In this document: positions 1 to 64,000 of the stretch, piece by piece
How the letters are laid out: every line of letters begins with the position of its first letter
Position numbering within the stretch: the first letter of the stretch is position 1
Source of the DNA: Pseudaquabacterium pictum
Lineage (GTDB): Bacteria; Pseudomonadota; Gammaproteobacteria; Burkholderiales; Burkholderiaceae_C
Length of the DNA stretch: 64,000 nucleotides
NCBI RefSeq assembly: GCF_005403045.1
Contig: NZ_BJCL01000003.1
Span: 1 to 64,000 of the forward strand
Reading direction: 5' to 3'
The notes under the pieces: generated by a model
The model's input: only the letters and a program-made list of their open reading frames with translations
Databases searched by the model: none
Told to the model about the DNA's origin: nothing
Made by a program: the position numbers and the translations under genes

Positions 1-1
1 G

Positions 2-298
2 CCGGCCCGGCCGGCCGCCACGCCGCCAACGGTAGCGGCGGCCAGCGCCCCGGCCGATGCGGCCAGCGACCCGGTGCGCAGCTGGGCCAGCCTGCCGGAG
101 GCCCAGCGCGCCGCGCTGCCGCCGCTGGCCTGGTCGGGCGTGGTCTATGCCGAGCGGGCCGACCAGCGTCTGGTGGTGGTCAACGGCCAGGTCGCTCGTG
201 AGGGTGAGCAACTGGCCGCCGGCCTGCAGCTGCTGCAGATCCGGCCCAAGTCGGTGCTGCTGCGCTGGCAGGGCCAGCGCATCGAGCTGCCGCTGTAG
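2..298 (+). CDS. gspB: Type II secretion GspB-like protein, C-terminal part (5' end outside window)
   Basis: The reading frame is open from the window edge, so this is the 3' end of a longer gene. The last 65 or so residues match the GspB C-terminal periplasmic domain: a proline-rich linker, then LPPLAWSGVVYAER, an R-L-V-V-V-N-G-Q strand, and the ending LLRWQGQRIELPL. In the family this domain follows a cytoplasmic tail and one membrane helix. GspB works with the GspA ATPase or GspD secretin in assembling the type II secretion apparatus. A GTG at 74 could be mistaken for a start, but the Ala/Pro-rich linker continues upstream of it in frame. The neighbour is convergent with a 13-base gap. The family call is from recognised sequence; upstream gspA is not visible. 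Confidence 0.72.
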   Translation, partial: PARPAATPPTVAAASAPADAASDPVRSWASLPEAQRAALPPLAWSGVVYAERADQRLVVVNGQVAREGEQLAAGLQLLQIRPKSVLLRWQGQRIELPL

Positions 299-311
299 CC
301 GCCGTGGCGCC

Positions 312-1508
312 TCAGTCTTGCCGGCTGCGGCGGCGCAGGCCGCCCAGCGCCAGCAGGCCGGCGGCGAGCATCGCCCAGGTCTGCGGCTCGGGCACCGGGG
401 CGGCCACCTCCAGCGCGTTGTAGCCGGCGATCTGGCGGCCCAGGAAATGGCCGACCGCGCCGGCGCCCGTCGGGTCCTTCAGGCACTTGCTGTCGTTGTT
501 GCAGAACGCGCGGTTCTTCTTGTCCGCGTCGTAGCCGCCGGTGTATTCATAGAACTCGTAGCGGCGGATGAAGGACTTGGTGTTGTCGTCCAGCTTCAGG
601 GCGTCTTCCTGCGCCTCGTCGGCATCCACGCCATCCGGCTCGTCGCCGTCGGGCGACTTCGGCCGGTTCTGCAGCAGGTTCCACTCGATCTCCACCTTCT
701 TGATGTTGGCGTTCAGGTCGGGGTCACCGTTCTCGCCGACCAGCAGGTTGCCCAGGTCGATGTCGTGGTTCTTGGTGATGGTGGTGAAGGTCTTGACCCA
801 CACCGCGGTGCCCCAGTTGCGGTCGATGCGTGCCGGCTCCACTTCCACCGCCTCGATGCGTGCCACCACCGGTTGTGCCGGCTGGCCCGGGGCCGCTGCG
901 GGCACCTGGTAGACCACTGCCGGGATGGCCGCCAGCTGGCTCTCCAGCGCGCCGCCCGGCGTGGCCTGCACCACCCAGCTGTAGCGGGTGGTGAGCACGT
1001 TGCCGGTGGTGCTGACGCCGAAGTGGTCGCAGGGGTTGGCCGTCCAGTTGCGGTTGGCGCCGGGCCAGCAGCTCTCGCCCGGGGTGCTGAAGCCGCCGGG
1101 GCCGGCCGCCTGGGTGAACACCGCGCCGGCGCCCGGCGTGGCGCCGCTGGCCAGGCCGTAGGTGATGCGCACGCCGGCATGGTGGCCGAGGTCGTTGTTG
1201 TAGTTGGTCACCGCCACCTGGCTGAAGCGCGTCACTTGGTAGCCCAGGATGGGGCCGAAGTTCCGGTCCAGGCCGAACACGCTGTAGACGTACTTGCTGC
1301 TGTGGTGCAGGCTGGCGTTGCTGGAGTCGTCCCACAGGTCGGGGTCTTCCAGCTCGATCTCGAAGCCGTAGGCCGAGTGGCCGGTGTTGTTCACCGCGTC
1401 GAAGTTGGCGAGGTTGCCGATGACGCTGACGGCCGATGCCGGCAGGGCCAGCGCGGCCAGGGCGGCCAGGACGGGGGCCTTGGCCAAGGGGGTGAAGCGG
1501 TGGTTCAT
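312..1508 (-). CDS. PEP-CTERM sorting-domain exported protein
   Basis: This is a 398-residue exported protein of unknown function. It starts at an ATG preceded by an AGGAGA ribosome site; the frame extends 59 codons upstream but without secretion character. Residues 1-26 form a signal peptide ending ASA. The last 27 residues are a textbook PEP-CTERM anchor: VPEP, a hydrophobic helix, then an Arg-rich tail (GLRRRSRQD). Proteins of this type are cut and surface-sorted by an exosortase and are linked to exopolysaccharide and floc formation. No exosortase gene lies in this window. The body shows no domain I recognise; it has several Cys residues (for example CNNDSKC) and an acidic segment. The sorting class is certain, the function unknown. 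Confidence 0.85.
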   Translation of the reverse strand: MNHRFTPLAKAPVLAALAALALPASAVSVIGNLANFDAVNNTGHSAYGFEIELEDPDLWDDSSNASLHHSSKYVYSVFGLDRNFGPILGYQVTRFSQVAVTNYNNDLGHHAGVRITYGLASGATPGAGAVFTQAAGPGGFSTPGESCWPGANRNWTANPCDHFGVSTTGNVLTTRYSWVVQATPGGALESQLAAIPAVVYQVPAAAPGQPAQPVVARIEAVEVEPARIDRNWGTAVWVKTFTTITKNHDIDLGNLLVGENGDPDLNANIKKVEIEWNLLQNRPKSPDGDEPDGVDADEAQEDALKLDDNTKSFIRRYEFYEYTGGYDADKKNRAFCNNDSKCLKDPTGAGAVGHFLGRQIAGYNALEVAAPVPEPQTWAMLAAGLLALGGLRRRSRQD

Positions 1509-1683
1509 GGGGGGGTGTCTCCTGCGGGTTGGCGCCAGACAGAGCGCGCCGCCGCCGGCCTGATACACCGCCGCGGCGGCAACCCCCACAAACCGGGGGC
1601 GGCCGGGCTTGGGGTTAGCGCGCAAGGGGCAGGCGCCGGCCATCGACAAGAATCCGCGATCCAAGCCTCCGAGGAGATCCCGC

Positions 1684-3693
1684 ATGCATTACTTCGTCAC
1701 CGGCGCCACCGGCTTCATCGGCAAGCGCCTCGTCAAGTCGCTGCTGGCGCGGCGCGGCACCACGGTGCACTTCCTGGTGCGCCCGGGCAGCGAAGGCAAG
1801 CTGGCAGACCTCTACAGCTACTGGGGCGTGTCCAAGTCCCGCGCCGTGCCGGTCACCGGCGACCTGACGGCCAAGAAGCTGGGCGTGGCCGCCGAGACGC
1901 TGAAGGCCCTGAAGGGCCAGATCGGCGCGGTCTACCACCTGGCAGCGGTCTATGACCTGTCGGCCGACGAAGACAGCCAGGTGCAGGTGAACATCGAGGG
2001 CACCCGCAACATGGTCGAGTTTGCCAAGGCCATCGATGCCGGGCATGTGCACCATGTCAGCAGCATCGCTGCGGCCGGCCTGTACGAGGGTGTGTTCCGC
2101 GAGGACATGTTCGACGAGGCCGAGGGCCTGGACCACCCGTACTTCATGACCAAGCACGAGAGCGAGAAGATCGTGCGCAAGGAGTGCAAGGTGCCCTGGA
2201 CGGTGTACCGCCCGGCCCTGGTGGTGGGCGACAGCACCACCGGCGAGATGGACAAGATCGACGGCCCGTACTACTTCTTCAAGCTGATCCAGCGCATGCG
2301 GCAGTTCCTGCCGCCGTGGATGCCGTCGGTGGGCCTGGAAGGTGGGCGCATCAACATCGTGCCGGTGGATTTCGTCGTCAAGGCACTGGACCACATCAGC
2401 CACAGCAAGCATGTGCTCAGCGGCAAGTGCTTCCACCTGGTGGACCCGCAGGGCTACCGCGTGGGCGACGTGCTCGACATCTTCGCCAAGGCCGCGCATG
2501 CGCCCAAGATGAACGTGTTCGTCAACGCGGCGCTGCTGGGCTTCATCCCCAAGAGCGTCAAGAAGGGGCTGATGGCGCTGGCGCCGGTGCGGCGCGTCTA
2601 CAACGCGGTGATGAAGGACCTGGGCCTGCCCGAGGACATGTTCACCTTCATCAACTTCCCCACCCGCTACGACTGCCGCGAGATGCAGGCCGCGCTGAAG
2701 GGCAGCGGCATCGAATGCCCCAACCTGCATGACTACGCCTGGCGGCTGTGGGACTACTGGGAGCGCCACCTCGACCCCGACCTCTTCATCGACCGCAGCC
2801 TCAAGGGCAGCGTGGGCGGCAAGGTGGTGCTGGTCACCGGCGGCTCGTCGGGCATCGGCCTGGCAGCGGCCTGCAAGTTTGCCGAGGCCGGCGCCATCAC
2901 CATCATCTGCGCCCGCGGCGAAGACAAGCTGAAGGAGGCGGTCGACGAGATCCACGCCCATGTCAAGGCCAAGGGTGGCAAGGACGCCCAGGTGTTCAGC
3001 TACTCGGTCGACATCGCCGACGAGGCCGGCTGCGCCGCCTTCGTGCAGACGCTGGAGGACAAGCACGGCGGCGTCGATTTTCTGATCAACAACGCCGGCC
3101 GGTCGATCCGCCGTGCCATCGAGAACAGCTACGACCGCTTCCACGACTTCCAGCGCACGATGGACCTGAACTACTTCGGCTGCCTGCGCGTCACCATGGG
3201 CCTGCTGCCGGGCATGGTGAAGAAGCGCAAGGGCCATGTGGTCAACATCAGTTCGATCGGCGTGCTGACCAACGCGCCGCGCTTCAGCGCCTACGTGGCC
3301 AGCAAGTCGGCGCTGGACGCCTGGACCCGCTGCGCCAGCAGCGAGTTCGCCGACCAGGGCATCAGCTTCACCACCATCAACATGCCGCTGGTGCGCACGC
3401 CGATGATCGCGCCCACCAAGATCTACAACAACGTGCCCACGCTGGCGCCGGAAGAGGCCGCCGACATGATCGCCCAGGCCTGCGTCTACAAGCCGGTGCG
3501 CATCGCCACCCGGCTGGGCATCTTCGGCCAGACCCTGCACGCGCTGGTGCCGCGCGTGGCGCAGATCGTGATGAACACCACCTTCCGCATGTTCCCCGAC
3601 AGCGACGCCGCCAAGGGCGCCAAGGGCGAGAAGGCCAAGCTCTCGCCCGAGGCCATCGCCATGCAGCAGATGATGCGCGGCATCCACTTCTGA
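1684..3693 (+). CDS. Fatty acyl-CoA reductase, fused extended-SDR plus classical-SDR
   Basis: This 669-residue enzyme resembles, nearly end to end, the Marinobacter fatty acyl-CoA reductase (Maqu_2507 type) that reduces acyl-CoA to aldehyde and on to fatty alcohol with NADPH for wax-ester synthesis. The N-terminal extended SDR has TGATGFIG at residues 6-13 and a Y153-x3-K157 catalytic pair. The C-terminal classical SDR has TGGSSGIG at 385-392 and Y537-x3-K541. Linker segments HVSSIAAAGLYEG and INMPLVRTPMIAPTKIY are typical of the family. The ATG at 1684 follows a GAGGAGAT ribosome site. The gene stands alone; the next gene begins 47 bases later but is functionally unrelated. The wax or fatty-alcohol role in this organism is inferred from the family; no wax synthase is in the window. 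Confidence 0.88.
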   Translation: MHYFVTGATGFIGKRLVKSLLARRGTTVHFLVRPGSEGKLADLYSYWGVSKSRAVPVTGDLTAKKLGVAAETLKALKGQIGAVYHLAAVYDLSADEDSQVQVNIEGTRNMVEFAKAIDAGHVHHVSSIAAAGLYEGVFREDMFDEAEGLDHPYFMTKHESEKIVRKECKVPWTVYRPALVVGDSTTGEMDKIDGPYYFFKLIQRMRQFLPPWMPSVGLEGGRINIVPVDFVVKALDHISHSKHVLSGKCFHLVDPQGYRVGDVLDIFAKAAHAPKMNVFVNAALLGFIPKSVKKGLMALAPVRRVYNAVMKDLGLPEDMFTFINFPTRYDCREMQAALKGSGIECPNLHDYAWRLWDYWERHLDPDLFIDRSLKGSVGGKVVLVTGGSSGIGLAAACKFAEAGAITIICARGEDKLKEAVDEIHAHVKAKGGKDAQVFSYSVDIADEAGCAAFVQTLEDKHGGVDFLINNAGRSIRRAIENSYDRFHDFQRTMDLNYFGCLRVTMGLLPGMVKKRKGHVVNISSIGVLTNAPRFSAYVASKSALDAWTRCASSEFADQGISFTTINMPLVRTPMIAPTKIYNNVPTLAPEEAADMIAQACVYKPVRIATRLGIFGQTLHALVPRVAQIVMNTTFRMFPDSDAAKGAKGEKAKLSPEAIAMQQMMRGIHF

Positions 3694-3740
3694 CCTGAGC
3701 GGTTCCTGCCGCCGGCCGCGGCCGGGGGACGCCGCCTGCG

Positions 3741-6700
3741 ATGAAACTGCTGCCGAAGATGGCCCTGGCCGTGCTGCTGCCCGTGGTGGTGGGCGGCGTG
3801 GTGGCCGCCTGGCTGCTGCGGCAGCAGTGGCAGCAGGGTGAGGCGGTGCTGCTGCAGCAGGCCCGCGAGGGGCTGCAGGTGCGCGCAGCGGCGCTGAGCC
3901 GCCAGCTCGGCGAGCAGTACGCCACCCTGCAGCTGCTGGCCTCCGCGCCATCGCTGCGCGGGCCGCTGGACCGGGCGCGGGTCGACCTGCGGGCCTGGTC
4001 GGCGGCCTCGCTGGGCTTCCAGGGCGTCTATTTCCTGGGGACGGACGGCATCGCCATCTCCGGCGAAGGCCGGACGGTGGACCTGCGCGACCGGCCCTAC
4101 GTGCAGCAGGTGCTGGTCGGGCAGGCGGTGCGCTCCGTGCCACTGGCCAGCCGCGTGGATGGTCAGGCGCTGCTGGTGCATGTGGTGCCGGTGCTGGACG
4201 ACCGGGGTCGCCTGCTCGGCGGCCTGGGCGCGGGCACGCCGCTGGGCGGCCTGTTCACCCGGCTCACGCCCGGCAGCGGTACCCCGGCGCCCGGGCGCGC
4301 CCAACTGCTGCTGCTGGACGGCGAAGGCCGCCGCCTCGCCGGCGGCCTGGACGGCGCACTGCCCTTGCTGCAGGTGCCCGATCCCGGCACGTCGCCGTTG
4401 ACCCATGCCTTGCTGGCAGCCTGGCGTCCCGCCGGCGGGCCCGACCAGCAGGTGCAGGCCGCCGGCCGGGCCTGGCGGGTGCTGCAGGCGCCGGTCGACG
4501 GCCAGCCGCTGCAACTGCTGCTGGCGCAGCCGCAGGATGAACTGCTGGCACCGGTGCAGGCCGCCCGCCAGCGCGGCTGGCTGTTGCTGGCCACCACGGC
4601 CGGTCTGGTGCTGCTGGGCGGCTGGGGCGTGCACCGCGTCGTCGGCCAGCGTGTGCGCCTGCTGCTCGATGGCCAGGCCCGCCTGCAGCATGGCGACCTG
4701 TCGGTGCGCCTGGACACCGGTGGCGGCGACGAACTGGCCGACCTCGCCAGCTCGTTCAACCGCATGGTCGACGCGCTGCAGTCGTCCGACCAGCGCTTCC
4801 GGATGATGTTCGAGTCGCTGCCGATGCCGGTCTCGCTGACCGACCTGGACAGCCAGCGCTATGTCGACCTGAACCCGGCGTTCGCCGAGGCGGCCGGCCT
4901 GCCGCGCGCGCAGATCATCGGCCGCAACATGGTGGAGCTGCGCCTGGCGCCCGATGCCGCGGCCATGCAGCGGCTGTTTGCCGCGCTGCAGCCGACCGGC
5001 CGGCTCGATGGCCTGACTGCGGCATCGCGGGCGCCGGACGGCAGCGAGCGGTGGTGGGCCTACAGCGTCCGGCTGGTCACCCTGGACGGCAAGCCGATGG
5101 CCCTGGCCGTGGCCAGCGAGATCACCGCGGTGCGCCGCGCCCGCGCCCGGCTGCGCGCCAACCAGCGCATGCTGATGCGGGTGTTCAATCTGGTGCCCGA
5201 GCCGCTGGCCGTGATCGGTGCCGACGATGGCGTCTATGTCCAGGTCAACCAGCGCTGGGAGGAGCAGGTGGGCCTCAAGCGCGCCGAGGTGATCGGCCGC
5301 GACGTGCTGGGTCTGGGCCTGATGGGCGACCGCCGCCAGGCCATGGCGATGCGGCAGGAGCTGCTGACCACCGGCCGCGTGCGGCCGCAGCTGGTCAGCG
5401 TGCCGCGGCGCGACGGCGGCATGCTGGAGTGGGAGGTGTCGGCGCGGCTGATGGAGATCGAGGGCCGGCGCATCGGTGTCTGGGTCACCCACGACATCAC
5501 CGAGCGGTTGGTCGCCGAGCGGGCCATGGCGGACAGCGAGCTGCGCTTCCGGCAATTGTTCGAGCAGTCGCCGGTGGCCATGCTGTTCGCCGACCGCTCG
5601 GGCCGCCTGATCGCGGTGAACCAGCACTGGGCGCAGCTCATCGGCCATGGCCTGGGCGACATGGCCACGCTGACCGACTGGTGGGCGCTGGCGCGCGCCA
5701 ACCCGGGGCCGGACTGGCTGGCCGCCGACGGCGGCCGGCCGCTGCCGGCCGCCGAGTGCCTGGTGGCCTGCAAGGACGGCGTGTCGCGGGTGCTGATGCT
5801 GGGCGGTGCGCGCCTCGACCAGGGCCAGATCATCAGTGCCATCGACGTGACCGACCGCCGCCGCATCGAGGCCGAGCTGCAGGACCTGAACACCACGCTG
5901 GAAGAGCGGGTGCGCCAGCGCACCGCCGAGCTGCAGGCCGCGCTGGACGACCTGCGCCGGGCCCAGGGCGAACTGGTGCGGACCGAGAAGCTGGCCTCGT
6001 TGGGCGCGCTGGTGGCTGGCGTGGCCCACGAACTGAACACGCCGCTGGGCAATGCGGCGCTGATGGCCAGCACCCTGGCGGGCCGGCAGCAGGCCTTCGA
6101 GCAGGGCATGGCCGACGGCCTGCGGCGTTCGGCCCTGCAGGCCTTCCTGTCCGGGTTGCGCGAGGTCTCCGAGGTGCTCGACCGCAACCTGCAGCGGGCG
6201 GCGTCGCTGGTCGGCAGCTTCAAGCAGCTGGCGGTCGACCAGACCAGCTACCACCGGCGCAGCTTCCACTTCAGCGAAGTGGTGCAGGAGATCGCGCTGG
6301 CGATCAGCCCCACGCTGCGCCACGCCAATGTGCGGCTGGTCGACCGCAGCGACCCCGCGGTGCAGCTCGACAGCTTTCCCGGCCCGCTGGGCCAGGTGCT
6401 GCTGAACCTGGTGAACAACGCGGTGGTGCATGCGTTCCCCTCCGGCGCGCCCGGCACCGTGTCAATCGTCACGCTGGGCGTGCATGACGGCTGGCTGCGG
6501 CTGGCGGTGCAGGATGACGGCCGCGGCATTGCACCGGAGAATCTCGACCGCGTGTTCGATCCGTTCTTCACCACCCGTCTTGGCCAGGGCGGCTCCGGTC
6601 TGGGGCTGCACATCGTCTACACGCTGGTCACCGGGCTGCTGGGCGGGCGCATCACGGCGCACAGCCCGGTCGACGGCGGTGGCACCCGCTTCGACATCAG

Positions 6701-6758
6701 CCTGCCCCTGGTGGCACCCGCCGACAACACCCTGGCCACGCAGCCCGCAGTACCATGA
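3741..6758 (+). CDS. Membrane sensor histidine kinase with Cache-like sensor, HAMP and three PAS domains
   Basis: This is a 1005-residue hybrid-sensing kinase. A first membrane helix lies at about residues 7-26, then a roughly 250-residue periplasmic domain of double-Cache type, then a second helix at about 278-298. A HAMP linker follows, then three PAS modules starting near residues 351, 474 and 598, and a coiled coil (LEERVRQRTAELQ) near 715-755. The HisKA dimerisation helix carries the phospho-acceptor His763 in VAHELNTPLG, and the HATPase domain shows LNLVNNAVVHA (N box), DDGRGI and GGSGLGLHIVY (G boxes). Its stop overlaps the start of the response regulator by ATGA, so the two are almost certainly a cognate pair. 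The stimulus is unknown. Confidence 0.9.
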   Translation: MKLLPKMALAVLLPVVVGGVVAAWLLRQQWQQGEAVLLQQAREGLQVRAAALSRQLGEQYATLQLLASAPSLRGPLDRARVDLRAWSAASLGFQGVYFLGTDGIAISGEGRTVDLRDRPYVQQVLVGQAVRSVPLASRVDGQALLVHVVPVLDDRGRLLGGLGAGTPLGGLFTRLTPGSGTPAPGRAQLLLLDGEGRRLAGGLDGALPLLQVPDPGTSPLTHALLAAWRPAGGPDQQVQAAGRAWRVLQAPVDGQPLQLLLAQPQDELLAPVQAARQRGWLLLATTAGLVLLGGWGVHRVVGQRVRLLLDGQARLQHGDLSVRLDTGGGDELADLASSFNRMVDALQSSDQRFRMMFESLPMPVSLTDLDSQRYVDLNPAFAEAAGLPRAQIIGRNMVELRLAPDAAAMQRLFAALQPTGRLDGLTAASRAPDGSERWWAYSVRLVTLDGKPMALAVASEITAVRRARARLRANQRMLMRVFNLVPEPLAVIGADDGVYVQVNQRWEEQVGLKRAEVIGRDVLGLGLMGDRRQAMAMRQELLTTGRVRPQLVSVPRRDGGMLEWEVSARLMEIEGRRIGVWVTHDITERLVAERAMADSELRFRQLFEQSPVAMLFADRSGRLIAVNQHWAQLIGHGLGDMATLTDWWALARANPGPDWLAADGGRPLPAAECLVACKDGVSRVLMLGGARLDQGQIISAIDVTDRRRIEAELQDLNTTLEERVRQRTAELQAALDDLRRAQGELVRTEKLASLGALVAGVAHELNTPLGNAALMASTLAGRQQAFEQGMADGLRRSALQAFLSGLREVSEVLDRNLQRAASLVGSFKQLAVDQTSYHRRSFHFSEVVQEIALAISPTLRHANVRLVDRSDPAVQLDSFPGPLGQVLLNLVNNAVVHAFPSGAPGTVSIVTLGVHDGWLRLAVQDDGRGIAPENLDRVFDPFFTTRLGQGGSGLGLHIVYTLVTGLLGGRITAHSPVDGGGTRFDISLPLVAPADNTLATQPAVP

Positions 6759-8968
6759 CAACCAGTGACGACCGCGACCCGGATCTGATCGACCTGATCG
6801 ACGACGGCGATGCCGCCCCGCCCGGCGGCGCGCCGGACACCGGCCCGACGCACTGGAAGGTGCTGATCGTCGACGACGATGTGGACGTGCACCAGGCCAC
6901 CACGCTGGCATTGCAGGACATGCAGGTCGACGGCCGCCGGCTGGCCTTCCTGCATGCCTACAGCGCCGCCGAGGCGCGCGAGCTGCTGGCGGCCGACCCC
7001 GACATTGCGGTGGCCTTCCTCGACGTGGTGATGGAGACGCCCGACGCCGGCCTGCGCCTGGTGCGCCAGCTGCGCGAGGAACTGCAGCGCGATGCCCTGC
7101 GGGTGATCCTGCGCACCGGCCAGCCCGGTTACGCGCCCGAGATCGAGACCATCCGCGACTGCGACATCAACGACTACCGCAGCAAGGCCGAGCTGACCCA
7201 GGTGCGGCTGTACACCACGCTGACCGGCGCGCTGCGCAACTACGGCCAGCTGGTGGCGCTGGAAGAGGCCCGCAAGGGCATGGAGCTGGTGGTGCATGCC
7301 AGCACCCAGCTCAGCCAGCAGCATGGCCTGGCCGATTTCGCGGCCGGCCTGGTTGGCCAGCTGTGCCGCCTGATCGACAGTCCGGTGCGCGGCCTGGTGG
7401 CGCTGTGCGACGGCCCCGAGGCCGCGGTGGTGGCGGCGCTGGGCGCCGGGCTGGAGGGCCTGGTCGGCCAGCCGCTGGCCAGCCTGCCGGCATCGCCGCT
7501 GCAGCAGGGCCTGCTGCAGGCCCGCAGCAGCCGGGTGGCCGGCCATGCGCCGCTGGTCACGCTCTACCTGCCCAGCGCCGACGGCCAGGCCCTGGCCGTG
7601 GCGGTGGATGGCGCCCCGCGCACCGCGCTGCAGCGGCACCTGCTCGAGGTGTTCGCCGCCAGCATGGCGGTGGGCTTCCAGAACGTGCGCCTGGTGGCCC
7701 GGCTGGCCGACCTGGCCTACCTCGACCCGCTGCTGGGCATCCCCAACCGCAACCGCTTCGTCGCGCTGATCGACGAGCGCCGCCGGCAGCCCGCTGGCGC
7801 CGTGATGGCGCTGATCGACGTCGACGACTTCGCCGGCGTCAACCAGATGCTGGGCCACCAGGTCGGCGACGACCTGCTGCGCGCGGTGGCGCGCCGGCTG
7901 GGGGCGCTGCTGGGCCCGGACGCGGTGGTGGCACGGGTGGCGGGCGACCTGTTCGGCGTGCTGGGGCAAGCCGCGCAGGTCAACCCGGCGCTGCTGTCGC
8001 AGGCCATGGCGCTGCCGTTCGAGGTGCAGGGCGAGAACCTGCGGCTCACGGCCACCAGCGGCCTGGTGCGGCTGGATGAAGGCAGCCAACGTGGGGTGGA
8101 TCTGCTGAAGGACGCGCACATCGCGCTCAAGCGCGCCAAGGGCCGCCAGCGCGGTGCGGCCGAGTATTTCTCCGAGGCCATGGGCACCGGCGCGCGCGAG
8201 CGCATGCGCCTGCTGCGCGGCCTGCGCCAGGCCTTCGAGGAGCAGCAGCTGTTCGTCACCTACCAGCCGCAGGTCGATTTGGCCGACGGCCGGGTGCTGG
8301 GCGCCGAGGCGCTGCTGCGCTGGCGCACCGAGGACGGCAAGATGGTGCCGCCCGACCGCTTCATCCCGCTGGCCGAGCAGTCGGGCCTGATCGTGGCCAT
8401 CGGTGAATTCGTGCTGCGCACCGCCTGCCACCAGCTGCAGCGCCTGCACGGCATGGGCCACACCGGGCTGCGCATGGCGGTCAACGTGTCGCAGGCCCAG
8501 TTCCGCGCGCCGGGCTTCGTCGGCACGCTGGAGCAGGCGCTGGCCGACAGCGGCGTCAACCCGCATCAGGTGGAGCTGGAGATCACCGAATCGATGGCTG
8601 CCGACGACCTGGGCACGGTGCTGGCGCTGCTGCAGGCCATCCGCCACACCGGCGTGGGCGTCGCGATCGACGACTTTGGCACCGGTTTCTCGTCGCTGAG
8701 CGTGCTGCGCCAGCTGCGGGTGGACAAGCTGAAGATCGACCGCGCCTTCGTCAACGATGTCGGGCCCGATCCGCAGCCCGGCAGCGTGGCCCGCATGGTG
8801 GTGGAGCTGGGCCGCGGCCTGGGCATGCGGGTGATCGCCGAGGGCGTGGAGACCACGGTGCAGCGGGATGCGCTGCTGGCCATGGGCTGCCAGGAAGGGC
8901 AGGGCTGGCTGTTCGCGCCGGCACTGCCGGCGGCCGAGCTGGAGGCCTGGCTGGCGCAGCGGCCCTGA
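6755..8968 (+). CDS. Response regulator: receiver, DUF3369, degenerate GGDEF, active-type EAL
   Basis: This 737-residue output protein is predicted to hydrolyse cyclic di-GMP when phosphorylated. The receiver has an acidic pocket at 40-42 and phospho-acceptor Asp90 (FLDVVM). A DUF3369 region spans about 155-315. The GGDEF domain is degenerate: the signature reads AGDLF at 396-400, so it should not synthesise c-di-GMP but could bind GTP or regulate. The EAL domain keeps every catalytic element: [42 protein letters not shown] and the Q of QGWLF. It is translationally coupled to the kinase upstream by a four-base overlap. Domain calls are secure; target processes such as motility or biofilm are inference from c-di-GMP biology. 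Confidence 0.9.
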
Positions 8969-8986
8969 GGGTGCGGGACGTGTTCC

Positions 8987-8992
8987 TACAAT
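8987..8992 (+). promoter_or_regulatory. Putative -10 element of the argB promoter
   Basis: TACAAT sits in the context CCTACAATCCGG, 46 bases before the argB start. The same CCTACAATCCG string precedes argJ (34175-34185). No clear -35 box is visible at 16-18 bases upstream. Confidence 0.4.
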
Positions 8993-9038
8993 CCGGGCTT
9001 TGCTGCAACGCACCATCCCTGCTGACCGAGGACCGACC

Positions 9039-9944
9039 ATGCCCACGTCCACCGACCACGACCTGACCCACATCACGCCGCGCGACCAGGCCGAGATCCT
9101 GGCGCAGGCGCTGCCCTACATCCGCAGGTTCCATGGCAAGACGCTGGTCATCAAGTACGGCGGCAATGCGATGACCGACCCGGCGCTGCAGCAGGACTTT
9201 GCCGAGGACGTGGTGCTGCTGAAGCTGGTGGGCATGAACCCGATCGTGGTGCATGGCGGCGGCCCGCAGATCGACGAGGCGCTGGCCAAGATCGGCAAGA
9301 AGGGCACCTTCATCCAGGGCATGCGCGTCACCGACGAAGAAACCATGGAAGTGGTGGAGTGGGTGCTGGGCGGCGAGGTGCAGCAGGACATCGTCGGCCT
9401 GATCAACGCCGCCGGCGGCAAGGCCGTGGGCCTGACCGGCCGCGACGGCGCGATGATCCGCGCCCGCAAGCTGAAGATGCTGGACCGCGACGACCCGACG
9501 AAGGAACTCGACGTCGGCCATGTGGGCGAGATCGTCAGCATCGACCCCAGCGTGGTGAAGGCGCTGCAGGACGACGCCTTCATCCCGGTGATCAGCCCGA
9601 TCGGCTTCGGCGAGGACAACGAGAGCTACAACATCAACGCCGACGTGGTGGCCGCCAAGCTGGCCGCGGTGCTGAAGGCCGAGAAGCTGCTGATGCTGAC
9701 CAACATCCGCGGCGTGCTCGACAAGGCCGGCAACCTGATCACCGAGCTGACGCCGCGCCGCATCGACGAGCTGATCGACGACGGCACCATCTCAGGCGGC
9801 ATGCTGCCCAAGCTGGCCGGCGCCATCGACGCGGCCAAGAGCGGCGTCAATGCGGTGCATGTGGTCGACGGCCGCGTGCCACACGCCATGCTGCTGGAGA
9901 TCCTGACCGACCAGGCCTACGGCACCATGATCCGCAGCTTCTGA
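9039..9944 (+). CDS. argB: N-acetylglutamate kinase
   Basis: This 301-residue cytosolic enzyme phosphorylates N-acetyl-L-glutamate in the second step of the acetylated arginine pathway. Family hallmarks are clear: [11 protein letters not shown] near the N-terminus (nucleotide-binding Lys), [31 protein letters not shown] split over the substrate site, VGLTGRDG, and [14 protein letters not shown] near the C-terminus. The length is usual for the family. The ATG at 9039 is chosen because the conserved region begins about 20 residues later; the longer open frame upstream overlaps the preceding gene. It leads a run with the nucleotidase and slmA, an arrangement known in Burkholderiales. argJ of the same pathway lies 24 kb away. 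Confidence 0.97.
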
Positions 9945-9948
9945 CGCT

Positions 9949-10644
9949 GTGCGTGCCACCGCCGGCCGGGCCGGCACCGTCTGGCTGTTCGACCTCGACA
10001 ACACCCTGCACGACGCTGGCAGCTTCGTCTTTCCGGCCTTGAAGCTGTCGATGCGCGGCTACATCCAGCAGCAGCTGCAGGTGGATGCGGCCGAGGCCCA
10101 GCGACTGAACCTGACGTACTGGCACCGCTACGGCGCCACCCTGCTGGGGCTGATGCGCCACCACGGCGTGGACGCGGCGCACTTCCTGCACGAGACCCAC
10201 CGCCTGCCCGGATTGGAGCCCACGGTGCGCGGCCACCGGCATGATTTCTCCGCGCTGGCGCGGCTGCCGGGGCGCAAGTTCATCCTGACCAATGCGCCGC
10301 GTGCCTACGCGCTGCGGGTGCTGGGTGCGCTGGGCATCGGCCACCTGTTCGATGGCGTCTTCGCCATCGAGGACATGGCCATGTTCGGCCAGCTGCGGCC
10401 CAAGCCCGATGCCCGCATGCTGCGCCGCATCGCCGTGCGGCTGGGCGTGCCGCCAGGCCGCTGCGTGCTGGTGGAGGACACGCTGGTGCACCAGCAGTCG
10501 GCCCGTCGGGTGGGCATGGGCACGGTGTGGATGCAGCGCTTCGCCCGCCGCGCGGCCATGCCCGATGTGGCGTCGCCGCGCTGGGCCATGCAGCCGGCCT
10601 ATGTCGACCGCCGGGTGCGGGCGCTGCGCCAGCTGCTGCGCTGA
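9949..10644 (+). CDS. HAD-family pyrimidine 5'-nucleotidase
   Basis: This 231-residue HAD hydrolase belongs to the pyrimidine 5'-nucleotidase group (SDT1/YjjG-like), which removes phosphate from UMP, CMP and related pyrimidine nucleotides. Motif I is FDLDNTLHDA, motif II is the Thr of FILTNAPR, and motif III/IV is KPDARM followed by VLVEDTLVHQQSA. The segment PALKLSMRGYIQQQL in the cap is typical. A GTG start four bases after argB is used because no ATG precedes motif I. It is very probably co-transcribed with argB. The exact nucleotide preference cannot be read from the sequence. Confidence 0.85.
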   Translation: MRATAGRAGTVWLFDLDNTLHDAGSFVFPALKLSMRGYIQQQLQVDAAEAQRLNLTYWHRYGATLLGLMRHHGVDAAHFLHETHRLPGLEPTVRGHRHDFSALARLPGRKFILTNAPRAYALRVLGALGIGHLFDGVFAIEDMAMFGQLRPKPDARMLRRIAVRLGVPPGRCVLVEDTLVHQQSARRVGMGTVWMQRFARRAAMPDVASPRWAMQPAYVDRRVRALRQLLR

Positions 10645-10687
10645 TGCGGCGCGTGCGAACATCCGGCGAGCCCTGCCCCTGCCCGCC

Positions 10688-11422
10688 GTGCACGCCGACC
10701 CCTACCAGCACCTGCCGCAACTGCGTGGCTGCCTGACGCCGGCGGCTGAATCCGGGCTGCGGGTCACGCCGCAGCTGCTGGCCGCCTGGGATCTGCAGGC
10801 CCAGGCCCGCGGATTGCCCGCCGACTGGCGCTGGAACGAGGCGCAGATCGAGGCCTCGCGCAGTGCCGTGCTGGGCGCCTGGCCGGCCGGGCAGGACCTG
10901 TGGGTGTTCGGCTACGGCTCGCTGATGTGGGACCCGGCGATCCACTTCGCCGAGCTGCGCCGCGCCGAGTTGCCCGGCCATGCCCGGCGCTTCTGCTACC
11001 GCACGCTGATGGGGCGCGGCACGCCCGAGCAGCCGGCGCTGATGCTGTCGCTGGAAGCCGTCGCCTGCGGCAGCTGCCATGGCCTGGCGTTCCGGGTGGC
11101 GGCGGCGCAGTTGCAGGAGGAAACGACCGCGCTGTGGCGGCGCGAGATGGTGCGCGGCGGCTACCTGCCCACGTTGCTGCCGGTGCACACGCCGCAGGGC
11201 CCGGCGCAGGCCCTGGTGTTCCTGTCGAACCCGGCGCACCCGGGCCATTGCGGCGAGCTGCCGCTGGCCGAATCGGCCGCCATCATTGCCCGGGCCGCCG
11301 GCCAGCTGGGCCGCAACCGCGACTACCTGCGCCAGCTCGATGCGCAACTGCTGCGCCTGGGCATCGACGACCCCTACATCCACCGCCTGTGGGCGGCGGT
11401 GCAGGCGCTGTCACCCGAGTGA
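10688..11422 (+). CDS. ChaC-type gamma-glutamylcyclotransferase
   Basis: This is a 244-residue protein of the ChaC/GGCT family, which splits glutathione or gamma-glutamyl dipeptides to 5-oxoproline. The substrate loop VFGYGSLMWDP lies near residue 75, and a candidate catalytic glutamate occurs in LQEETTALWRREM. The segment GHARRFCYRTLMGRGTPEQPALML and the ending RLGIDDPYIHRLWAAVQAL fit the family. The GTG at 10688 is the best start: the frame continues upstream only as a shadow of the nucleotidase gene, and no ATG is near. The gap to the nucleotidase is 43 bases. Whether it prefers glutathione is not decidable here. Confidence 0.85.
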   Translation: MHADPYQHLPQLRGCLTPAAESGLRVTPQLLAAWDLQAQARGLPADWRWNEAQIEASRSAVLGAWPAGQDLWVFGYGSLMWDPAIHFAELRRAELPGHARRFCYRTLMGRGTPEQPALMLSLEAVACGSCHGLAFRVAAAQLQEETTALWRREMVRGGYLPTLLPVHTPQGPAQALVFLSNPAHPGHCGELPLAESAAIIARAAGQLGRNRDYLRQLDAQLLRLGIDDPYIHRLWAAVQALSPE

Positions 11423-11485
11423 GTGGCCGCGGCCGGCGCGCCGCAGGCGCTGTGCCAGAATGAATTTTCTACCCGCCCGTCCACG

Positions 11486-12175
11486 ATGTTGCCCGCCGCG
11501 ATGCCCGACTCCAGCGACCAGCCCAGCGATGGGCCGGCCGCGCCGCCGCCCCTGCGGGTGGTGGCCGACGCCGCGGCCCGGGATGCGGCCACCCGCAAGC
11601 GTCCCAAGCCGGGCGAGCGCCGGGTGCAGATCCTGCAGACGCTCGCCGCCATGCTGGAGCAGCCCGGCGCCGACCGCATCACCACCGCCGCGCTGGCCGC
11701 CCGCCTGCAAGTCAGCGAGGCCGCGCTGTACCGGCATTTCGCCAGCAAGGCGCAGATGTTCGAGGGGCTGATCGAGTTCATCGAGTCCAGCGTCTTCACC
11801 CTGGTCAACCAGATCACCGAGCGCGAGCCCGATGGCGCCGAGCAGGCCAGGCGCACCGTGGTGATGCTGCTGCAGTTCGGCGAGAAGAACCCGGGCATGG
11901 TGCGGGTGATGGTGGGCGATGCGCTGGTGTTCGAGCATGAGCGCCTGACCACCCGCATGAACCAGTTCTTCGACCGGGTGGAAGGTCAGCTGCGGCAGAG
12001 CCTGCGCGCCTCGGCCGGCGATGCCGGCTCGGCCACGCCCACGGTGGACGCCCAGGCCCTGGCCTCGGGCCTGACCGCGCTGGTGGTGGGCCGGCTGCAG
12101 CGCTATGCCCGCTCGGGCTTCCGCCGCCAGCCCACCGAGCAGCTGGACATGCTGCTGGCGCGCCTGACCGCGTGA
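11486..12175 (+). CDS. slmA: Nucleoid occlusion factor SlmA, TetR family
   Basis: This TetR-fold DNA-binding protein of about 229 residues is predicted to bind chromosomal sites and block FtsZ assembly over the nucleoid. The conserved block RKRPKPGERRVQILQTLAAMLEQPG leads into the helix-turn-helix ITTAALAARLQVSEAALYRHFASKAQMFEGLIEF, almost identical to betaproteobacterial SlmA. The C-terminal dimer domain ends QLDMLLARLTA. The start is uncertain: ATGs at 11486 and 11501 and a GTG at 11423 share the frame, and none has a good ribosome site. 11486 is a compromise. The stop overlaps the GTG of pdeM by four bases. Confidence 0.88.
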   Translation: MLPAAMPDSSDQPSDGPAAPPPLRVVADAAARDAATRKRPKPGERRVQILQTLAAMLEQPGADRITTAALAARLQVSEAALYRHFASKAQMFEGLIEFIESSVFTLVNQITEREPDGAEQARRTVVMLLQFGEKNPGMVRVMVGDALVFEHERLTTRMNQFFDRVEGQLRQSLRASAGDAGSATPTVDAQALASGLTALVVGRLQRYARSGFRRQPTEQLDMLLARLTA

Positions 12176-12885
12176 GTGCCGCCGCCGTGGTCGGCGTGCA
12201 GCCGGCCTGGTTCACCGCCCCCGGCGGTGGCCGCTTGCAACTGTGGCCGCAAAAAGCCGCCTTCGACCCCGACCTGGGACTGCTGCTGGTGGCCGATGCG
12301 CACCTCGGCAAGGCGGTGTCGTTCCGCCGCCTGGGCGTGCCGGTGCCCGAGGCCACCACCGCCGCCGCGCTCGACCGGCTGGATGCGCTGCTGGTTGCCA
12401 CCGGTGCGCGCGGCATCGTCTTCCTGGGCGATCTGCTGCACTCGGCGCGGGCCCATGCGGCCGGCACCATGGCCACGGTGGCGGCCTGGCGCGCGCGCCA
12501 TCCGGCGCTGGAACTGACCCTGGTGCGTGGCAACCACGATGCCCATGCCGGCGACCCGCCGCCTGCCCTGGGCGTGCAGGTGGTCGATGGCCCGTTGCGG
12601 TTGGGCCCCTGGGCGCTGCAGCATGAACCGGCCGCCGTGCCTGGCGCCTATGCGCTGGCCGGCCATGTGCACCCGGGCGTGGTGCTCACCGGCCGCGGTG
12701 GCGACCGGCTGCGCCTGCCGTGCTTCCACTTCGGCCCGGCCCATGGCGTGCTGCCGGCCTTCGGGCCGTTCACCGGTCTGCACATCCTGCCGGCCGACGC
12801 CGGGGTGCGGCAGTACGCGGTGGCCGGCGAGGTGGTGCAGGCGCTGCCGGGCACAGCCGGCGGGCGGGCAGGGGGCCCACCGTAA
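12172..12885 (+). CDS. pdeM: PdeM-type metallophosphoesterase (ligase-associated DNA damage response endonuclease family)
   Basis: This 237-residue calcineurin-like phosphoesterase has the metal motifs D42-A-H44 (ADAHLGK), G-D87 (FLGDLLHS), G-N-H122-D (VRGNHDAH) and the final GHVHPGV. The segment GKAVSFRRLGVPVPE after the first motif is characteristic of PdeM. In other bacteria this family accompanies an ATP-dependent ligase and Lhr helicase in a predicted DNA-repair set; those partners are not in this window, so the repair role is inferred from the family. It starts with GTG, overlapping the slmA stop in GTGA, and is likely co-translated with it. Confidence 0.82.
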   Translation: MSAAAVVGVQPAWFTAPGGGRLQLWPQKAAFDPDLGLLLVADAHLGKAVSFRRLGVPVPEATTAAALDRLDALLVATGARGIVFLGDLLHSARAHAAGTMATVAAWRARHPALELTLVRGNHDAHAGDPPPALGVQVVDGPLRLGPWALQHEPAAVPGAYALAGHVHPGVVLTGRGGDRLRLPCFHFGPAHGVLPAFGPFTGLHILPADAGVRQYAVAGEVVQALPGTAGGRAGGPP

Positions 12886-12888
12886 ACT
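12883..12888 (+). promoter_or_regulatory. Putative -10 element, possible leaderless start for the DUF815 gene
   Basis: TAAACT is followed by exactly seven bases (GCCGGGC) and then the ATG of the next gene, which has no Shine-Dalgarno sequence. The expected transcript would begin at or one base before the ATG. No strong -35 is visible. The hisI gene shows the same arrangement. Confidence 0.4.
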
Positions 12889-12895
12889 GCCGGGC

Positions 12896-13828
12896 ATGTC
12901 GTCCACCTCCTTCGAAGCCCTGATCGCCCGTGCCGACCTGCTGCTCAAGCGGCTGGAGCGCATCCTGCCGCATGCGCTGAGCGCGCCCGACTGGGACGCG
13001 TCCATCGCCTTCCGCTACCGCAAGCGTGGTGCCTCCGGCCTGCTGCAGCCGGTGCGCCAGGTGGCGCCGATCGGCCTGGCCGACCTGAGGGAAGTGGACG
13101 GCCAGAAGGAGCGCCTGGTGCGCAACACCGCGCAGTTCGTGGCGGGTGTGCCGGCCAACAACGTGCTGCTGACCGGTGCCCGCGGCACCGGCAAGAGCAG
13201 CCTGATCAAGGCCTGCCTGAACGAGTTTGCGCCCAAGGGCCTGCGCCTGATCGAGGTCGACAAGGCCGACCTGGTCGACCTGCCCGACCTGGTGGACCTG
13301 GTGGCCGACCGGCCCGAGCGCTTCATCGTGTTCTGCGACGACCTGAGCTTCGACGAGGGCGAGCCCGGCTACAAGGCGCTCAAGAGCATCCTCGACGGCA
13401 GCATCGCCGCGGCCAGCGACAACCTGCTGATCTATGCCACCAGCAACCGCCGCCACCTGCTGCCCGAGTACATGAAGGAGAACCTCACCTACACCCACAC
13501 CGACGATGGTGAGGTGCATCCGGGCGAGGTGGTGGAGGAAAAGATCAGCCTCTCCGAGCGCTTCGGCCTGTGGATCAGCTTCTACCCGTTCAGCCAGCCG
13601 GAGTACCTGGCCATCGTGGCGCAGTGGTTGCGGCACTTCGGCGTGGCTGAAGGCGCCATCGTCCAGGCCCGCCAGCCCAGTCTGGTGTGGGCGCTGGAGC
13701 GTGGTTCCCGCTCGGGCCGCGTGGCCTACCAGTTCGCCCGCGACTGGGCCGGCCGTGACCACAGCGCCGACTCCCAGCCCGCTGCCGTGGCCGACGACAC
13801 CGAGCCCGACGGCCTGGACCGTGTCTGA
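12896..13828 (+). CDS. DUF815-family AAA-like ATPase
   Basis: This is a 310-residue P-loop protein of the DUF815 family. Walker A is GARGTGKSS at about 94-102, and a Walker B-like FIVFCDDLSF lies near 143-152. Sensor-like YATSNRRHLLPEYM and the segment LSERFGLWISFYPF are family signatures. The molecular role is not established; relatives are annotated only as ATP-binding proteins. The ATG at 12896 begins just before the conserved region and lacks a ribosome site, with a -10-like box seven bases ahead. The stop is overlapped by the mutT start, so the two are probably made from one transcript. Confidence 0.88.
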   Translation: MSSTSFEALIARADLLLKRLERILPHALSAPDWDASIAFRYRKRGASGLLQPVRQVAPIGLADLREVDGQKERLVRNTAQFVAGVPANNVLLTGARGTGKSSLIKACLNEFAPKGLRLIEVDKADLVDLPDLVDLVADRPERFIVFCDDLSFDEGEPGYKALKSILDGSIAAASDNLLIYATSNRRHLLPEYMKENLTYTHTDDGEVHPGEVVEEKISLSERFGLWISFYPFSQPEYLAIVAQWLRHFGVAEGAIVQARQPSLVWALERGSRSGRVAYQFARDWAGRDHSADSQPAAVADDTEPDGLDRV

Positions 13829-14312
13829 CGGCCAGCCGATCACGTCCGTCGACGGCATCGACCGCGGCGAGCGCCCGGTCACCGAGGTGGCCGTGGGCGT
13901 GCTCATCCGCCGTGATGCAGCCGGGCAGGAAGGCGACTTTCTGCTGACCAGCCGGCCCGCAGGCAAGGTGTACGCCGGCTACTGGGAGTTTCCGGGTGGC
14001 AAATTCGAGCCAGGCGAGACGCTGGAGCAGGCCCTGCGGCGCGAGCTGCAGGAAGAACTGGGCATCACCATCGGCGCGGTGCACCCCTGGCACCAGGAGG
14101 TCTTCGACTACCCCCATGCCCGGGTGCGGCTGCACTTCTGCAAGGTCTACGACTGGACTGGAACCTTCGAGATGCGCGAGGCCCAGCAGATGGCCTGGAG
14201 CAACCTGCCGGTGGCATCCACCCCGGTGCTGCCCGGCACCCTGCCGGTGTTGCGCTGGTTCGCCGCCGAGCGTGGGCTGACCGGGCCGTTGACGCTGCAC
14301 GACGGGGTGTGA
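13821..14312 (+). CDS. mutT: Nudix hydrolase of MutT type (8-oxo-dGTP diphosphatase)
   Basis: This 163-residue enzyme has a perfect Nudix box at residues 60-82 (G60, E66, R74, E75, E78, E79, G81). The flanking VYAGYWEFPGGK and WHQEVFDYPHARVRLHFCKV are typical of MutT, which hydrolyses oxidised dGTP to prevent mutations. A GTG start eight bases inside the preceding gene is used; no ATG lies before the conserved ERPVTEVAVGVLIR segment. Together with pdeM this gives a small genome-maintenance flavour to the run. Substrate specificity is inferred from the subfamily. Confidence 0.88.
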   Translation: MSDGQPITSVDGIDRGERPVTEVAVGVLIRRDAAGQEGDFLLTSRPAGKVYAGYWEFPGGKFEPGETLEQALRRELQEELGITIGAVHPWHQEVFDYPHARVRLHFCKVYDWTGTFEMREAQQMAWSNLPVASTPVLPGTLPVLRWFAAERGLTGPLTLHDGV

Positions 14313-14373
14313 TCGGCCTTCCGCATCGGGCCCGAAGCGGACATGCCTTGATTGGCGCGAGGCCGAGGCCGCC

Positions 14374-14444
14374 GGGTACCTGGCCGACTCCATGTCCCCC
14401 GGGCCTCCGGCCCTCCTCCTGATACTTGCGTCGGCCAGATACCC
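14374..14444 (-). repeat. Structured element A: two-stem hairpin with conserved purine-rich internal loop
   Basis: Read on the minus strand, a 15-bp outer stem (GGGTATCTGGCCGAC with GTCGGCCAGGTACCC, one G-U) encloses gcaagtat-CAGGAGGAG, an inner stem GGCC-GGA-GGCC, and CGGGGGACATGGA. Element B, 70 bases away and pointing the other way, has the same CAGGAGGAG and CGGGGGACATGGA loop strands but different stems. The element lies in the 404-base gap between mutT and the carotenoid oxygenase gene. I find no coding region in that gap. It could be a structured RNA or a REP-like mobile repeat; I do not recognise a named family. Confidence 0.7.
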
Positions 14445-14514
14445 GACGCCCTCGTCCAGCCACCGTTTCCGCGCGCGGCGAAGGTCCCAGTGGAGGCTGA
14501 GCGCCGGGCCGGGA

Positions 14515-14597
14515 GGGCCTGCTTTGCGGAAGTGCAGGAGGAGTCCTATGCGCCGCTTGCGGCGTGTAGGACGGGGGACATGGAGCAGAGCAGGCCC
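14515..14597 (+). repeat. Structured element B: inverted partner of element A
   Basis: The outer stem is 13 bp (GGGCCTGCTTTGC with GCAGAGCAGGCCC, one U-G). Inside are ggaagtg-CAGGAGGAG, a 13-bp inner stem (TCCTATGCGCCGC with GCGGCGTGTAGGA, including two G-U wobbles, TT apex), and CGGGGGACATGGA. The loop strands match element A exactly while both stems differ in sequence and length, so base pairing rather than sequence is conserved. In both elements the wobbles are G-U only in the orientation that reads CAGGAGGAG, which favours an RNA-level structure. It ends 119 bases before the carotenoid oxygenase start. Confidence 0.7.
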
Positions 14598-14716
14598 TTC
14601 CGGCCCGGCGCGATCGCGCAGAACCAAACGTCCGCAAAGAGCCCGAACCGCTCTGAATCCCGACGAGATGGCGCAAGATCGCGGTCTGTGCCCATGCTGT
14701 GGAAACGGAGAACACC

Positions 14717-16165
14717 ATGCCCAGCCCGATCGAGAACGCCATCCGCAAGACCATCACCACCGGTGTGATGAAGCTGGCCGACTTCAACCGCGGACGGATG
14801 GCTGAGCCGGAACGGCCCAACCCGTTCATCACCGGCCTGAACGCGCCGATGGACCGGGAATTGACGCTGGAGCAGTTGCCGGTGCAGGGCAGCATCCCGT
14901 CTGAACTGGATGGCCGCTACCTGCGCATCGGCCCCAACCCGATCAAGCCGCCGGCCGCCGCCAGCCACCACTGGTTCGTCGGCGATGGCATGGTGCATGG
15001 CCTGCGCATCGCCGGCGGCCAGGCGCTGTGGTACCGCAACCGCTGGATCCGCTCGCGTGCCGTCAGCCGCGCGCTGGGTGAACCCGAGGCGCCCGGCCCG
15101 CGCCACTTCAGCGACACCGTCAACACCAATGTGCTTGGCCATGCCGGGCGCACCTGGGCGCTGGTGGAAGCCGGCGGCTACCCGGTGGAGCTGGGTGACG
15201 AGTTGCAGACGGTGGCGCACAACAACTTCGACGGCACGCTGCGCGGCAGCTTCACCGCCCATGCCCACAAGGACCCCGCCACCGGCGAGTTGCACGGCAT
15301 CTGCTACGAGGCCACCGACCCCGACACCATCCGCCATGTGGTGGTGGGCACCGACGGCCGGGTGCGGCGCGAGGAGCCGATCGCCGTCAAGCACGGCCCC
15401 AGCGTGCACGACTGCATGATCACCGCACAGTACGTGCTGGTGCTCGACCTGCCGGTCACCTTCTCGCTGCCCACGCTGGTGGCCGGCTACACCTTCCCAT
15501 ACACCTGGAACCCGGCCCACCGCGCCCGGGTGGGCGTGCTGCGCAAGGACGCGCCGGGCAGCAGCATCGTCTGGTGCGATGTCGACCCCTGCTATGTGTT
15601 CCACCCCTGCAATGCCTTCGAGACCCCCGACGGCCGCATCACGCTGGACGTGGTGGCTCACGCGACGATGTTCGCGCACAGCAGGAACGGCCCCAACGCC
15701 GATGCCTCGGCCTTCGAGCGCTGGACCATCGATCCGGCGGCGCGCAGCGTGACCCGCCGGGTGATCGACGCCAGCCCGCAGGAATTCCCGCGCCCCGACG
15801 AACGCCTGCTGGGCCAGCCCTACCGCTACGCCTACAGCGCCAGCCTGCAGCGCGATGGCGCCGGTGAATTCGTCGGCGGCAGCCAGCTGATCCGCCATGA
15901 CCTGCACACCGGTGCGCGCGATGTGCACGATTTTGGTGCCGATGCCCATGTCGGCGAGTTCGTGTTCGAGCCCCGACACCCTGGCGCCGGCGAAACCGAC
16001 GGCTGGCTGATGGGCCTGGCGGTGCATGCCGACACCCAGACCACCGACTTCGTCCTCCTCGACGCCAGCCGCTTCACCGGCCCGCCGCAGGCGGTGGTGA
16101 CGCTGCCGCACCAGGTGCCGGCCGGCTTCCATGGCAACTGGGTGCCCACGCCGGGCCCGCGCTGA
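14717..16165 (+). CDS. Carotenoid cleavage oxygenase family protein
   Basis: This 482-residue protein is of the carotenoid oxygenase/RPE65 family. These are cytosolic or membrane-associated non-heme iron(II) dioxygenases that cleave a carotenoid, stilbene or lignin-derived double bond. The four expected iron-ligand histidines are visible: H182 or H184 (FTAHAHKD), H231 (SVHDCMIT), H296 (FHPCNAF) and H472 (GFHGNW). [12 protein letters not shown] and [13 protein letters not shown] are family hallmarks. The ATG at 14717 follows GGAGAA at the right distance, so it is preferred over an ATG 18 bases upstream. The substrate cannot be deduced. The gene sits where hisF would often precede hisI, but a separate hisI promoter is present. 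Confidence 0.9.
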
Positions 16166-16173
16166 GGCCTCGC

Positions 16174-16179
16174 TACACT
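16174..16179 (+). promoter_or_regulatory. Putative -10 element, possible leaderless start for hisI
   Basis: TACACT is followed by seven bases (GCCGGCG) and the hisI ATG. No ribosome site precedes the ATG. The arrangement and the GCCGG discriminator match the element before the DUF815 gene. Confidence 0.42.
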
Positions 16180-16186
16180 GCCGGCG

Positions 16187-16582
16187 ATGGACTGGTTGGA
16201 TTCGATCGCCTGGGATGCCCAGGGCCTGGTACCCGTCATCGCGCAGGAGGCTGGCAGCGGCGATGTGCTGATGTTCGCCTGGATGAACCGCGAGGCCCTG
16301 GCCTTGACCGCCGAGCGCGGCCAGGCGGTGTACTGGAGCCGCAGCCGGAAGCGCCTGTGGCACAAGGGCGAGGAGAGCGGCCACTTCCAGCGGGTGCACA
16401 GCATCCGGGTCGACTGCGACGCCGACGTGGTGCTGCTCACCGTCACCCAACTCGGGCACGATCCTGGCATTGCCTGCCACACCGGCCGCCACAGCTGCTT
16501 CTTCCAGGTGCTGCAAGGCGGCCAGTGGGTCACCACCACGCCGGTGCTACAGGATCCGGCCACCATCTACAACAAGCCATGA
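16187..16582 (+). CDS. hisI: Phosphoribosyl-AMP cyclohydrolase
   Basis: This 131-residue zinc enzyme opens the purine ring of phosphoribosyl-AMP, the third step of histidine synthesis. Hallmarks are [22 protein letters not shown], the [18 protein letters not shown] substrate segment, and the metal motif DCDADVVLL with later [11 protein letters not shown] cysteine and histidines. Length is standard for the monofunctional form. Its stop overlaps hisE by ATGA, so the two consecutive steps are encoded together in reverse reaction order. The other his genes are not in this window. Confidence 0.97.
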
Positions 16583-16944
16583 CCGACGCCACCTCGCAGG
16601 ACATGCTGGCCCGCCTGCACAGCGTGATCGAGAGCCGCCTGCCCGCCCACGGCGGCGACCCGGAGAAAAGCTACACCGCCCGCTTGTTTTCCAAGGGCAC
16701 CGACGCCATCTTGAAGAAGGTGGGCGAGGAAGCCACCGAGACGGTCATGGCCGGCAAGGATGGCGACCGCCAGAAGATCGTCTACGAGGTGGCCGATCTC
16801 TGGTTCCATTCGATGATCGCGCTGGCGCACTTCGGCCTGCAGCCGGCCGATGTGCTGGCCGAACTGGCCCGGCGCGAAGGGCTGTCGGGGCTGGAGGAGT
16901 TCGCCCTGCGCAAGGTCGTGCAACGCGAGAAGGATGGATCCTGA
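16579..16944 (+). CDS. hisE: Phosphoribosyl-ATP pyrophosphatase
   Basis: This 121-residue all-alpha pyrophosphohydrolase of the MazG-like fold converts phosphoribosyl-ATP to phosphoribosyl-AMP, step two of histidine synthesis. [33 protein letters not shown] carries the metal-binding acidic residues, and [16 protein letters not shown] the second set. It overlaps hisI by four bases and shares its stop A with the start of the following membrane protein (TGATG), indicating tight co-translation. Confidence 0.97.
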
Positions 16945-17333
16945 TGGCACAGACAGACAACGCGGTGGTGCTCAGCGGCGAGACCGAGGCCTCGCTGCGC
17001 ACCGTCGGCCACATCAGCTATGCGCTGCACGCCATCGTGGCGGTGGGCGCGGTGCTGCCCGGCGCCCAGGGCAGCGTGCTGCTGCTGCTGGTGGCCTTCT
17101 TCCTCGACCTGTACAAGCGCGGCGATGCCCAGGGCTCGTGGCAGGAGAGCCACTTCCGCTGGCGCATCCGCAGCGTGGTGTTCAGCGCCATCGCCTACAC
17201 CGTCACCGCGCCGCTGTGGTTGCTGCTGATCGCGCCGGGCTGGGTGGCCTGGGGCGTGATCTCGCTGTGGTTCCTCTACCGCGTGCTGCGCGGCTGGCTG
17301 GCCCTGAACGACCGCCGGCCGATGCCGGTCTGA
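16944..17333 (+). CDS. Small membrane protein of DUF4870 type
   Basis: This 129-residue protein has about three hydrophobic helices: ISYALHAIVAVGAVLPG, VLLLLVAFFLDLYKRGDA, and VTAPLWLLLIAPGWVAWGVISLWFLYRVLRGW, which may be one long or two short helices. This pattern and the FRWRIRS segment fit the DUF4870 family that commonly follows hisE in Burkholderiales. The biochemical role is unknown. It overlaps the hisE stop by one base and so belongs to the same transcription unit; hinT follows after 33 bases. Confidence 0.75.
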   Translation: MAQTDNAVVLSGETEASLRTVGHISYALHAIVAVGAVLPGAQGSVLLLLVAFFLDLYKRGDAQGSWQESHFRWRIRSVVFSAIAYTVTAPLWLLLIAPGWVAWGVISLWFLYRVLRGWLALNDRRPMPV

Positions 17334-17366
17334 ACCCCGTCCAACCCCCACTTTCCCGCTGCGCCC

Positions 17367-17714
17367 ATGTCTGCTGACCCCCACTGCATCTTCTGCAAGA
17401 TCGTCGCCGGCCAGATTCCGTCGAAGAAGGTGCACGAGGACGATGAACTTCTGGCCTTCCACGACATCCATCCGTGGGCGCCGGTGCACATCCTCATCAT
17501 TCCCAAGCAGCACATCGTCAGCATGGCCGACGTCACCGACGACCATGCCGGCGTGCTGGGCCGGATGATGGCCCTGTCGCCGCGGCTGATGCGGGACCTG
17601 GGCGTGACCAACGGTTTCCGGCATGTCATCAACACCGGTCGCGATGGTCACCAGGAGGTGATGCACCTGCACCTGCATGTGATGGGTGGCCCGCGGCCCT
17701 GGCTCAAGGGGTGA
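17367..17714 (+). CDS. hinT: HIT-family nucleotide hydrolase HinT
   Basis: This 115-residue histidine-triad protein has N-terminal CIFCKIVAGQIPSKKVHEDD and the catalytic triad motif HLHLHV at residues 100-105. HinT enzymes hydrolyse AMP-linked phosphoramidates, including lysyl-AMP, in the cytosol. The length and the IPKQHIVSM segment are typical. It follows the hisI-hisE-membrane gene run in the same direction and precedes tatA, an order conserved in betaproteobacteria. Confidence 0.93.
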   Translation: MSADPHCIFCKIVAGQIPSKKVHEDDELLAFHDIHPWAPVHILIIPKQHIVSMADVTDDHAGVLGRMMALSPRLMRDLGVTNGFRHVINTGRDGHQEVMHLHLHVMGGPRPWLKG

Positions 17715-17752
17715 TGGCAGCCGTTGTCACCGGGCTGCCCTCCCTGCTCACC

Positions 17753-17758
17753 TAGAAT
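17753..17758 (+). promoter_or_regulatory. Putative -10 element upstream of tatA
   Basis: TAGAAT lies in CCTAGAATCACCGG, 39 bases before the tatA ATG. TAGAAT boxes in the same style precede petA and the tRNA gene in this window. No good -35 at standard spacing; TTGTCA at 17724 is too far. Confidence 0.35.
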
Positions 17759-17797
17759 CACCGGTTTCGTCTTTCAACCCTTCCTCAGAGGTTCGAC

Positions 17798-18052
17798 ATG
17801 GGATCCTTCAGCATCTGGCACTGGCTCATCGTGCTGGCGGTGGTGGTGCTGATCTTCGGCACCAAGAAGCTCAAGAACGTGGGCAGCGACCTGGGCGCCG
17901 CCGTCAAGGGCTTCAAGGACGGCGTGAAGGACGGCGTGAAGGACGGCACCACGTCGGCCGACGCCGCCGCTGCCGCAGCACCGCAGCAGGTCACCACCCA
18001 CAAGGCGAACGACGCCAACACCGTCGACGTCGAGGCCAAGACCAAGTCATGA
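17798..18052 (+). CDS. tatA: Sec-independent translocase subunit TatA
   Basis: This 84-residue protein has the TatA plan: a short N-terminal membrane helix ([18 protein letters not shown]), the hinge [20 protein letters not shown], an amphipathic helix and a charged disordered tail. TatA multimers form the size-adjustable path for folded twin-arginine substrates across the inner membrane. The codons for GVKD occur twice in direct tandem near residue 45, a small in-frame duplication. A GAGG-type ribosome site precedes the ATG. tatB starts 40 bases after the stop. A likely client, the Rieske protein PetA with its twin Arg, is encoded 8 kb downstream. Confidence 0.95.
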
Positions 18053-18092
18053 CGACGCCGGGGCCGGCCGGCCGGCCCGACGGCAGCTTTCC

Positions 18093-18590
18093 ATGATCGA
18101 CTTCGGTTTCGACAAGATCGCGCTCATCGGCGCCGTGGCGCTGATCGTCATCGGGCCCGAGAAACTGCCGCGCGTGGCCCGCACCGTCGGTGCCTTGATG
18201 GGCAAGGCGCGGCGCTACGTGGCCGATGTCAAGGCCGAGGTCAACCGCACCATCGAGCTGGAAGAACTGCAGAAGATGAAGTCGCAGTTCGAGACTGCCG
18301 CCCGCGATGTCGAGCAGACGGTGCACACCGAGATGCAGTCGGCCAACCAGGCCTTCAACCAGCAGGTCAATGACCTGCAGGCCGGGCTGGACGGCAGCGG
18401 TGCGGATGGCTTCGGCAGCATCGGCAACACCCTGTCCACTCCGTCGCCCGAGTACAAGCGTCCCAACAAGCGCTGGCGCCTCAAGCGGTCTGCCGTGCCG
18501 CGCTGGTACAAGCAGCGCGCCGGCGTGCGCGGCCATGTCCAGTCGGGCGCCGCCCGCGTGGCGCGCTTCCGCCCTCCGGGCATGAAATGA
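18093..18590 (+). CDS. tatB: Sec-independent translocase subunit TatB
   Basis: This 165-residue TatB has [35 protein letters not shown], which is the classic membrane helix with the conserved Glu, the G-P-E-K-L-P hinge and the start of the amphipathic helix. A long helical stretch (about 50-115) and a basic C-terminus follow. TatB with TatC forms the receptor for twin-arginine signal peptides. It lies between tatA and tatC, with 15 bases to tatC. Confidence 0.96.
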
Positions 18591-18605
18591 TGGGCATCCT
18601 GCTGT

Positions 18606-19394
18606 ATGGCTGCTGAACCGCAGGACGAGCTCGCCGGCACCGAGCAACCCTTTGTCTCCCACCTGATCGAGCTGCGCGACCGCCTGATGCGCGCGCTGAT
18701 CGCGGTGGGTCTGGTCTTTGGCGCCCTGTGCCTGTGGCCCGGCCCCGCCGGGCTGTACGACCTGCTGGCCGCGCCGCTGGTGGCCAACCTGCCCAAGGGC
18801 ACCACGCTGATCGCCACCAACGTGATCTCGCCGTTCATCGTGCCGCTGAAGATCACGCTGATGGCAGCCTTCCTGATCTCGTTGCCGATCGTGCTGTACC
18901 AGGTCTGGGCCTTCGTGGCGCCCGGCCTCTACAGCCACGAGAAGAAGCTGGTGCTGCCGCTGGTGGTCAGCAGCACGCTGCTGTTCATCGCCGGCGTGGC
19001 GTTCTGCTACTTCTTCGTCTTCGGCCAGGTCTTCGCCTTCATCCAGAGCTTCGCGCCCAAGAGCATCACCGCGGCGCCTGACATCGAGGCGTACCTCAGC
19101 TTCGTGCTGTCGATGTTCATCGCCTTCGGGGCCGCCTTCGAGGTGCCGGTGGCGGTGGTGGTGCTGGCCCGCATGGGCATCGTCACCGTGGCCAAGCTCA
19201 AGGAGTGGCGCGGCTACTTCATCGTGCTGGCCTTCGTCATCGCGGCCATCATCACGCCGCCCGATGTGGTCTCGCAGCTGTCGCTGGCGATCCCGATGTG
19301 CCTGCTCTACGAGGTGGGCATCTGGGCGGCGCAGATCTTCATCAAGCACACCAAGGCGCCCGACGCCGACACCACCGAGCCGACCAGCACCTGA
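18606..19394 (+). CDS. tatC: Sec-independent translocase subunit TatC
   Basis: This 262-residue polytopic protein has six predicted helices. The N-terminal EQPFVSHLIELRDRLMRALIAV contains the conserved signal-peptide docking segment, and SLPIVLYQVWAFVAPGLYSHEKK the first cytoplasmic loop. The conserved Glu-containing SHEKKLVLPLVVSS and the final ITPPDVVSQLSLAIPMCLLYEVGI are typical. TatC is the core of the receptor complex. It ends 18 bases before the convergent protease gene. Confidence 0.97.
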   Translation: MAAEPQDELAGTEQPFVSHLIELRDRLMRALIAVGLVFGALCLWPGPAGLYDLLAAPLVANLPKGTTLIATNVISPFIVPLKITLMAAFLISLPIVLYQVWAFVAPGLYSHEKKLVLPLVVSSTLLFIAGVAFCYFFVFGQVFAFIQSFAPKSITAAPDIEAYLSFVLSMFIAFGAAFEVPVAVVVLARMGIVTVAKLKEWRGYFIVLAFVIAAIITPPDVVSQLSLAIPMCLLYEVGIWAAQIFIKHTKAPDADTTEPTST

Positions 19395-19412
19395 ACGACG
19401 GTGTTGGCGGCG

Positions 19413-20564
19413 TCAGCGCCCCGGCACGGCCAGCTGGCGCTTGCGTTGCACGATGTCCAGGCTCAGCGTCAGCTCCTTCTTGCCGCGCAGCGCCAGCACC
19501 TCGGCCGGTTTTCCGGGCTCGAGCGCTGCGACGGCATCGAGCAGCTGCGACACGCTGGCCACCGGCCGGCCGGCCACCGCCACCACCACATCGCCCGGCC
19601 GCAGGCCGCCCTTGCTGGCCGGGCCGTCCTGCAGCACGCCGGTGATCAGCACGCCGCTGCGGTTGCCGATCTGCAGGCTCTCGGCGATCTCCGGCGTCAG
19701 GTTCTGCGGCTCCACGCCGATCCAGCCGCGGCGCACCACGCCGTCCTTCAGCAGGCTCTGCATCACCCGCATCGCCACGTCGGTGGGAATCGCGAAGCCG
19801 ATGCCCTGGCTGCCGCCGCTCTTGGAGTAGATGGCGGTGTTGATGCCCACCAGGTGGCCCTGGGCATTGACCAGTGCACCGCCCGAGTTGCCCGGGTTGA
19901 TGGCCGCATCGGTCTGGATGAAGCTTTCGAAGGTCGACAGACCCAGGCCGTTGCGGCCCAGTGCACTGACGATGCCGGCGGTCACCGTCTGGCCGACGTT
20001 GAACGGGTTGCCGATGGCCAGCAGCGGGTCGCCGATGTGCAGGTCCTGCGAGCGGCCCAGGGTGATGGCCGGCAGCTTGTCCAGCGGGATGCGCAGCACC
20101 GCCAGGTCGGTCTCGGGGTCGGTGCCCACCACCTGGGCGCGCACCTCACGGCCGTCGGACAGCTGCACGTCGATCTCGCCGGCGTCCTCCACCACATGGT
20201 TGTTGGTCAGCAGCACGCCCTCGGGCGAGACGATCACGCCCGAACCCACGCCCTGCTGGCCGGGGTCGCGGTCGCCGTAGAAGAAGCCGAAGGCGGGGTC
20301 CTCGCTGTGCGGATTGCGGCTGCGTGCCTTGCTGGTGACCACGCTGACCACCGCCGGCGCGGCCAGGCGCGCGGCTTCGGCCAGGCTGCCGGCGGCCGGG
20401 GCCGATGCCGCCGGCGCGGTGCGCAGCGACACCACCTCGGCCACCACGGCGCCAAAGGGCTGGCCGCTGCCGCTGAGCCACTGCGGCTTCAGCGTGGCCA
20501 CCACGAACAGCAGGGCCATGCCCACGGTGGCGGCCTGGGAGAAAATCAGCCAGAGTCTGCGCAT
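19413..20564 (-). CDS. Membrane-anchored S1C serine protease with one PDZ domain (DegS/DegQ type)
   Basis: This 383-residue HtrA-family protease has an N-terminal membrane anchor at about residues 5-24. The catalytic triad is H123 (LLTNNHVVED), D153 (DPETDLAVLRI) and S227 (NPGNSGGAL). A single PDZ domain occupies about 285-370. One PDZ plus a membrane anchor is the DegS layout, and many betaproteobacteria carry this gene next to tatC. It should act in the periplasm in envelope quality control or sigma-E type signalling; which of these is inferred. It is divergent from the Nif3-like gene, with a 34-base shared upstream region. Confidence 0.92.
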   Translation of the reverse strand: MRRLWLIFSQAATVGMALLFVVATLKPQWLSGSGQPFGAVVAEVVSLRTAPAASAPAAGSLAEAARLAAPAVVSVVTSKARSRNPHSEDPAFGFFYGDRDPGQQGVGSGVIVSPEGVLLTNNHVVEDAGEIDVQLSDGREVRAQVVGTDPETDLAVLRIPLDKLPAITLGRSQDLHIGDPLLAIGNPFNVGQTVTAGIVSALGRNGLGLSTFESFIQTDAAINPGNSGGALVNAQGHLVGINTAIYSKSGGSQGIGFAIPTDVAMRVMQSLLKDGVVRRGWIGVEPQNLTPEIAESLQIGNRSGVLITGVLQDGPASKGGLRPGDVVVAVAGRPVASVSQLLDAVAALEPGKPAEVLALRGKKELTLSLDIVQRKRQLAVPGR

Positions 20565-20598
20565 GGCAACGGACAGTCAATCAGGAAAGGCGGGCAGG

Positions 20599-21345
20599 AT
20601 GGCCCAGCGCACGGAAATCGCATCGCACCTGTCGGCCCTGCTGTCGGTGGATCGCTTCAAGGATTATGGGCCGAACGGTCTGCAGGTCGAGGGCCGCGAC
20701 GAGGTGCGGCGGCTGGTCAGCGGCGTGACCGCCAGCCTGGCGTTGATCGAGGCTGCGGTGGCCGACGGCGCCGATGCCATCCTGGTGCACCACGGCCTGT
20801 TCTGGCGTGGCCAGAACGGCTGCATCACCGGCTGGATGCGCCAGCGCCTGGCGCCGCTGCTGGCACACGGCATCAACCTGTTCGCCTACCACCTGCCGCT
20901 GGATGCCCATCCGACGCTGGGCAACAACGCCCAACTGGGTCTGCGGCTGGATCTGCAGGCCGATGCCCGTTTCGGCGAGCAGGACCTGGGCTGCATCGGC
21001 CCGGCTGCTGGCCACGATGCTGCGGCCCTGGCCGCCCAGGTGCAGTTGGCGCTGGGCCGCATGCCGGTGCTGCTGCCCGGTGACGGCCGGCCGCTGCGGC
21101 GGGTGGCCTGGTGCACCGGCGGCGCCCAGGGCTATTTCGAGGCCGCGATCGCCGCCGGCGCCGATGCCTTCATCACCGGCGAGCTGTCCGAGCCGCAGGC
21201 CCACATCGCCCGCGAGACCGGCGTGGCCTTCCTGGCCTGCGGCCACCATGCGACCGAGCGCTACGGCGCGCCGGCGGTGGGCGCGCACCTGGCGCAGCAG
21301 TTCGGCCTGGAACACCGCTTCATCGACATTCCCAACCCGGCATGA
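20599..21345 (+). CDS. Nif3-like dinuclear metal-centre hexameric protein
   Basis: This 248-residue protein belongs to the NIF3/YbgI/DUF34 family, toroidal hexamers with two metal ions per subunit. Metal-binding motifs are ILVHHGLFW near the N-terminus, the FAYHLPLDAHPTLGNN segment, and the C-terminal ITGELSEPQAH and ACGHHATERYG. Physiological function is not settled (GTP cyclohydrolase-like and metal-insertase roles have been proposed for relatives). The ATG follows AGGAAAGG. Its stop overlaps the pdxA start by ATGA, suggesting co-translation. Confidence 0.92.
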   Translation: MAQRTEIASHLSALLSVDRFKDYGPNGLQVEGRDEVRRLVSGVTASLALIEAAVADGADAILVHHGLFWRGQNGCITGWMRQRLAPLLAHGINLFAYHLPLDAHPTLGNNAQLGLRLDLQADARFGEQDLGCIGPAAGHDAAALAAQVQLALGRMPVLLPGDGRPLRRVAWCTGGAQGYFEAAIAAGADAFITGELSEPQAHIARETGVAFLACGHHATERYGAPAVGAHLAQQFGLEHRFIDIPNPA

Positions 21346-22355
21346 CCGCAGCGACCACCAGTCTGATCGCCATCACCCAGGGCGACCCCTGCGGCATCGG
21401 CCCCGAGACCATCGCGAAAGCGGTGGCCGCCCGCGCCACCGGCCCGGCGGTGGTGGTGGGCGATGTCGCGGTGCTGCGCCGCGCAGTGCGCCAGTGCGGC
21501 CTGCTGCTGCCGGTGGCGCCGGTGCAGACGCCGGGCGATGCGCTGCAGGCGCCGCCGGGCTGCATCGCCGTCTGGCAGCCGCCCGGGCTGCCGGCCGGCC
21601 TGGCCGATCTGCCGATGGGCCAGGTTCAGGCCGCTGCCGGCCAGGCTGCGGCCATCTGCATCGATGCCGCTGCGGCGCTGGCCCTGCGCGGCGCCGTGGC
21701 GGCCATCGTCACCGCGCCCATCCACAAGGAGGCGCTGTCGGCCGCCGGCGTGCACTTTCCCGGCCACACCGAGATGCTGCAGGCTGCCGCCGGCGGCGCG
21801 CCGGTGCGCATGATGCTGGCCAACGACGAACTGCGGGTGGTGCTGGTCACCATCCATGTGTCGCTGCGGCGGGCCATCGACATGCTCGATTTCGACGCCG
21901 TGCTGTCGACCCTGCGCATCGCCCACCGCAGCGCGGCGGCCTGGGGGCAGGCGGCGCCGCGCATCGCCGTGGCCGGGCTGAACCCGCATGCCGGCGAGGG
22001 CGGGCTGTTCGGTGACGAGGAAGTCCGCTTCATCGCCCCCGCGGTGGCCGCCGCGCGGGCCGAAGGCATCGACGCCCGCGGCCCGTTTGCGCCCGACACC
22101 GTGTTCATGCGCGCCCGCCATGCGCCGGACCATCCGGGCGAGTTCGACCTGGTGGTGGCCATGACGCATGACCATGGCCTGATCCCGGTGAAGTACCTGG
22201 GGGTGGAGCAGGGCGTGAACGTGACGCTGGGCCTGCCCTTCGTGCGCACCAGCCCGGACCACGGCACGGCCTTCGACATCGCCGGCAGCGGCCGGGCCGA
22301 TGCGGCCAGCCTGGTGGCCGCCGTCCGCATGGCGCGCCGGCTGGCGGCGGCCTGA
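21342..22355 (+). CDS. pdxA: 4-hydroxythreonine-4-phosphate dehydrogenase
   Basis: This 337-residue NAD-dependent enzyme oxidises 4-phosphohydroxy-L-threonine in the DXP-dependent pyridoxal phosphate pathway. Recognisable blocks are AITQGDPCGIGPETIAKA, IVTAPIHKEALSAAG, FPGHTEML, VTIHVSLRRAID, AGLNPHAGEGGLFGDEE, and the C-terminal VNVTLGLPFVRTSPDHGTAFDIAG. The length is normal. PLP is the cofactor of PhnW encoded further along, though no regulatory link is visible. It is convergent with the DUF1631 gene with a four-base gap. Confidence 0.96.
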   Translation: MTAATTSLIAITQGDPCGIGPETIAKAVAARATGPAVVVGDVAVLRRAVRQCGLLLPVAPVQTPGDALQAPPGCIAVWQPPGLPAGLADLPMGQVQAAAGQAAAICIDAAAALALRGAVAAIVTAPIHKEALSAAGVHFPGHTEMLQAAAGGAPVRMMLANDELRVVLVTIHVSLRRAIDMLDFDAVLSTLRIAHRSAAAWGQAAPRIAVAGLNPHAGEGGLFGDEEVRFIAPAVAAARAEGIDARGPFAPDTVFMRARHAPDHPGEFDLVVAMTHDHGLIPVKYLGVEQGVNVTLGLPFVRTSPDHGTAFDIAGSGRADAASLVAAVRMARRLAAA

Positions 22356-22359
22356 GCGC

Positions 22360-24885
22360 TCAGCTCCAGCGGTTGAAGAAGCCGGACAGCGGCCGCCGTG
22401 GTGGCGTCTCGACCGCCGGCTTGGCCGGCGCATCGGCGCCGGCACGGGGGGTGGCCAGTGCGTTCAGCTGGCGGCGTGCACGGGCGGTGGCGCGTTCCAG
22501 CAGGTAGGCGTTCTCCATGGCGCGGAAGCGGCCCGCCTCGCACAGCTTGACCAGCATGCGGTGGGTCATCGACACCGTCTCGCGCTGCTTGGCACCATGG
22601 GTGAAGACGAAGAAGCTGCGGCCCGGGCTGACATGCGCCAGCCGCACCTTCTGCCATTCGCCCTGCAGTTGCATCTGGTAGGCGAAGCCGATCTGCACAT
22701 GGTCGGCCAGCGATGCGCCGCTGGTCGGCTCCACCGGCTCGGGCGCCGGCAGGCCGGTGATGGCGAGGTCGCCGGCGGTGATCTCGGGCTCGGCGCCGAG
22801 GTCGATGTCGACTGCCCGGTTCCAGTCCACCGAGGCCTCGTCCACCAGGCCCACCGCCCGGGCCTCGGCCGGGGTGAACGCCGTCGGCGAGGCGATCGCC
22901 TGCAACGCCGCCACCGAGGAAGCGGCGCCCAGCGGCGGCAGGTCGGCGGCGCGTGGCACCGGCGTGGCCAGCGCGCCATCCACCTGGCGGGCCAGCAGGT
23001 TGTGCTCCAGCGTCGACAGCGCCTGGCCTTTCAACGACTCGGCATGCGCGGGCAGCAGCTGGGAGAAGAAGTCGCGCCGGGTGGGCTCCGGGCAGCGGAT
23101 GCGGTCCAGCCCGGCGTTCAGGTCCTTCATCAGCTGCGGCAGCTGACGCAGGAACAGCTGCCGCTGCACCGGCGTGCCCTTGGGCTGCACGCTCATCACC
23201 AGGTCGCGGCCGGCGGTGCGCAGCCGCTGCGCCAGCGCGCCGTCGGGGTCGTCCTCGGCGGCCACGCTGGCGATCACCTGGCTCCATGTCTCGGCCAGGA
23301 ACTGGCGCAGGTAGTCGGGCACCGGCAGGCCCTTGAGCGCACCCTCCAGCTCCTGCGCATAGCGCTGCTGGATGCGCAGCTGCTGTTCCTTGCGGGCCAG
23401 CACGGTGTCGGCCGCGCCTAGCGCCCGCACCTCGGCCTGGGCCTGGGCGCTGATGAAGCCCTCCAGCGCCTGCAGCTTCTGTTCATAGACGGCGATCTGG
23501 TCGAACTCGCCGTCCACCACCTCCTGCACCAGCGCGGCCACCTGCGCCAGCAGCGCGCGACCGGCGGCGCCGTCGAAGTCGTCCACCGCCGTGCCCAGCG
23601 AGGCGATGCGGTTGATGAAGCGCCGCACCGGATGCCGGCGCGACGAGAAGAAGCTGTTGTCGCCCAGCGCCGCCCGCAGCACCGGCAGCTGCAGCCGGGC
23701 GATCTGGCGGGCCATCTGCGGTGGCACCTTGGCGTCCGACAGGATCTGGTCGAACAGGCTGGCGATCACGTCGATCACCATGTGGTCCAGCGCGCCGGTG
23801 GCCGCCTGGCGCAGCTCGTCGCGGTGGGCCAGGATCAGGTTGGGCGCCACCATGGCCGCGCCGTCGCCGCCATCGGACCAGCCGCCGCCGTCGCCGTGGT
23901 GTTGGCCGGTGTGAACGCCATGGTGGCCGCCGTGGTGGCCAACCTCGTCCTGTGCCTGCAGCGACGGGCTGTGCGCCAGCCGGCGGATCAGCGCCATCAT
24001 CTCGCCGTCCACCCGGCCCAGCGTCGGCGCCAGGCTGCCGCGGCCTGACGGCGCGAAGCCGCTGCGCGCCGGTGCCGGGCCACCGCGTGTCGACAGGCGG
24101 CCGCTGCTGCTGAGCGCATGGCCGCTGTCGCCGCCGGCATCCATGGCTCCGTGGGCGCTGACCGGGCCGCGGGCATCGGCACCGCCGCCCAGCCCGCCGT
24201 GCATCGACGTGGGCGTGCGGGTGCCGGTGGCCCGCACCGCCATGCCCACCGGCCGCACGCCGGCATGGCGCAGGTCGGCCACGATGTCGCCGTAGGTCTG
24301 GCGCATCGCATGGGCCAGCGAGCGGCCGATCTCGGTGCCCAGCACCTTGCGCACCTCGGGCCGGTCGGCCACCGCCTCGATGGCGCGGATCATCGCCTGG
24401 CCCACCACCTCGGCGCGCAGCGGATTGCGGTCATGGTCGGCCGCGCCCAGGTGCAGCAGCGTGCCCATGTAGGCGTCGAGCTCGCGGATCTCCCACTCGC
24501 AGGCATGCGAGATCTCCAGCGCGAAGCGGTCGGCCGAGATGTGGATCTCGACCTCGTGGTCATCCACCAGGGTCAGCGATTCCCAGCTGGCCACCAGGCC
24601 ATCGGGCGTCACCGCGGGGCCGGGCGTGGCCACCAGCGTGCCGGCCTGGCGTGCGACATCGGTGTCCAGCGCCTCGTTGAAGGTGAGGGCGAAGATCGCC
24701 AGCTTGCGGTTGAGTTCGTACTGGGCGCCCAGCAGCGCGTCCCGCTGCACCACGCTGTTGGTGGCCAGCGCTGCCAGCCCCAGGCTGTCGACCGTGTGCT
24801 CGGCCGCCGACCGGGCAGCCATGCGCACACGCTGGACGGCGCTTTCCAGGTTGGCAGGCAGGCGGGGTGGCAGGGTCTGGTCCAT
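22360..24885 (-). CDS. DUF1631-family protein, large, function unknown
   Basis: This is an 841-residue soluble protein of the DUF1631 family, found widely in Burkholderiales and gammaproteobacteria. It is mostly helical. Around residues 313-335 there is a Gly/His-rich insertion (GHHGGHHGVHTGQHH) that could bind metal or simply be a flexible linker. The C-terminal part (LADHVQIGFAYQMQL, VRLAHVSPGRSFFVFTHG) is a beta-rich PilZ-like region, a known neighbour type for c-di-GMP or lipid/pilus-linked regulators. No enzymatic motif is evident. It lies downstream of mscL on the same strand with a 175-base gap. Confidence 0.8.
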   Translation of the reverse strand: MDQTLPPRLPANLESAVQRVRMAARSAAEHTVDSLGLAALATNSVVQRDALLGAQYELNRKLAIFALTFNEALDTDVARQAGTLVATPGPAVTPDGLVASWESLTLVDDHEVEIHISADRFALEISHACEWEIRELDAYMGTLLHLGAADHDRNPLRAEVVGQAMIRAIEAVADRPEVRKVLGTEIGRSLAHAMRQTYGDIVADLRHAGVRPVGMAVRATGTRTPTSMHGGLGGGADARGPVSAHGAMDAGGDSGHALSSSGRLSTRGGPAPARSGFAPSGRGSLAPTLGRVDGEMMALIRRLAHSPSLQAQDEVGHHGGHHGVHTGQHHGDGGGWSDGGDGAAMVAPNLILAHRDELRQAATGALDHMVIDVIASLFDQILSDAKVPPQMARQIARLQLPVLRAALGDNSFFSSRRHPVRRFINRIASLGTAVDDFDGAAGRALLAQVAALVQEVVDGEFDQIAVYEQKLQALEGFISAQAQAEVRALGAADTVLARKEQQLRIQQRYAQELEGALKGLPVPDYLRQFLAETWSQVIASVAAEDDPDGALAQRLRTAGRDLVMSVQPKGTPVQRQLFLRQLPQLMKDLNAGLDRIRCPEPTRRDFFSQLLPAHAESLKGQALSTLEHNLLARQVDGALATPVPRAADLPPLGAASSVAALQAIASPTAFTPAEARAVGLVDEASVDWNRAVDIDLGAEPEITAGDLAITGLPAPEPVEPTSGASLADHVQIGFAYQMQLQGEWQKVRLAHVSPGRSFFVFTHGAKQRETVSMTHRMLVKLCEAGRFRAMENAYLLERATARARRQLNALATPRAGADAPAKPAVETPPRRPLSGFFNRWS

Positions 24886-25034
24886 GGGGCAGGCTGACGT
24901 CTCAGGCCGCCAGCTGCCCCGGAATGGGGTGCCGTGCGGCCATGCTGGGCCTCTTCACCCCCGGGATATCGGCGGCCTGTGGCGTGACTTGATACCTGCC
25001 AGGCCCCGCGGTGCCTGCCGACTACACCCTGTTA

Positions 25035-25056
25035 CGTGCCGGGGCGACCCGGCACG
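25035..25056 (-). terminator. Stable hairpin after mscL, terminator-like but without a T-tract
   Basis: CGTGCCGGG and CCCGGCACG pair perfectly (9 bp) around a GCGA tetraloop, five bases past the mscL stop. On the mscL strand the hairpin is followed by TAACAGG rather than a run of T, so termination would be weak or Rho-assisted. The rest of the 175-base gap to the DUF1631 gene shows nothing clear. Confidence 0.4.
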
Positions 25057-25060
25057 GTGC

Positions 25061-25489
25061 TCACTTGCGCAGCGCGTCGCGGATTTCGCGCAGCAGCAGC
25101 ACGTCCTCAGGCGTGGGTGCCGGCGGCGCGGGCGGCGCCGGCGGCTCGGCGCGCTTCATGCGGTTCATCTGCTTGACCATCATGAAGATCACGAAGGCCA
25201 GGATGATGAAGTTGATCGCGATCGTCAGGAAGCTGCCGTAGGCGAAGACGTTGCCGACCTTCTGCGCCTCGGCCAGGGTGGCGCCAGCCGGCACCGTGCC
25301 GGACAGCACCACGTACTTGTTGGAGAAATCGATCTGTCCGCCGGTGATCAGGTTCACCAGCGGCATGATCAGGTCCTTGACCATGGAATCGACGATCTTG
25401 CCGAACGCACCGCCGATGATCACGCCGACCGCCAGGTCCATCACATTGCCCTTCAGGGCAAATTCCTTGAACTCGCTGGTAAAACTCAT
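25061..25489 (-). CDS. mscL: Large-conductance mechanosensitive channel
   Basis: This 142-residue inner-membrane channel opens under hypo-osmotic membrane tension. The N-terminal amphipathic helix plus first membrane helix reads [26 protein letters not shown] followed by [15 protein letters not shown]. The second helix is [27 protein letters not shown], and a C-terminal bundle [10 protein letters not shown] ends the protein. The linker has an APPAPPAP-type proline repeat. The ATG at 25489 is chosen over one eight codons upstream because the family starts MSF/MGF and GAGGGG precedes it. Confidence 0.96.
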
Positions 25490-25615
25490 GGGTACCCCTC
25501 GTGTTGACTGCAACTGCTAAAAAAGGCGTCTCCCGTGACGCCCGGGGCAGTATCGGTGTCCACGCATTGAAGTCAATCGCACCCCACCCGAGAGGGGCGT
25601 GTGCGGCGGGTCCGC

Positions 25616-25621
25616 TAGAAT
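25616..25621 (+). promoter_or_regulatory. Putative -10 element upstream of petABC
   Basis: TAGAAT occurs in GCTAGAATGCCGGG, 106 bases before petA, within the 238-base gap between the divergent mscL and petA genes. The -35 region is not recognisable. The long leader also contains the AAGAGGA ribosome site directly before petA. Confidence 0.33.
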
Positions 25622-25727
25622 GCCGGGTTGACCCTGAGACCATTGCGGCCCACCTCAGTGCCAGCACGCTTGAACAACCCGGCAAGCACGCTGCGGCAAC
25701 CACCGGGCCAACCACAAGAGGATTCCC

Positions 25728-26336
25728 ATGAGCGACATCCCCACTGACCGCGTCGACCAGAGTCGCCGCACCTGGGTGGCGATCACGGCCGGTGCCGGTG
25801 CCGTTGGCGCTGCCGCGGTTGCCGTGCCCTTCGTCAGCACATTCGCCCCGTCCGAGCGCGCGAAGGCCGCCGGCGCAGCGGTCGAGGCTGACATCAGCGC
25901 GCTGAACCCCGGCGAGAAGATGACCGTCGAGTGGCGCGGCAAGCCGGTGTGGATCGTGCGCCGCACGCCCGAGCAGGTGGCGGCGTTGAAGAAGCTCGAC
26001 CCGCAGCTGGCCGATCCCGACAGCAAGCGCAACCCGGCCGAGCTGACCCCCGAGTACGCACGCAACACTGCGCGCTCGATCAAGCCCGAGTTCCTGGTGG
26101 CCGTGGGCATCTGCTCGCACCTGGGTTGCTCGCCGTCGGACAAGTTCGCGACCGGCGCGCAGCCCTCGCTGCCTGACGACTGGCAGGGTGGTTTCCTCTG
26201 CCCCTGCCATGGCTCCACCTTCGACATGGCTGGCCGGGTGTTCAAGAACAAGCCCGCGCCCGACAACCTCGAGGTGCCGCCGCACATGTTTCTGTCCGAC
26301 ACGCGCCTGCTGATCGGCGAGGACAAGAAGGGCTGA
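25728..26336 (+). CDS. petA: Ubiquinol-cytochrome c reductase Rieske iron-sulfur subunit
   Basis: This 202-residue Rieske protein of the cytochrome bc1 complex passes electrons from ubiquinol to cytochrome c1. An N-terminal twin-arginine signal anchor (SRRTWVAITAGAG, R13-R14) fits Tat export, and tatABC lies nearby. The 2Fe-2S ligands are in C129-S-H131-L-G-C134 and C158-P-C160-H161-G-S. Length is normal for betaproteobacteria. It starts the petABC operon, with 40 bases to petB. Confidence 0.97.
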   Translation: MSDIPTDRVDQSRRTWVAITAGAGAVGAAAVAVPFVSTFAPSERAKAAGAAVEADISALNPGEKMTVEWRGKPVWIVRRTPEQVAALKKLDPQLADPDSKRNPAELTPEYARNTARSIKPEFLVAVGICSHLGCSPSDKFATGAQPSLPDDWQGGFLCPCHGSTFDMAGRVFKNKPAPDNLEVPPHMFLSDTRLLIGEDKKG

Positions 26337-26376
26337 GCGCCCGCACGCTCACTGAATTCCTGGACTAGGGCAGACG

Positions 26377-27783
26377 ATGGCAACTTTCAAGGAAATCCCC
26401 GCCGATGCACCGGTGGCGGCCAAGGTCACCAACTGGCTGGAGAACCGGTTCCCGACCGCGTTCGACGCCTACAAGGTGCACATGTCGGAGTACTACGCTC
26501 CGAAGAACTTCAACATGTGGTACTTCTTCGGCTCGCTGGCACTGTTGGTGCTGGTGATCCAGATCGTCACCGGCATCTTCCTGGTCATGCACTACAAGCC
26601 GGATGCGGCCCTGGCGTTCGCCTCGGTCGAGTACATCATGCGCGACGTGCCCTGGGGCTGGCTGATCCGCTACATGCACTCCACCGGCGCGTCGATGTTC
26701 TTCGTGGTGGTGTACATGCACATGTGGCGCGGGCTGATCTACGGCAGCTACCGCAAGCCGCGTGAACTGGTGTGGATCTTCGGCTGCGCGATCTTCCTCT
26801 GCCTGATGGCCGAGGCCTTCATGGGCTACCTGCTGCCCTGGGGCCAGATGTCCTACTGGGGCGCCCAGGTGATCGTGAACCTGTTCGCCGCCGTGCCCTT
26901 TGTCGGCCCCGATCTGGCCCTGCTGATCCGTGGCGACTACGTGGTGGGCGATGCCACGCTGAACCGCTTTTTCAGCTTCCACGTCATCGCCGTGCCGCTG
27001 GTGCTGCTGGGCCTGGTGGTGGCCCACCTGCTGGCGCTGCACGATGTGGGCTCCAACAATCCCGACGGCGTCGAGATCAAGGGCCCGAAGGCGCCGAAGG
27101 ATGCCAACGGCAAGCCGGCCGACGGCATTCCGTTCCACCCGTTCTACACGGTGCACGACGTGTTCGGCGTGGGCATGTTCCTGATGGTGTTCTGCGCCAT
27201 CATCTTCTTCGGCCCCGAGCTGGGCGGCTACTTCCTGGAGTACAACAACTTCATTCCGGCCGACCCGCTGAAGACGCCCGCGCACATCGCCCCGGTGTGG
27301 TACTTCACGCCGTACTACTCGATGCTGCGTGCGACCACCGACCCGATGGTCAACGTGCTGTGCGGCATCATCGGCATCGCCGGCGTGGTGGCACTGCTGT
27401 CGGTCAAGGGCAAGTCGCGCATCGCCATCGCGGTGGGCGCGATCATCGGCATCGCCCTGCTCAAGACCTTCGACGCCAAGTTCTGGGGCGTGGTGGTGAT
27501 GGGCGGCGCGGTCGTGATCCTGTTCTTCCTGCCCTGGCTGGACAACTCGCCGGCCAAGTCGATCCGCTACCGTCCCACCTGGCACAAGGCCCTGTACGGC
27601 GTCTTCCTGGTGTTCTTCGTGGTGCTCGGCTACCTGGGCATCCAGCCGCCGTCGGACATCGGCACGCTGGTGTCGCAGATCGGCACGCTGTTCTACTTCG
27701 GCTTCTTCCTGCTGATGCCCTGGTGGAGCACCATCGGCACCTTCAAGCCGGTGCCTGACCGCATCGTCTTCGCCGGGCACTGA
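26377..27783 (+). CDS. petB: Ubiquinol-cytochrome c reductase cytochrome b subunit
   Basis: This 468-residue integral membrane protein carries both b hemes and the quinone sites of the bc1 complex. The N-terminal half has WYFFGSLALLVLVIQIVTGI and the heme-binding segment RYMHSTGASMFFVVVYMHMWRGLIYGSYR; the Qo-site region includes GYLLPWGQMSYWGA, and the C-terminal half starts with FGVGMFLMVFCAI. It is longer than mitochondrial cytochrome b because of extra C-terminal helices, as usual in betaproteobacteria. It sits in the middle of petABC with 18 bases before petC. Confidence 0.97.
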   Translation: MATFKEIPADAPVAAKVTNWLENRFPTAFDAYKVHMSEYYAPKNFNMWYFFGSLALLVLVIQIVTGIFLVMHYKPDAALAFASVEYIMRDVPWGWLIRYMHSTGASMFFVVVYMHMWRGLIYGSYRKPRELVWIFGCAIFLCLMAEAFMGYLLPWGQMSYWGAQVIVNLFAAVPFVGPDLALLIRGDYVVGDATLNRFFSFHVIAVPLVLLGLVVAHLLALHDVGSNNPDGVEIKGPKAPKDANGKPADGIPFHPFYTVHDVFGVGMFLMVFCAIIFFGPELGGYFLEYNNFIPADPLKTPAHIAPVWYFTPYYSMLRATTDPMVNVLCGIIGIAGVVALLSVKGKSRIAIAVGAIIGIALLKTFDAKFWGVVVMGGAVVILFFLPWLDNSPAKSIRYRPTWHKALYGVFLVFFVVLGYLGIQPPSDIGTLVSQIGTLFYFGFFLLMPWWSTIGTFKPVPDRIVFAGH

Positions 27784-27801
27784 GGCAGGAGCACACACAA
27801 C

Positions 27802-28575
27802 ATGAAAAGACTCATCGCAAGCCTGCTGGCCGCCCTGGCCTTCTGCTCGCCCGTGCTGGCTGCCGGTGGCGACACGCCGCCCTGGGACAAGTTCCCGAAG
27901 GAGCGTGTCACCGACATGGCCGCGCTGCAGAACGGCGCCAAGCTGTTCGTCAACCACTGCCTGAACTGCCATGCCGCCGCCTTCATGCGCTTCAACCGCC
28001 TGAAGGACATCGGCCTGACCGACGAACAGATCAAGAAGAACCTGCTGTTCACCACCGACAAGGTCGGCGATCTGATGACGGTCTCGCTGAGCGCCAAGGA
28101 TGCCAAGGATTGGTTCGGCGCCCAGCCGCCCGATCTGACGGTGATCGCACGGTCGCGCTCGGCTGCGGGCAAGGGCACGGGTGCCGACTACCTGTATTCC
28201 TACATGCGCGGCTTCTACCGCGACGAGACCCGGCCCACCGGCTGGAACAACCTGTACTTCCCGGCGGTGGGCATGCCCCATGTGCTGTGGGAAATGCAGG
28301 GCGAGCAGCGCGCGAAGTTCGTCGACGAAAAGGATCCGCACGATCCCGCCAAGACGGTGCATGTCTTCAAGGGTTTCGAGCAGAGCAAGCCGGGCACGAT
28401 GAGCAAGGCCGACTACGACCTGGCCGTGGCCGACCTGGTGGCCTACCTGCAATGGATGGGCGAGCCGGCACAGACCCAGCGCGTGCGCATGGGTGTGTGG
28501 GTGCTGCTGTTCCTCGCGGTGTTCACCCTGATCGCCTGGCGTCTGAACGCCGCATTCTGGAAAGACGTCAAGTAA
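27802..28575 (+). CDS. petC: Ubiquinol-cytochrome c reductase cytochrome c1 subunit
   Basis: This 257-residue periplasmic heme protein is anchored by a C-terminal helix (VWVLLFLAVFTLIAWRLNAAFW). Residues 1-20 are a signal peptide. The heme attachment motif is C53-L-N-C56-H57. GAQPPDLTVIARSR and the later VGMPHVLWEMQG contribute the distal side, where the axial Met is expected. Third and last gene of the bc1 operon; a hairpin with a T-run follows. Confidence 0.96.
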   Translation: MKRLIASLLAALAFCSPVLAAGGDTPPWDKFPKERVTDMAALQNGAKLFVNHCLNCHAAAFMRFNRLKDIGLTDEQIKKNLLFTTDKVGDLMTVSLSAKDAKDWFGAQPPDLTVIARSRSAAGKGTGADYLYSYMRGFYRDETRPTGWNNLYFPAVGMPHVLWEMQGEQRAKFVDEKDPHDPAKTVHVFKGFEQSKPGTMSKADYDLAVADLVAYLQWMGEPAQTQRVRMGVWVLLFLAVFTLIAWRLNAAFWKDVK

Positions 28576-28613
28576 TCCTCGTCCTGCGGGCCCGGCTGCC
28601 AAGCCCGGGCCTG

Positions 28614-28658
28614 GCGCGCAGCGGCTGACCTTCGGGCGCCCTGCGCGCATTGTTTTTT
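28614..28658 (+). terminator. Intrinsic terminator after petABC
   Basis: GCGCGCAG pairs with CTGCGCGC across a 19-base loop, followed by ATTGTTTTTT. A second GC hairpin lies just upstream (near 28586-28612). The placement between petC and sspA fits the end of the bc1 operon. Confidence 0.55.
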
Positions 28659-28688
28659 GAGCCACTGCTTCACTGGGAACCCGCTGCC

Positions 28689-29303
28689 ATGATGGTGCTT
28701 TACTCCGGAACCACCTGCCCCTACTCGCACCGTTGCCGCTTCGTGCTGTTCGAGAAGGGCATGGACTTCGAGATCCGCGACGTCGACCTGTTCGCCAAGC
28801 CCGAAGACATCGCGCTGATGAACCCGTACAACGAGGTGCCCATCCTGGTGGAGCGCGACCTCATCCTGTACGAGAGCCACATCATCAACGAGTACATCGA
28901 CGAGCGTTTCCCGCATCCGCAGCTGATGCCCGGCGATCCGGTGGCCCGTGCGCGCGTGCGCCTGTTCCTCTTCAACTTCGAGAAGGAGCTGTTCGCCCAC
29001 GTCAACCTGCTGGAAGCGCGCGGCGGCGTCAAGGCCAACGACAAGCAGCTGGAGAAGGCGCGCAGCCAGATCCGCGAGCGGCTGACCCAGCTGGCCCCGA
29101 TCTTCCTGAAGAACAAGTACATGCTGGGTGACGACTTCAGCATGCTGGACGTGGCCATCGCACCGCTGCTGTGGCGCCTGGACTACTACGGCATCGACCT
29201 GTCGAAGAATGCCGCCCCGCTGCTGAAGTACGCCGAGCGCATCTTCTCGCGTCCGGCCTACATCGAGGCGCTGACGCCGTCCGAGAAGGTGATGCGCAAG
29301 TAA
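28689..29303 (+). CDS. sspA: Stringent starvation protein A, glutathione transferase fold
   Basis: This 204-residue protein binds RNA polymerase and alters promoter choice under starvation. The thioredoxin-like N-terminus MMVLYSGTTCPYSHRCRFVLFEKGMDFEIRDVDL and the C-terminal end SRPAYIEALTPSEKVMRK closely match betaproteobacterial SspA. Two adjacent ATGs (28689, 28692) can serve as start; the frame extends 13 codons upstream without conservation. It lies directly after petABC, a standard order in this class, and is followed by sspB after 11 bases. Confidence 0.95.
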   Translation: MMVLYSGTTCPYSHRCRFVLFEKGMDFEIRDVDLFAKPEDIALMNPYNEVPILVERDLILYESHIINEYIDERFPHPQLMPGDPVARARVRLFLFNFEKELFAHVNLLEARGGVKANDKQLEKARSQIRERLTQLAPIFLKNKYMLGDDFSMLDVAIAPLLWRLDYYGIDLSKNAAPLLKYAERIFSRPAYIEALTPSEKVMRK

Positions 29304-29314
29304 GAGGCGGCCGC

Positions 29315-29833
29315 ATGACCAAACCGCCCGCACCGGACGAACAGGGCAGTTCCACCCGGCCCTACCTGATCCGCGCGCTGCACGACTGGTGCACCGACAA
29401 CGGTTTCACCCCCTACCTGGCGGTGTATGTGACGGCCGGCGTGCAGGTGCCGATGGAGTACGTCAAGAACAACGAGATCGTGCTCAACGTCGGCTTCGAG
29501 GCCACCAGCGGTCTGCAGCTGGGCAATGAGTTCATCGAGTTCAAGGCGCGCTTTGGCGGCGTCTCGCGCGAGATCGTGGTGCCGGTCGACCATGTGGTGG
29601 CGATCTACGCCCGCGAGAACGGCCAGGGCATGGCCTTCCCGGTGCCCACCGATGCCGCGGCCAGCGGCCCTGCGGCCGATCCCGCCAAGACAGGCCTGCG
29701 GCTGGCCCGCTCGGCCGATGACGAGGTGGAAACGGCGGCGTCTGTCACGGCTGTCACCACCGCCGACGACAGCCCGCCACCCGAGCCGCCGGCTCCGGGC
29801 GGTGGCCGGCCGGCGCTCAAGCGGGTGAAGTGA
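29315..29833 (+). CDS. sspB: ClpXP protease specificity-enhancing factor SspB
   Basis: This 172-residue adaptor delivers ssrA-tagged proteins to ClpXP. The folded dimer domain covers roughly residues 14-115 (RPYLIRALHDWCTDNG, YVKNNEIVLNVGFEAT, FKARFGGVSREIVVPVDHVVAIYARENGQGM). A long acidic and proline-rich linker follows, and the ClpX-binding tail is GGGRPALKRVK. The ATG follows an AGAGG ribosome site. Co-transcribed with sspA. Confidence 0.95.
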   Translation: MTKPPAPDEQGSSTRPYLIRALHDWCTDNGFTPYLAVYVTAGVQVPMEYVKNNEIVLNVGFEATSGLQLGNEFIEFKARFGGVSREIVVPVDHVVAIYARENGQGMAFPVPTDAAASGPAADPAKTGLRLARSADDEVETAASVTAVTTADDSPPPEPPAPGGGRPALKRVK

Positions 29834-29864
29834 TGGGCTGCGGCTGCCTGTCGGCCGCGCGCCC

Positions 29865-29870
29865 TAGAAT
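29865..29870 (+). promoter_or_regulatory. Putative -10 element of the tRNA-Thr gene
   Basis: TAGAAT in CCCTAGAATTTGAA lies 13 bases before the mature tRNA start, which is a plausible distance for a short 5' leader. No clear -35 is visible. Confidence 0.42.
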
Positions 29871-29883
29871 TTGAAAAAGCCGT

Positions 29884-29959
29884 GCCGGCTTAGCTCAGTT
29901 GGTAGAGCAACCGCCTTGTAAGCGGTAGGTCATCCGTTCGATTCGGATAGCCGGCACCA
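29884..29959 (+). tRNA. tRNA-Thr, anticodon TGT, encoded CCA
   Basis: A complete 76-base cloverleaf. The acceptor stem is GCCGGCT with AGCCGGC, the D arm contains AGTTGGTA, the anticodon stem is ACCGC with GCGGT around CTTGTAA (anticodon at 29917-29919), and the T arm is ATCCG-TTCGATT-CGGAT. The discriminator is A and CCA is encoded. It reads threonine ACA/ACG-type codons. Confidence 0.97.
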
Positions 29960-30014
29960 CCGACCCGAGCCGGCCTTGCCCGCCGGTCTGCCCCGTGATC
30001 GGGCGCCAGCGCAC

Positions 30015-30350
30015 TCAGCCAGGGCCCAGCAGTTTCACCCGCAGCGGCGGGCCGTCCCAGCCACGGGTGCGCAGATGGGCTTCCAGCGCCGGCAGCATCT
30101 GCCGCAGCTTGGCAGCCACCGCATTGCTGCTGGCCAGCAGACTCCAGCCTGTGTCGTCGATCGGTCCCGCGCGCACCGAACTGCGCATGGCCGGCGGCAG
30201 CAGCGGGGTGATGGCGGCCAGCCGGTCCTGCGATTCGCGCATGCGGCGGGCCAGCAGGGCCAGCGGTTCGCTTCCGGCCAGCGCCTGGCCGATGGCCAGG
30301 GTGCTGCTGGGAAGGGGCGGAGCGCCGGGGCGGCGGGGAGCAGAAGCCAT
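30015..30350 (-). CDS. DciA-like protein (DUF721)
   Basis: This 111-residue protein belongs to the DUF721/DciA family. Members are thought to load or support the replicative helicase DnaB in bacteria that lack DnaC. The core LLPPAMRSSVRAGPIDDTGWSLLASSNAVAAKLRQMLPALEAHLR is the KH-like domain typical of the family. It faces away from secA across a 246-base gap, an arrangement common in proteobacteria. AGAATA on the plus strand at 30357 (TATTCT on the gene strand) lies six bases before the ATG and no ribosome site is seen, so it may be leaderless. Confidence 0.8.
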   Translation of the reverse strand: MASAPRRPGAPPLPSSTLAIGQALAGSEPLALLARRMRESQDRLAAITPLLPPAMRSSVRAGPIDDTGWSLLASSNAVAAKLRQMLPALEAHLRTRGWDGPPLRVKLLGPG

Positions 30351-30596
30351 CGGCCGAGAATACCCCGATGGTAGACTCCGCGGTTACGTCGGGTGGTCGC
30401 CAGCCCAGGAATGGCCGGTGACCTCCGCCCGCCTTGCAGGCCGCCGATGCGGCCCCATCTGGGAGGGCACCTGCACCGATCCAGCCGGCTTGCCGGCGCC
30501 CCAGACACACCAGCCGGGGTCCTTTCGTGCGTGGTTCCGCGGGCCTGTCAGGCGCCGGTCCACCCGGGACCCAGGCGCACAGCCACCTGACGCCGC

Positions 30597-33341
<2,745 letters not shown>

Positions 33342-33399
33342 AACGGCAGCCAGTGGCCGTCCACGTGCGGAAGTCGCGCGTCACGCCACCGGCTTCCGC

Positions 33400-33444
33400 T
33401 TGACAAATCCAGTTGCAAACTGATACCCGGATGATCCCTTGCTT
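33400..33444 (+). promoter_or_regulatory. Promoter region of the FxDxF PEP-CTERM gene: overlapping sigma70-like and sigma54-like elements
   Basis: TTGACA at 33400 with GATACC 16 bases on gives a partial sigma70 promoter. A sigma54 core is also present: GG at 33429-33430, ten bases, GC at 33441-33442 within CTTGCTT. PEP-CTERM genes in several exosortase-bearing bacteria are sigma54-dependent through PrsK/PrsR, which makes the second reading attractive. Downstream, ACCCT-GCAT-AGGGT (near 33490-33503) forms a small palindrome in the untranslated leader. The remaining gap after secA shows one GCGGAAG/CTTCCGC hairpin and nothing else. Confidence 0.35.
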
Positions 33445-33573
33445 GGGGGGTGTGGCGGCCGCGTTGAGTCGCTACAGTCCGGGGAAATACCCTGCATAGG
33501 GTTTCTCCAAGGTCAGCGCCAGTCCGCTGGTCTTGCCTGGTTTGAACGATTCCAAGACTTCAAGGAGTGATGC

Positions 33574-34044
33574 ATGAAACTGAAACAAGTGACTTTGGGC
33601 GTGGCCCTGGCGCTGAGCGGCCTCGCCGCCAACGCAGCCGATGTGAACCTGGGCGCTGATCCCGACAGCTTCAGCGTGATGGCCGTCGGCGGCAACGTCA
33701 ACTTCTTTGACACCTTCAGCTTCTCGCTGACGACGGAGTCGGTGGTGAACGCGACGGCGGTCTCCTTCGGTGGCATCCGCTCGGGTTCGGCCTGGTCGAT
33801 CGTCGACTCCATGGACAACCTGATGGCTGGCACCTACAGCCTGACCACCATCCCGGCTTCTCTGGCGTCCCTGACGCTGGGCGCTGGTGACTACGCCGTC
33901 GTCGTGACCGGCAAGGGCCAGGCCAGCGGCGGCATGTACGGCGTGTCGGTCAACGTGACGCCGGTGCCGGAACCCGAGACCTACGCCATGATGCTGGCCG
34001 GTCTGGCCGCGCTGGGCTTCCTGGCCCGCCGCCGTCAAGGCTGA
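33574..34044 (+). CDS. FxDxF-type PEP-CTERM exported protein
   Basis: This 156-residue small exported protein has a signal peptide of about 21 residues ([21 protein letters not shown]) and a C-terminal PEP-CTERM anchor ([26 protein letters not shown]). The F-F-D-T-F-S-F motif near residue 43 places it in the FxDxF class of short beta-rich PEP-CTERM proteins. These are thought to be surface or matrix proteins sorted by exosortase. A strong AAGGAGTG ribosome site and a following intrinsic terminator show a well-expressed single-gene unit. The role beyond surface sorting is unknown. Confidence 0.9.
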
Positions 34045-34076
34045 TTGCCGACGGGCTTCGCCCGGTTTGCAAGGCG

Positions 34077-34099
34077 AAAGCGGCTTCGGCCGCTTTTTT
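34077..34099 (+). terminator. Intrinsic terminator after the PEP-CTERM gene
   Basis: AAAGCGGC-TTCG-GCCGCTTT with a TTCG tetraloop and a continuing T-run, 32 bases after the stop. A smaller CGGGC-TTC-GCCCG hairpin precedes it. This is the clearest intrinsic terminator in the window. Confidence 0.85.
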
Positions 34100-34176
34100 C
34101 ATGGGCGGCTGTGGCCGCCCTTTTGCATGGCTGCACAGCGGGTCCGGCAGGCAGCAGGACTTCGCCAGCCGGCTCC

Positions 34177-34182
34177 TACAAT
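34177..34182 (+). promoter_or_regulatory. Putative -10 element of the argJ promoter
   Basis: TACAAT in CCTACAATCCGCC, 36 bases before argJ. Its context matches the argB -10 region. Confidence 0.4.
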
Positions 34183-34217
34183 CCGCCGCTCTCCGAACCG
34201 CTGACCGAGGTCTCTCC

Positions 34218-35447
34218 ATGCCCGTGAATCTGCCGCCCCTGGATCCTGCTGCCCTGCATGCCGTGCCCGGGGTGCGCCTGGGCGTGGCGAAGGCGGGCAT
34301 CCGCAAGCCGAACCGGGCGGATCTGGTGGTGCTGGCCCTGGACGATGGCGCCGCCGTGGCCGGGGTGTTCACCCAGAACCGCTTCTGCGCCGCACCGGTG
34401 CAGGTCTGCCGCGCGCACCTGGCGGCCGGGCAGGGCATCCGGGCGGTGTTGGTCAACACCGGCAACGCCAATGCCGGCACCGGTGCCGACGGCCTGGCGC
34501 GGGCGCAGCAGACCTGTGCCGCGCTGGCGGGGCTGATGGGCCTCGCGCCGCAGCAGGTGCTGCCGTTCTCCACGGGTGTGATCATGGAGACGCTGCCGGT
34601 CGACCGCATCGAGGCCGGCCTGCCCGCCGCGCTGGCCGACCTGCGGCCGGACAACTGGGCGGCTGCCGCCCAAGGCATCATGACCACCGACACCCTGCCC
34701 AAGGCCGCGTCCCGCCAGCTTCAGATCGGCGGCCGCACCGTCACCATCACCGGCGTCAGCAAGGGCGCCGGCATGATCCGGCCGAACATGGCCACGATGC
34801 TGGGCTTCATGGCCACCGACGCGGTGATCGCCCCGGCGCTGCTGCAGGCCCTGGTGACCGAGGCGGCCGATGCCAGCTTCAACCGCATCACCATCGACGG
34901 CGACACCTCGACCAACGACTCCTTCGTGCTGATCGCCACCCGGCAGGCCGGGCATGCGGAGATCACCGCGCTGGATTCGGCCGACGGCCAGGCCCTGCGC
35001 GCTGCCATCACCGCAGTGGCCCAGCAGTTGGCCCAGGCGATCGTGCGCGACGGCGAAGGGGCGACCAAGTTCATCACCGTGCAGGTCGAGGGCGGCCGCA
35101 CCGAGGCCGAGTGCAAGCTGGTGGCCTATGCCATTGCCCATTCGCCCCTGGTGAAGACCGCATTCTTCGCCAGCGATCCGAACCTGGGCCGCATCCTGGC
35201 GGCGGTGGGCTATGCCGGCATCGACGACCTGGACCAGGGCCTGATCGACCTCTACCTCGACGATGTGCATGTCGCCACCCAGGGCGGCCGACACCCTGGC
35301 TACAGCGAGGCCGATGGCCAGCGGGTGATGCGCCAGAGCGAAATCACGGTGCGGGTGCTGCTGCACCGCGGTGCAGCACAGGCCACGGTGTGGACCTGCG
35401 ACCTGTCGCACGACTACGTCAGCATCAACGCCGACTACCGCAGCTGA
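34218..35447 (+). CDS. argJ: Bifunctional ornithine acetyltransferase / N-acetylglutamate synthase
   Basis: This 409-residue enzyme recycles the acetyl group between N-acetylornithine and glutamate in the arginine pathway. The precursor self-cleaves before a catalytic threonine, here T193 in NMATMLGF, giving alpha and beta chains. [25 protein letters not shown] and [15 protein letters not shown] are family blocks, and the ending [13 protein letters not shown]-type sequence is present. Whether it is mono- or bifunctional cannot be judged from sequence. The ATG at 34218 is supported by the start of homology; the frame extends upstream 39 codons into the leader. Confidence 0.96.
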
Positions 35448-35535
35448 GACCGCCGGCGCGGCCAAGCCCGTCCCGGCAGGCGACAATCGGCCACCATGAC
35501 GGGTACCTACGGGAAACCCGCACCGGGGAGATGGC

Positions 35536-36882
35536 TTGGCTGGATTGGATGAGGACCGGGGCGTCGGCGCCCCGCGGCGTTGGGGCCTGGCCCCCGATGA
35601 TCTGTTGCATGACAGGGTGTACCGCCGGCTGTGGTTGTCGATCCTGCTCAGCGCGGTCGGCAACCAGGTCACGCTGCTCGCGCTGCCGCTGACCGCAGCG
35701 CTGCTGCTGCAGGCCACGCCCACGCAGATGGGGCTGCTGGTGGCTGCCGAGGTGCTGCCGTTTGCGCTGTTCTCGCTGCCCGCGGGGGTGTGGCTGGACC
35801 GGGTGCGCAAGCTGCCGGTGTACCTGGCTGGCGAGCTGACGATCGCACTGGCCGTGCTCACCGTGCCGGTGGCCTGGTGGCTGGGCTGGTTGGGCATGGA
35901 CTGGCTGTACCTGGTCGGTTTTGCGATCGGTTCAGTCAACGTGGTGGCCGGCAGTGCGTCGCAGATCGTGCTGACCCAGGTGGTGCCGCGTGAACGGCTG
36001 GTGGAGGCCCATGCCCGCAATGCGCTGGCCAGCTCCGGTGCCGAAGTGGCCGGGCCCGGCCTGGCGGGCGTGCTGGTCAAGTGGCTGGGTGCGCCGGTTG
36101 CCCTGCTGCTGGATGCGCTGCTGCTGGCCCTGTCGGCGGCCATCCTGCGAGGCATCCGGGTGACCGAGGTGCTGCAGGCGCGCCGACCCGGCCATGGCTT
36201 CCAGCAGGAACTGCAGGCCGGGCTGCAGTTCGTGCGCAGTCAGCGACTGCTGGTCGCCCTGGCCCTGGCCGTGGGCGGCTGGCAGGCCTGCCACAACGCG
36301 GTGCTGGTGGTGCAGATCCTGCACGCCAGCCGGGGCCTGGGCTTGTCCGAGCAGGCCATCGGCCTGTGCTATGCCGCGTTGGGCGTCGGCACCATTTCGG
36401 CCAGCCTGTACGGCAACCGGCTGAGCGACCGCATCGGCCCGGGGCCGTCGCTGGTGCTGGGCTTCGTGTTGTGCGGGTTGGGTTGGCTGCTGCCCTGGCT
36501 GTGGCCGACGGGCGCAGCCGGCGTGGCGGCCTTTGTCGCGATGCTGCTGCTCGCCGGCACCGGCGGTGTGCTGATCTTCATCAACTTTCTGGCGATGCGG
36601 CAGGCGGTGACGCCCGTGCAGCTGCTGGGCCGGATGACGGCGACGATGCGTTGGCTGATCCTGCTGCCGGCGATTCCCGGTGCCCTGCTGGGCGGCTGGA
36701 TCGGCGAGCGCTTCGGCCTGGTGCAGGCGCTGGGCGCAGCCGGCGGTGCGGCCGTGCTGCTGGCGTTGCTGGCCTGGCGCGGCGGGGTGATTCCCGCGGT
36801 GCGGGTGCTGCCTTCACCGGCCGATCTGCATGCCGCGCCGCCGCTGCCTGGACCCGGCCCCGGGCCGGCGCAGACGACCTGA
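35536..36882 (+). CDS. MFS transporter (EntS/MFS_3-like)
   Basis: This is a 448-residue major facilitator protein with about twelve helices. Typical features are the N-terminal RRLWLSILLSAVGNQVTLLALPL, the loop LPAGVWLDRVRKLPVYLAGE between helices 2 and 3, and SSGAEVAGPGLAGVL after the central part. Relatives include enterobactin-export and drug-export type carriers; the substrate here is unknown. No ATG or GTG begins the frame before the first helix, and a TTG preceded by GGGGAG is the most likely start. An 18-codon open frame from 35496 overlaps this start. It is convergent with ugpQ, with a 12-base gap. Confidence 0.8.
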   Translation: MAGLDEDRGVGAPRRWGLAPDDLLHDRVYRRLWLSILLSAVGNQVTLLALPLTAALLLQATPTQMGLLVAAEVLPFALFSLPAGVWLDRVRKLPVYLAGELTIALAVLTVPVAWWLGWLGMDWLYLVGFAIGSVNVVAGSASQIVLTQVVPRERLVEAHARNALASSGAEVAGPGLAGVLVKWLGAPVALLLDALLLALSAAILRGIRVTEVLQARRPGHGFQQELQAGLQFVRSQRLLVALALAVGGWQACHNAVLVVQILHASRGLGLSEQAIGLCYAALGVGTISASLYGNRLSDRIGPGPSLVLGFVLCGLGWLLPWLWPTGAAGVAAFVAMLLLAGTGGVLIFINFLAMRQAVTPVQLLGRMTATMRWLILLPAIPGALLGGWIGERFGLVQALGAAGGAAVLLALLAWRGGVIPAVRVLPSPADLHAAPPLPGPGPGPAQTT

Positions 36883-36894
36883 GCGGCCTGCGGT

Positions 36895-37640
36895 TCAGCC
36901 CGCCGCCGGCGCGAAGCGGTCGACCGCGTCGGTGATCAGGCCGTCGACGCCCAGGGCCAGCAGGCGCTGCGCATCGGCGGGCTCGTTGACGGTGTAGACC
37001 ATCGCCAGCCAGCCGGCCTGGCGGGCCTGCTGCAGCAAGGCGGCGTCCATCAGCCGGTGGTGGGTGACGATGGCCACGCAGCCCAGTTCGGCAGCCACGT
37101 CCAGGCAGCCCGACCACAGGCTGTCGAGCAGCAGGGCGCGGGGCAGGTGGGGTGCGGTCTCGCGCGCGCCCTGCAGCGCCTCGGGCCGGAAGGAGCTGAA
37201 CAGCGGCGGCACGGCCTGGCCGGCCCACAGCCGCGCGGTCTGCTCGCCCACCACCCGACCAGTGATGACTTCCTGCCCGGGCGTCGGCTTGATCTCGATG
37301 TTCAACTGCAGCTGGTTGGCCAGGATGAAGCGGGCCAGCGCAGCCAGCGTGGGCAGCGGCTCACCGGCATGGCCGCGGCTGTGCCAGCTGCCGGCATCCA
37401 GCTGCGACAGCGCACTCCAGGACAGATCACCCGCAGTGCCCTGGCCGCTGGTGGTGCGCTCGAGCGTGGCATCGTGCAGCAGGAAGGGCACGCCGTCGGC
37501 CGACAGCTTCACGTCGCATTCAAAGGCCCGGTAGCCGTGGGCGGCGCCCAGGCGGAAGGCCGCCAGCGTGTTCTCGGGCGCCAGCTTGCCGGCGCCGCGG
37601 TGGGCGATCCAGCGCGGGCAAGGCCAAGCCGGTGCAGCCA

Positions 37641-37641
<1 letters not shown>
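36895..37641 (-). CDS. ugpQ: Glycerophosphodiester phosphodiesterase
   Basis: This 248-residue cytosolic enzyme hydrolyses glycerophosphodiesters (for example glycerophosphoethanolamine) to glycerol-3-phosphate and an alcohol. The family start WIAHRGAGKLAPENTLAAF (H14, R15, E23, N24), FECDVKLSADGVPFLLHDATLERTT, and LNIEIKP carry the active-site residues. It shares its start base with the ugpC stop and is the last gene of ugpBAECQ. The ethanolamine it can release is the substrate of the EutBC encoded 10 kb away. Confidence 0.94.
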
Positions 37642-38720
<1,079 letters not shown>

Positions 38721-38740
38721 GTTCTCTTGTGTTGTCCGGT

Positions 38741-39592
38741 CTATTTTTCGCTGTCCACGAGGCCCTTGACGAACCACTTCTGCATGCCGATGACCACCAG
38801 CGCCGGTGGCAGCATGGCCAGCAGGGCGGTGGCCATCACCAGGTTCCATTCATTGGCGGCATCGCCGCCGGAGATCATGCGCTGGATGCCCAGCACGATC
38901 GGGTACATCTTCTCGTCGGTGGTCACCAGCAGCGGCCACAGGTACTGGTTCCAGCCGTAGATGAACTGGATCACGAACAGCGCGGCGATGCTGGTGGAGG
39001 ACAGCGGCACCAGCACGTCCTTGAAGAAGCGCATTGGCCCGGCGCCGTCGATGCGGGCGGCCTCCACCAGTTCATCGGGCACCGTCAGGAAGAACTGGCG
39101 GAACAGGAAGGTGGCGGTGGCGCTGGCGATCAGCGGAATGGTCAGGCCGGCATAGCTGTTGAGCATGCCCAGGTCACTCACCACCTTGTAGGTGGGCGAG
39201 ATGCGCACTTCCACCGGCAGCATCAGCGTCACGAAGATGGCCCAGAAGAAGAACATCTTGAACGGGAAGCGGAAGTAGACGATCGCGAATGCCGACAGCA
39301 GCGAGATGGCGATCTTGGCGATGGCGATGATCAGCGCGCTGATCAGGCTGACCTGCATCATCTGCGCCACTGGCGCCTTGCTGCCGGGGCCGCTGATCTG
39401 GCCGGTCAGCGCCTTGACGATGCTGTCCCAGAAGTGCCCGCCGGGCAGCAGCGGCATCGGCGCCTGCACGATGGCTTCGGTGGTGTGGCTGGCGGCCACG
39501 AAGGTCAGGTAGACCGGAAAGGCCACCACCGCCACGCCCAGCAGCAGCACGGCGTGGGACAGCAGGTTCAGCCAGGGGCGGCGTTCAACCAC
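38741..39592 (-). CDS. ugpE: sn-Glycerol-3-phosphate ABC transporter permease UgpE
   Basis: This 283-residue inner-membrane permease has six predicted helices and the EAA loop VPDELVEAARIDGAGPMRFFKDVLVPLS that docks the ATPase. The C-terminus ends with VVIGMQKWFVKGLVDSEK, typical of UgpE. It works as heterodimer with UgpA. The gap from ugpA is 12 bases. Confidence 0.94.
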   Translation of the reverse strand: MVERRPWLNLLSHAVLLLGVAVVAFPVYLTFVAASHTTEAIVQAPMPLLPGGHFWDSIVKALTGQISGPGSKAPVAQMMQVSLISALIIAIAKIAISLLSAFAIVYFRFPFKMFFFWAIFVTLMLPVEVRISPTYKVVSDLGMLNSYAGLTIPLIASATATFLFRQFFLTVPDELVEAARIDGAGPMRFFKDVLVPLSSTSIAALFVIQFIYGWNQYLWPLLVTTDEKMYPIVLGIQRMISGGDAANEWNLVMATALLAMLPPALVVIGMQKWFVKGLVDSEK

Positions 39593-39604
39593 GGGTCGGT
39601 TCCA

Positions 39605-40492
39605 TCAATAGTTGACGCGGCGTTCCACGTACTTGAACTGCACGATGGTCAGCAGCACCACGATCACCATCAGCACCACCGACTGCGCCGCCGACGAGCC
39701 GATGTCCATGCCCTTGAAGCCGTCGTAGTACAGCTTGTAGACCAGGATCTCGGTCTCCTTGCCCGGGCCGCCGTGGGTGGACGCATCGACGATGGCGAAG
39801 GTGTCGAGGAACACATAGACCACGTTGACCACCAGCAGGAAGAAGCTGGTGGGCGACAGCAGCGGGAAGATGATGGTCCAGAAGCGCCGCCAGGGGCGGG
39901 CACCGTCGATGGCGGCGGCCTCGATCAGGCTCTTGGGGATGCTCTGCAGCCCGGCCAGGAAGAACAGGAAGTTGTAGCTCAGCTGCTTCCACACCGCGGC
40001 CATCACGATCAGGCCCATGGCATGGTTGCCGTTGAGCAGGTGGTTCCACTCGAAGCCGTGGGCCCGCAGGTACCAGGCCACCACGCCGATGCTGGGCGCG
40101 AACATGAACAGCCACAGCACGCCGGCCACCGCCGGTGCCACCGCATAGGGCCAGATCAGCAGGGTCTTGTAGACCGTGCTGCCGCGCACGATGCGGTCGG
40201 CCATCACCGCCAGCAGCAGGCTGATGCCCAAGCCCAGCCCCGCCACCAGCACCGAGAACACCAGCGTGGTCTTGAAGCTGTCGAAGTAGGTGGGGTCGGA
40301 AAACAGCCGCTGGAAGTTTTCCAGCCCCACCCATTCGACGCTGGTGCCGAAGGCGTCCTGCTGCTGCAGCGACTGCACCAGCGCCTGGCCCGCAGGCCAG
40401 AAGAAGAACACCGCGATGACGATCAGCTGCGGCGCCAGCAGCAGCCAGGGCAGCCAGGACGACTGGAAGAGAACGCGCTTTTCAGCTGCCAT
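39605..40492 (-). CDS. ugpA: sn-Glycerol-3-phosphate ABC transporter permease UgpA
   Basis: This 295-residue inner-membrane permease has an EAA loop ([30 protein letters not shown]) and N-terminal [28 protein letters not shown] characteristic of UgpA. It pairs with UgpE. The order B-A-E-C-Q is the same as in E. coli. The gap from ugpB is 15 bases. Confidence 0.94.
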
Positions 40493-40507
40493 GCTGCGAG
40501 ATACCGA

Positions 40508-41818
40508 TCAGCCCTTGTTGGCTTTTTCAAAGCGTTCGAGCAACTCGTTGCCACGGGTGACGGCCGAGTCCAGCGCCTCCTTGGCGCCCTTCTTGCCGGA
40601 CCAGACCTGCTCCATCTCCTCGTCGATCACGGTGCGGATCTGCACCATGTTGCCCAGGCGGATGCCGCGCGACTTGTCGGTGGTCTTGCGGATCATCTGG
40701 TTCACCGCCACGTCGGTGCCGGGGTTCTTCTTGTAGAAGCCGCTCTTGTCGGTCAGCTCGAAGGCTGCGGTGGTGATCGGCAGGTAGCCGGTGCGCTGGT
40801 GGCTCTTGGCCTGCACCTCGGCGCTGGACAGGAAGTTGAAGAACGCCGCAGCGGCCTTGTACTCCTCGGGCTTCTTGCCGGCCATCACCCACAGGCTGGC
40901 GCCGCCGATCACCGTGTTCTGCGGCGCGCCCGGCACATCGGGGTAGTAGGGCAGGGTGCTCATGCCGTAGGCGAACTTGGCATTCTTCGACACGCTGGAG
41001 TACAGCGCCGACGAGCCGGTGTACATCGCGCACTCACCCGAGGGGAAGGTGGCGTCCGGCACGTTGGCCCGGCCCTTGTAGACGAACAGGCCCTGCTTGC
41101 TCATGTTGGCCAGGTTCTCGATGTGGCGCACATGCAGCGGGGTGTTGATCGCCAGGCGGGTGTCCAGGCCACCGAAGCCGTTGTTCTTGGTGGCGAACAG
41201 CACGTTGTGCCAGGCCGAGAAGCTCTCGAGCTGGGTCCAGCTCTGCCAGCTGGTGGTGAACGGGCACTTGTGGCCGCTGGCCTTCAACTTGGCGGCGGCG
41301 AGCGCCACCTCGGGCCAGGTGCCGGGCGCCTTCTCGGGGTCGAGGCCGGCGGCCTTGAAGGCATCCTTGTTGTAGTAGAAGACCGGCGTCGAGCTGTTGA
41401 ACGGGAAGCTCAGCATCTGGCCGTTGGGGGCGGTGTAGTAGCCCGCCACCGCGCCCACATAGACCTTGGGATCGAACTTGTAGCCGGCGTCGGCCATCAC
41501 CTTGGCCACCGGCACGATGGCGTTCTTGCTGGCCATCATCGTGGCCGTGCCCACCTCGAACACCTGCAGGATGTGCGGCGCATTGCCGGCCCGGAAGGCG
41601 GCGATGGCGGCTGTCATGCTCTGGTCATAGCTGCCCTTGAAGGTGGGCACCACCTTGTAGTTCTTCTGGCTGGCGTTGAAGTCGTTGGCCTGGTCGTTGA
41701 CCCACTCGCCCAGGGCGCCGCCCATGGAATGCCACCACTGGATCTCGGTCTGGGCCTGCGCGGGGGCGCAGAGCGCGGCTGCAGCGGCCCAGGCGGCAGC
41801 TTGAAGTTTCAGATTCAT
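40508..41818 (-). CDS. ugpB: sn-Glycerol-3-phosphate-binding periplasmic protein
   Basis: This 436-residue periplasmic solute receptor has a signal peptide of about 22 residues (ending APAQA) and mature start QTEIQWWHSMGGALGEWVNDQANDFN, which is diagnostic of UgpB. Later blocks such as GNAPHILQVFEVGTATMM and TGYLPITTAAFEL also match. It binds glycerol-3-phosphate and glycerophosphodiesters. First gene of the operon; a 9-bp inverted repeat resembling Pho half-sites lies 53 bases upstream. Confidence 0.95.
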   Translation of the reverse strand: MNLKLQAAAWAAAAALCAPAQAQTEIQWWHSMGGALGEWVNDQANDFNASQKNYKVVPTFKGSYDQSMTAAIAAFRAGNAPHILQVFEVGTATMMASKNAIVPVAKVMADAGYKFDPKVYVGAVAGYYTAPNGQMLSFPFNSSTPVFYYNKDAFKAAGLDPEKAPGTWPEVALAAAKLKASGHKCPFTTSWQSWTQLESFSAWHNVLFATKNNGFGGLDTRLAINTPLHVRHIENLANMSKQGLFVYKGRANVPDATFPSGECAMYTGSSALYSSVSKNAKFAYGMSTLPYYPDVPGAPQNTVIGGASLWVMAGKKPEEYKAAAAFFNFLSSAEVQAKSHQRTGYLPITTAAFELTDKSGFYKKNPGTDVAVNQMIRKTTDKSRGIRLGNMVQIRTVIDEEMEQVWSGKKGAKEALDSAVTRGNELLERFEKANKG

Positions 41819-41870
41819 GTCATCTCCGTGAAGGCGTCAGGTCACAAAAGCGCCGCATTGTGTGGGCAAA

Positions 41871-41896
41871 TCATGACAGTCCCGTTTCTGTCATGA
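41871..41896. promoter_or_regulatory. Inverted repeat with Pho-box-like half-sites upstream of ugpB
   Basis: TCATGACAG and CTGTCATGA are a perfect 9-bp inverted pair separated by 8 bases. CTGTCAT is the consensus PhoB half-site, and ugp operons are classical Pho members. PhoB normally binds direct, not inverted, repeats, and the second direct half here (TGCCCAC on the ugp strand) is poor. It lies in the 234-base gap shared by ugpB and the divergent FAD/Fe-S oxidoreductase, so either gene could be controlled. Confidence 0.5.
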
Positions 41897-42052
41897 CGCC
41901 CCCCGCATCGCAACGGGATTAACCCGCCGACCTGTGCGGGCCGCCAGGCTGCGACCGCCGTCACGGCATGCTGCGCTGCGATAATCAGGGGTTCCACGGT
42001 GCCTGCCAGGGCGTCCTGTTCCGTCCACCCTGAACCCGGCGCCTGCCCACCC

Positions 42053-45000
42053 ATGAATGCTCCGATCGACCTGACCCAGCTGGCCCAGCAGCCTGCTGAT
42101 GCCGCCACCGCGGCGCCGCGCCTGCGCGAGATCCCGTACAACTACACCTCGTTCTCCGACCGGGAGATCGTGGTGCGGCTGCTGGGTTCCCGCGCCTGGG
42201 AGCTGCTGGACCTGCTGCGCGACGAGCGCCGCACCGGCCGCTCGGCCCGCATGCTGTACGAGGTGCTGGGCGACATCTGGGTGGTGCAGCGCAACCCGTA
42301 CCTGGAAGACGACCTGCTGGACAACCCCAAGCGCCGGCAGCTGCTGATCGATGCGCTGAACCACCGTCTGAACGAGGTGGCCCAGCGCCGCACGCCCGAC
42401 GCCGATGCGGTGCGCGACGGCCATGTGGGTGAACTTCTGCAGATGGCCCGCGCCGCGGTGCAGCGCTTCGCCGCCCACTTCGACACCGTGGCCCAGTTGC
42501 GCACGCGCAGCCGCAAGGTGCTGGGGCGCGCCACCGCCAAGGACAACATCAAGTTCGACGGCCTGTCGCGGGTGTCGCATGTGACCGACGCCACCGACTG
42601 GCGGGTCGAGTATCCGTTCGTGGTGCTGACACCCGACACCGAGGCGGAGATGGCGGCCCTGGTGGCCGGCTGTGTGGAGCTGGGGCTGACCATCATCCCG
42701 CGTGGGGGTGGCACCGGCTACACCGGCGGCGCCGTGCCGCTGACCTGGAAGAGCGCGGTGATCAACACCGAGAAGCTCGAGCAGATGACCGAGGTCGAGT
42801 TCATCGACCTGCCCGGCGTGGCCGCCAAGGTGGCCACGGTGTCGACCGGCGCCGGCGTCGTCACCCAGCGCGTGGCCGACGCGGCCGAGCGTGCCGGCCA
42901 TGTGTTCGCGGTCGACCCCACCAGCGCCGAGGCCAGCTGCATCGGCGGCAACATCGCGATGAATGCCGGCGGCAAGAAAGCCGTGCTGTGGGGCACCGCG
43001 CTGGACAACCTGGCCAGCTGGAAGATGGTGACGCCCCAGGCCAAGTGGCTGGAGGTGATCCGCCTGAACCACAACCTGGGCAAGATCCACGATGCGCCGA
43101 TGGCCAGCTTCGAGCTGCGCTGGTTCGACGCCACCGGCAAGGTGCTGGAGAAGACCGAGCAGCTGGACATCCCCGGGGCGGTGTTCCGCAAGGAAGGCCT
43201 GGGCAAGGACGTCACCGACAAGTTCCTGGCCGGCCTGCCCGGCATCCAGAAGGAAGGCTGCGACGGCCTGATCACCAGCGCCCGTTGGGTGGTGCACAAG
43301 ATGCCGCCGCATGTGCGCACGGTGTGCCTCGAATTCTTCGGCAACCCGATCGTCTCGGTGCCGTCGATCGTCGAGATCAAGAACTACCTGTTCGAGGAAG
43401 CGAAGAAGCCCGGCGGCGCCATCCTGGCCGGCCTGGAACACCTGGACGACCGCTACCTGAAGGCGGTGGGCTACACCACCAAGAGCAAGCGCGGTGGCCT
43501 GCCCAAGATGGTGCTGGTGGGCGACATCGTCGGCGACGACGAGAACGCCGTGGCCCGTGCCACCAGCGAGGTGGTGCGCATCGCCAACAGCCGCAGCGGC
43601 GAAGGCTTCGTGGCCGTCAGCGCCGATGCGCGCAAGAAGTTCTGGCTGGACCGCAAGCGCACCGCGGCCATCGCCCGCCACACCAACGCCTTCAAGGTGA
43701 ACGAGGACGTGGTGATCCCGCTGGAGCGCATGGGCGAGTACACCCTGGGCATCGAGCGCATCAACATCGAGCTGAGCCTGCGCAACAAGCTGGAGCTGGT
43801 GGACCGGCTGGAAGCCTTTCTGTCCACCGGCAGCCTGCCGCTGGGCCAGACCGACGACGCCAGCGAGATCCCCAGCGCCGAGCTGCTGGAAGACCGGGTG
43901 CAGCAGGCCCTGGCCATGCTGCACGAGGTGCGCGCGCAGTGGCTGCACTGGCTCCACAACCTGGATGTGACGCCGGCGCCCGATGGCGGCGAAGGCGGCC
44001 GCAGCCACTTCGACCAGTTGCAGGACCACAGTCTGCGCGCCAGCTGGAAGCAGCAGATCCTGAAGCCCTGCGAGGCGCTGTTTGCCGGCGCCGCGCTGGC
44101 GCCGATCGTGGCCGAGTTCAAGCGCATCCATGCCGAGGTGCTGCGCGGCCGGGTGTGGGTGGCGCTGCACATGCATGCCGGTGACGGCAATGTGCACACC
44201 AACATCCCCGTCAACAGCGACAACTACGCCATGCTGCAGACGGCCCATGAGGCGGTGGCCCGCATCATGGCGCTGGCGCGCAGCCTGGGCGGCGTGATCA
44301 GCGGCGAGCATGGCATCGGCATCACCAAGCTCGAATTCCTGAGCGACGCCGAGATGGCGGCCTTCACCGACTACAAGGCCCGCATCGACCCCGAAGGCCG
44401 CTTCAACAAGGGCAAGCTGCTGCGCGGCGCGGCCCTCAAGGCCCTGGGCGACGATGTGCACGCCGCCGACCTGAGCCATGCCTACACGCCCAGCTTCGGC
44501 CTGATGGGGCATGAGTCGCTGATCATGCAGCAGAGCGACATCGGCGCCATCGCCGACAGCGTCAAGGACTGCCTGCGCTGCGGCAAGTGCAAGCCGGTGT
44601 GCGCCACCCATGTGCCGCGCGCCAATCTGCTGTACAGCCCGCGCAACAAGATCCTGGCCACCAGCCTGCTGGTGGAGGCCTTCCTCTATGAGGAGCAGAC
44701 CCGCCGCGGCGTCAGCATCAAGCACTGGGAAGAGTTCGAGGACGTCGCCGACCACTGCACCGTCTGCCACAAGTGCCTGAGCCCCTGCCCGGTGAAGATC
44801 GACTTCGGCGACGTGTCGATGAACATGCGCAACCTGCTGCGCAAGATGGGGCAGAAGAGCTTCCGGCCGGGCAATGCGGCGGCGATGCTGATGCTCAATG
44901 CGACCAACCCACAGACCATCAAGCTGGTGCGCAGCGCCATGGTGGGCGTGGGCTTCAAGGCCCAGCGCCTGGCCAACGACGTGCTCAAGCTTGCTGCCCG

Positions 45001-45985
45001 CAAGCAGACCAGCGCGCCGCCTGCCACGCTGGGCACGGCGCCGATCAAGCAGCAGGTGATCCACTTCATCAACAAGAAGCTGCCTGGCGGCCTGCCCAAG
45101 AAGACCGCCCGCGCCCTGCTGGACATCGAGGACCGGGACTACGTGCCCATCATCCGCAACCCGGTGGCCACCACGGCCGAGACCGAGGCGGTGTTCTATT
45201 TCCCCGGTTGCGGCAGTGAGCGCCTGTTCAGCCAGGTGGGCCTGGCCACCCAGGCCATGCTGTGGCATGCCGGCGTGCAGACGGTGCTGCCGCCGGGCTA
45301 CCTGTGCTGCGGCTACCCGCAGCGCGGCAGCGGCCAGTTCGACAAGGCCGAGCAGATCATCACCGACAACCGGGTGCTGTTCCATCGCGTGGCCAACACG
45401 CTGAACTACCTGGACATCAAGACGGTGGTGGTCAGCTGCGGCACCTGCTATGACCAGCTGCAGGGCTACCAGTTCGACAAGATCTTCCCCGGCTGCCGCA
45501 TCATCGACATCCACGAGTACCTGCTGGAGAAGGGCATCACCCTGCCCACCGCCGGCGCCGGCTACTTGTACCACGACCCCTGCCACACGCCGATGAAGCT
45601 GCAGGAGCCGATGAAGACGGTCAAGGCGCTGATGGGCCCGAACGTGCTGAAGAGCGAGCGCTGCTGCGGCGAGAGCGGCACGCTGGGCGTGACCCGGCCC
45701 GACATCAGCACCCAGGTGCGCTTCCGCAAGGAAGAAGAGCTGCGCAAGGACGAGGTGGCACTGCGGGCCACCGGATCAGTGAAGCCCGATGCCAACGTGA
45801 AGATCCTGACCAGCTGCCCCAGCTGCCTGCAGGGCCTGAGCCGCTACCAGGACGACATGCAGAACGGCCTGCTGGAGGCCGACTACATCGTGGTGGAGAT
45901 GGCCCGCAAGATCCTGGGTGAGACCTGGATGGAAGACTACGTCGGCCGGGCGAACGCCGGCGGCATCGAGCGGGTGCTGGTCTAA
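42053..45985 (+). CDS. DUF3683 / FAD-linked oxidase / Fe-S oxidoreductase fusion
   Basis: This is a 1310-residue fusion common in betaproteobacteria. An N-terminal DUF3683 region (about 1-110, [21 protein letters not shown]) precedes an FAD-binding PCMH domain ([17 protein letters not shown] near 220) and the FAD-oxidase C domain ([26 protein letters not shown]). Then come two 4Fe-4S motifs, [11 protein letters not shown] and [12 protein letters not shown], and CCG domains ([20 protein letters not shown]). The layout equals a GlcD-GlcF or Dld fusion, so oxidation of a 2-hydroxy acid (D-lactate or glycolate type) feeding electrons to the respiratory chain is likely but unproven. The ATG at 42053 is the natural start. 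The gene is followed by a repeat that may terminate it. Confidence 0.9.
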
Positions 45986-45986
45986 C

Positions 45987-46071
45987 CCCCCGAAGCGCCT
46001 GCGGCGCACCCCCCCAGGGGGGGCGCACCCAGCGGCCCGGCGAAGCCGGTTCCGCGGCTGCCGCTGGGTGG
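45987..46071. repeat. Multi-hairpin intergenic repeat between convergent genes, probable bidirectional terminator
   Basis: In order: GCGCC-TGC-GGCGC (45995-46007); seven C, A, seven G (46009-46023); then an 11-bp stem CACCCAGCGGC/GCCGCTGGGTG (46026-46036 with 46060-46070) that encloses CCGGC-GAA-GCCGG and CCGCGG. It begins right after the stop of the FAD/Fe-S gene and ends five bases before the stop of the convergent AstE-like gene. The overall pattern resembles repeats I know from Comamonadaceae and relatives. There is no T-tract. Confidence 0.75.
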
Positions 46072-46075
46072 TGGA

Positions 46076-47032
46076 CTAAGTCGATTCGAACCGGCCCAGC
46101 CGCACCACGGTGTTGCCCGGCTTGGCATGGGCGGTGGACGGCATCACCAGCACGCAGTCGTCGTAGGGGCTCCGCCAGACCTGGCCGCTGTCTTCGGCGA
46201 TCGGCGTGCCGGCCTGCGGCACCACGCCCAGGCCCGCGGTGGGCACCAGGAAGCGGAAGCTGCTGCTGCGCGCCACCACCGCCTCGGTCACCCGCACCAG
46301 GCGCTGTTCGGCCGGCAGCGGCAGGCGGGTGCGGGCAGCGGCCCACACCGCATCCACCACGCCGGCCAGGTGCAGGAACCGCACCAGCGTGTCGATGGCC
46401 ACATCGGTGGCGGCGCGCTCCCAGTGCTGGCCGCATTCCACCAGCAGCGCCTTGCGCGGGCTGGCCGGGTCGCCGAAACCGCCGCGCTCCACCATGCGCA
46501 GGCCGGCCGGGTGGCCGGTGTCGATCAGCAGATCGGCCGGCGTGCCCAATTGGCGCGCGTACGCGGCGTGCTTGTCCTGCGTGCCGCAGACCATCAGCGG
46601 CCGGCAGGGCTCGGTCATCGAATGGATGTCGAGCAGCAGGTCGGCGGCATCGACGAAGGGCTGCAGTTCGCGCGCGCGCCGCAGCTCCACCGAATCCCGC
46701 GGGCCGAACAGCACCTCGTCGGCCCACACCCGGTTCAGGTCTTCGTCGACGCAGCGCGACGCATGCGGCGCCGCGGGGTCGAAACGCTCGAACGCGGCCA
46801 CATTGGCAAAGGCCAGCACCAGGCTGCCGCGCAGCGGTGCCAGCGGTTGCTGGAACAGCCATTGCAGCGCGATGGCGCCGCACAGCTCGTTGCCATGGGT
46901 CAGCGCCTGCACCATCACCACCGGGCCAGGGCGGCCCGAATCGATGCGGTGCACGTAGGGCACGCCGGTGTTGCCCGCAGCGAATAGGCGGATGTCAGGG
47001 GCTTGCAACTCGATCGGGGGCAGGGCGGTCAT
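46076..47032 (-). CDS. AstE/aspartoacylase (M14-like) family zinc hydrolase
   Basis: This 318-residue protein of the succinylglutamate desuccinylase/aspartoacylase family comprises zinc amidases that remove an acyl group from an N-acyl amino compound. Zinc ligands appear in ALTHGNELCGA (His, Glu) and LLLDIHSMTE (His). Substrate-site residues are likely in VDEDLNRVW. The C-terminal beta region (RFLVPTAGLGVVPQAGTPIAED) is the lipoyl-like domain of the family. The real acyl substrate is unknown; DoeB of ectoine breakdown is a relative. It is the last of eight same-strand genes beginning at the AEP transporter, 21 bases after the HAD gene. Confidence 0.85.
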   Translation of the reverse strand: MTALPPIELQAPDIRLFAAGNTGVPYVHRIDSGRPGPVVMVQALTHGNELCGAIALQWLFQQPLAPLRGSLVLAFANVAAFERFDPAAPHASRCVDEDLNRVWADEVLFGPRDSVELRRARELQPFVDAADLLLDIHSMTEPCRPLMVCGTQDKHAAYARQLGTPADLLIDTGHPAGLRMVERGGFGDPASPRKALLVECGQHWERAATDVAIDTLVRFLHLAGVVDAVWAAARTRLPLPAEQRLVRVTEAVVARSSSFRFLVPTAGLGVVPQAGTPIAEDSGQVWRSPYDDCVLVMPSTAHAKPGNTVVRLGRFEST

Positions 47033-47053
47033 GCGGCGGTGATCTCTCGGGTC

Positions 47054-47758
47054 TCAGGTGCTGCGGTCCAGCCGCAGCACCGGCCAGCGGCGGGCCTGGG
47101 CCTCGGCCAGCAGGCGGTCGTCGGGGTCGACGACCGTGGGGTGGCCGACGGCCCGCAGCAGCGGCAGATCGTTGGCGGAATCGCTGTAGAAATGGGCGCT
47201 GTCCAGGGCCTGGGCGCGGGCGGCGGCAGCCAGCCCCTGCGCGGCCAGCCAGTCGTGCAGGCGCTGCACCTTGCCCTCGCGCATGTTCAGCATGCCGGTG
47301 GTGCGGCCGGTGTAGGTGCCTTCGTGTCCCGCCGGGCCATCGGCCAGCGCCGCTTCGGTGGCGATCAGGTGCGGGATGTCCAGCGCAGCGGCCGTCAGTT
47401 CGGTGATCACCCGGTTGGTGGCGGTGCTCAGCACCAGGGTGTGGCCGGCCTCGCGGTGGCGGGCCACCAGCGCACGCGATGCCGCCGGGATGCGCGGCAG
47501 TACCACCTGCTGCAGGAAGCGCAACCGCCACGGCGCCCAGAAGGCGGGCGTGCGGCCACCCAGGGTGCCGACATAGAACTGCGAGAAGTCCAGCGGCGAC
47601 ACCGTGCCGCTGCGGTAGTCGGCATCCATGCGGGCATTGAGCGCCAGCCGGTCCGACGGCAGCAGGCCGTTGGCCACCAGGAACTCGCACCACAGCACAT
47701 CGCTGTCGCCGGTCAGCAGCGTGTTGTCGAGGTCGAAGATGGCGAGCGAGGCGGTCAT
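47054..47758 (-). CDS. HAD-superfamily IB phosphatase (SerB-like)
   Basis: This 234-residue HAD phosphatase of subfamily IB has nucleophile and acid D9-x-D11 in FDLDNTLLTGDSD, motif II LSTATNRVI, a Lys in REGKVQRL and motif IV FYSDSANDLPLL. Relatives act on phosphoserine and other small phosphomonoesters. Its start overlaps the eutC stop by four bases, so it is made together with ethanolamine ammonia-lyase; phosphoethanolamine is therefore a reasonable candidate substrate, by context only. The frame runs far upstream as a shadow of eutC, but homology begins at this ATG. Confidence 0.85.
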   Translation of the reverse strand: MTASLAIFDLDNTLLTGDSDVLWCEFLVANGLLPSDRLALNARMDADYRSGTVSPLDFSQFYVGTLGGRTPAFWAPWRLRFLQQVVLPRIPAASRALVARHREAGHTLVLSTATNRVITELTAAALDIPHLIATEAALADGPAGHEGTYTGRTTGMLNMREGKVQRLHDWLAAQGLAAAARAQALDSAHFYSDSANDLPLLRAVGHPTVVDPDDRLLAEAQARRWPVLRLDRST

Positions 47759-48540
47759 GGCGCCGCCCCGGTGGTGCCGAGCAATGCCGTGGCGCTGTCG
47801 TCCTTCAGGCCCACGCCGGTGAGGCGGCGGCGCAGGGCCTCGGTGGCCAGCCAGGCCAGGCGCTGCGCGGCCACCGCGGGCGGAAGGCCGGCGGGCCGGA
47901 TGTTGCTGACGCAGTTGCGCTGGGCATCGTGGCAGCCCACCCGCGGCGCGTGGGTGAGGTAGGCGCCCAGGCTGTCGGGCGAGCTGAGGCCCGGCCGCTC
48001 GCCCAGCAGCACCAGCACCAGCCGGGCCTGCAGCAGCGCGCCGATCTCGTCGCCCAGCGCCACGCGGGCCTGGGTGGCGATGACCGGCGGCGCCAGCGAG
48101 AGCCGGCCGTCCAGCGCGGTGCGCAGGGCCTGCAGCAGCGGCAGCGCATGGCGCTGCAGCGCCACCGCCGACAGGCCGTCGCCCAGCACGATGGCGAGAT
48201 CGACCGGACCGCTGGCCGCGGCCTGCAGTGCATCGGCGCTGTCGGGTGCGAGGCGGCGGCCGAAGTCGGGCCGGCGCAGGTAGACATCCCGGTTGGCCGC
48301 GCGGCTGTGCACCACCGTGGCAGTCCAGCCGTCGGCCAACAGGTCGGCCTGCAGCGCCGGCAGGTCCAGCGCCACATGCACCGCATCCCGCGCCTGGGCA
48401 TGGGCGGCAGCGAAGCGCAGCACCTCGTGCGTGGGCAGGGCGGCGCCGGTGCGGCCCAGGGCGATGCGGGCTGGCGTGTGGCGGCGGAGCTCGGCCCAGG
48501 GGTCGGCCGCCGGCTGCGGCGTGGTGGGCAGCGCGCTCAT
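47755..48540 (-). CDS. eutC: Ethanolamine ammonia-lyase small subunit
   Basis: This 261-residue subunit of the adenosylcobalamin-dependent lyase helps convert ethanolamine to acetaldehyde and ammonia. PWAELRRHTPARIALGRTGAALPTHEVLRFAAAHAQARDAVH, the B12-site region DLAIVLGDGLSAVALQRHA, and GERPGLSSPDSLGAYLTHAPRVGCHDAQRNCVSNIR are all family sequence. It overlaps eutB by ATGA upstream and the HAD gene downstream. No EutA reactivase, EutR regulator or microcompartment shell gene is present. Confidence 0.96.
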   Translation of the reverse strand: MSALPTTPQPAADPWAELRRHTPARIALGRTGAALPTHEVLRFAAAHAQARDAVHVALDLPALQADLLADGWTATVVHSRAANRDVYLRRPDFGRRLAPDSADALQAAASGPVDLAIVLGDGLSAVALQRHALPLLQALRTALDGRLSLAPPVIATQARVALGDEIGALLQARLVLVLLGERPGLSSPDSLGAYLTHAPRVGCHDAQRNCVSNIRPAGLPPAVAAQRLAWLATEALRRRLTGVGLKDDSATALLGTTGAAP

Positions 48541-49937
48541 GCCCGGCCTGCTTCCAGCAGCGGGCTGAAACCCTGGGCCAGCGCGGGCCGGCTGGCGGCG
48601 GGCAGCAGCCTGCCCTGCGCATCGGTCAGGCCCCGGCGCTGCAGCCAGGCCTCGAACTCGGGCGCCCGCTGCAGGCCCAGCAGCTGCCGCACGAACAGCG
48701 CATCATGGAACGAGGTGCTCTGGTAGTTCAGCATCACGTCGTCGGCCCCCGGCACGCCCATCATGAAGTTCAGCCCCGCGGTGGCCAGCAGCACCAGCAG
48801 GTTGTCCATGTCGTCGCTGTCGGCCTCGGCATGGTTGGTGTAGCAGATGTCGCAGCCCATCGGCAGGCCCAGCAGCTTGCCGCAGAAGTGGTCTTCCAGG
48901 CCGGCGCGGATGATCTGCTTGCCGTCGTACAGGTACTCGGGCCCGATGAAGCCGACCACGGTGTTGACCAGCAGCGGCCGGTAGCGCCGGGCCACCGCAT
49001 AGGCGCGGGCCTCCAGCGTCTGCTGGTCGACGCCGTGGTGGGCATTGGCCGACAGCGCGCTGCCCTGGCCGGTCTCGAAATACATCACGTTGTCACCCAG
49101 CGGGCCGCGGCGCAGCGCCAGCGCGGCGGCATGGGCCTCGTCCAGCAGCGCCAGGTTCAGGCCGAAGCTGGTGTTGGTGGCCTCGGTGCCGCCGATGCTC
49201 TGGAACACCAGGTCGACCGGCGCGCCCTGGTCCATCGCCTGCAAGGTGTTGGTGACATGGGTCAGCACGCAGCTCTGGGTGGGCACCTGGTGGGTGTGGA
49301 TCAGGCCGTCCAGCAGGCGCAGCAGGTCGACCAGGGCCGGCACGCTGTCGGCGGCGGGGTTGATGCCGATGACCGCATCACCGGCGCCGTACATCAGGCC
49401 ATCGAGGATGCTGGCGGCGATGCCGGCCGGGCTGTCGGCCGGGTGGTTGGGTTGCAGCCGCACTGCCAGGTGGCCGGGCAGGCCGATGGTGTTGCGGAAC
49501 CGTGTGACCACGTTGACCTTGCGCGCCACCGCGATCAGGTCCTGGTTGCGCATCAGCTTGCTCACCGCGGCCACCATCTCGGGCGTGAGGCCCGGCGCCA
49601 GCGCGGCCAGCACCGGTGTGCTGGCGGCGTCGCTCAGCAACCAATCCCGGAAGCCGCCGACGGTGAGGTGGGCCACCGGCGCGAAGGCCGTGGCGCTGTG
49701 GCTGTCGATGACCAGGCGGGTGACCTCGTCGGCCTCGTAGGGCACCACCGCCTCCTGCAGGAACGTGGCCAGCGGCAGATCGGCCAGGGCCAGGCGGGCG
49801 GCCACGCGCTGGGCGGCACTGTCGGCGGCCACGCCGGCCAGCTCATCGCCCGAGCGCGCAGGCGTGGCCTTGGCCAGCAGCATGGCCAGGCTGTCGAAGT
49901 GGAAGGTCTCGCTGCCGAGACGGGCGCGGTAGGACAT
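48537..49937 (-). CDS. eutB: Ethanolamine ammonia-lyase large subunit
   Basis: This 466-residue catalytic subunit is a TIM barrel that binds ethanolamine and the cobalamin radical. GDAVIGINPAADS, DLVFQSIGGTEATNTSFG, FETGQGSALSANAHHG and MGCDICYTNHAEADSDDMDNLL match EutB closely. The ATG lacks a ribosome site; CACACT on the gene strand ends seven bases before it, so an extra leaderless promoter inside the operon is possible. It lies 32 bases after phnW, which is unusual company for eutBC. Confidence 0.97.
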   Translation of the reverse strand: MSYRARLGSETFHFDSLAMLLAKATPARSGDELAGVAADSAAQRVAARLALADLPLATFLQEAVVPYEADEVTRLVIDSHSATAFAPVAHLTVGGFRDWLLSDAASTPVLAALAPGLTPEMVAAVSKLMRNQDLIAVARKVNVVTRFRNTIGLPGHLAVRLQPNHPADSPAGIAASILDGLMYGAGDAVIGINPAADSVPALVDLLRLLDGLIHTHQVPTQSCVLTHVTNTLQAMDQGAPVDLVFQSIGGTEATNTSFGLNLALLDEAHAAALALRRGPLGDNVMYFETGQGSALSANAHHGVDQQTLEARAYAVARRYRPLLVNTVVGFIGPEYLYDGKQIIRAGLEDHFCGKLLGLPMGCDICYTNHAEADSDDMDNLLVLLATAGLNFMMGVPGADDVMLNYQSTSFHDALFVRQLLGLQRAPEFEAWLQRRGLTDAQGRLLPAASRPALAQGFSPLLEAGRA

Positions 49938-49969
49938 GGACTGCAGTGTGCCGCGTGATCAGGCAGGTG

Positions 49970-51082
49970 TCAGGCCGGCGCGGTGGGAATGCCCATCTCG
50001 CGCAGCGCCTCGCCCACGGCGTTGACGGCCTGCTGCATCTCCAGGCTGCCGATGGCGCCGATGCAGCCCACGCGGAAGGTGTCCACCGTGGTCAGCTTGC
50101 CCGGGTAGAGCATGAAGCCGCGCCGCTTGGCCGCCTGGTAGAAGCGCTGGAAGTCATAGGCCGGATGCGCCGGCGCATGGAAGGTGACGATGATCGGTGC
50201 CTGGTGTTCGGCCTTCAGGAAGGGCTGGAGCCCCAGTTGGCCCATGCCCTCGATCAGCGTGGCGCAGTTGGCGGTGTAGCGCGCCAGCCGTGCGGGCTGG
50301 CCGCCTTCCTCGACGAACTGGGTGATGGCCTCGGCCAGCGCCACCACCACATGGGTGGGCGGGGTGAAGCGCCACTGGCCGGTCTTGGCCATGTACTGGT
50401 GCTGGTCGTGCAGGTCCATCGCCAGGCTCTGGCTGTTGCCGGCGCAGCCGTCCAGCACCGCCTGGCGGATGAACACGAAGCCCATGCCGGGCACGCCCTC
50501 CAGGCACTTGCCGCTGGCGGCGATCAGCGCGTCGAAGCGCACCGTGCGGGCATCGATCGGCAGCGCGGCAAAGCTGCTCATCGCGTCGACGATCAGGCCC
50601 TTGCCATGGCGTTCACACACCGCCGCCACGTCGGCCAGCGGGTTCTCGACACCGGCGCCGGTCTCGCAGTGGATCAGCACCACATGGGTGATGCTGGCAT
50701 CGGTGCGCAGTTGGTCGTCGAGCACCGCGGGCGACACCGGCGCATCCTCGGCGAAGGCCACGGTGCTGACGCGCCGGCCCATCATCTGGGTGAGCTTGCC
50801 GGCGCGCTTGCAGTAGGCGCCGTTGTCCAGCACCAGCACATGGCCGTCGCGCGGCACCACGGTGGCGACCGCCGCCTCCACGCTGAAGGTGCCGCTGCCC
50901 TGCAGGGGCACGACCACATGCGTGCCGTGGCCATGCACGATGTCCAGCAGGCGGCTGCGCACGCCGGCCGTCACTGCATTGAAGTCGGCGTCCCATGAAC
51001 CCCAGTCGTGCAGCATTGCCAGCTTGGTGCGCAGCGTGGTGGTCAGCGGGCCCGGGGTGAGCAGGATGCGGTCGCGGTCCAT
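49970..51082 (-). CDS. phnW: 2-Aminoethylphosphonate-pyruvate transaminase
   Basis: This 370-residue PLP enzyme moves the amino group of 2-aminoethylphosphonate to pyruvate, giving phosphonoacetaldehyde and alanine. [25 protein letters not shown] at the N-terminus, [28 protein letters not shown] and the PLP lysine K192 in [14 protein letters not shown] are PhnW features. The ATG at 51082 follows AGGAGA. It is transcribed with the AEP transporter upstream (22-base gap). PhnY and PhnA on the opposite operon complete the route to acetate and phosphate. Confidence 0.95.
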
Positions 51083-51104
51083 GGTGCAGGTCTCCTTGTC
51101 TTGT

Positions 51105-52892
51105 TCAGGCACGCCATGCCTGGTTTCTTCGATCGACGGCCCAGGCCAGCGCGCTGAACGCCAGCATCGCCAGGCTGCTGGCCACGGTGATCAGCACCGC
51201 GCAGGCCGCGGCAGCGCCCATCTCGCCGGCCTCGTCCAGGTTCAGGATGGCGATGGCCGCCACCTTGGTCTCGGGCGAGTAGAGGAACACCACCGCCGAG
51301 ATGGTGGTCATCGCATTGATGAAGAAGTAGCGGGCGATGTCGATCAGCGCCGGCGTGCAGATCGGCAGCGTCACCCGCCGCAGCGTCACCCAGAACGGCA
51401 CCTTCAGGCTGGCGGACACGGCCTCGAACTCGGCGTCCAGCGCCTTCAGCGCCGTCACCGCCGTCAGGTGGCCGGTGGTGTAGAAGTGGGCGATGGTGCA
51501 GATGGTGAGCAGCGCCATCGTGTGGTACAGCCCGCCCAGCGGGTTGCCCGGCGCGTTGAAGAAGAAGATGCAGCCCAGGCCCAGCACCAGGCCGGGCACG
51601 GCCATCGGCAGCATGGCCAGCAGGCGCACGGCGCTGCGCAGGCCGCCGGCGCCTTGCGTCTTCTCCAGCAGGTAGGCGCCGGCAAACACCAGCGCGGTGC
51701 CGAACACGGCGGTACCGGCGGCCATGGTCAGGCTGTTGACGAAGGCCGTGCCCACCTCGGCATCCACCAGCCCCAGGGTGTAGTGGTTCAGCGTGGGCGC
51801 CAGGTTGTAGGGCCAGAAGCTGGCGAACGAGGCGAACACCGCCATGCCCATCATCGCCAGCACCAGCGCGGCGATGAGTGCGCAGTAGACGGTGGCCAGG
51901 CCGTCGCGCCAGGCCTTCGGGCGTGGTCGGTAGGGCACGGCGCGGGCGGTGAGCAGCGCAGTCTGACGCCCGGCCACCCAGCGGTCGACCGCAAAGGTGA
52001 ACACCGCTGGCGCCAGCAGCAGCAGCGCCACCACCGCGCCCTTCTGAAAATCCTGCTGCCCGATCACCAGCTTGAACACATCGGTGGCCAGCACATTGAA
52101 GTTGCCGCCGATCACCTTGGGGATGCCGAAGTCGGTGATCACCAGGGTGAAGCTGACCAGCGCCGCCGAGATCAGCCCGTACTTGGCGCCCGGCAGGGTG
52201 ATGGTGAAGAAGCGCCGCCAGGGCCGGGTGCCCATGGCGGCGGCGGCCTCGTAGAGCCGGCCGTCGGCCGCGCCCAGCGCGGTGATCAGGATCATCAGCG
52301 CATGCGGAAACACCGCGAAGCACTCGGCCACCACGATGCCCGGCGCGCCGTAGATCTGGTCGATGCCCAGGCGCTGCATCGTCCCCTTGAGCACGCCCTG
52401 GTTGCCGAACCAGTAGATCAGCGAGATGGCCGACAGCAGGCTGGGCGCCAGCAGCGGCAGCAGGGTGATGCCGCGGAACAGCGGCTTGAAGCGCATGCGG
52501 CTGCGCTGCAGCGCATAGGCGAAACCGAAGGCCAGCGGGATGACGATGACCGTGACCAGGGCCGACACCCACAGGCTGTTGGTCAGCGAATCCAGCAGCG
52601 ACGGCGTGCGGGCATAGGCGATGAAGTTGGCCAGGCCGACGAAGCGGCCGCTGGCGTCTTCCAGTGCCTGCTTCAGGATGGCCAGCAGCGGCGCGGCCAG
52701 GAAGGCGAGCAGCAGCACCAGAACCAGGGCCAGCCCGGCATGCGCCACGCGCAACCTGGGATCGACCTGCTGGCGGCATGTCGGCCCCTCGGCTGCCGGG
52801 TACGGCAGCCGATCCCCCGAGGGGATGGCGGGCCGGCTTGGGAGCGGCCCGGCGCTCGGCCCGCCCGCTGCGTCGGGCGCGGTGCTGTTCAA
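51105..52892 (-). CDS. phnU: 2-Aminoethylphosphonate ABC transporter, fused permease
   Basis: This 595-residue protein joins two binding-protein-dependent permease domains, about twelve helices. The first half has [28 protein letters not shown] and the second [29 protein letters not shown], each followed by an EAA-type loop. Fused permeases of this kind form the PhnS2-T2-U2 AEP transporter of Burkholderiales, distinct from the Salmonella PhnSTUV. The start overlaps phnT by ATGA. Residues of about 10-40 are encoded within a palindromic repeat, so this cytoplasmic extension may be an insertion or the real start may be further in. Confidence 0.88.
52789..52865. repeat. Palindromic repeat inside the 5' end of the AEP permease gene
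   Basis: TCGGCTGCCG-GGTA-CGGCAGCCGA is a perfect 10-bp hairpin (52789-52812). It is followed by CCCCCGAGGGG and a second inverted pair GGCGGGCC/GGCCCGCC (52827-52834 with 52858-52865). The style matches intergenic repeats of this bacterial group, but here it is read through in frame as part of the permease N-terminus without a stop. Confidence 0.6.
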
Positions 52893-53953
52893 GCAAACAC
52901 CCGCAGCCGCTCGGGCAGCAGCTTCAGCGGCAGGGTGGAGCCCACCGCCAGCGCCTGCTCCGACAGGAAGTTCAGCGACAGCACCACCTGCAGTGGATGG
53001 CTGCCCAGCGCATCGGCCTGCACCGTCACCAGGCAGTAGGCGCCGAGGAATTCGATGGCCTGGATCTGTGCGCTGAACACATGCGGCTCGCCGGGCGTGA
53101 TGGGCCGGGCCAGCACATCCTCGGGCCGCAGGTAGACGGTGACTTCGCGGCCCGCGGTGCCGGCCAGCATGCCGGGCACGGTGTGCCGGCCGATCTGCAG
53201 CGCACCGCCATCGCCCACCCGCGCCGGCAACGCATTGATCCGGCCGACGAAATCGGCCACGAAGGCGCTGGCCGGCTCGCGGTAGACCTGCAGCGGCGTG
53301 CCCACCTGCTCGATCACGCCGTGGTTCATCACCACGATGCGGTCGGCCACGCTCAGCGCCTCCTCTTGGTCGTGGGTGACCATGATGGTGGTCACGCCGA
53401 GCTGGCGCTGCAGGCGCTTGATCTCCTGGCGCAGCTGCACCCGCACGATGGCGTCCAGTGCCGACAGCGGCTCGTCCAGCAGCAGCAGCCCCGGTGACGT
53501 GGCCAGCGCCCGCGCCAGCGCAATGCGCTGCTGCTGCCCGCCTGAGAGCTGGGCCGGGTACTTGCCCTCGCTGCCCGGCAGGCCCACCAGGGCCACCAAC
53601 TCGCTGACCCGGGCGCGGATCTGGGCCTTGGGTGCCTTGCGGTTGACCAGGCCGTAGGCCACGTTGTCGGCCACGCTGAGGTTGGGGAACAGCGCGTAGG
53701 ACTGGAACACGATGCCGTAGTCGCGCTGGGCCGGCGGCAGGGTGGACACATCGCGCCCGCCCTGGCGGATGCGGCCCGCCGTCTGCCCTTCCAGCCCCGC
53801 GATGATGCGCAGCAGCGTGGTCTTGCCGCAGCCCGACGGCCCCAGGAAGCAGATGAACTCGCCCTGGGGGATCTGCAGATCGATGCCCTTCAGCGCCTGG
53901 AAACTGCCGAACGCCTTGGTGATGCCGTCGAGCTGCAGATAGGGAGCGTCCAT
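52889..53953 (-). CDS. phnT: 2-Aminoethylphosphonate ABC transporter ATP-binding protein
   Basis: This 354-residue ABC ATPase of the putrescine/iron-uptake type has Walker A GPSGCGKTT, Q-loop VFQSYALFPNLSVADNVAYGL, signature LSGGQQQRIALARAL and Walker B LLLDEPLSALD. A C-terminal TOBE region runs from about residue 250. It is placed in the AEP family by its position between the AEP-binding protein and the fused permease. It is 15 bases after phnS and overlaps phnU by four. Confidence 0.9.
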   Translation of the reverse strand: MDAPYLQLDGITKAFGSFQALKGIDLQIPQGEFICFLGPSGCGKTTLLRIIAGLEGQTAGRIRQGGRDVSTLPPAQRDYGIVFQSYALFPNLSVADNVAYGLVNRKAPKAQIRARVSELVALVGLPGSEGKYPAQLSGGQQQRIALARALATSPGLLLLDEPLSALDAIVRVQLRQEIKRLQRQLGVTTIMVTHDQEEALSVADRIVVMNHGVIEQVGTPLQVYREPASAFVADFVGRINALPARVGDGGALQIGRHTVPGMLAGTAGREVTVYLRPEDVLARPITPGEPHVFSAQIQAIEFLGAYCLVTVQADALGSHPLQVVLSLNFLSEQALAVGSTLPLKLLPERLRVFA

Positions 53954-53968
53954 GTCAGGCGCGGCAGC

Positions 53969-55009
53969 TCACTTCTTGGGTTCGCTCTTCGCGTTGTAGC
54001 GCTTGGTCCACTCGGCCAGCACCCGCTCGCGGTTCTCGGCGGCCACGTAGAAGTCCATCTTCACCAGGCGCGATTCATAGTCCTTGGGCACGTTGGCCAG
54101 CGGCGCGGCCACGCCGGGCTGGGCGGTGATGGCGAAGTTCTTGCCGTACAGCAGCATCGCGTCCTTGCTGCTGGCCCAGTCGGCCAGCTTCCTCGCGGCG
54201 TCGAGCTTCTTGGTGCCCTTGTGGATGGCGAAGGCCTCCAGGTCCCAGCCCAGGCCTTCCTTCGGGAACACCAGATCGATCGGCGCGCCCTTGGCCTTGT
54301 TGGCATTGGCGCGGTACTCGAAGCTGATGCCCACCACGTACTCGCCGGCGGCCGCCATGTTGCAGGGCTTGCTGCCGCTGTGGGTGTACTGGCCGATGTT
54401 CTCGTGCAGCCCGTCCATGTACTTCCAGCCACCGCCCTTGCCGTTGTCGTCGCCAAACAGCGTCAGCCAGGCGGTCACGTCGAAGTAGCCGGTGCCCGAG
54501 CTGGCCGGGTTGGGCATCACGATCTGGCCCTTGTAGGCGGGCTTGAGCAGGTCCTTCCAGGTCTCTGGCTTGGGGATGTTCTTCTTGGCCGCTTCCACCG
54601 TGTTGAAGCAGATGGTGGCGCCCCACACGTCCATGCCGAACCAGGCCGGCGGGTTCTTCTTGTCGCGGTACTGCGACATGATGGCGTCCAGGTTGATCGG
54701 CTTGTAGGGCTCGAGCATGCTGTTCTTGTCCAGCAGCGCCAGGCTGCTGGCGGCCACGCCCATCACCGCATCGGCCTGCGGGTTGGCCTTCTCGGCCAGC
54801 AGCTTGGCGGTGATGACGCCGGTGCTGTCGCGCACCCACTTGATGTCGATGTCGGGGTGGACCTTGTTGAAGCCTTCCTGGTAGGCCTTGAGCTGGTCGG
54901 TCTCCAGCGCGGTGTAGACCAGCAGCTGGGTCTTCTGCGCCAGGGCAGGGGCGGCCAGGACGGCCAGCAGGGCAGCACTGGCAAGGGCGAGGCGACGCGG
55001 CAGGGGCAT
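53969..55009 (-). CDS. phnS: 2-Aminoethylphosphonate-binding periplasmic protein
   Basis: This 346-residue solute receptor has a signal peptide (about residues 1-24, LAVLAAPALA) and mature sequence QKTQLLVYTALETDQLKAYQEGFNKVHPDI. Blocks such as WFGMDVWGATICFNT and VMPNPASSGTGYFDV are as in the PhnS2 family. It captures AEP for the PhnT-PhnU transporter. The ATG at 55009 precedes the signal peptide; an upstream extension of 26 codons lacks export character. It is the first gene of the leftward phosphonate operon. Confidence 0.92.
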   Translation of the reverse strand: MPLPRRLALASAALLAVLAAPALAQKTQLLVYTALETDQLKAYQEGFNKVHPDIDIKWVRDSTGVITAKLLAEKANPQADAVMGVAASSLALLDKNSMLEPYKPINLDAIMSQYRDKKNPPAWFGMDVWGATICFNTVEAAKKNIPKPETWKDLLKPAYKGQIVMPNPASSGTGYFDVTAWLTLFGDDNGKGGGWKYMDGLHENIGQYTHSGSKPCNMAAAGEYVVGISFEYRANANKAKGAPIDLVFPKEGLGWDLEAFAIHKGTKKLDAARKLADWASSKDAMLLYGKNFAITAQPGVAAPLANVPKDYESRLVKMDFYVAAENRERVLAEWTKRYNAKSEPKK

Positions 55010-55105
55010 GGATGGTTCTCCAGTGGTCAGGGGGAAGGACACAAACCGCTGAGCTTGTGCCGGCCAGCGTGACACCACGATGACCACGCCGCCCGCGCTG
55101 ATTCA

Positions 55106-55134
55106 TCTTGACTCGGTCGGTGATGTGGTGTCAA
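55106..55134 (-). promoter_or_regulatory. Putative promoter of the leftward phnS operon
   Basis: On the minus strand a perfect TTGACA (-35, plus-strand TGTCAA at 55129-55134) is followed 17-18 bases later by a weak -10 (TCAAGA or CAAGAT). It lies ten bases from the regulator palindrome. Confidence 0.4.
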
Positions 55135-55144
55135 TGTCTTTCGT

Positions 55145-55160
55145 AGATTGTTGACAATCT
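55145..55160. promoter_or_regulatory. Operator-like palindrome in the divergent phosphonate promoter region
   Basis: AGATTGT-TG-ACAATCT is a perfect 7-bp inverted repeat with a two-base centre. FCD-type GntR regulators usually bind short palindromes of the TTGT..ACAA kind. It overlaps the -35 of the regulator gene and lies just upstream of the leftward promoter, so one bound dimer could control both operons. Confidence 0.6.
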
Positions 55161-55179
55161 GCAGTCTGGCGCGTCCAAT
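55151..55179 (+). promoter_or_regulatory. Putative promoter of the rightward phosphonate operon
   Basis: A perfect TTGACA (55151-55156), a 17-base spacer, then TCCAAT (55174-55179). The expected start of transcription falls at the regulator's ATG, which would make the mRNA leaderless. The -35 overlaps the palindrome. Confidence 0.5.
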
Positions 55180-55186
55180 GTGGGGC

Positions 55187-58653
<3,467 letters not shown>

Positions 58654-58660
58654 GAGGCCA

Positions 58661-60331
58661 GTGACCCATCTGCTGAACCTGCTTGCCGCGATTGCCCTGC
58701 TGGTGTGGGGCACGCACATCGTGCGCACCGGCATGCTGCGGGTGTTCGGCGAGAACCTGCGCGGTGTGCTGGCCAAGAGCTTCGGCAGCCGGCCGGCGGC
58801 GCTGCTGGCGGGCCTGGGGGTCACCAGCCTGGTGCAGAGTGCCACCGCCACCTGCCTGATCGTCGCCAGCTTCGTCGGCAAGGGCCTGGTGCCCACCGCG
58901 GCGGCGCTGGCGGTGATGCTGGGCGCCGATGTGGGCACCGCACTGATGGCGGTGGTGTTCTCGTTCGATCTGAGCTGGCTGTCGCCGCTGCTGATCTTCG
59001 TCGGCGTGGTGATGTTCATTGCCCGGCAGGCCAGCGGCGCCGGCCGTGTGGGCCGGGTGCTGATCGGCCTGGGCCTGATCACACTGGCGCTGCAGCTGAT
59101 CGTGGCCGCCACCCGGCCGATGACCGAGAGCCCGGCGGTGCGCGCCCTGCTGGCCGCGCTGCCCAACGAGGTGCTGCTGGACATCGTCGTCGGCGCGGTG
59201 CTCACCGTGCTGTCGTACTCCAGCCTGGCCATCGTGCTGCTGACGGCCACGCTGGCCTCGCAGGGCCTGCTGCCCACCCAGGCGGCGCTGGGCCTGGTGA
59301 TCGGCGCCAACCTGGGCAGCGGCCTGCTGGCCATCATCGCCACCAGTGGCGACAGCCCGCAGGTGCGCCGCCTGCCGCTGGGCAACCTGCTGTTCAAGAC
59401 CATGGGCGCGGTGGTGGCGGTGCCGCTGCTGGGCCAGGTCCATGTGGGGCTGCAGCAGTTCGTGCCCACGGTGGCCGAGCAGGTGGTGGTATTCCACCTG
59501 GGCTTCAACCTGTGCCTGGCGGTTCTGTTCATCGGCCTGACGGGTGTGGTGGCCCGGGTGGTCGAGCGCTGGCTGCCCACGCCGGCCCATGGCGCCGGCG
59601 GCCACCGCACCAGCCACCTGGATCCGGTGGCCCTGGCCACACCCAGCCTGGCCATCAGCTGCGCCGCGCGCGAAGCGCTGCACCAGGCCGATGTGGTGGA
59701 GACCATGCTGCGCGGCGTGCTGCCGGTGCTGCGCGACAACGACCTGGTGCTGGCCGAGCGCCTGCGCCAGATGGACGACACGGTCGACCAGCTCTACAGC
59801 GCCATCAAGTTCTACCTGACGCAGATCTCGCGCGAGGCGCTCAGCGAGCGCGAGAGCCGGCGCTGGACCGACATCGTCAGCTTCACCATCAACATGGAGC
59901 AGATCGGCGACTGCACCGAGCGGGTGCTGATCGACATCGAGGACAAGAAGATCCGCAAGCAGCGCAGCTTCAGCGAGGCCGGCATGGCCGAGGTGGTGCA
60001 CCTGCATGAGCGGCTGCTCAGCAACCTGCGCCTGGGCATGAGCGTGTTCCTCGACGGCCATGTGCGCGATGCGCAGAAGCTGCTGGAGGAGAAGGCCCGC
60101 TTCCGCGACCTGGAGCATGAGTACGCGGCCAACCACATCGCCCGGCTGCAGGACAACACCGCGCAGAGCATCGAGACCAGCTCGCTGCACCTGGACCTGC
60201 TGTCGGAGCTGAAGCGCATCAACAGCCACATCTGCTCCATCGCCTACCCGATCCTGGAGAGCAAGGGCGCGCTGTCGGCCACCCGGCTGCGCGCGTCGCA
60301 GCTGGCCGACCTGGACGACATCCAACCCTGA
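58661..60331 (+). CDS. Na/Pi cotransporter family protein with PhoU-like tail
   Basis: This 556-residue protein of the NptA/YjbB group has two repeated membrane halves, each with the conserved Q-S-A/S motif (SLVQSATATCLIVASF and the GANLGSGLLAI region), over residues 1-310. A helical PhoU-like domain occupies about 335-540 (INMEQIGDCTERVLIDIEDKK). E. coli YjbB of this family exports phosphate when internal levels are high. In this operon it could expel phosphate released from phosphonates. It starts with GTG after TAGGAGG, seven bases behind phnY. Confidence 0.9.
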   Translation: MTHLLNLLAAIALLVWGTHIVRTGMLRVFGENLRGVLAKSFGSRPAALLAGLGVTSLVQSATATCLIVASFVGKGLVPTAAALAVMLGADVGTALMAVVFSFDLSWLSPLLIFVGVVMFIARQASGAGRVGRVLIGLGLITLALQLIVAATRPMTESPAVRALLAALPNEVLLDIVVGAVLTVLSYSSLAIVLLTATLASQGLLPTQAALGLVIGANLGSGLLAIIATSGDSPQVRRLPLGNLLFKTMGAVVAVPLLGQVHVGLQQFVPTVAEQVVVFHLGFNLCLAVLFIGLTGVVARVVERWLPTPAHGAGGHRTSHLDPVALATPSLAISCAAREALHQADVVETMLRGVLPVLRDNDLVLAERLRQMDDTVDQLYSAIKFYLTQISREALSERESRRWTDIVSFTINMEQIGDCTERVLIDIEDKKIRKQRSFSEAGMAEVVHLHERLLSNLRLGMSVFLDGHVRDAQKLLEEKARFRDLEHEYAANHIARLQDNTAQSIETSSLHLDLLSELKRINSHICSIAYPILESKGALSATRLRASQLADLDDIQP

Positions 60332-60340
60332 ACCATCGCC

Positions 60341-60886
60341 ATGCTGCGCATCGACGACATCGAAGCCCTGTTCCTGAACCGGGGCCATGAACAGTACAGC
60401 GGCGAGCCCGTCACCCAGCGGCAGCATGCGCTGCAGTCGGCCACGCTGGCCGAGGCCGACGGCGCCGACGACGAACTGGTGACCGCCGCGCTGCTGCACG
60501 ACCTGGGCCACCTGGTGCAGGACCTGGGTGAAACGCCGACGCTGCGCGGCGTCGACGACCTGCACCAGTTCATCGCCCTCCCGTTCCTGCGTGGTCTGTT
60601 CAGCGACCGGGTGCTGGGCGCCGTGCAGGGCCATGTGGATGCCAAGCGCTGGTTGTGTGCCAAGCGGCCAGGCTACCTGGAAACCCTGTCGGCCGATTCC
60701 CAGCGCAGCCTGGTGCTGCAGGGCGGGGTGTTCGATGCGGCGCAGGCGGCGGCCTTCATCGCGAAGCCCGGTGCCGACGAGGCGGTGCGCCTGCGCCTGT
60801 GGGACGACCAGGCCAAGAGTGCGACCATGGTGACGCCGCCGCTGGCGCACTTCATCCAGCGCGCGCGGCGCTGCGCGCTGGCTTGA
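60341..60886 (+). CDS. HD-domain mixed-valent diiron oxygenase of the PhnZ/TmpB type
   Basis: This 181-residue HD protein belongs to the phosphonate-operon HD family. In PhnZ a mixed-valent diiron centre splits 2-amino-1-hydroxyethylphosphonate to glycine and phosphate with O2; in TmpB the trimethylated analogue gives glycine betaine. Key residues align: Y19 and E22 (QYSGEPVTQ), H29, H53-D54 (LLHDLGH), H75, H98, K102 (GHVDAKRW) and D155 or D156. The usual partner, an alpha-ketoglutarate hydroxylase (PhnY*/TmpA), is not seen in the window. It lies nine bases after the Na/Pi gene and overlaps the DMT gene by four. Confidence 0.88.
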   Translation: MLRIDDIEALFLNRGHEQYSGEPVTQRQHALQSATLAEADGADDELVTAALLHDLGHLVQDLGETPTLRGVDDLHQFIALPFLRGLFSDRVLGAVQGHVDAKRWLCAKRPGYLETLSADSQRSLVLQGGVFDAAQAAAFIAKPGADEAVRLRLWDDQAKSATMVTPPLAHFIQRARRCALA

Positions 60887-61767
60887 CCACCGATCTGGCG
60901 CTGACCTGGCCGGTGGTGCTGGCCGTGTTGTGCGGCGCGGCGCTGCACGCCGGCTGGAACGCCCTGGTCAAGAGCAGCGGCGACAAGCCACTGGACACCG
61001 CCCTGGTGCACCTGATGGGCGCGCTGGTGGCGGTGCCGTTGCTGCTGATCGTCGGCCTGCCCGGGCCGGCCGGGCTGCCTTACATCGCTGCATCGCTGGT
61101 CATCCACATCGGCTACTACATCGCGCTGGCCGGCGCCTACCAGCATGGCGACCTGGGGTTGACCTACCCGATCATGCGCGGCTTCGCGCCGCTGCTGGTG
61201 GCCCTGGGCAGCGGCAGCCTGCTGGGTGAGTCGCCCAGCCCGGCGGCCTGGGCCGGCGTCATCGGCATCACCACCGGCGTGGCCCTGGTCGGGCTGGCCA
61301 AGCCAGGCGAAGCACTGCACCACCGCAAGGCGCTGATGTTCGCGTTTGCCAATGCCGGCATCATCGCCGTCTACACCGTGGTCGATGGCCTGGGGGTGCG
61401 CGCCGAGGTGGCGGCCGGCGGCAGCGCGCTGCGCTATGTGATGCTGCTGTTTGTGCTGGACGGCATCGCCTACCCGCTGCTGGTGTGGCTGCGGCGCGGG
61501 CCGGAAGGCCGTGCCCACATCCTGGCCTATGCCCGCCAGCGCTGGCCGCTGGCGGCGGTGGGCGGCAGCGCCAGCATCGGCAGTTATGCCATCGCACTGT
61601 GGGCCATGACCCGTGCCCCGGTGGCCAGCGTGGCCGCGTTGCGCGAGACCTCCGTGCTGTTTGCCGCGGTGCTGGGCACGGTGCTGCTGAAAGAGGCCTT
61701 CGGCCTGCAGCGTGCCATCGGCACCGCGGTGATCGTGGCTGGTGTGATGGCCTTGCGCCTCGGATGA
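60883..61767 (+). CDS. EamA/DMT-family transporter
   Basis: This 294-residue protein has about ten helices arranged as two EamA repeats (VLAVLCGAALHAGWNALVKSS at the start; VASVAALRETSVLFAAVLGTVLLKEAFG in the second repeat). Such carriers export or import small metabolites such as amino acids. A TTG overlapping the HD gene stop (TTGA) is the best start, since the frame upstream is a shadow. Its position between the HD oxygenase and the flavoprotein suggests transport of a phosphonate-derived compound, but the substrate is unknown. Confidence 0.82.
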   Translation: MTTDLALTWPVVLAVLCGAALHAGWNALVKSSGDKPLDTALVHLMGALVAVPLLLIVGLPGPAGLPYIAASLVIHIGYYIALAGAYQHGDLGLTYPIMRGFAPLLVALGSGSLLGESPSPAAWAGVIGITTGVALVGLAKPGEALHHRKALMFAFANAGIIAVYTVVDGLGVRAEVAAGGSALRYVMLLFVLDGIAYPLLVWLRRGPEGRAHILAYARQRWPLAAVGGSASIGSYAIALWAMTRAPVASVAALRETSVLFAAVLGTVLLKEAFGLQRAIGTAVIVAGVMALRLG

Positions 61768-61780
61768 CGGAGACCTGGCG

Positions 61781-64000
61781 ATGCCCTTGCCCCCCCATGT
61801 GCAAACCCTGATCGTCGGCGGTGGCATTGCCGGCTGTTCCACCGCTTACCACCTCACCCAGCTGGGCCGCCGCGACGTGTTGCTGCTGGAGCAGGGCCGG
61901 CTGACCAGCGGCACCACCTGGCATGCCGCCGGCCTGGTCGGCCAGATGCGGCCCAACCGCAGCATGACCGGCATGAGCCGCTACGGCATCGACTTGTACA
62001 GCCGGCTGGAGGCCGAAACCGGCCTCGCCACCGGCTGGAAGCAGTGCGGCAGCCTCAACGTGGCTCACACGCCCGAGCGCATGCAGCTGCTGCACAAGCA
62101 GGCGGCGCTGGCGCGCAGCTTCGGCGTGGAGGTGCATGTGATCAGCCCGGCCGAGGCGGGCGACAGGTGGCCGCTGATGCGCACCGACGACCTGCAGGGC
62201 GCGCTGTGGATCCCGGGTGACGGCAAGGCCAACCCGACCGACCTGACGATGTCGCTGGCCAAGGGCGCCCGCAACCGGGGCGCGAAGCTGGTGGAAGGCG
62301 TGCAGGTCACCGGCGTGCTGGTCGAGGACGGCCCGTCCGGTCCGCGGGTGGCCGGCGTGCACACGCTGCAGGACGGCGTTCCCGGCGTGGTGCGCTGCGA
62401 GACGCTGATCAACTGCGCCGGCCAGTGGGCGCGGCAGTTCGGCGCGCTGGCCGGCGTCAACGTGCCGCTGTACTCGGCCGAGCACTTCTACCTCGTCACC
62501 GACCGCATCCCCGGCGTGCACCCGATGCTGCCGGTGATGCGCGATCCCGACGGCCTGATCTACTACAAGGAAGAGGTCGGCGGCCTGGTGATGGGCGGCT
62601 TCGAGCTGGCGGCCAAGCCCTGGTCGATCGATCCGATTCCCGCCGACTTCCAGTTCCAGCTGCTCGGCGAAGACTGGGACCAGTTCGAGCCGCTGATGAC
62701 CAACGCCATCCACCGCACGCCTTGCCTGGAGACCGCGCCGATCAAGATGCTGCTCAACGGGCCGGAGAGCTTCACGCCCGACGGCAACTTCATCCTCGGC
62801 GAGGCGCCGGGGCTGCGTGGCTACTTCGTCTGCGCCGGCTTCAACTCGGCCGGCATCGCCAACAGCGGCGGCGCCGGCCAACTGATCGCCGAGTGGGTGG
62901 TCGGCGGCGAAGCACCGCAGGATCTGTGGGAAGTCGACATCCGCCGCTTCGGCGCCTTCACCGGCAACCGCCGCGCGCTGGCCCAGCGCACCGCCGAGAC
63001 CCTGGGCCTGCACTACGCCATGCGCTGGCCGCGGCAGGAACTGCAGAGCGCCCGCCCGCTGCGCACCAGCCCGCTGCATGACCGCCTGGCCGCCCGCGGC
63101 GCCGAATTCGGCAGCAAGAACGGCTGGGAGCGGGCCAATGTCTTCCGCCCCGCCGGGGCGGACAGCCTGCCGCCGCACACCCTGGGCACCCCCGGCTGGC
63201 TGCCCTGGATGCAGGCCGAGCAGCAGGCCACCCGCAGCGCCGTGGCGTTGTACGACCAGACCAGCTTCGGCAAGCTGCTGCTGCAGGGCCGCGATGCGCT
63301 GGCGGTGCTGCAGCGGTTGTGCGCCAACCAGATCGACGTGGCCCCGGGCCGGCTGGTCTACACCGCCATGCTGAATGCCCGCGGCGGCTTCGAGAGCGAT
63401 TGCACCGTGCTGCGCCTGGCGGCCGACCGCTTCCTGCTGATCACCGGCTCGGCCCAGCCGCTGCGCGATGCCGACTGGATCGGCCGCCACCTCGGCGCCG
63501 ACCAGCATGCGGTGCTGACCGATGTGAGCGCGCTGTGGAGCGTGCTGTCGGTCATGGGCCCGAACGCCCGCGCCCTGCTGGCCCGCCTGAGCCCCGACGA
63601 CCTGTCGCCCGCCGCGCTGCCGTGGGGCCACAGCCAGGAGATCGACCTGGGCCTCGCCCGGGTGCGCGCCGCCCGCATGGCCTATGTGGGCGGGCCGGGC
63701 TACGAGCTGTACGTGCCGGTGGAGATGGCCCGCCATGTCGACATCGCGCTGCAGGCCGCCGGCGCCGACCTGGGCCTGCGCGATGCCGGCTACTGGGCGC
63801 TGGATGCCCTGCGCATCGAGGCCGGCCGCCGCGCCTGGGGTGCCGAGATGGGGCCCGATGAGACACCATTCGAGGTCGGGCTGGGCGCCTTCGTCGCGTT
63901 CGACAAGGGTTGTGACTTCATCGGCCGCGATGCGCTGCTGGCGGCCCGCGGGCAGCCGCTTCGCAAGAAGCTGGTCACGGTGGTGCTGGACGATCCGCAG
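61781..64000 (+). CDS. GcvT-type FAD-dependent oxidoreductase (dimethylglycine/sarcosine dehydrogenase-like), 3' end outside window
   Basis: 740 codons are open to the window edge with no stop. The N-terminal half is a DAO-fold flavoprotein: dinucleotide motif VGGGIAGCSTAYHL (12-25) and TTWHAAGLVGQMRP, where H48 matches the histidine that carries covalent FAD in dimethylglycine dehydrogenase. AGFNSAGIANSGGAG closes the FAD site. From about residue 460 a GcvT/aminomethyltransferase-like folate domain follows (TRSAVALYDQTSFGKLLLQGRDA). Such enzymes oxidatively demethylate N-methylated glycines and pass formaldehyde to tetrahydrofolate. The ATG at 61781 is 13 bases after the DMT gene. A role on N-methyl compounds released from phosphonates is an inference. 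Confidence 0.88.
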   Translation, partial: MPLPPHVQTLIVGGGIAGCSTAYHLTQLGRRDVLLLEQGRLTSGTTWHAAGLVGQMRPNRSMTGMSRYGIDLYSRLEAETGLATGWKQCGSLNVAHTPERMQLLHKQAALARSFGVEVHVISPAEAGDRWPLMRTDDLQGALWIPGDGKANPTDLTMSLAKGARNRGAKLVEGVQVTGVLVEDGPSGPRVAGVHTLQDGVPGVVRCETLINCAGQWARQFGALAGVNVPLYSAEHFYLVTDRIPGVHPMLPVMRDPDGLIYYKEEVGGLVMGGFELAAKPWSIDPIPADFQFQLLGEDWDQFEPLMTNAIHRTPCLETAPIKMLLNGPESFTPDGNFILGEAPGLRGYFVCAGFNSAGIANSGGAGQLIAEWVVGGEAPQDLWEVDIRRFGAFTGNRRALAQRTAETLGLHYAMRWPRQELQSARPLRTSPLHDRLAARGAEFGSKNGWERANVFRPAGADSLPPHTLGTPGWLPWMQAEQQATRSAVALYDQTSFGKLLLQGRDALAVLQRLCANQIDVAPGRLVYTAMLNARGGFESDCTVLRLAADRFLLITGSAQPLRDADWIGRHLGADQHAVLTDVSALWSVLSVMGPNARALLARLSPDDLSPAALPWGHSQEIDLGLARVRAARMAYVGGPGYELYVPVEMARHVDIALQAAGADLGLRDAGYWALDALRIEAGRRAWGAEMGPDETPFEVGLGAFVAFDKGCDFIGRDALLAARGQPLRKKLVTVVLDDPQ

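Follow-up and report, generated by a model that had tools for sequence, protein, structure and literature searches.

A divergent Pseudaquabacterium pictum gene block combining 2-aminoethylphosphonate genes with ethanolamine ammonia-lyase and a candidate phosphoethanolamine phosphatase

The closest described systems are the phnWAY (phnWYA) clusters for 2-aminoethylphosphonate (AEP). The locus considered here shares with them PhnS2, PhnT2, PhnU2, PhnW, PhnA, PhnY, PhnR_burk and Phn-HD, all above the cut-offs of their models, with the DUF6 match falling below, and additionally carries eutB and eutC together with a gene for a HAD-IB phosphatase. Term searches in papers on phnWAY-type clusters recovered no ethanolamine catabolic genes (in PMC8154272, ethanolamine is mentioned solely as a compound tested or as part of enzyme names), and text searches of the literature returned no description of such a combination of AEP and ethanolamine genes. 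Among accessory enzymes, PbfA, PbfB, PbfC and PbfD let the AEP pathway accept further substrates, as we propose for the extra enzymes of the block; according to the available part of PMC8154272, PbfA is the accessory lyase for 1-hydroxy-2-aminoethylphosphonate, and AepX, in the accessible portion of PMC8316502, was assayed on phosphonates only. In contrast to the Pbf enzymes, what the HAD protein and EutBC would bring in is a phosphate ester rather than a phosphonate, and the flavoprotein of the block carries a GcvT domain.

A second point of comparison is the ethanolamine operon of Phaeobacter sp. MED193, which, in the sections of PMC10132767 available to us, comprises ETAGA, GETADH, GAADDH and GGAH. 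The same four enzyme types, judged by family type alone, make up a module found in relatives, where it lies inside the AEP regulon, whereas in Phaeobacter it accompanies an ethanolamine TRAP transporter; the P. pictum block has EutBC in its place. The same sections leave open whether lipid headgroups are imported intact and dephosphorylated inside the cell or are dephosphorylated by unidentified Pho-independent phosphatases.

Gene content and order of the block

The window, a stretch of 64,000 nucleotides, contains nearly all of a divergent block at positions 46076-64219, in which eight leftward genes (phnS-T-U-W-eutB-eutC-HAD-AstE) face away from seven rightward genes (phnR-A-Y-Na/Pi-HD-DMT-flavoprotein); the stop of the last gene, at contig position 64219, lies 219 bases past the window end (Table 1). 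All 15 genes are present, 12 of them above the curated cut-off of an NCBIfam model, and their coordinates bear out the tight spacing claimed in the first-pass annotation, with gaps of at most 32 bases within either arm. By ORF coordinates, PhnS and PhnT are 15 bases apart, PhnT and PhnU overlap by 4, PhnW and EutB are separated by 32 and HAD and AstE by 21; PhnU and PhnW overlap by 8 with the listed start or, if the in-frame ATG of MDRDRIL is used, are separated by 22. Four-base overlaps occur at EutB/EutC and at EutC/HAD, where the HAD start ATG overlaps the eutC stop. The rightward arm has overlaps of 8, 8 and 4 and gaps of 7, 9 and 13. PhnW, PhnA and PhnY equivalogs occur together in one cluster, each above its cut-off, as do both adjacent EutBC subunits, and eutB is present as a single copy in the genome.

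Table 1. Features of the block, with coordinates in the window and supporting matches
Feature	Position	Strand	Support
AstE/aspartoacylase-fold hydrolase, last leftward gene	46076..47032	-	Pfam AstE_AspA_cat 54.7 bits
HAD-IB phosphatase, proposed phosphoethanolamine phosphatase	47054..47758	-	TIGR01490 109.5 bits, cut-off 98.3
eutC, ethanolamine ammonia-lyase small subunit	47755..48540	-	NF003971 323.7 bits, cut-off 230
eutB, ethanolamine ammonia-lyase large subunit	48537..49937	-	NF011649 714.3 bits, cut-off 554
phnW, 2-aminoethylphosphonate-pyruvate transaminase	49970..51112	-	NF010006 564 bits, cut-off 296
phnU, fused double permease (PhnU2)	51105..52892	-	TIGR03262 786.8 bits, cut-off 593
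phnT, ABC ATPase (PhnT2)	52889..53953	-	TIGR03265 499.1 bits, cut-off 458
phnS, substrate-binding protein (PhnS2)	53969..55009	-	TIGR03261 499.4 bits, cut-off 393; start read from sequence
Palindrome ATTGTTGACAAT, proposed PhnR operator of divergent promoters	55147..55158		Exact match and intergenic comparison
phnR, GntR/FCD regulator (PhnR_burk)	55187..56020	+	TIGR03338 305.7 bits, cut-off 271.5
phnA, phosphonoacetate hydrolase	56013..57224	+	TIGR02335 600.7 bits, cut-off 408
phnY, phosphonoacetaldehyde dehydrogenase	57217..58653	+	TIGR03250 847.8 bits, cut-off 636
Na/Pi cotransporter with PhoU domain, possibly phosphate exporter	58661..60331	+	TIGR00704 250.6 bits, cut-off 210; PF02690 and PF01895
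HD-domain oxygenase of phosphonate operons (Phn-HD)	60341..60886	+	TIGR03276 229.9 bits, cut-off 214.6
EamA-type (DMT) membrane protein of phosphonate operons	60883..61767	+	TIGR03340 228.7 bits, below cut-off 288; PF00892
FAD oxidoreductase with GcvT folate domain	61781..64000 in window, on to 64219	+	PF01266 and PF01571

Recurrence and exchange of ethanolamine modules

The counts given here rest on tblastn or genome searches rather than on gene callers: EutB was missed at five loci by the first caller and at four by the second, all of them tblastn-positive, and codon-score gene calls, many of which fell on the wrong strand, were replaced by a best-of-six-frames rule. The first-pass annotation had allowed that the gene order might occur in this one genome only. 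We found phnSTUW-eutBC-HAD in two further genomes (G171 and contig JAGOPK010000002.1), and this recurrence excludes a chance arrangement. It covers eutBC-HAD; AstE, which the same annotation had placed with them, has its nearest other orthologs away from PhnU2. In another genus, eutBC is placed on the opposite arm of the phn block, and genomes G075 and G180 carry eutBC within the regulon in an arrangement unlike that of P. pictum, with no HAD-clade gene found in either genome despite this. At a further locus (G105), eutB-eutC-HAD adjoin a calcineurin-type phosphoesterase and a Ugp-type transporter. The phn-linked EutB proteins form no supported clade of their own in the tree.

A census of above-cut-off PhnU2, covering 75 loci from 71 genomes with neighbors scored within 20 kb, revealed an iron alcohol dehydrogenase of a gamma-glutamyl-ethanolamine-type module at 25 loci, EutB at 4 and the two together at none; the HAD clade was present at 23, and 42 had none of the three. 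At 8 of the 25 dehydrogenase loci, HAD was not found nearby, and in one of these (G109) it is cut by the contig end. EutBC is hence the rarer of two interchangeable modules in PhnU2 loci, and because of these frequencies we downgraded eutBC alone as the main discovery. At the level of whole genomes, EutB and the dehydrogenase co-occur in 2 of 75 PhnU2 genomes against 13.5 expected from the margins (Fisher 1.6e-8, ignoring kinship), and all 29 genomes with both HAD and PhnU2 encode EutB or the dehydrogenase versus 33 of 46 without HAD (Fisher 0.0011, likewise ignoring kinship). The gamma-glutamyl-type module lies downstream of phnW at the retrieved loci, often with a member of the same HAD clade last, and consists of a glutamine-synthetase-like enzyme, the iron alcohol dehydrogenase, an aldehyde dehydrogenase and a C26 hydrolase, all four below equivalog cut-offs. 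In two such regulons (L206 and L208), an ethanolamine-permease-like gene (358.6 bits in L206, cut-off 381.75) is inserted between phnW and the synthetase. The P. pictum genome gave no match to the iron alcohol dehydrogenase at E 1e-80.

These distributions bear on two other explanations of eutBC. The first takes eutBC-HAD-AstE to be a passenger beside phnW with no functional link, in keeping with the scarcity of EutB at PhnU2 loci and with the absence of eutBC-phn linkage from all 12 genomes outside the bacterial family that have EutB and PhnU2 above cut-off; AstE does resemble a passenger. It is nevertheless very unlikely, given that G171 and JAGOPK010000002.1 share the P. pictum arrangement, that G075 and G180 have a different one and that a second ethanolamine-type module occurs at 25 loci. 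Still less credible, indeed close to negligible, is the proposal that EutBC is equivalent to PbfA but B12-dependent, with a hydroxylated aminophosphonate as its substrate: the PbfA substrate, as named in the part of PMC8154272 cited above, is a substituted ethanolamine, but both EutBC subunits score above cut-off as ordinary members of their families, the phn-linked EutB lacks a supported clade and the exchange partner resembles an ethanolamine route.

Stand-alone eutBC with a permease occurs in the same bacterial family, sharing its EutB family with the P. pictum block. The dedicated permease was detected in 27 of 72 EutB genomes and directly adjoins eutB, by coordinates, in 26 of these 27, whereas P. 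pictum has neither a second eutB nor, at E 1e-90, a TIGR00908 ethanolamine permease. The permease is absent from each of the five genomes whose eutBC lies in a phn or Ugp cluster (G000, G171, G075, G180 and G105). The absence says little, since 40 of the 67 remaining EutB genomes lack the permease as well, and with 45 of 72 lacking it overall, we retain it only as a weak sign of intracellular ethanolamine production.

The HAD phosphatase and a predicted phosphoethanolamine branch

The nearest model to the HAD protein is the histidinol-phosphatase equivalog NF052360, which it matches at 213.2 bits, below the cut-off of 280; the L116 homolog, at 241.5 bits, also falls short. Its sequence motifs are intact, with conserved residues that we take to be catalytic, and alignment revealed 14 clade-specific positions. 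The tree sets this clade apart from the housekeeping-type HADs related to it, and a common-type paralog is encoded elsewhere in the P. pictum genome (C13:35156). The nearest solved relative is an uncharacterized protein, PDB 3fvv, aligned over nearly the full length (E 1.1e-67), whereas phosphoserine phosphatases, the next solved relatives, match the HAD profile at positions 87-211 only.

Of 30 clade members, 23 are near PhnU2. In a scan of named genomes, all 15 loci with HAD identity of at least 53% adjoin phn genes, ethanolamine-module genes or Ugp-phosphoesterase genes; among the loci with lower-identity HADs, 3 of 65 do so. In G171, a TIGR03364 gene (annotated PbfD1) follows HAD, and at five loci (G162, G175, G022, L122 and L123) HAD stands in a phnSTU-HAD-pbfD-phnX order with no adjoining ethanolamine genes. 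The idea, drawn from such loci, that HAD substitutes for PhnX was rejected because PhnX follows pbfD in L093 (a true PhnX, 344 bits, cut-off 220) and PhnX-type genes do so in L094, L095 (by reading), L122 and L123.

On the basis of these associations with either ethanolamine route or with the AEP transporter, we take the HAD protein to dephosphorylate phosphoethanolamine in the cytoplasm and so to supply EutBC, a step that the first-pass annotation had proposed and that the comparison supports. Two other roles deserve consideration. Ethanolamine and AEP might arrive together from lipid debris and be co-regulated with no phosphoethanolamine step, HAD acting on something else, such as histidinol phosphate. 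The best HAD profile, the regulons of G075 and G180 with eutBC and without HAD, and the permease-like gene in the regulons of two relatives would all fit; however, the score lies under the histidinol-phosphatase cut-off, the genome already has the common-type paralog, and the clade, with its own branch and residues, tracks ethanolamine-module genes, so that we regard this as unlikely. Alternatively, HAD might act on glycerol 3-phosphate or another breakdown product of glycerophosphodiesters, with the regulon salvaging glycerophosphoethanolamine. In both G105 and Lampropedia aestuarii, HADs that group with that of P. pictum adjoin a calcineurin-type phosphoesterase and a Ugp-type transporter, yet by tblastn the phosphoesterase and UgpB are absent from the examined phn loci, and ethanolamine-module enzymes are the commonest HAD partners; we consider this role improbable.

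Returning to the phosphoethanolamine reading, the block is probably a single regulon under PhnR that handles 2-aminoethyl phosphorus compounds through an AEP and a phosphoethanolamine branch. In the former, which follows the known pathway, PhnSTU would import AEP, and PhnW, PhnY and PhnA would convert it to alanine, acetate and phosphate. In the latter, phosphoethanolamine, the oxygen analog of AEP, would enter intact, possibly through PhnSTU, HAD would strip its phosphate in the cytoplasm, and EutBC with adenosylcobalamin would turn the ethanolamine into acetaldehyde and ammonia, a task predicted to fall to the gamma-glutamyl-type module in many related regulons. The Na/Pi protein may export surplus phosphate. 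Comparison with relatives thus points to salvage by the same block of phosphoethanolamine, which forms the headgroup of common membrane lipids; if so, a C-P compound, AEP, and a C-O-P compound, phosphoethanolamine, would form one nutrient class under a common regulon. The HAD protein would then be a concrete candidate for the intracellular or Pho-independent dephosphorylation raised in the available sections of PMC10132767, and a testable substrate would be offered for a clade whose nearest annotation model is a histidinol-phosphatase. We lean modestly toward the wider view that this is an undescribed, recurrent Burkholderiales regulon in which one regulator and one transporter serve AEP and phosphoethanolamine, with a new Pho-independent intracellular HAD family and interchangeable EutBC and gamma-glutamyl routes.

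Accessory genes and the divergent promoter region

The AstE-like protein passes the Pfam catalytic domain only, scoring 32.8 bits against the aspartoacylase equivalog NF002601 (cut-off 180). None of its 18 nearest other orthologs (61-71% identity) is close to PhnU2, each being either on a different contig or at a great distance, and metW and metX are near the ortholog in 12 of 15 fetched loci. It is probably a lineage-specific neighbor and not a pathway member, and the comparison lends no support to its proposed function as the pathway's N-deacylase. The downstream neighbor at 41999-45985 was considered as its ancestral neighbor and rejected, having no match of at least 35% identity in the 15 AstE loci L100-L114.

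The HD oxygenase belongs to a named phosphonate-operon family. The flavoprotein, which combines FAD oxidoreductase and GcvT domains by Pfam, passes no NCBIfam cut-off and scores 52.4 bits against TIGR03364 (PbfD; cut-off 285); it recurs in 27 of 75 PhnU2 genomes, in 20 of them within 20 kb of PhnU2. The two enzymes may extend the pathway to related compounds that are hydroxylated or N-methylated; of their suggested joint role, the phosphonate-operon association and recurrence hold, and the action of the flavoprotein on N-methyl compounds is putative.

Between phnS and phnR lies an exact palindrome, ATTGTTGACAAT, which we propose as a candidate PhnR operator of both divergent promoters. The listed phnR ORF starts at 55148, and the in-frame ATG at 55187 is downstream of the palindrome. 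The exact form occurs nowhere else in the phn locus and has one other match in the genome; a looser form recurs within the locus only inside phnA and inside a convergent gene at 43290, with none ahead of eutB. The same kind of palindrome is present in 18 of 27 phnS-phnR intergenic rows compared. The distribution of the palindrome within the phn locus supports the original view of the block as a single regulon, in which PhnR would also control eutBC-HAD. A second site of the palindrome, at C7:37754, may be another PhnR target; it is flanked on one side by a gene for a weakly PhnS-like substrate-binding protein (67 bits, cut-off 395) and on the other by an ABC ATPase-like gene, and by reading, another GntR-like gene is near this site.

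Gene content of the window and eutBC in phn regulons

The gene listing bears out the 15 genes and the gene order read by the first-pass annotation. Profile searches of the window placed PhnS2, PhnT2, PhnU2 (the fused double permease of the 2-aminoethylphosphonate [AEP] transporter), PhnW, PhnR_burk, PhnA, PhnY, Na/Pi and Phn-HD, as well as EutB, EutC and the HAD-IB phosphatase (HAD, as TIGR01490), above curated cut-offs, and the DMT protein, AstE and the flavoprotein below them. HAD missed the histidinol-phosphatase cut-off (213 versus 280 bits). This 6.1-Mb genome has a single eutB and, at E 1e-90, lacks any match to the ethanolamine permease. A large gene convergent with the leftward operon ends 90 bases from the end of AstE.

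Of 250 genomes sampled from the family, 72 encode EutB, as do 66 of 399 sampled from the order; six EutB genomes belong to both samples. We fetched up to 20 kb around 60 of the family EutB genes and placed neighboring genes by tblastn; most of these loci have eutBC without nearby phn genes, and four, those of the window, G171, G075 and G180, have it amid phn genes. In this check for recurrence of eutBC-HAD-AstE beside phnSTUW, the row phnSTUW-eutBC-HAD was seen again in G171, followed by a TIGR03364 flavoprotein; AstE has no match there. G075 and G180 carry phnSTUW on one arm and phnR, the DMT gene, eutB and eutC on the opposite arm, with no HAD. Twelve EutB genomes from other families of the order also have an above-cut-off PhnU2; in no case does EutB lie within 20 kb of it (two pairs lie ~65 kb apart). 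EutB of the G075/G180 pair and EutB of the window type branch in different starred groups of the EutB tree, which is most simply explained by at least two entries of eutBC into phn regulons; the three window-type sequences are unresolved within one 12-row group that also contains non-phn EutB.

Other associations are seen as well. In G105, the neighbors of an eutB-eutC-HAD row are a Ugp-type transporter and a phosphoesterase of the calcineurin type. In G119 and G626, members of two bacterial families, eutBC is preceded by a transporter distantly resembling PhnSTU and by a regulator of the DeoR/GlpR type, possibly a further route of uptake for a phospho-ethanolamine compound; the G119 row includes an ethanolamine permease.

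Features of the window and of surveyed loci (G, genome; L, fetched locus; C, contig of the window's own genome)
Feature	Location	Strand	Basis or remark
FAD oxidoreductase with GcvT domain, last rightward gene	to 64219 on contig	+	domain search
Large gene, FAD + Fe-S D-lactate-dehydrogenase type	window 41999-45985		by reading
Palindrome of the window	55147		exact genome search
Looser palindrome form	43290, 56851		both inside genes
Surroundings of palindrome C7:37754	L222:8554-10975		PhnS-like binding protein (weak match), ABC ATPase-like gene flanking
Distant PhnSTU-like transporter, regulator, eutBC	L088:9032-17618 (G119); L097:5106-11824 (G626)		PhnS, PhnU 38-40% identity
phnW, synthetase-like gene, HAD in direct succession	L200:7706-10892 (G101)		dehydrogenase on separate contig
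phnSTU; phnR-phnW	L211:2090-6025; 14205-16186 (G082)		phnSTU 55-58%
Ugp-type transporter opposite phosphoesterase and HAD	L131:4863-10642 (Lampropedia aestuarii)		no eutBC match
phnW directly followed by HAD	L177:639-2449 (Betaproteobacteria contig, Baikal)		phnW 62%; HAD more distant (41%), outside the main clade in the tree

Exchange of ethanolamine-type modules beside phn genes

PhnU2 was detected at E 1e-100 in 75 of the 250 family genomes, 71 of which score above the cut-off and hold 75 loci. Within 20 kb on the same contig, 23 of these loci have a member of the window's HAD clade, 25 an Fe-alcohol dehydrogenase and four EutB; none of the 75 has dehydrogenase and EutB jointly, and 42 lack all three, these counts being lower bounds owing to contig breaks. 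The dehydrogenase is accompanied by a glutamine-synthetase-like enzyme, a C26 hydrolase-like protein and an aldehyde dehydrogenase, a gamma-glutamyl-type module assigned by family type only because all four enzymes fall below equivalog cut-offs. The Phaeobacter ethanolamine operon (PMC10132767) has the same enzyme types, a likeness at the level of enzyme type. Five loci (in G011 and G143, and L120, L130 and L132) share the order phnSTUW-synthetase-dehydrogenase-hydrolase-aldehyde dehydrogenase-HAD. L206 and L208 have, between phnW and the synthetase, a permease that shares 36% identity with the ethanolamine permease; the L206 protein scores below the cut-off (358.6 versus 381.75).

Across the 75 PhnU2 genomes, which span 55 genera, EutB or the dehydrogenase is present in 29 of 29 HAD-positive versus 33 of 46 HAD-negative genomes (Fisher 0.0011), and both occur together in two (G039 and G205; Fisher 1.6e-8), shared ancestry being ignored in both tests. 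The GcvT flavoprotein, detected at E 1e-250 in 27 of the 75, lies within 20 kb of PhnU2 in 20; the dehydrogenase is present in 26 of the 27, the sole exception being the window's genome, which would be consistent with EutBC having taken the place of the gamma-glutamyl module in this lineage.

A further layout, phnSTU-HAD-pbfD-phnX with phnR opposite, occurs in G162, G175, G022, Acidovorax soli and Acidovorax sp. CF316, the first three having eutB elsewhere in the genome. In G082, phnA, phnY, DMT and flavoprotein genes occupy the ~8 kb between phnSTU and phnR-phnW, and no phnSTU adjoins phnW, an arrangement that suggests exchange or relocation of the transporter.

The HAD clade and AstE

Some HAD match is present in 67 of the 72 EutB genomes, and the matches form two groups, seven at 53-100% identity and the others at 45% or less, the latter provisionally labelled housekeeping-type from this identity spread; the window's genome has one of each. 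Among the 46 PhnU2 genomes without EutB, 23 have a clade member at E 1e-45; a 24th (G109, L210), cut by a contig end, was detected by tblastn only. A scan of named genomes gave at least 80 HAD loci. All 15 listed loci at 53% identity or more (one, L124, on the same contig as G143) adjoin phn, ethanolamine-module or Ugp-phosphoesterase genes, as do three of the 65 listed at lower identity (L135, L164 and L177). In the HAD tree, 28 context rows are split (support 98/91) from a set comprising L177 and 20 housekeeping-type rows; L164 forms a long branch, and the paralogue from the window's own genome is left out. Fourteen alignment positions are clade specific (27 clade rows versus 62 others), including N157 and M158 (numbered without the first Met), immediately ahead of the conserved REGK. 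Phosphoethanolamine is AEP with oxygen replacing the direct carbon-phosphorus link, and 2-aminoalkyl phosphates are substrates of the HAD-IB enzymes whose known targets are histidinol phosphate and phosphoserine. The Lampropedia locus is a possible glycerophosphoethanolamine cluster.

The suggested place of AstE in the pathway found no backing. Eighteen other genomes of the 250 carry AstE orthologues (61-71% identity), none within 20 kb of PhnU2 on the same contig (a few contigs being short), and 12 of 15 fetched loci lie near two families whose assignment to MetW and MetX comes from one example. We treat AstE as a probable lineage-specific neighbor.

Uptake and regulation

The TIGR00908 ethanolamine permease occurs in 27 of the 72 EutB genomes and by coordinates adjoins eutB in 26. 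It is missing from the window's genome, G171, G075, G180 and G105, which is weak evidence because 40 of the 67 other EutB genomes also lack it. In the parts of the reports consulted, AEP-binding proteins were assayed on phosphonates (PMC8316502; PMC10574752, section 5), and phosphoethanolamine import by PhnSTU is a candidate activity; phosphate is reported to be exported during growth on AEP as nitrogen source (PMC8316502), which agrees with the presence of the Na/Pi gene. The literature searched, which covers few subscription papers and includes work on AEP accessory genes (PMC10590968, PMC8154272, PMC12366243 and PMC10574752), showed no AEP operon described with eutBC, with the gamma-glutamyl route or with a HAD-IB phosphatase.

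A TTGTNNACAA-type palindrome is present in 18 of 27 phnS-phnR intergenic rows (~0.4 expected in all), two of them, L116 and L203, being one locus; the window's own copy falls outside this count. A scan of 40001-64000 for a looser form found none before eutB. From the palindrome distribution and the tight gene spacing, we infer that eutBC-HAD may be under PhnR control. The sole other exact ATTGTNGACAAT palindrome in the genome lies on C7, with another GntR-like gene nearby.
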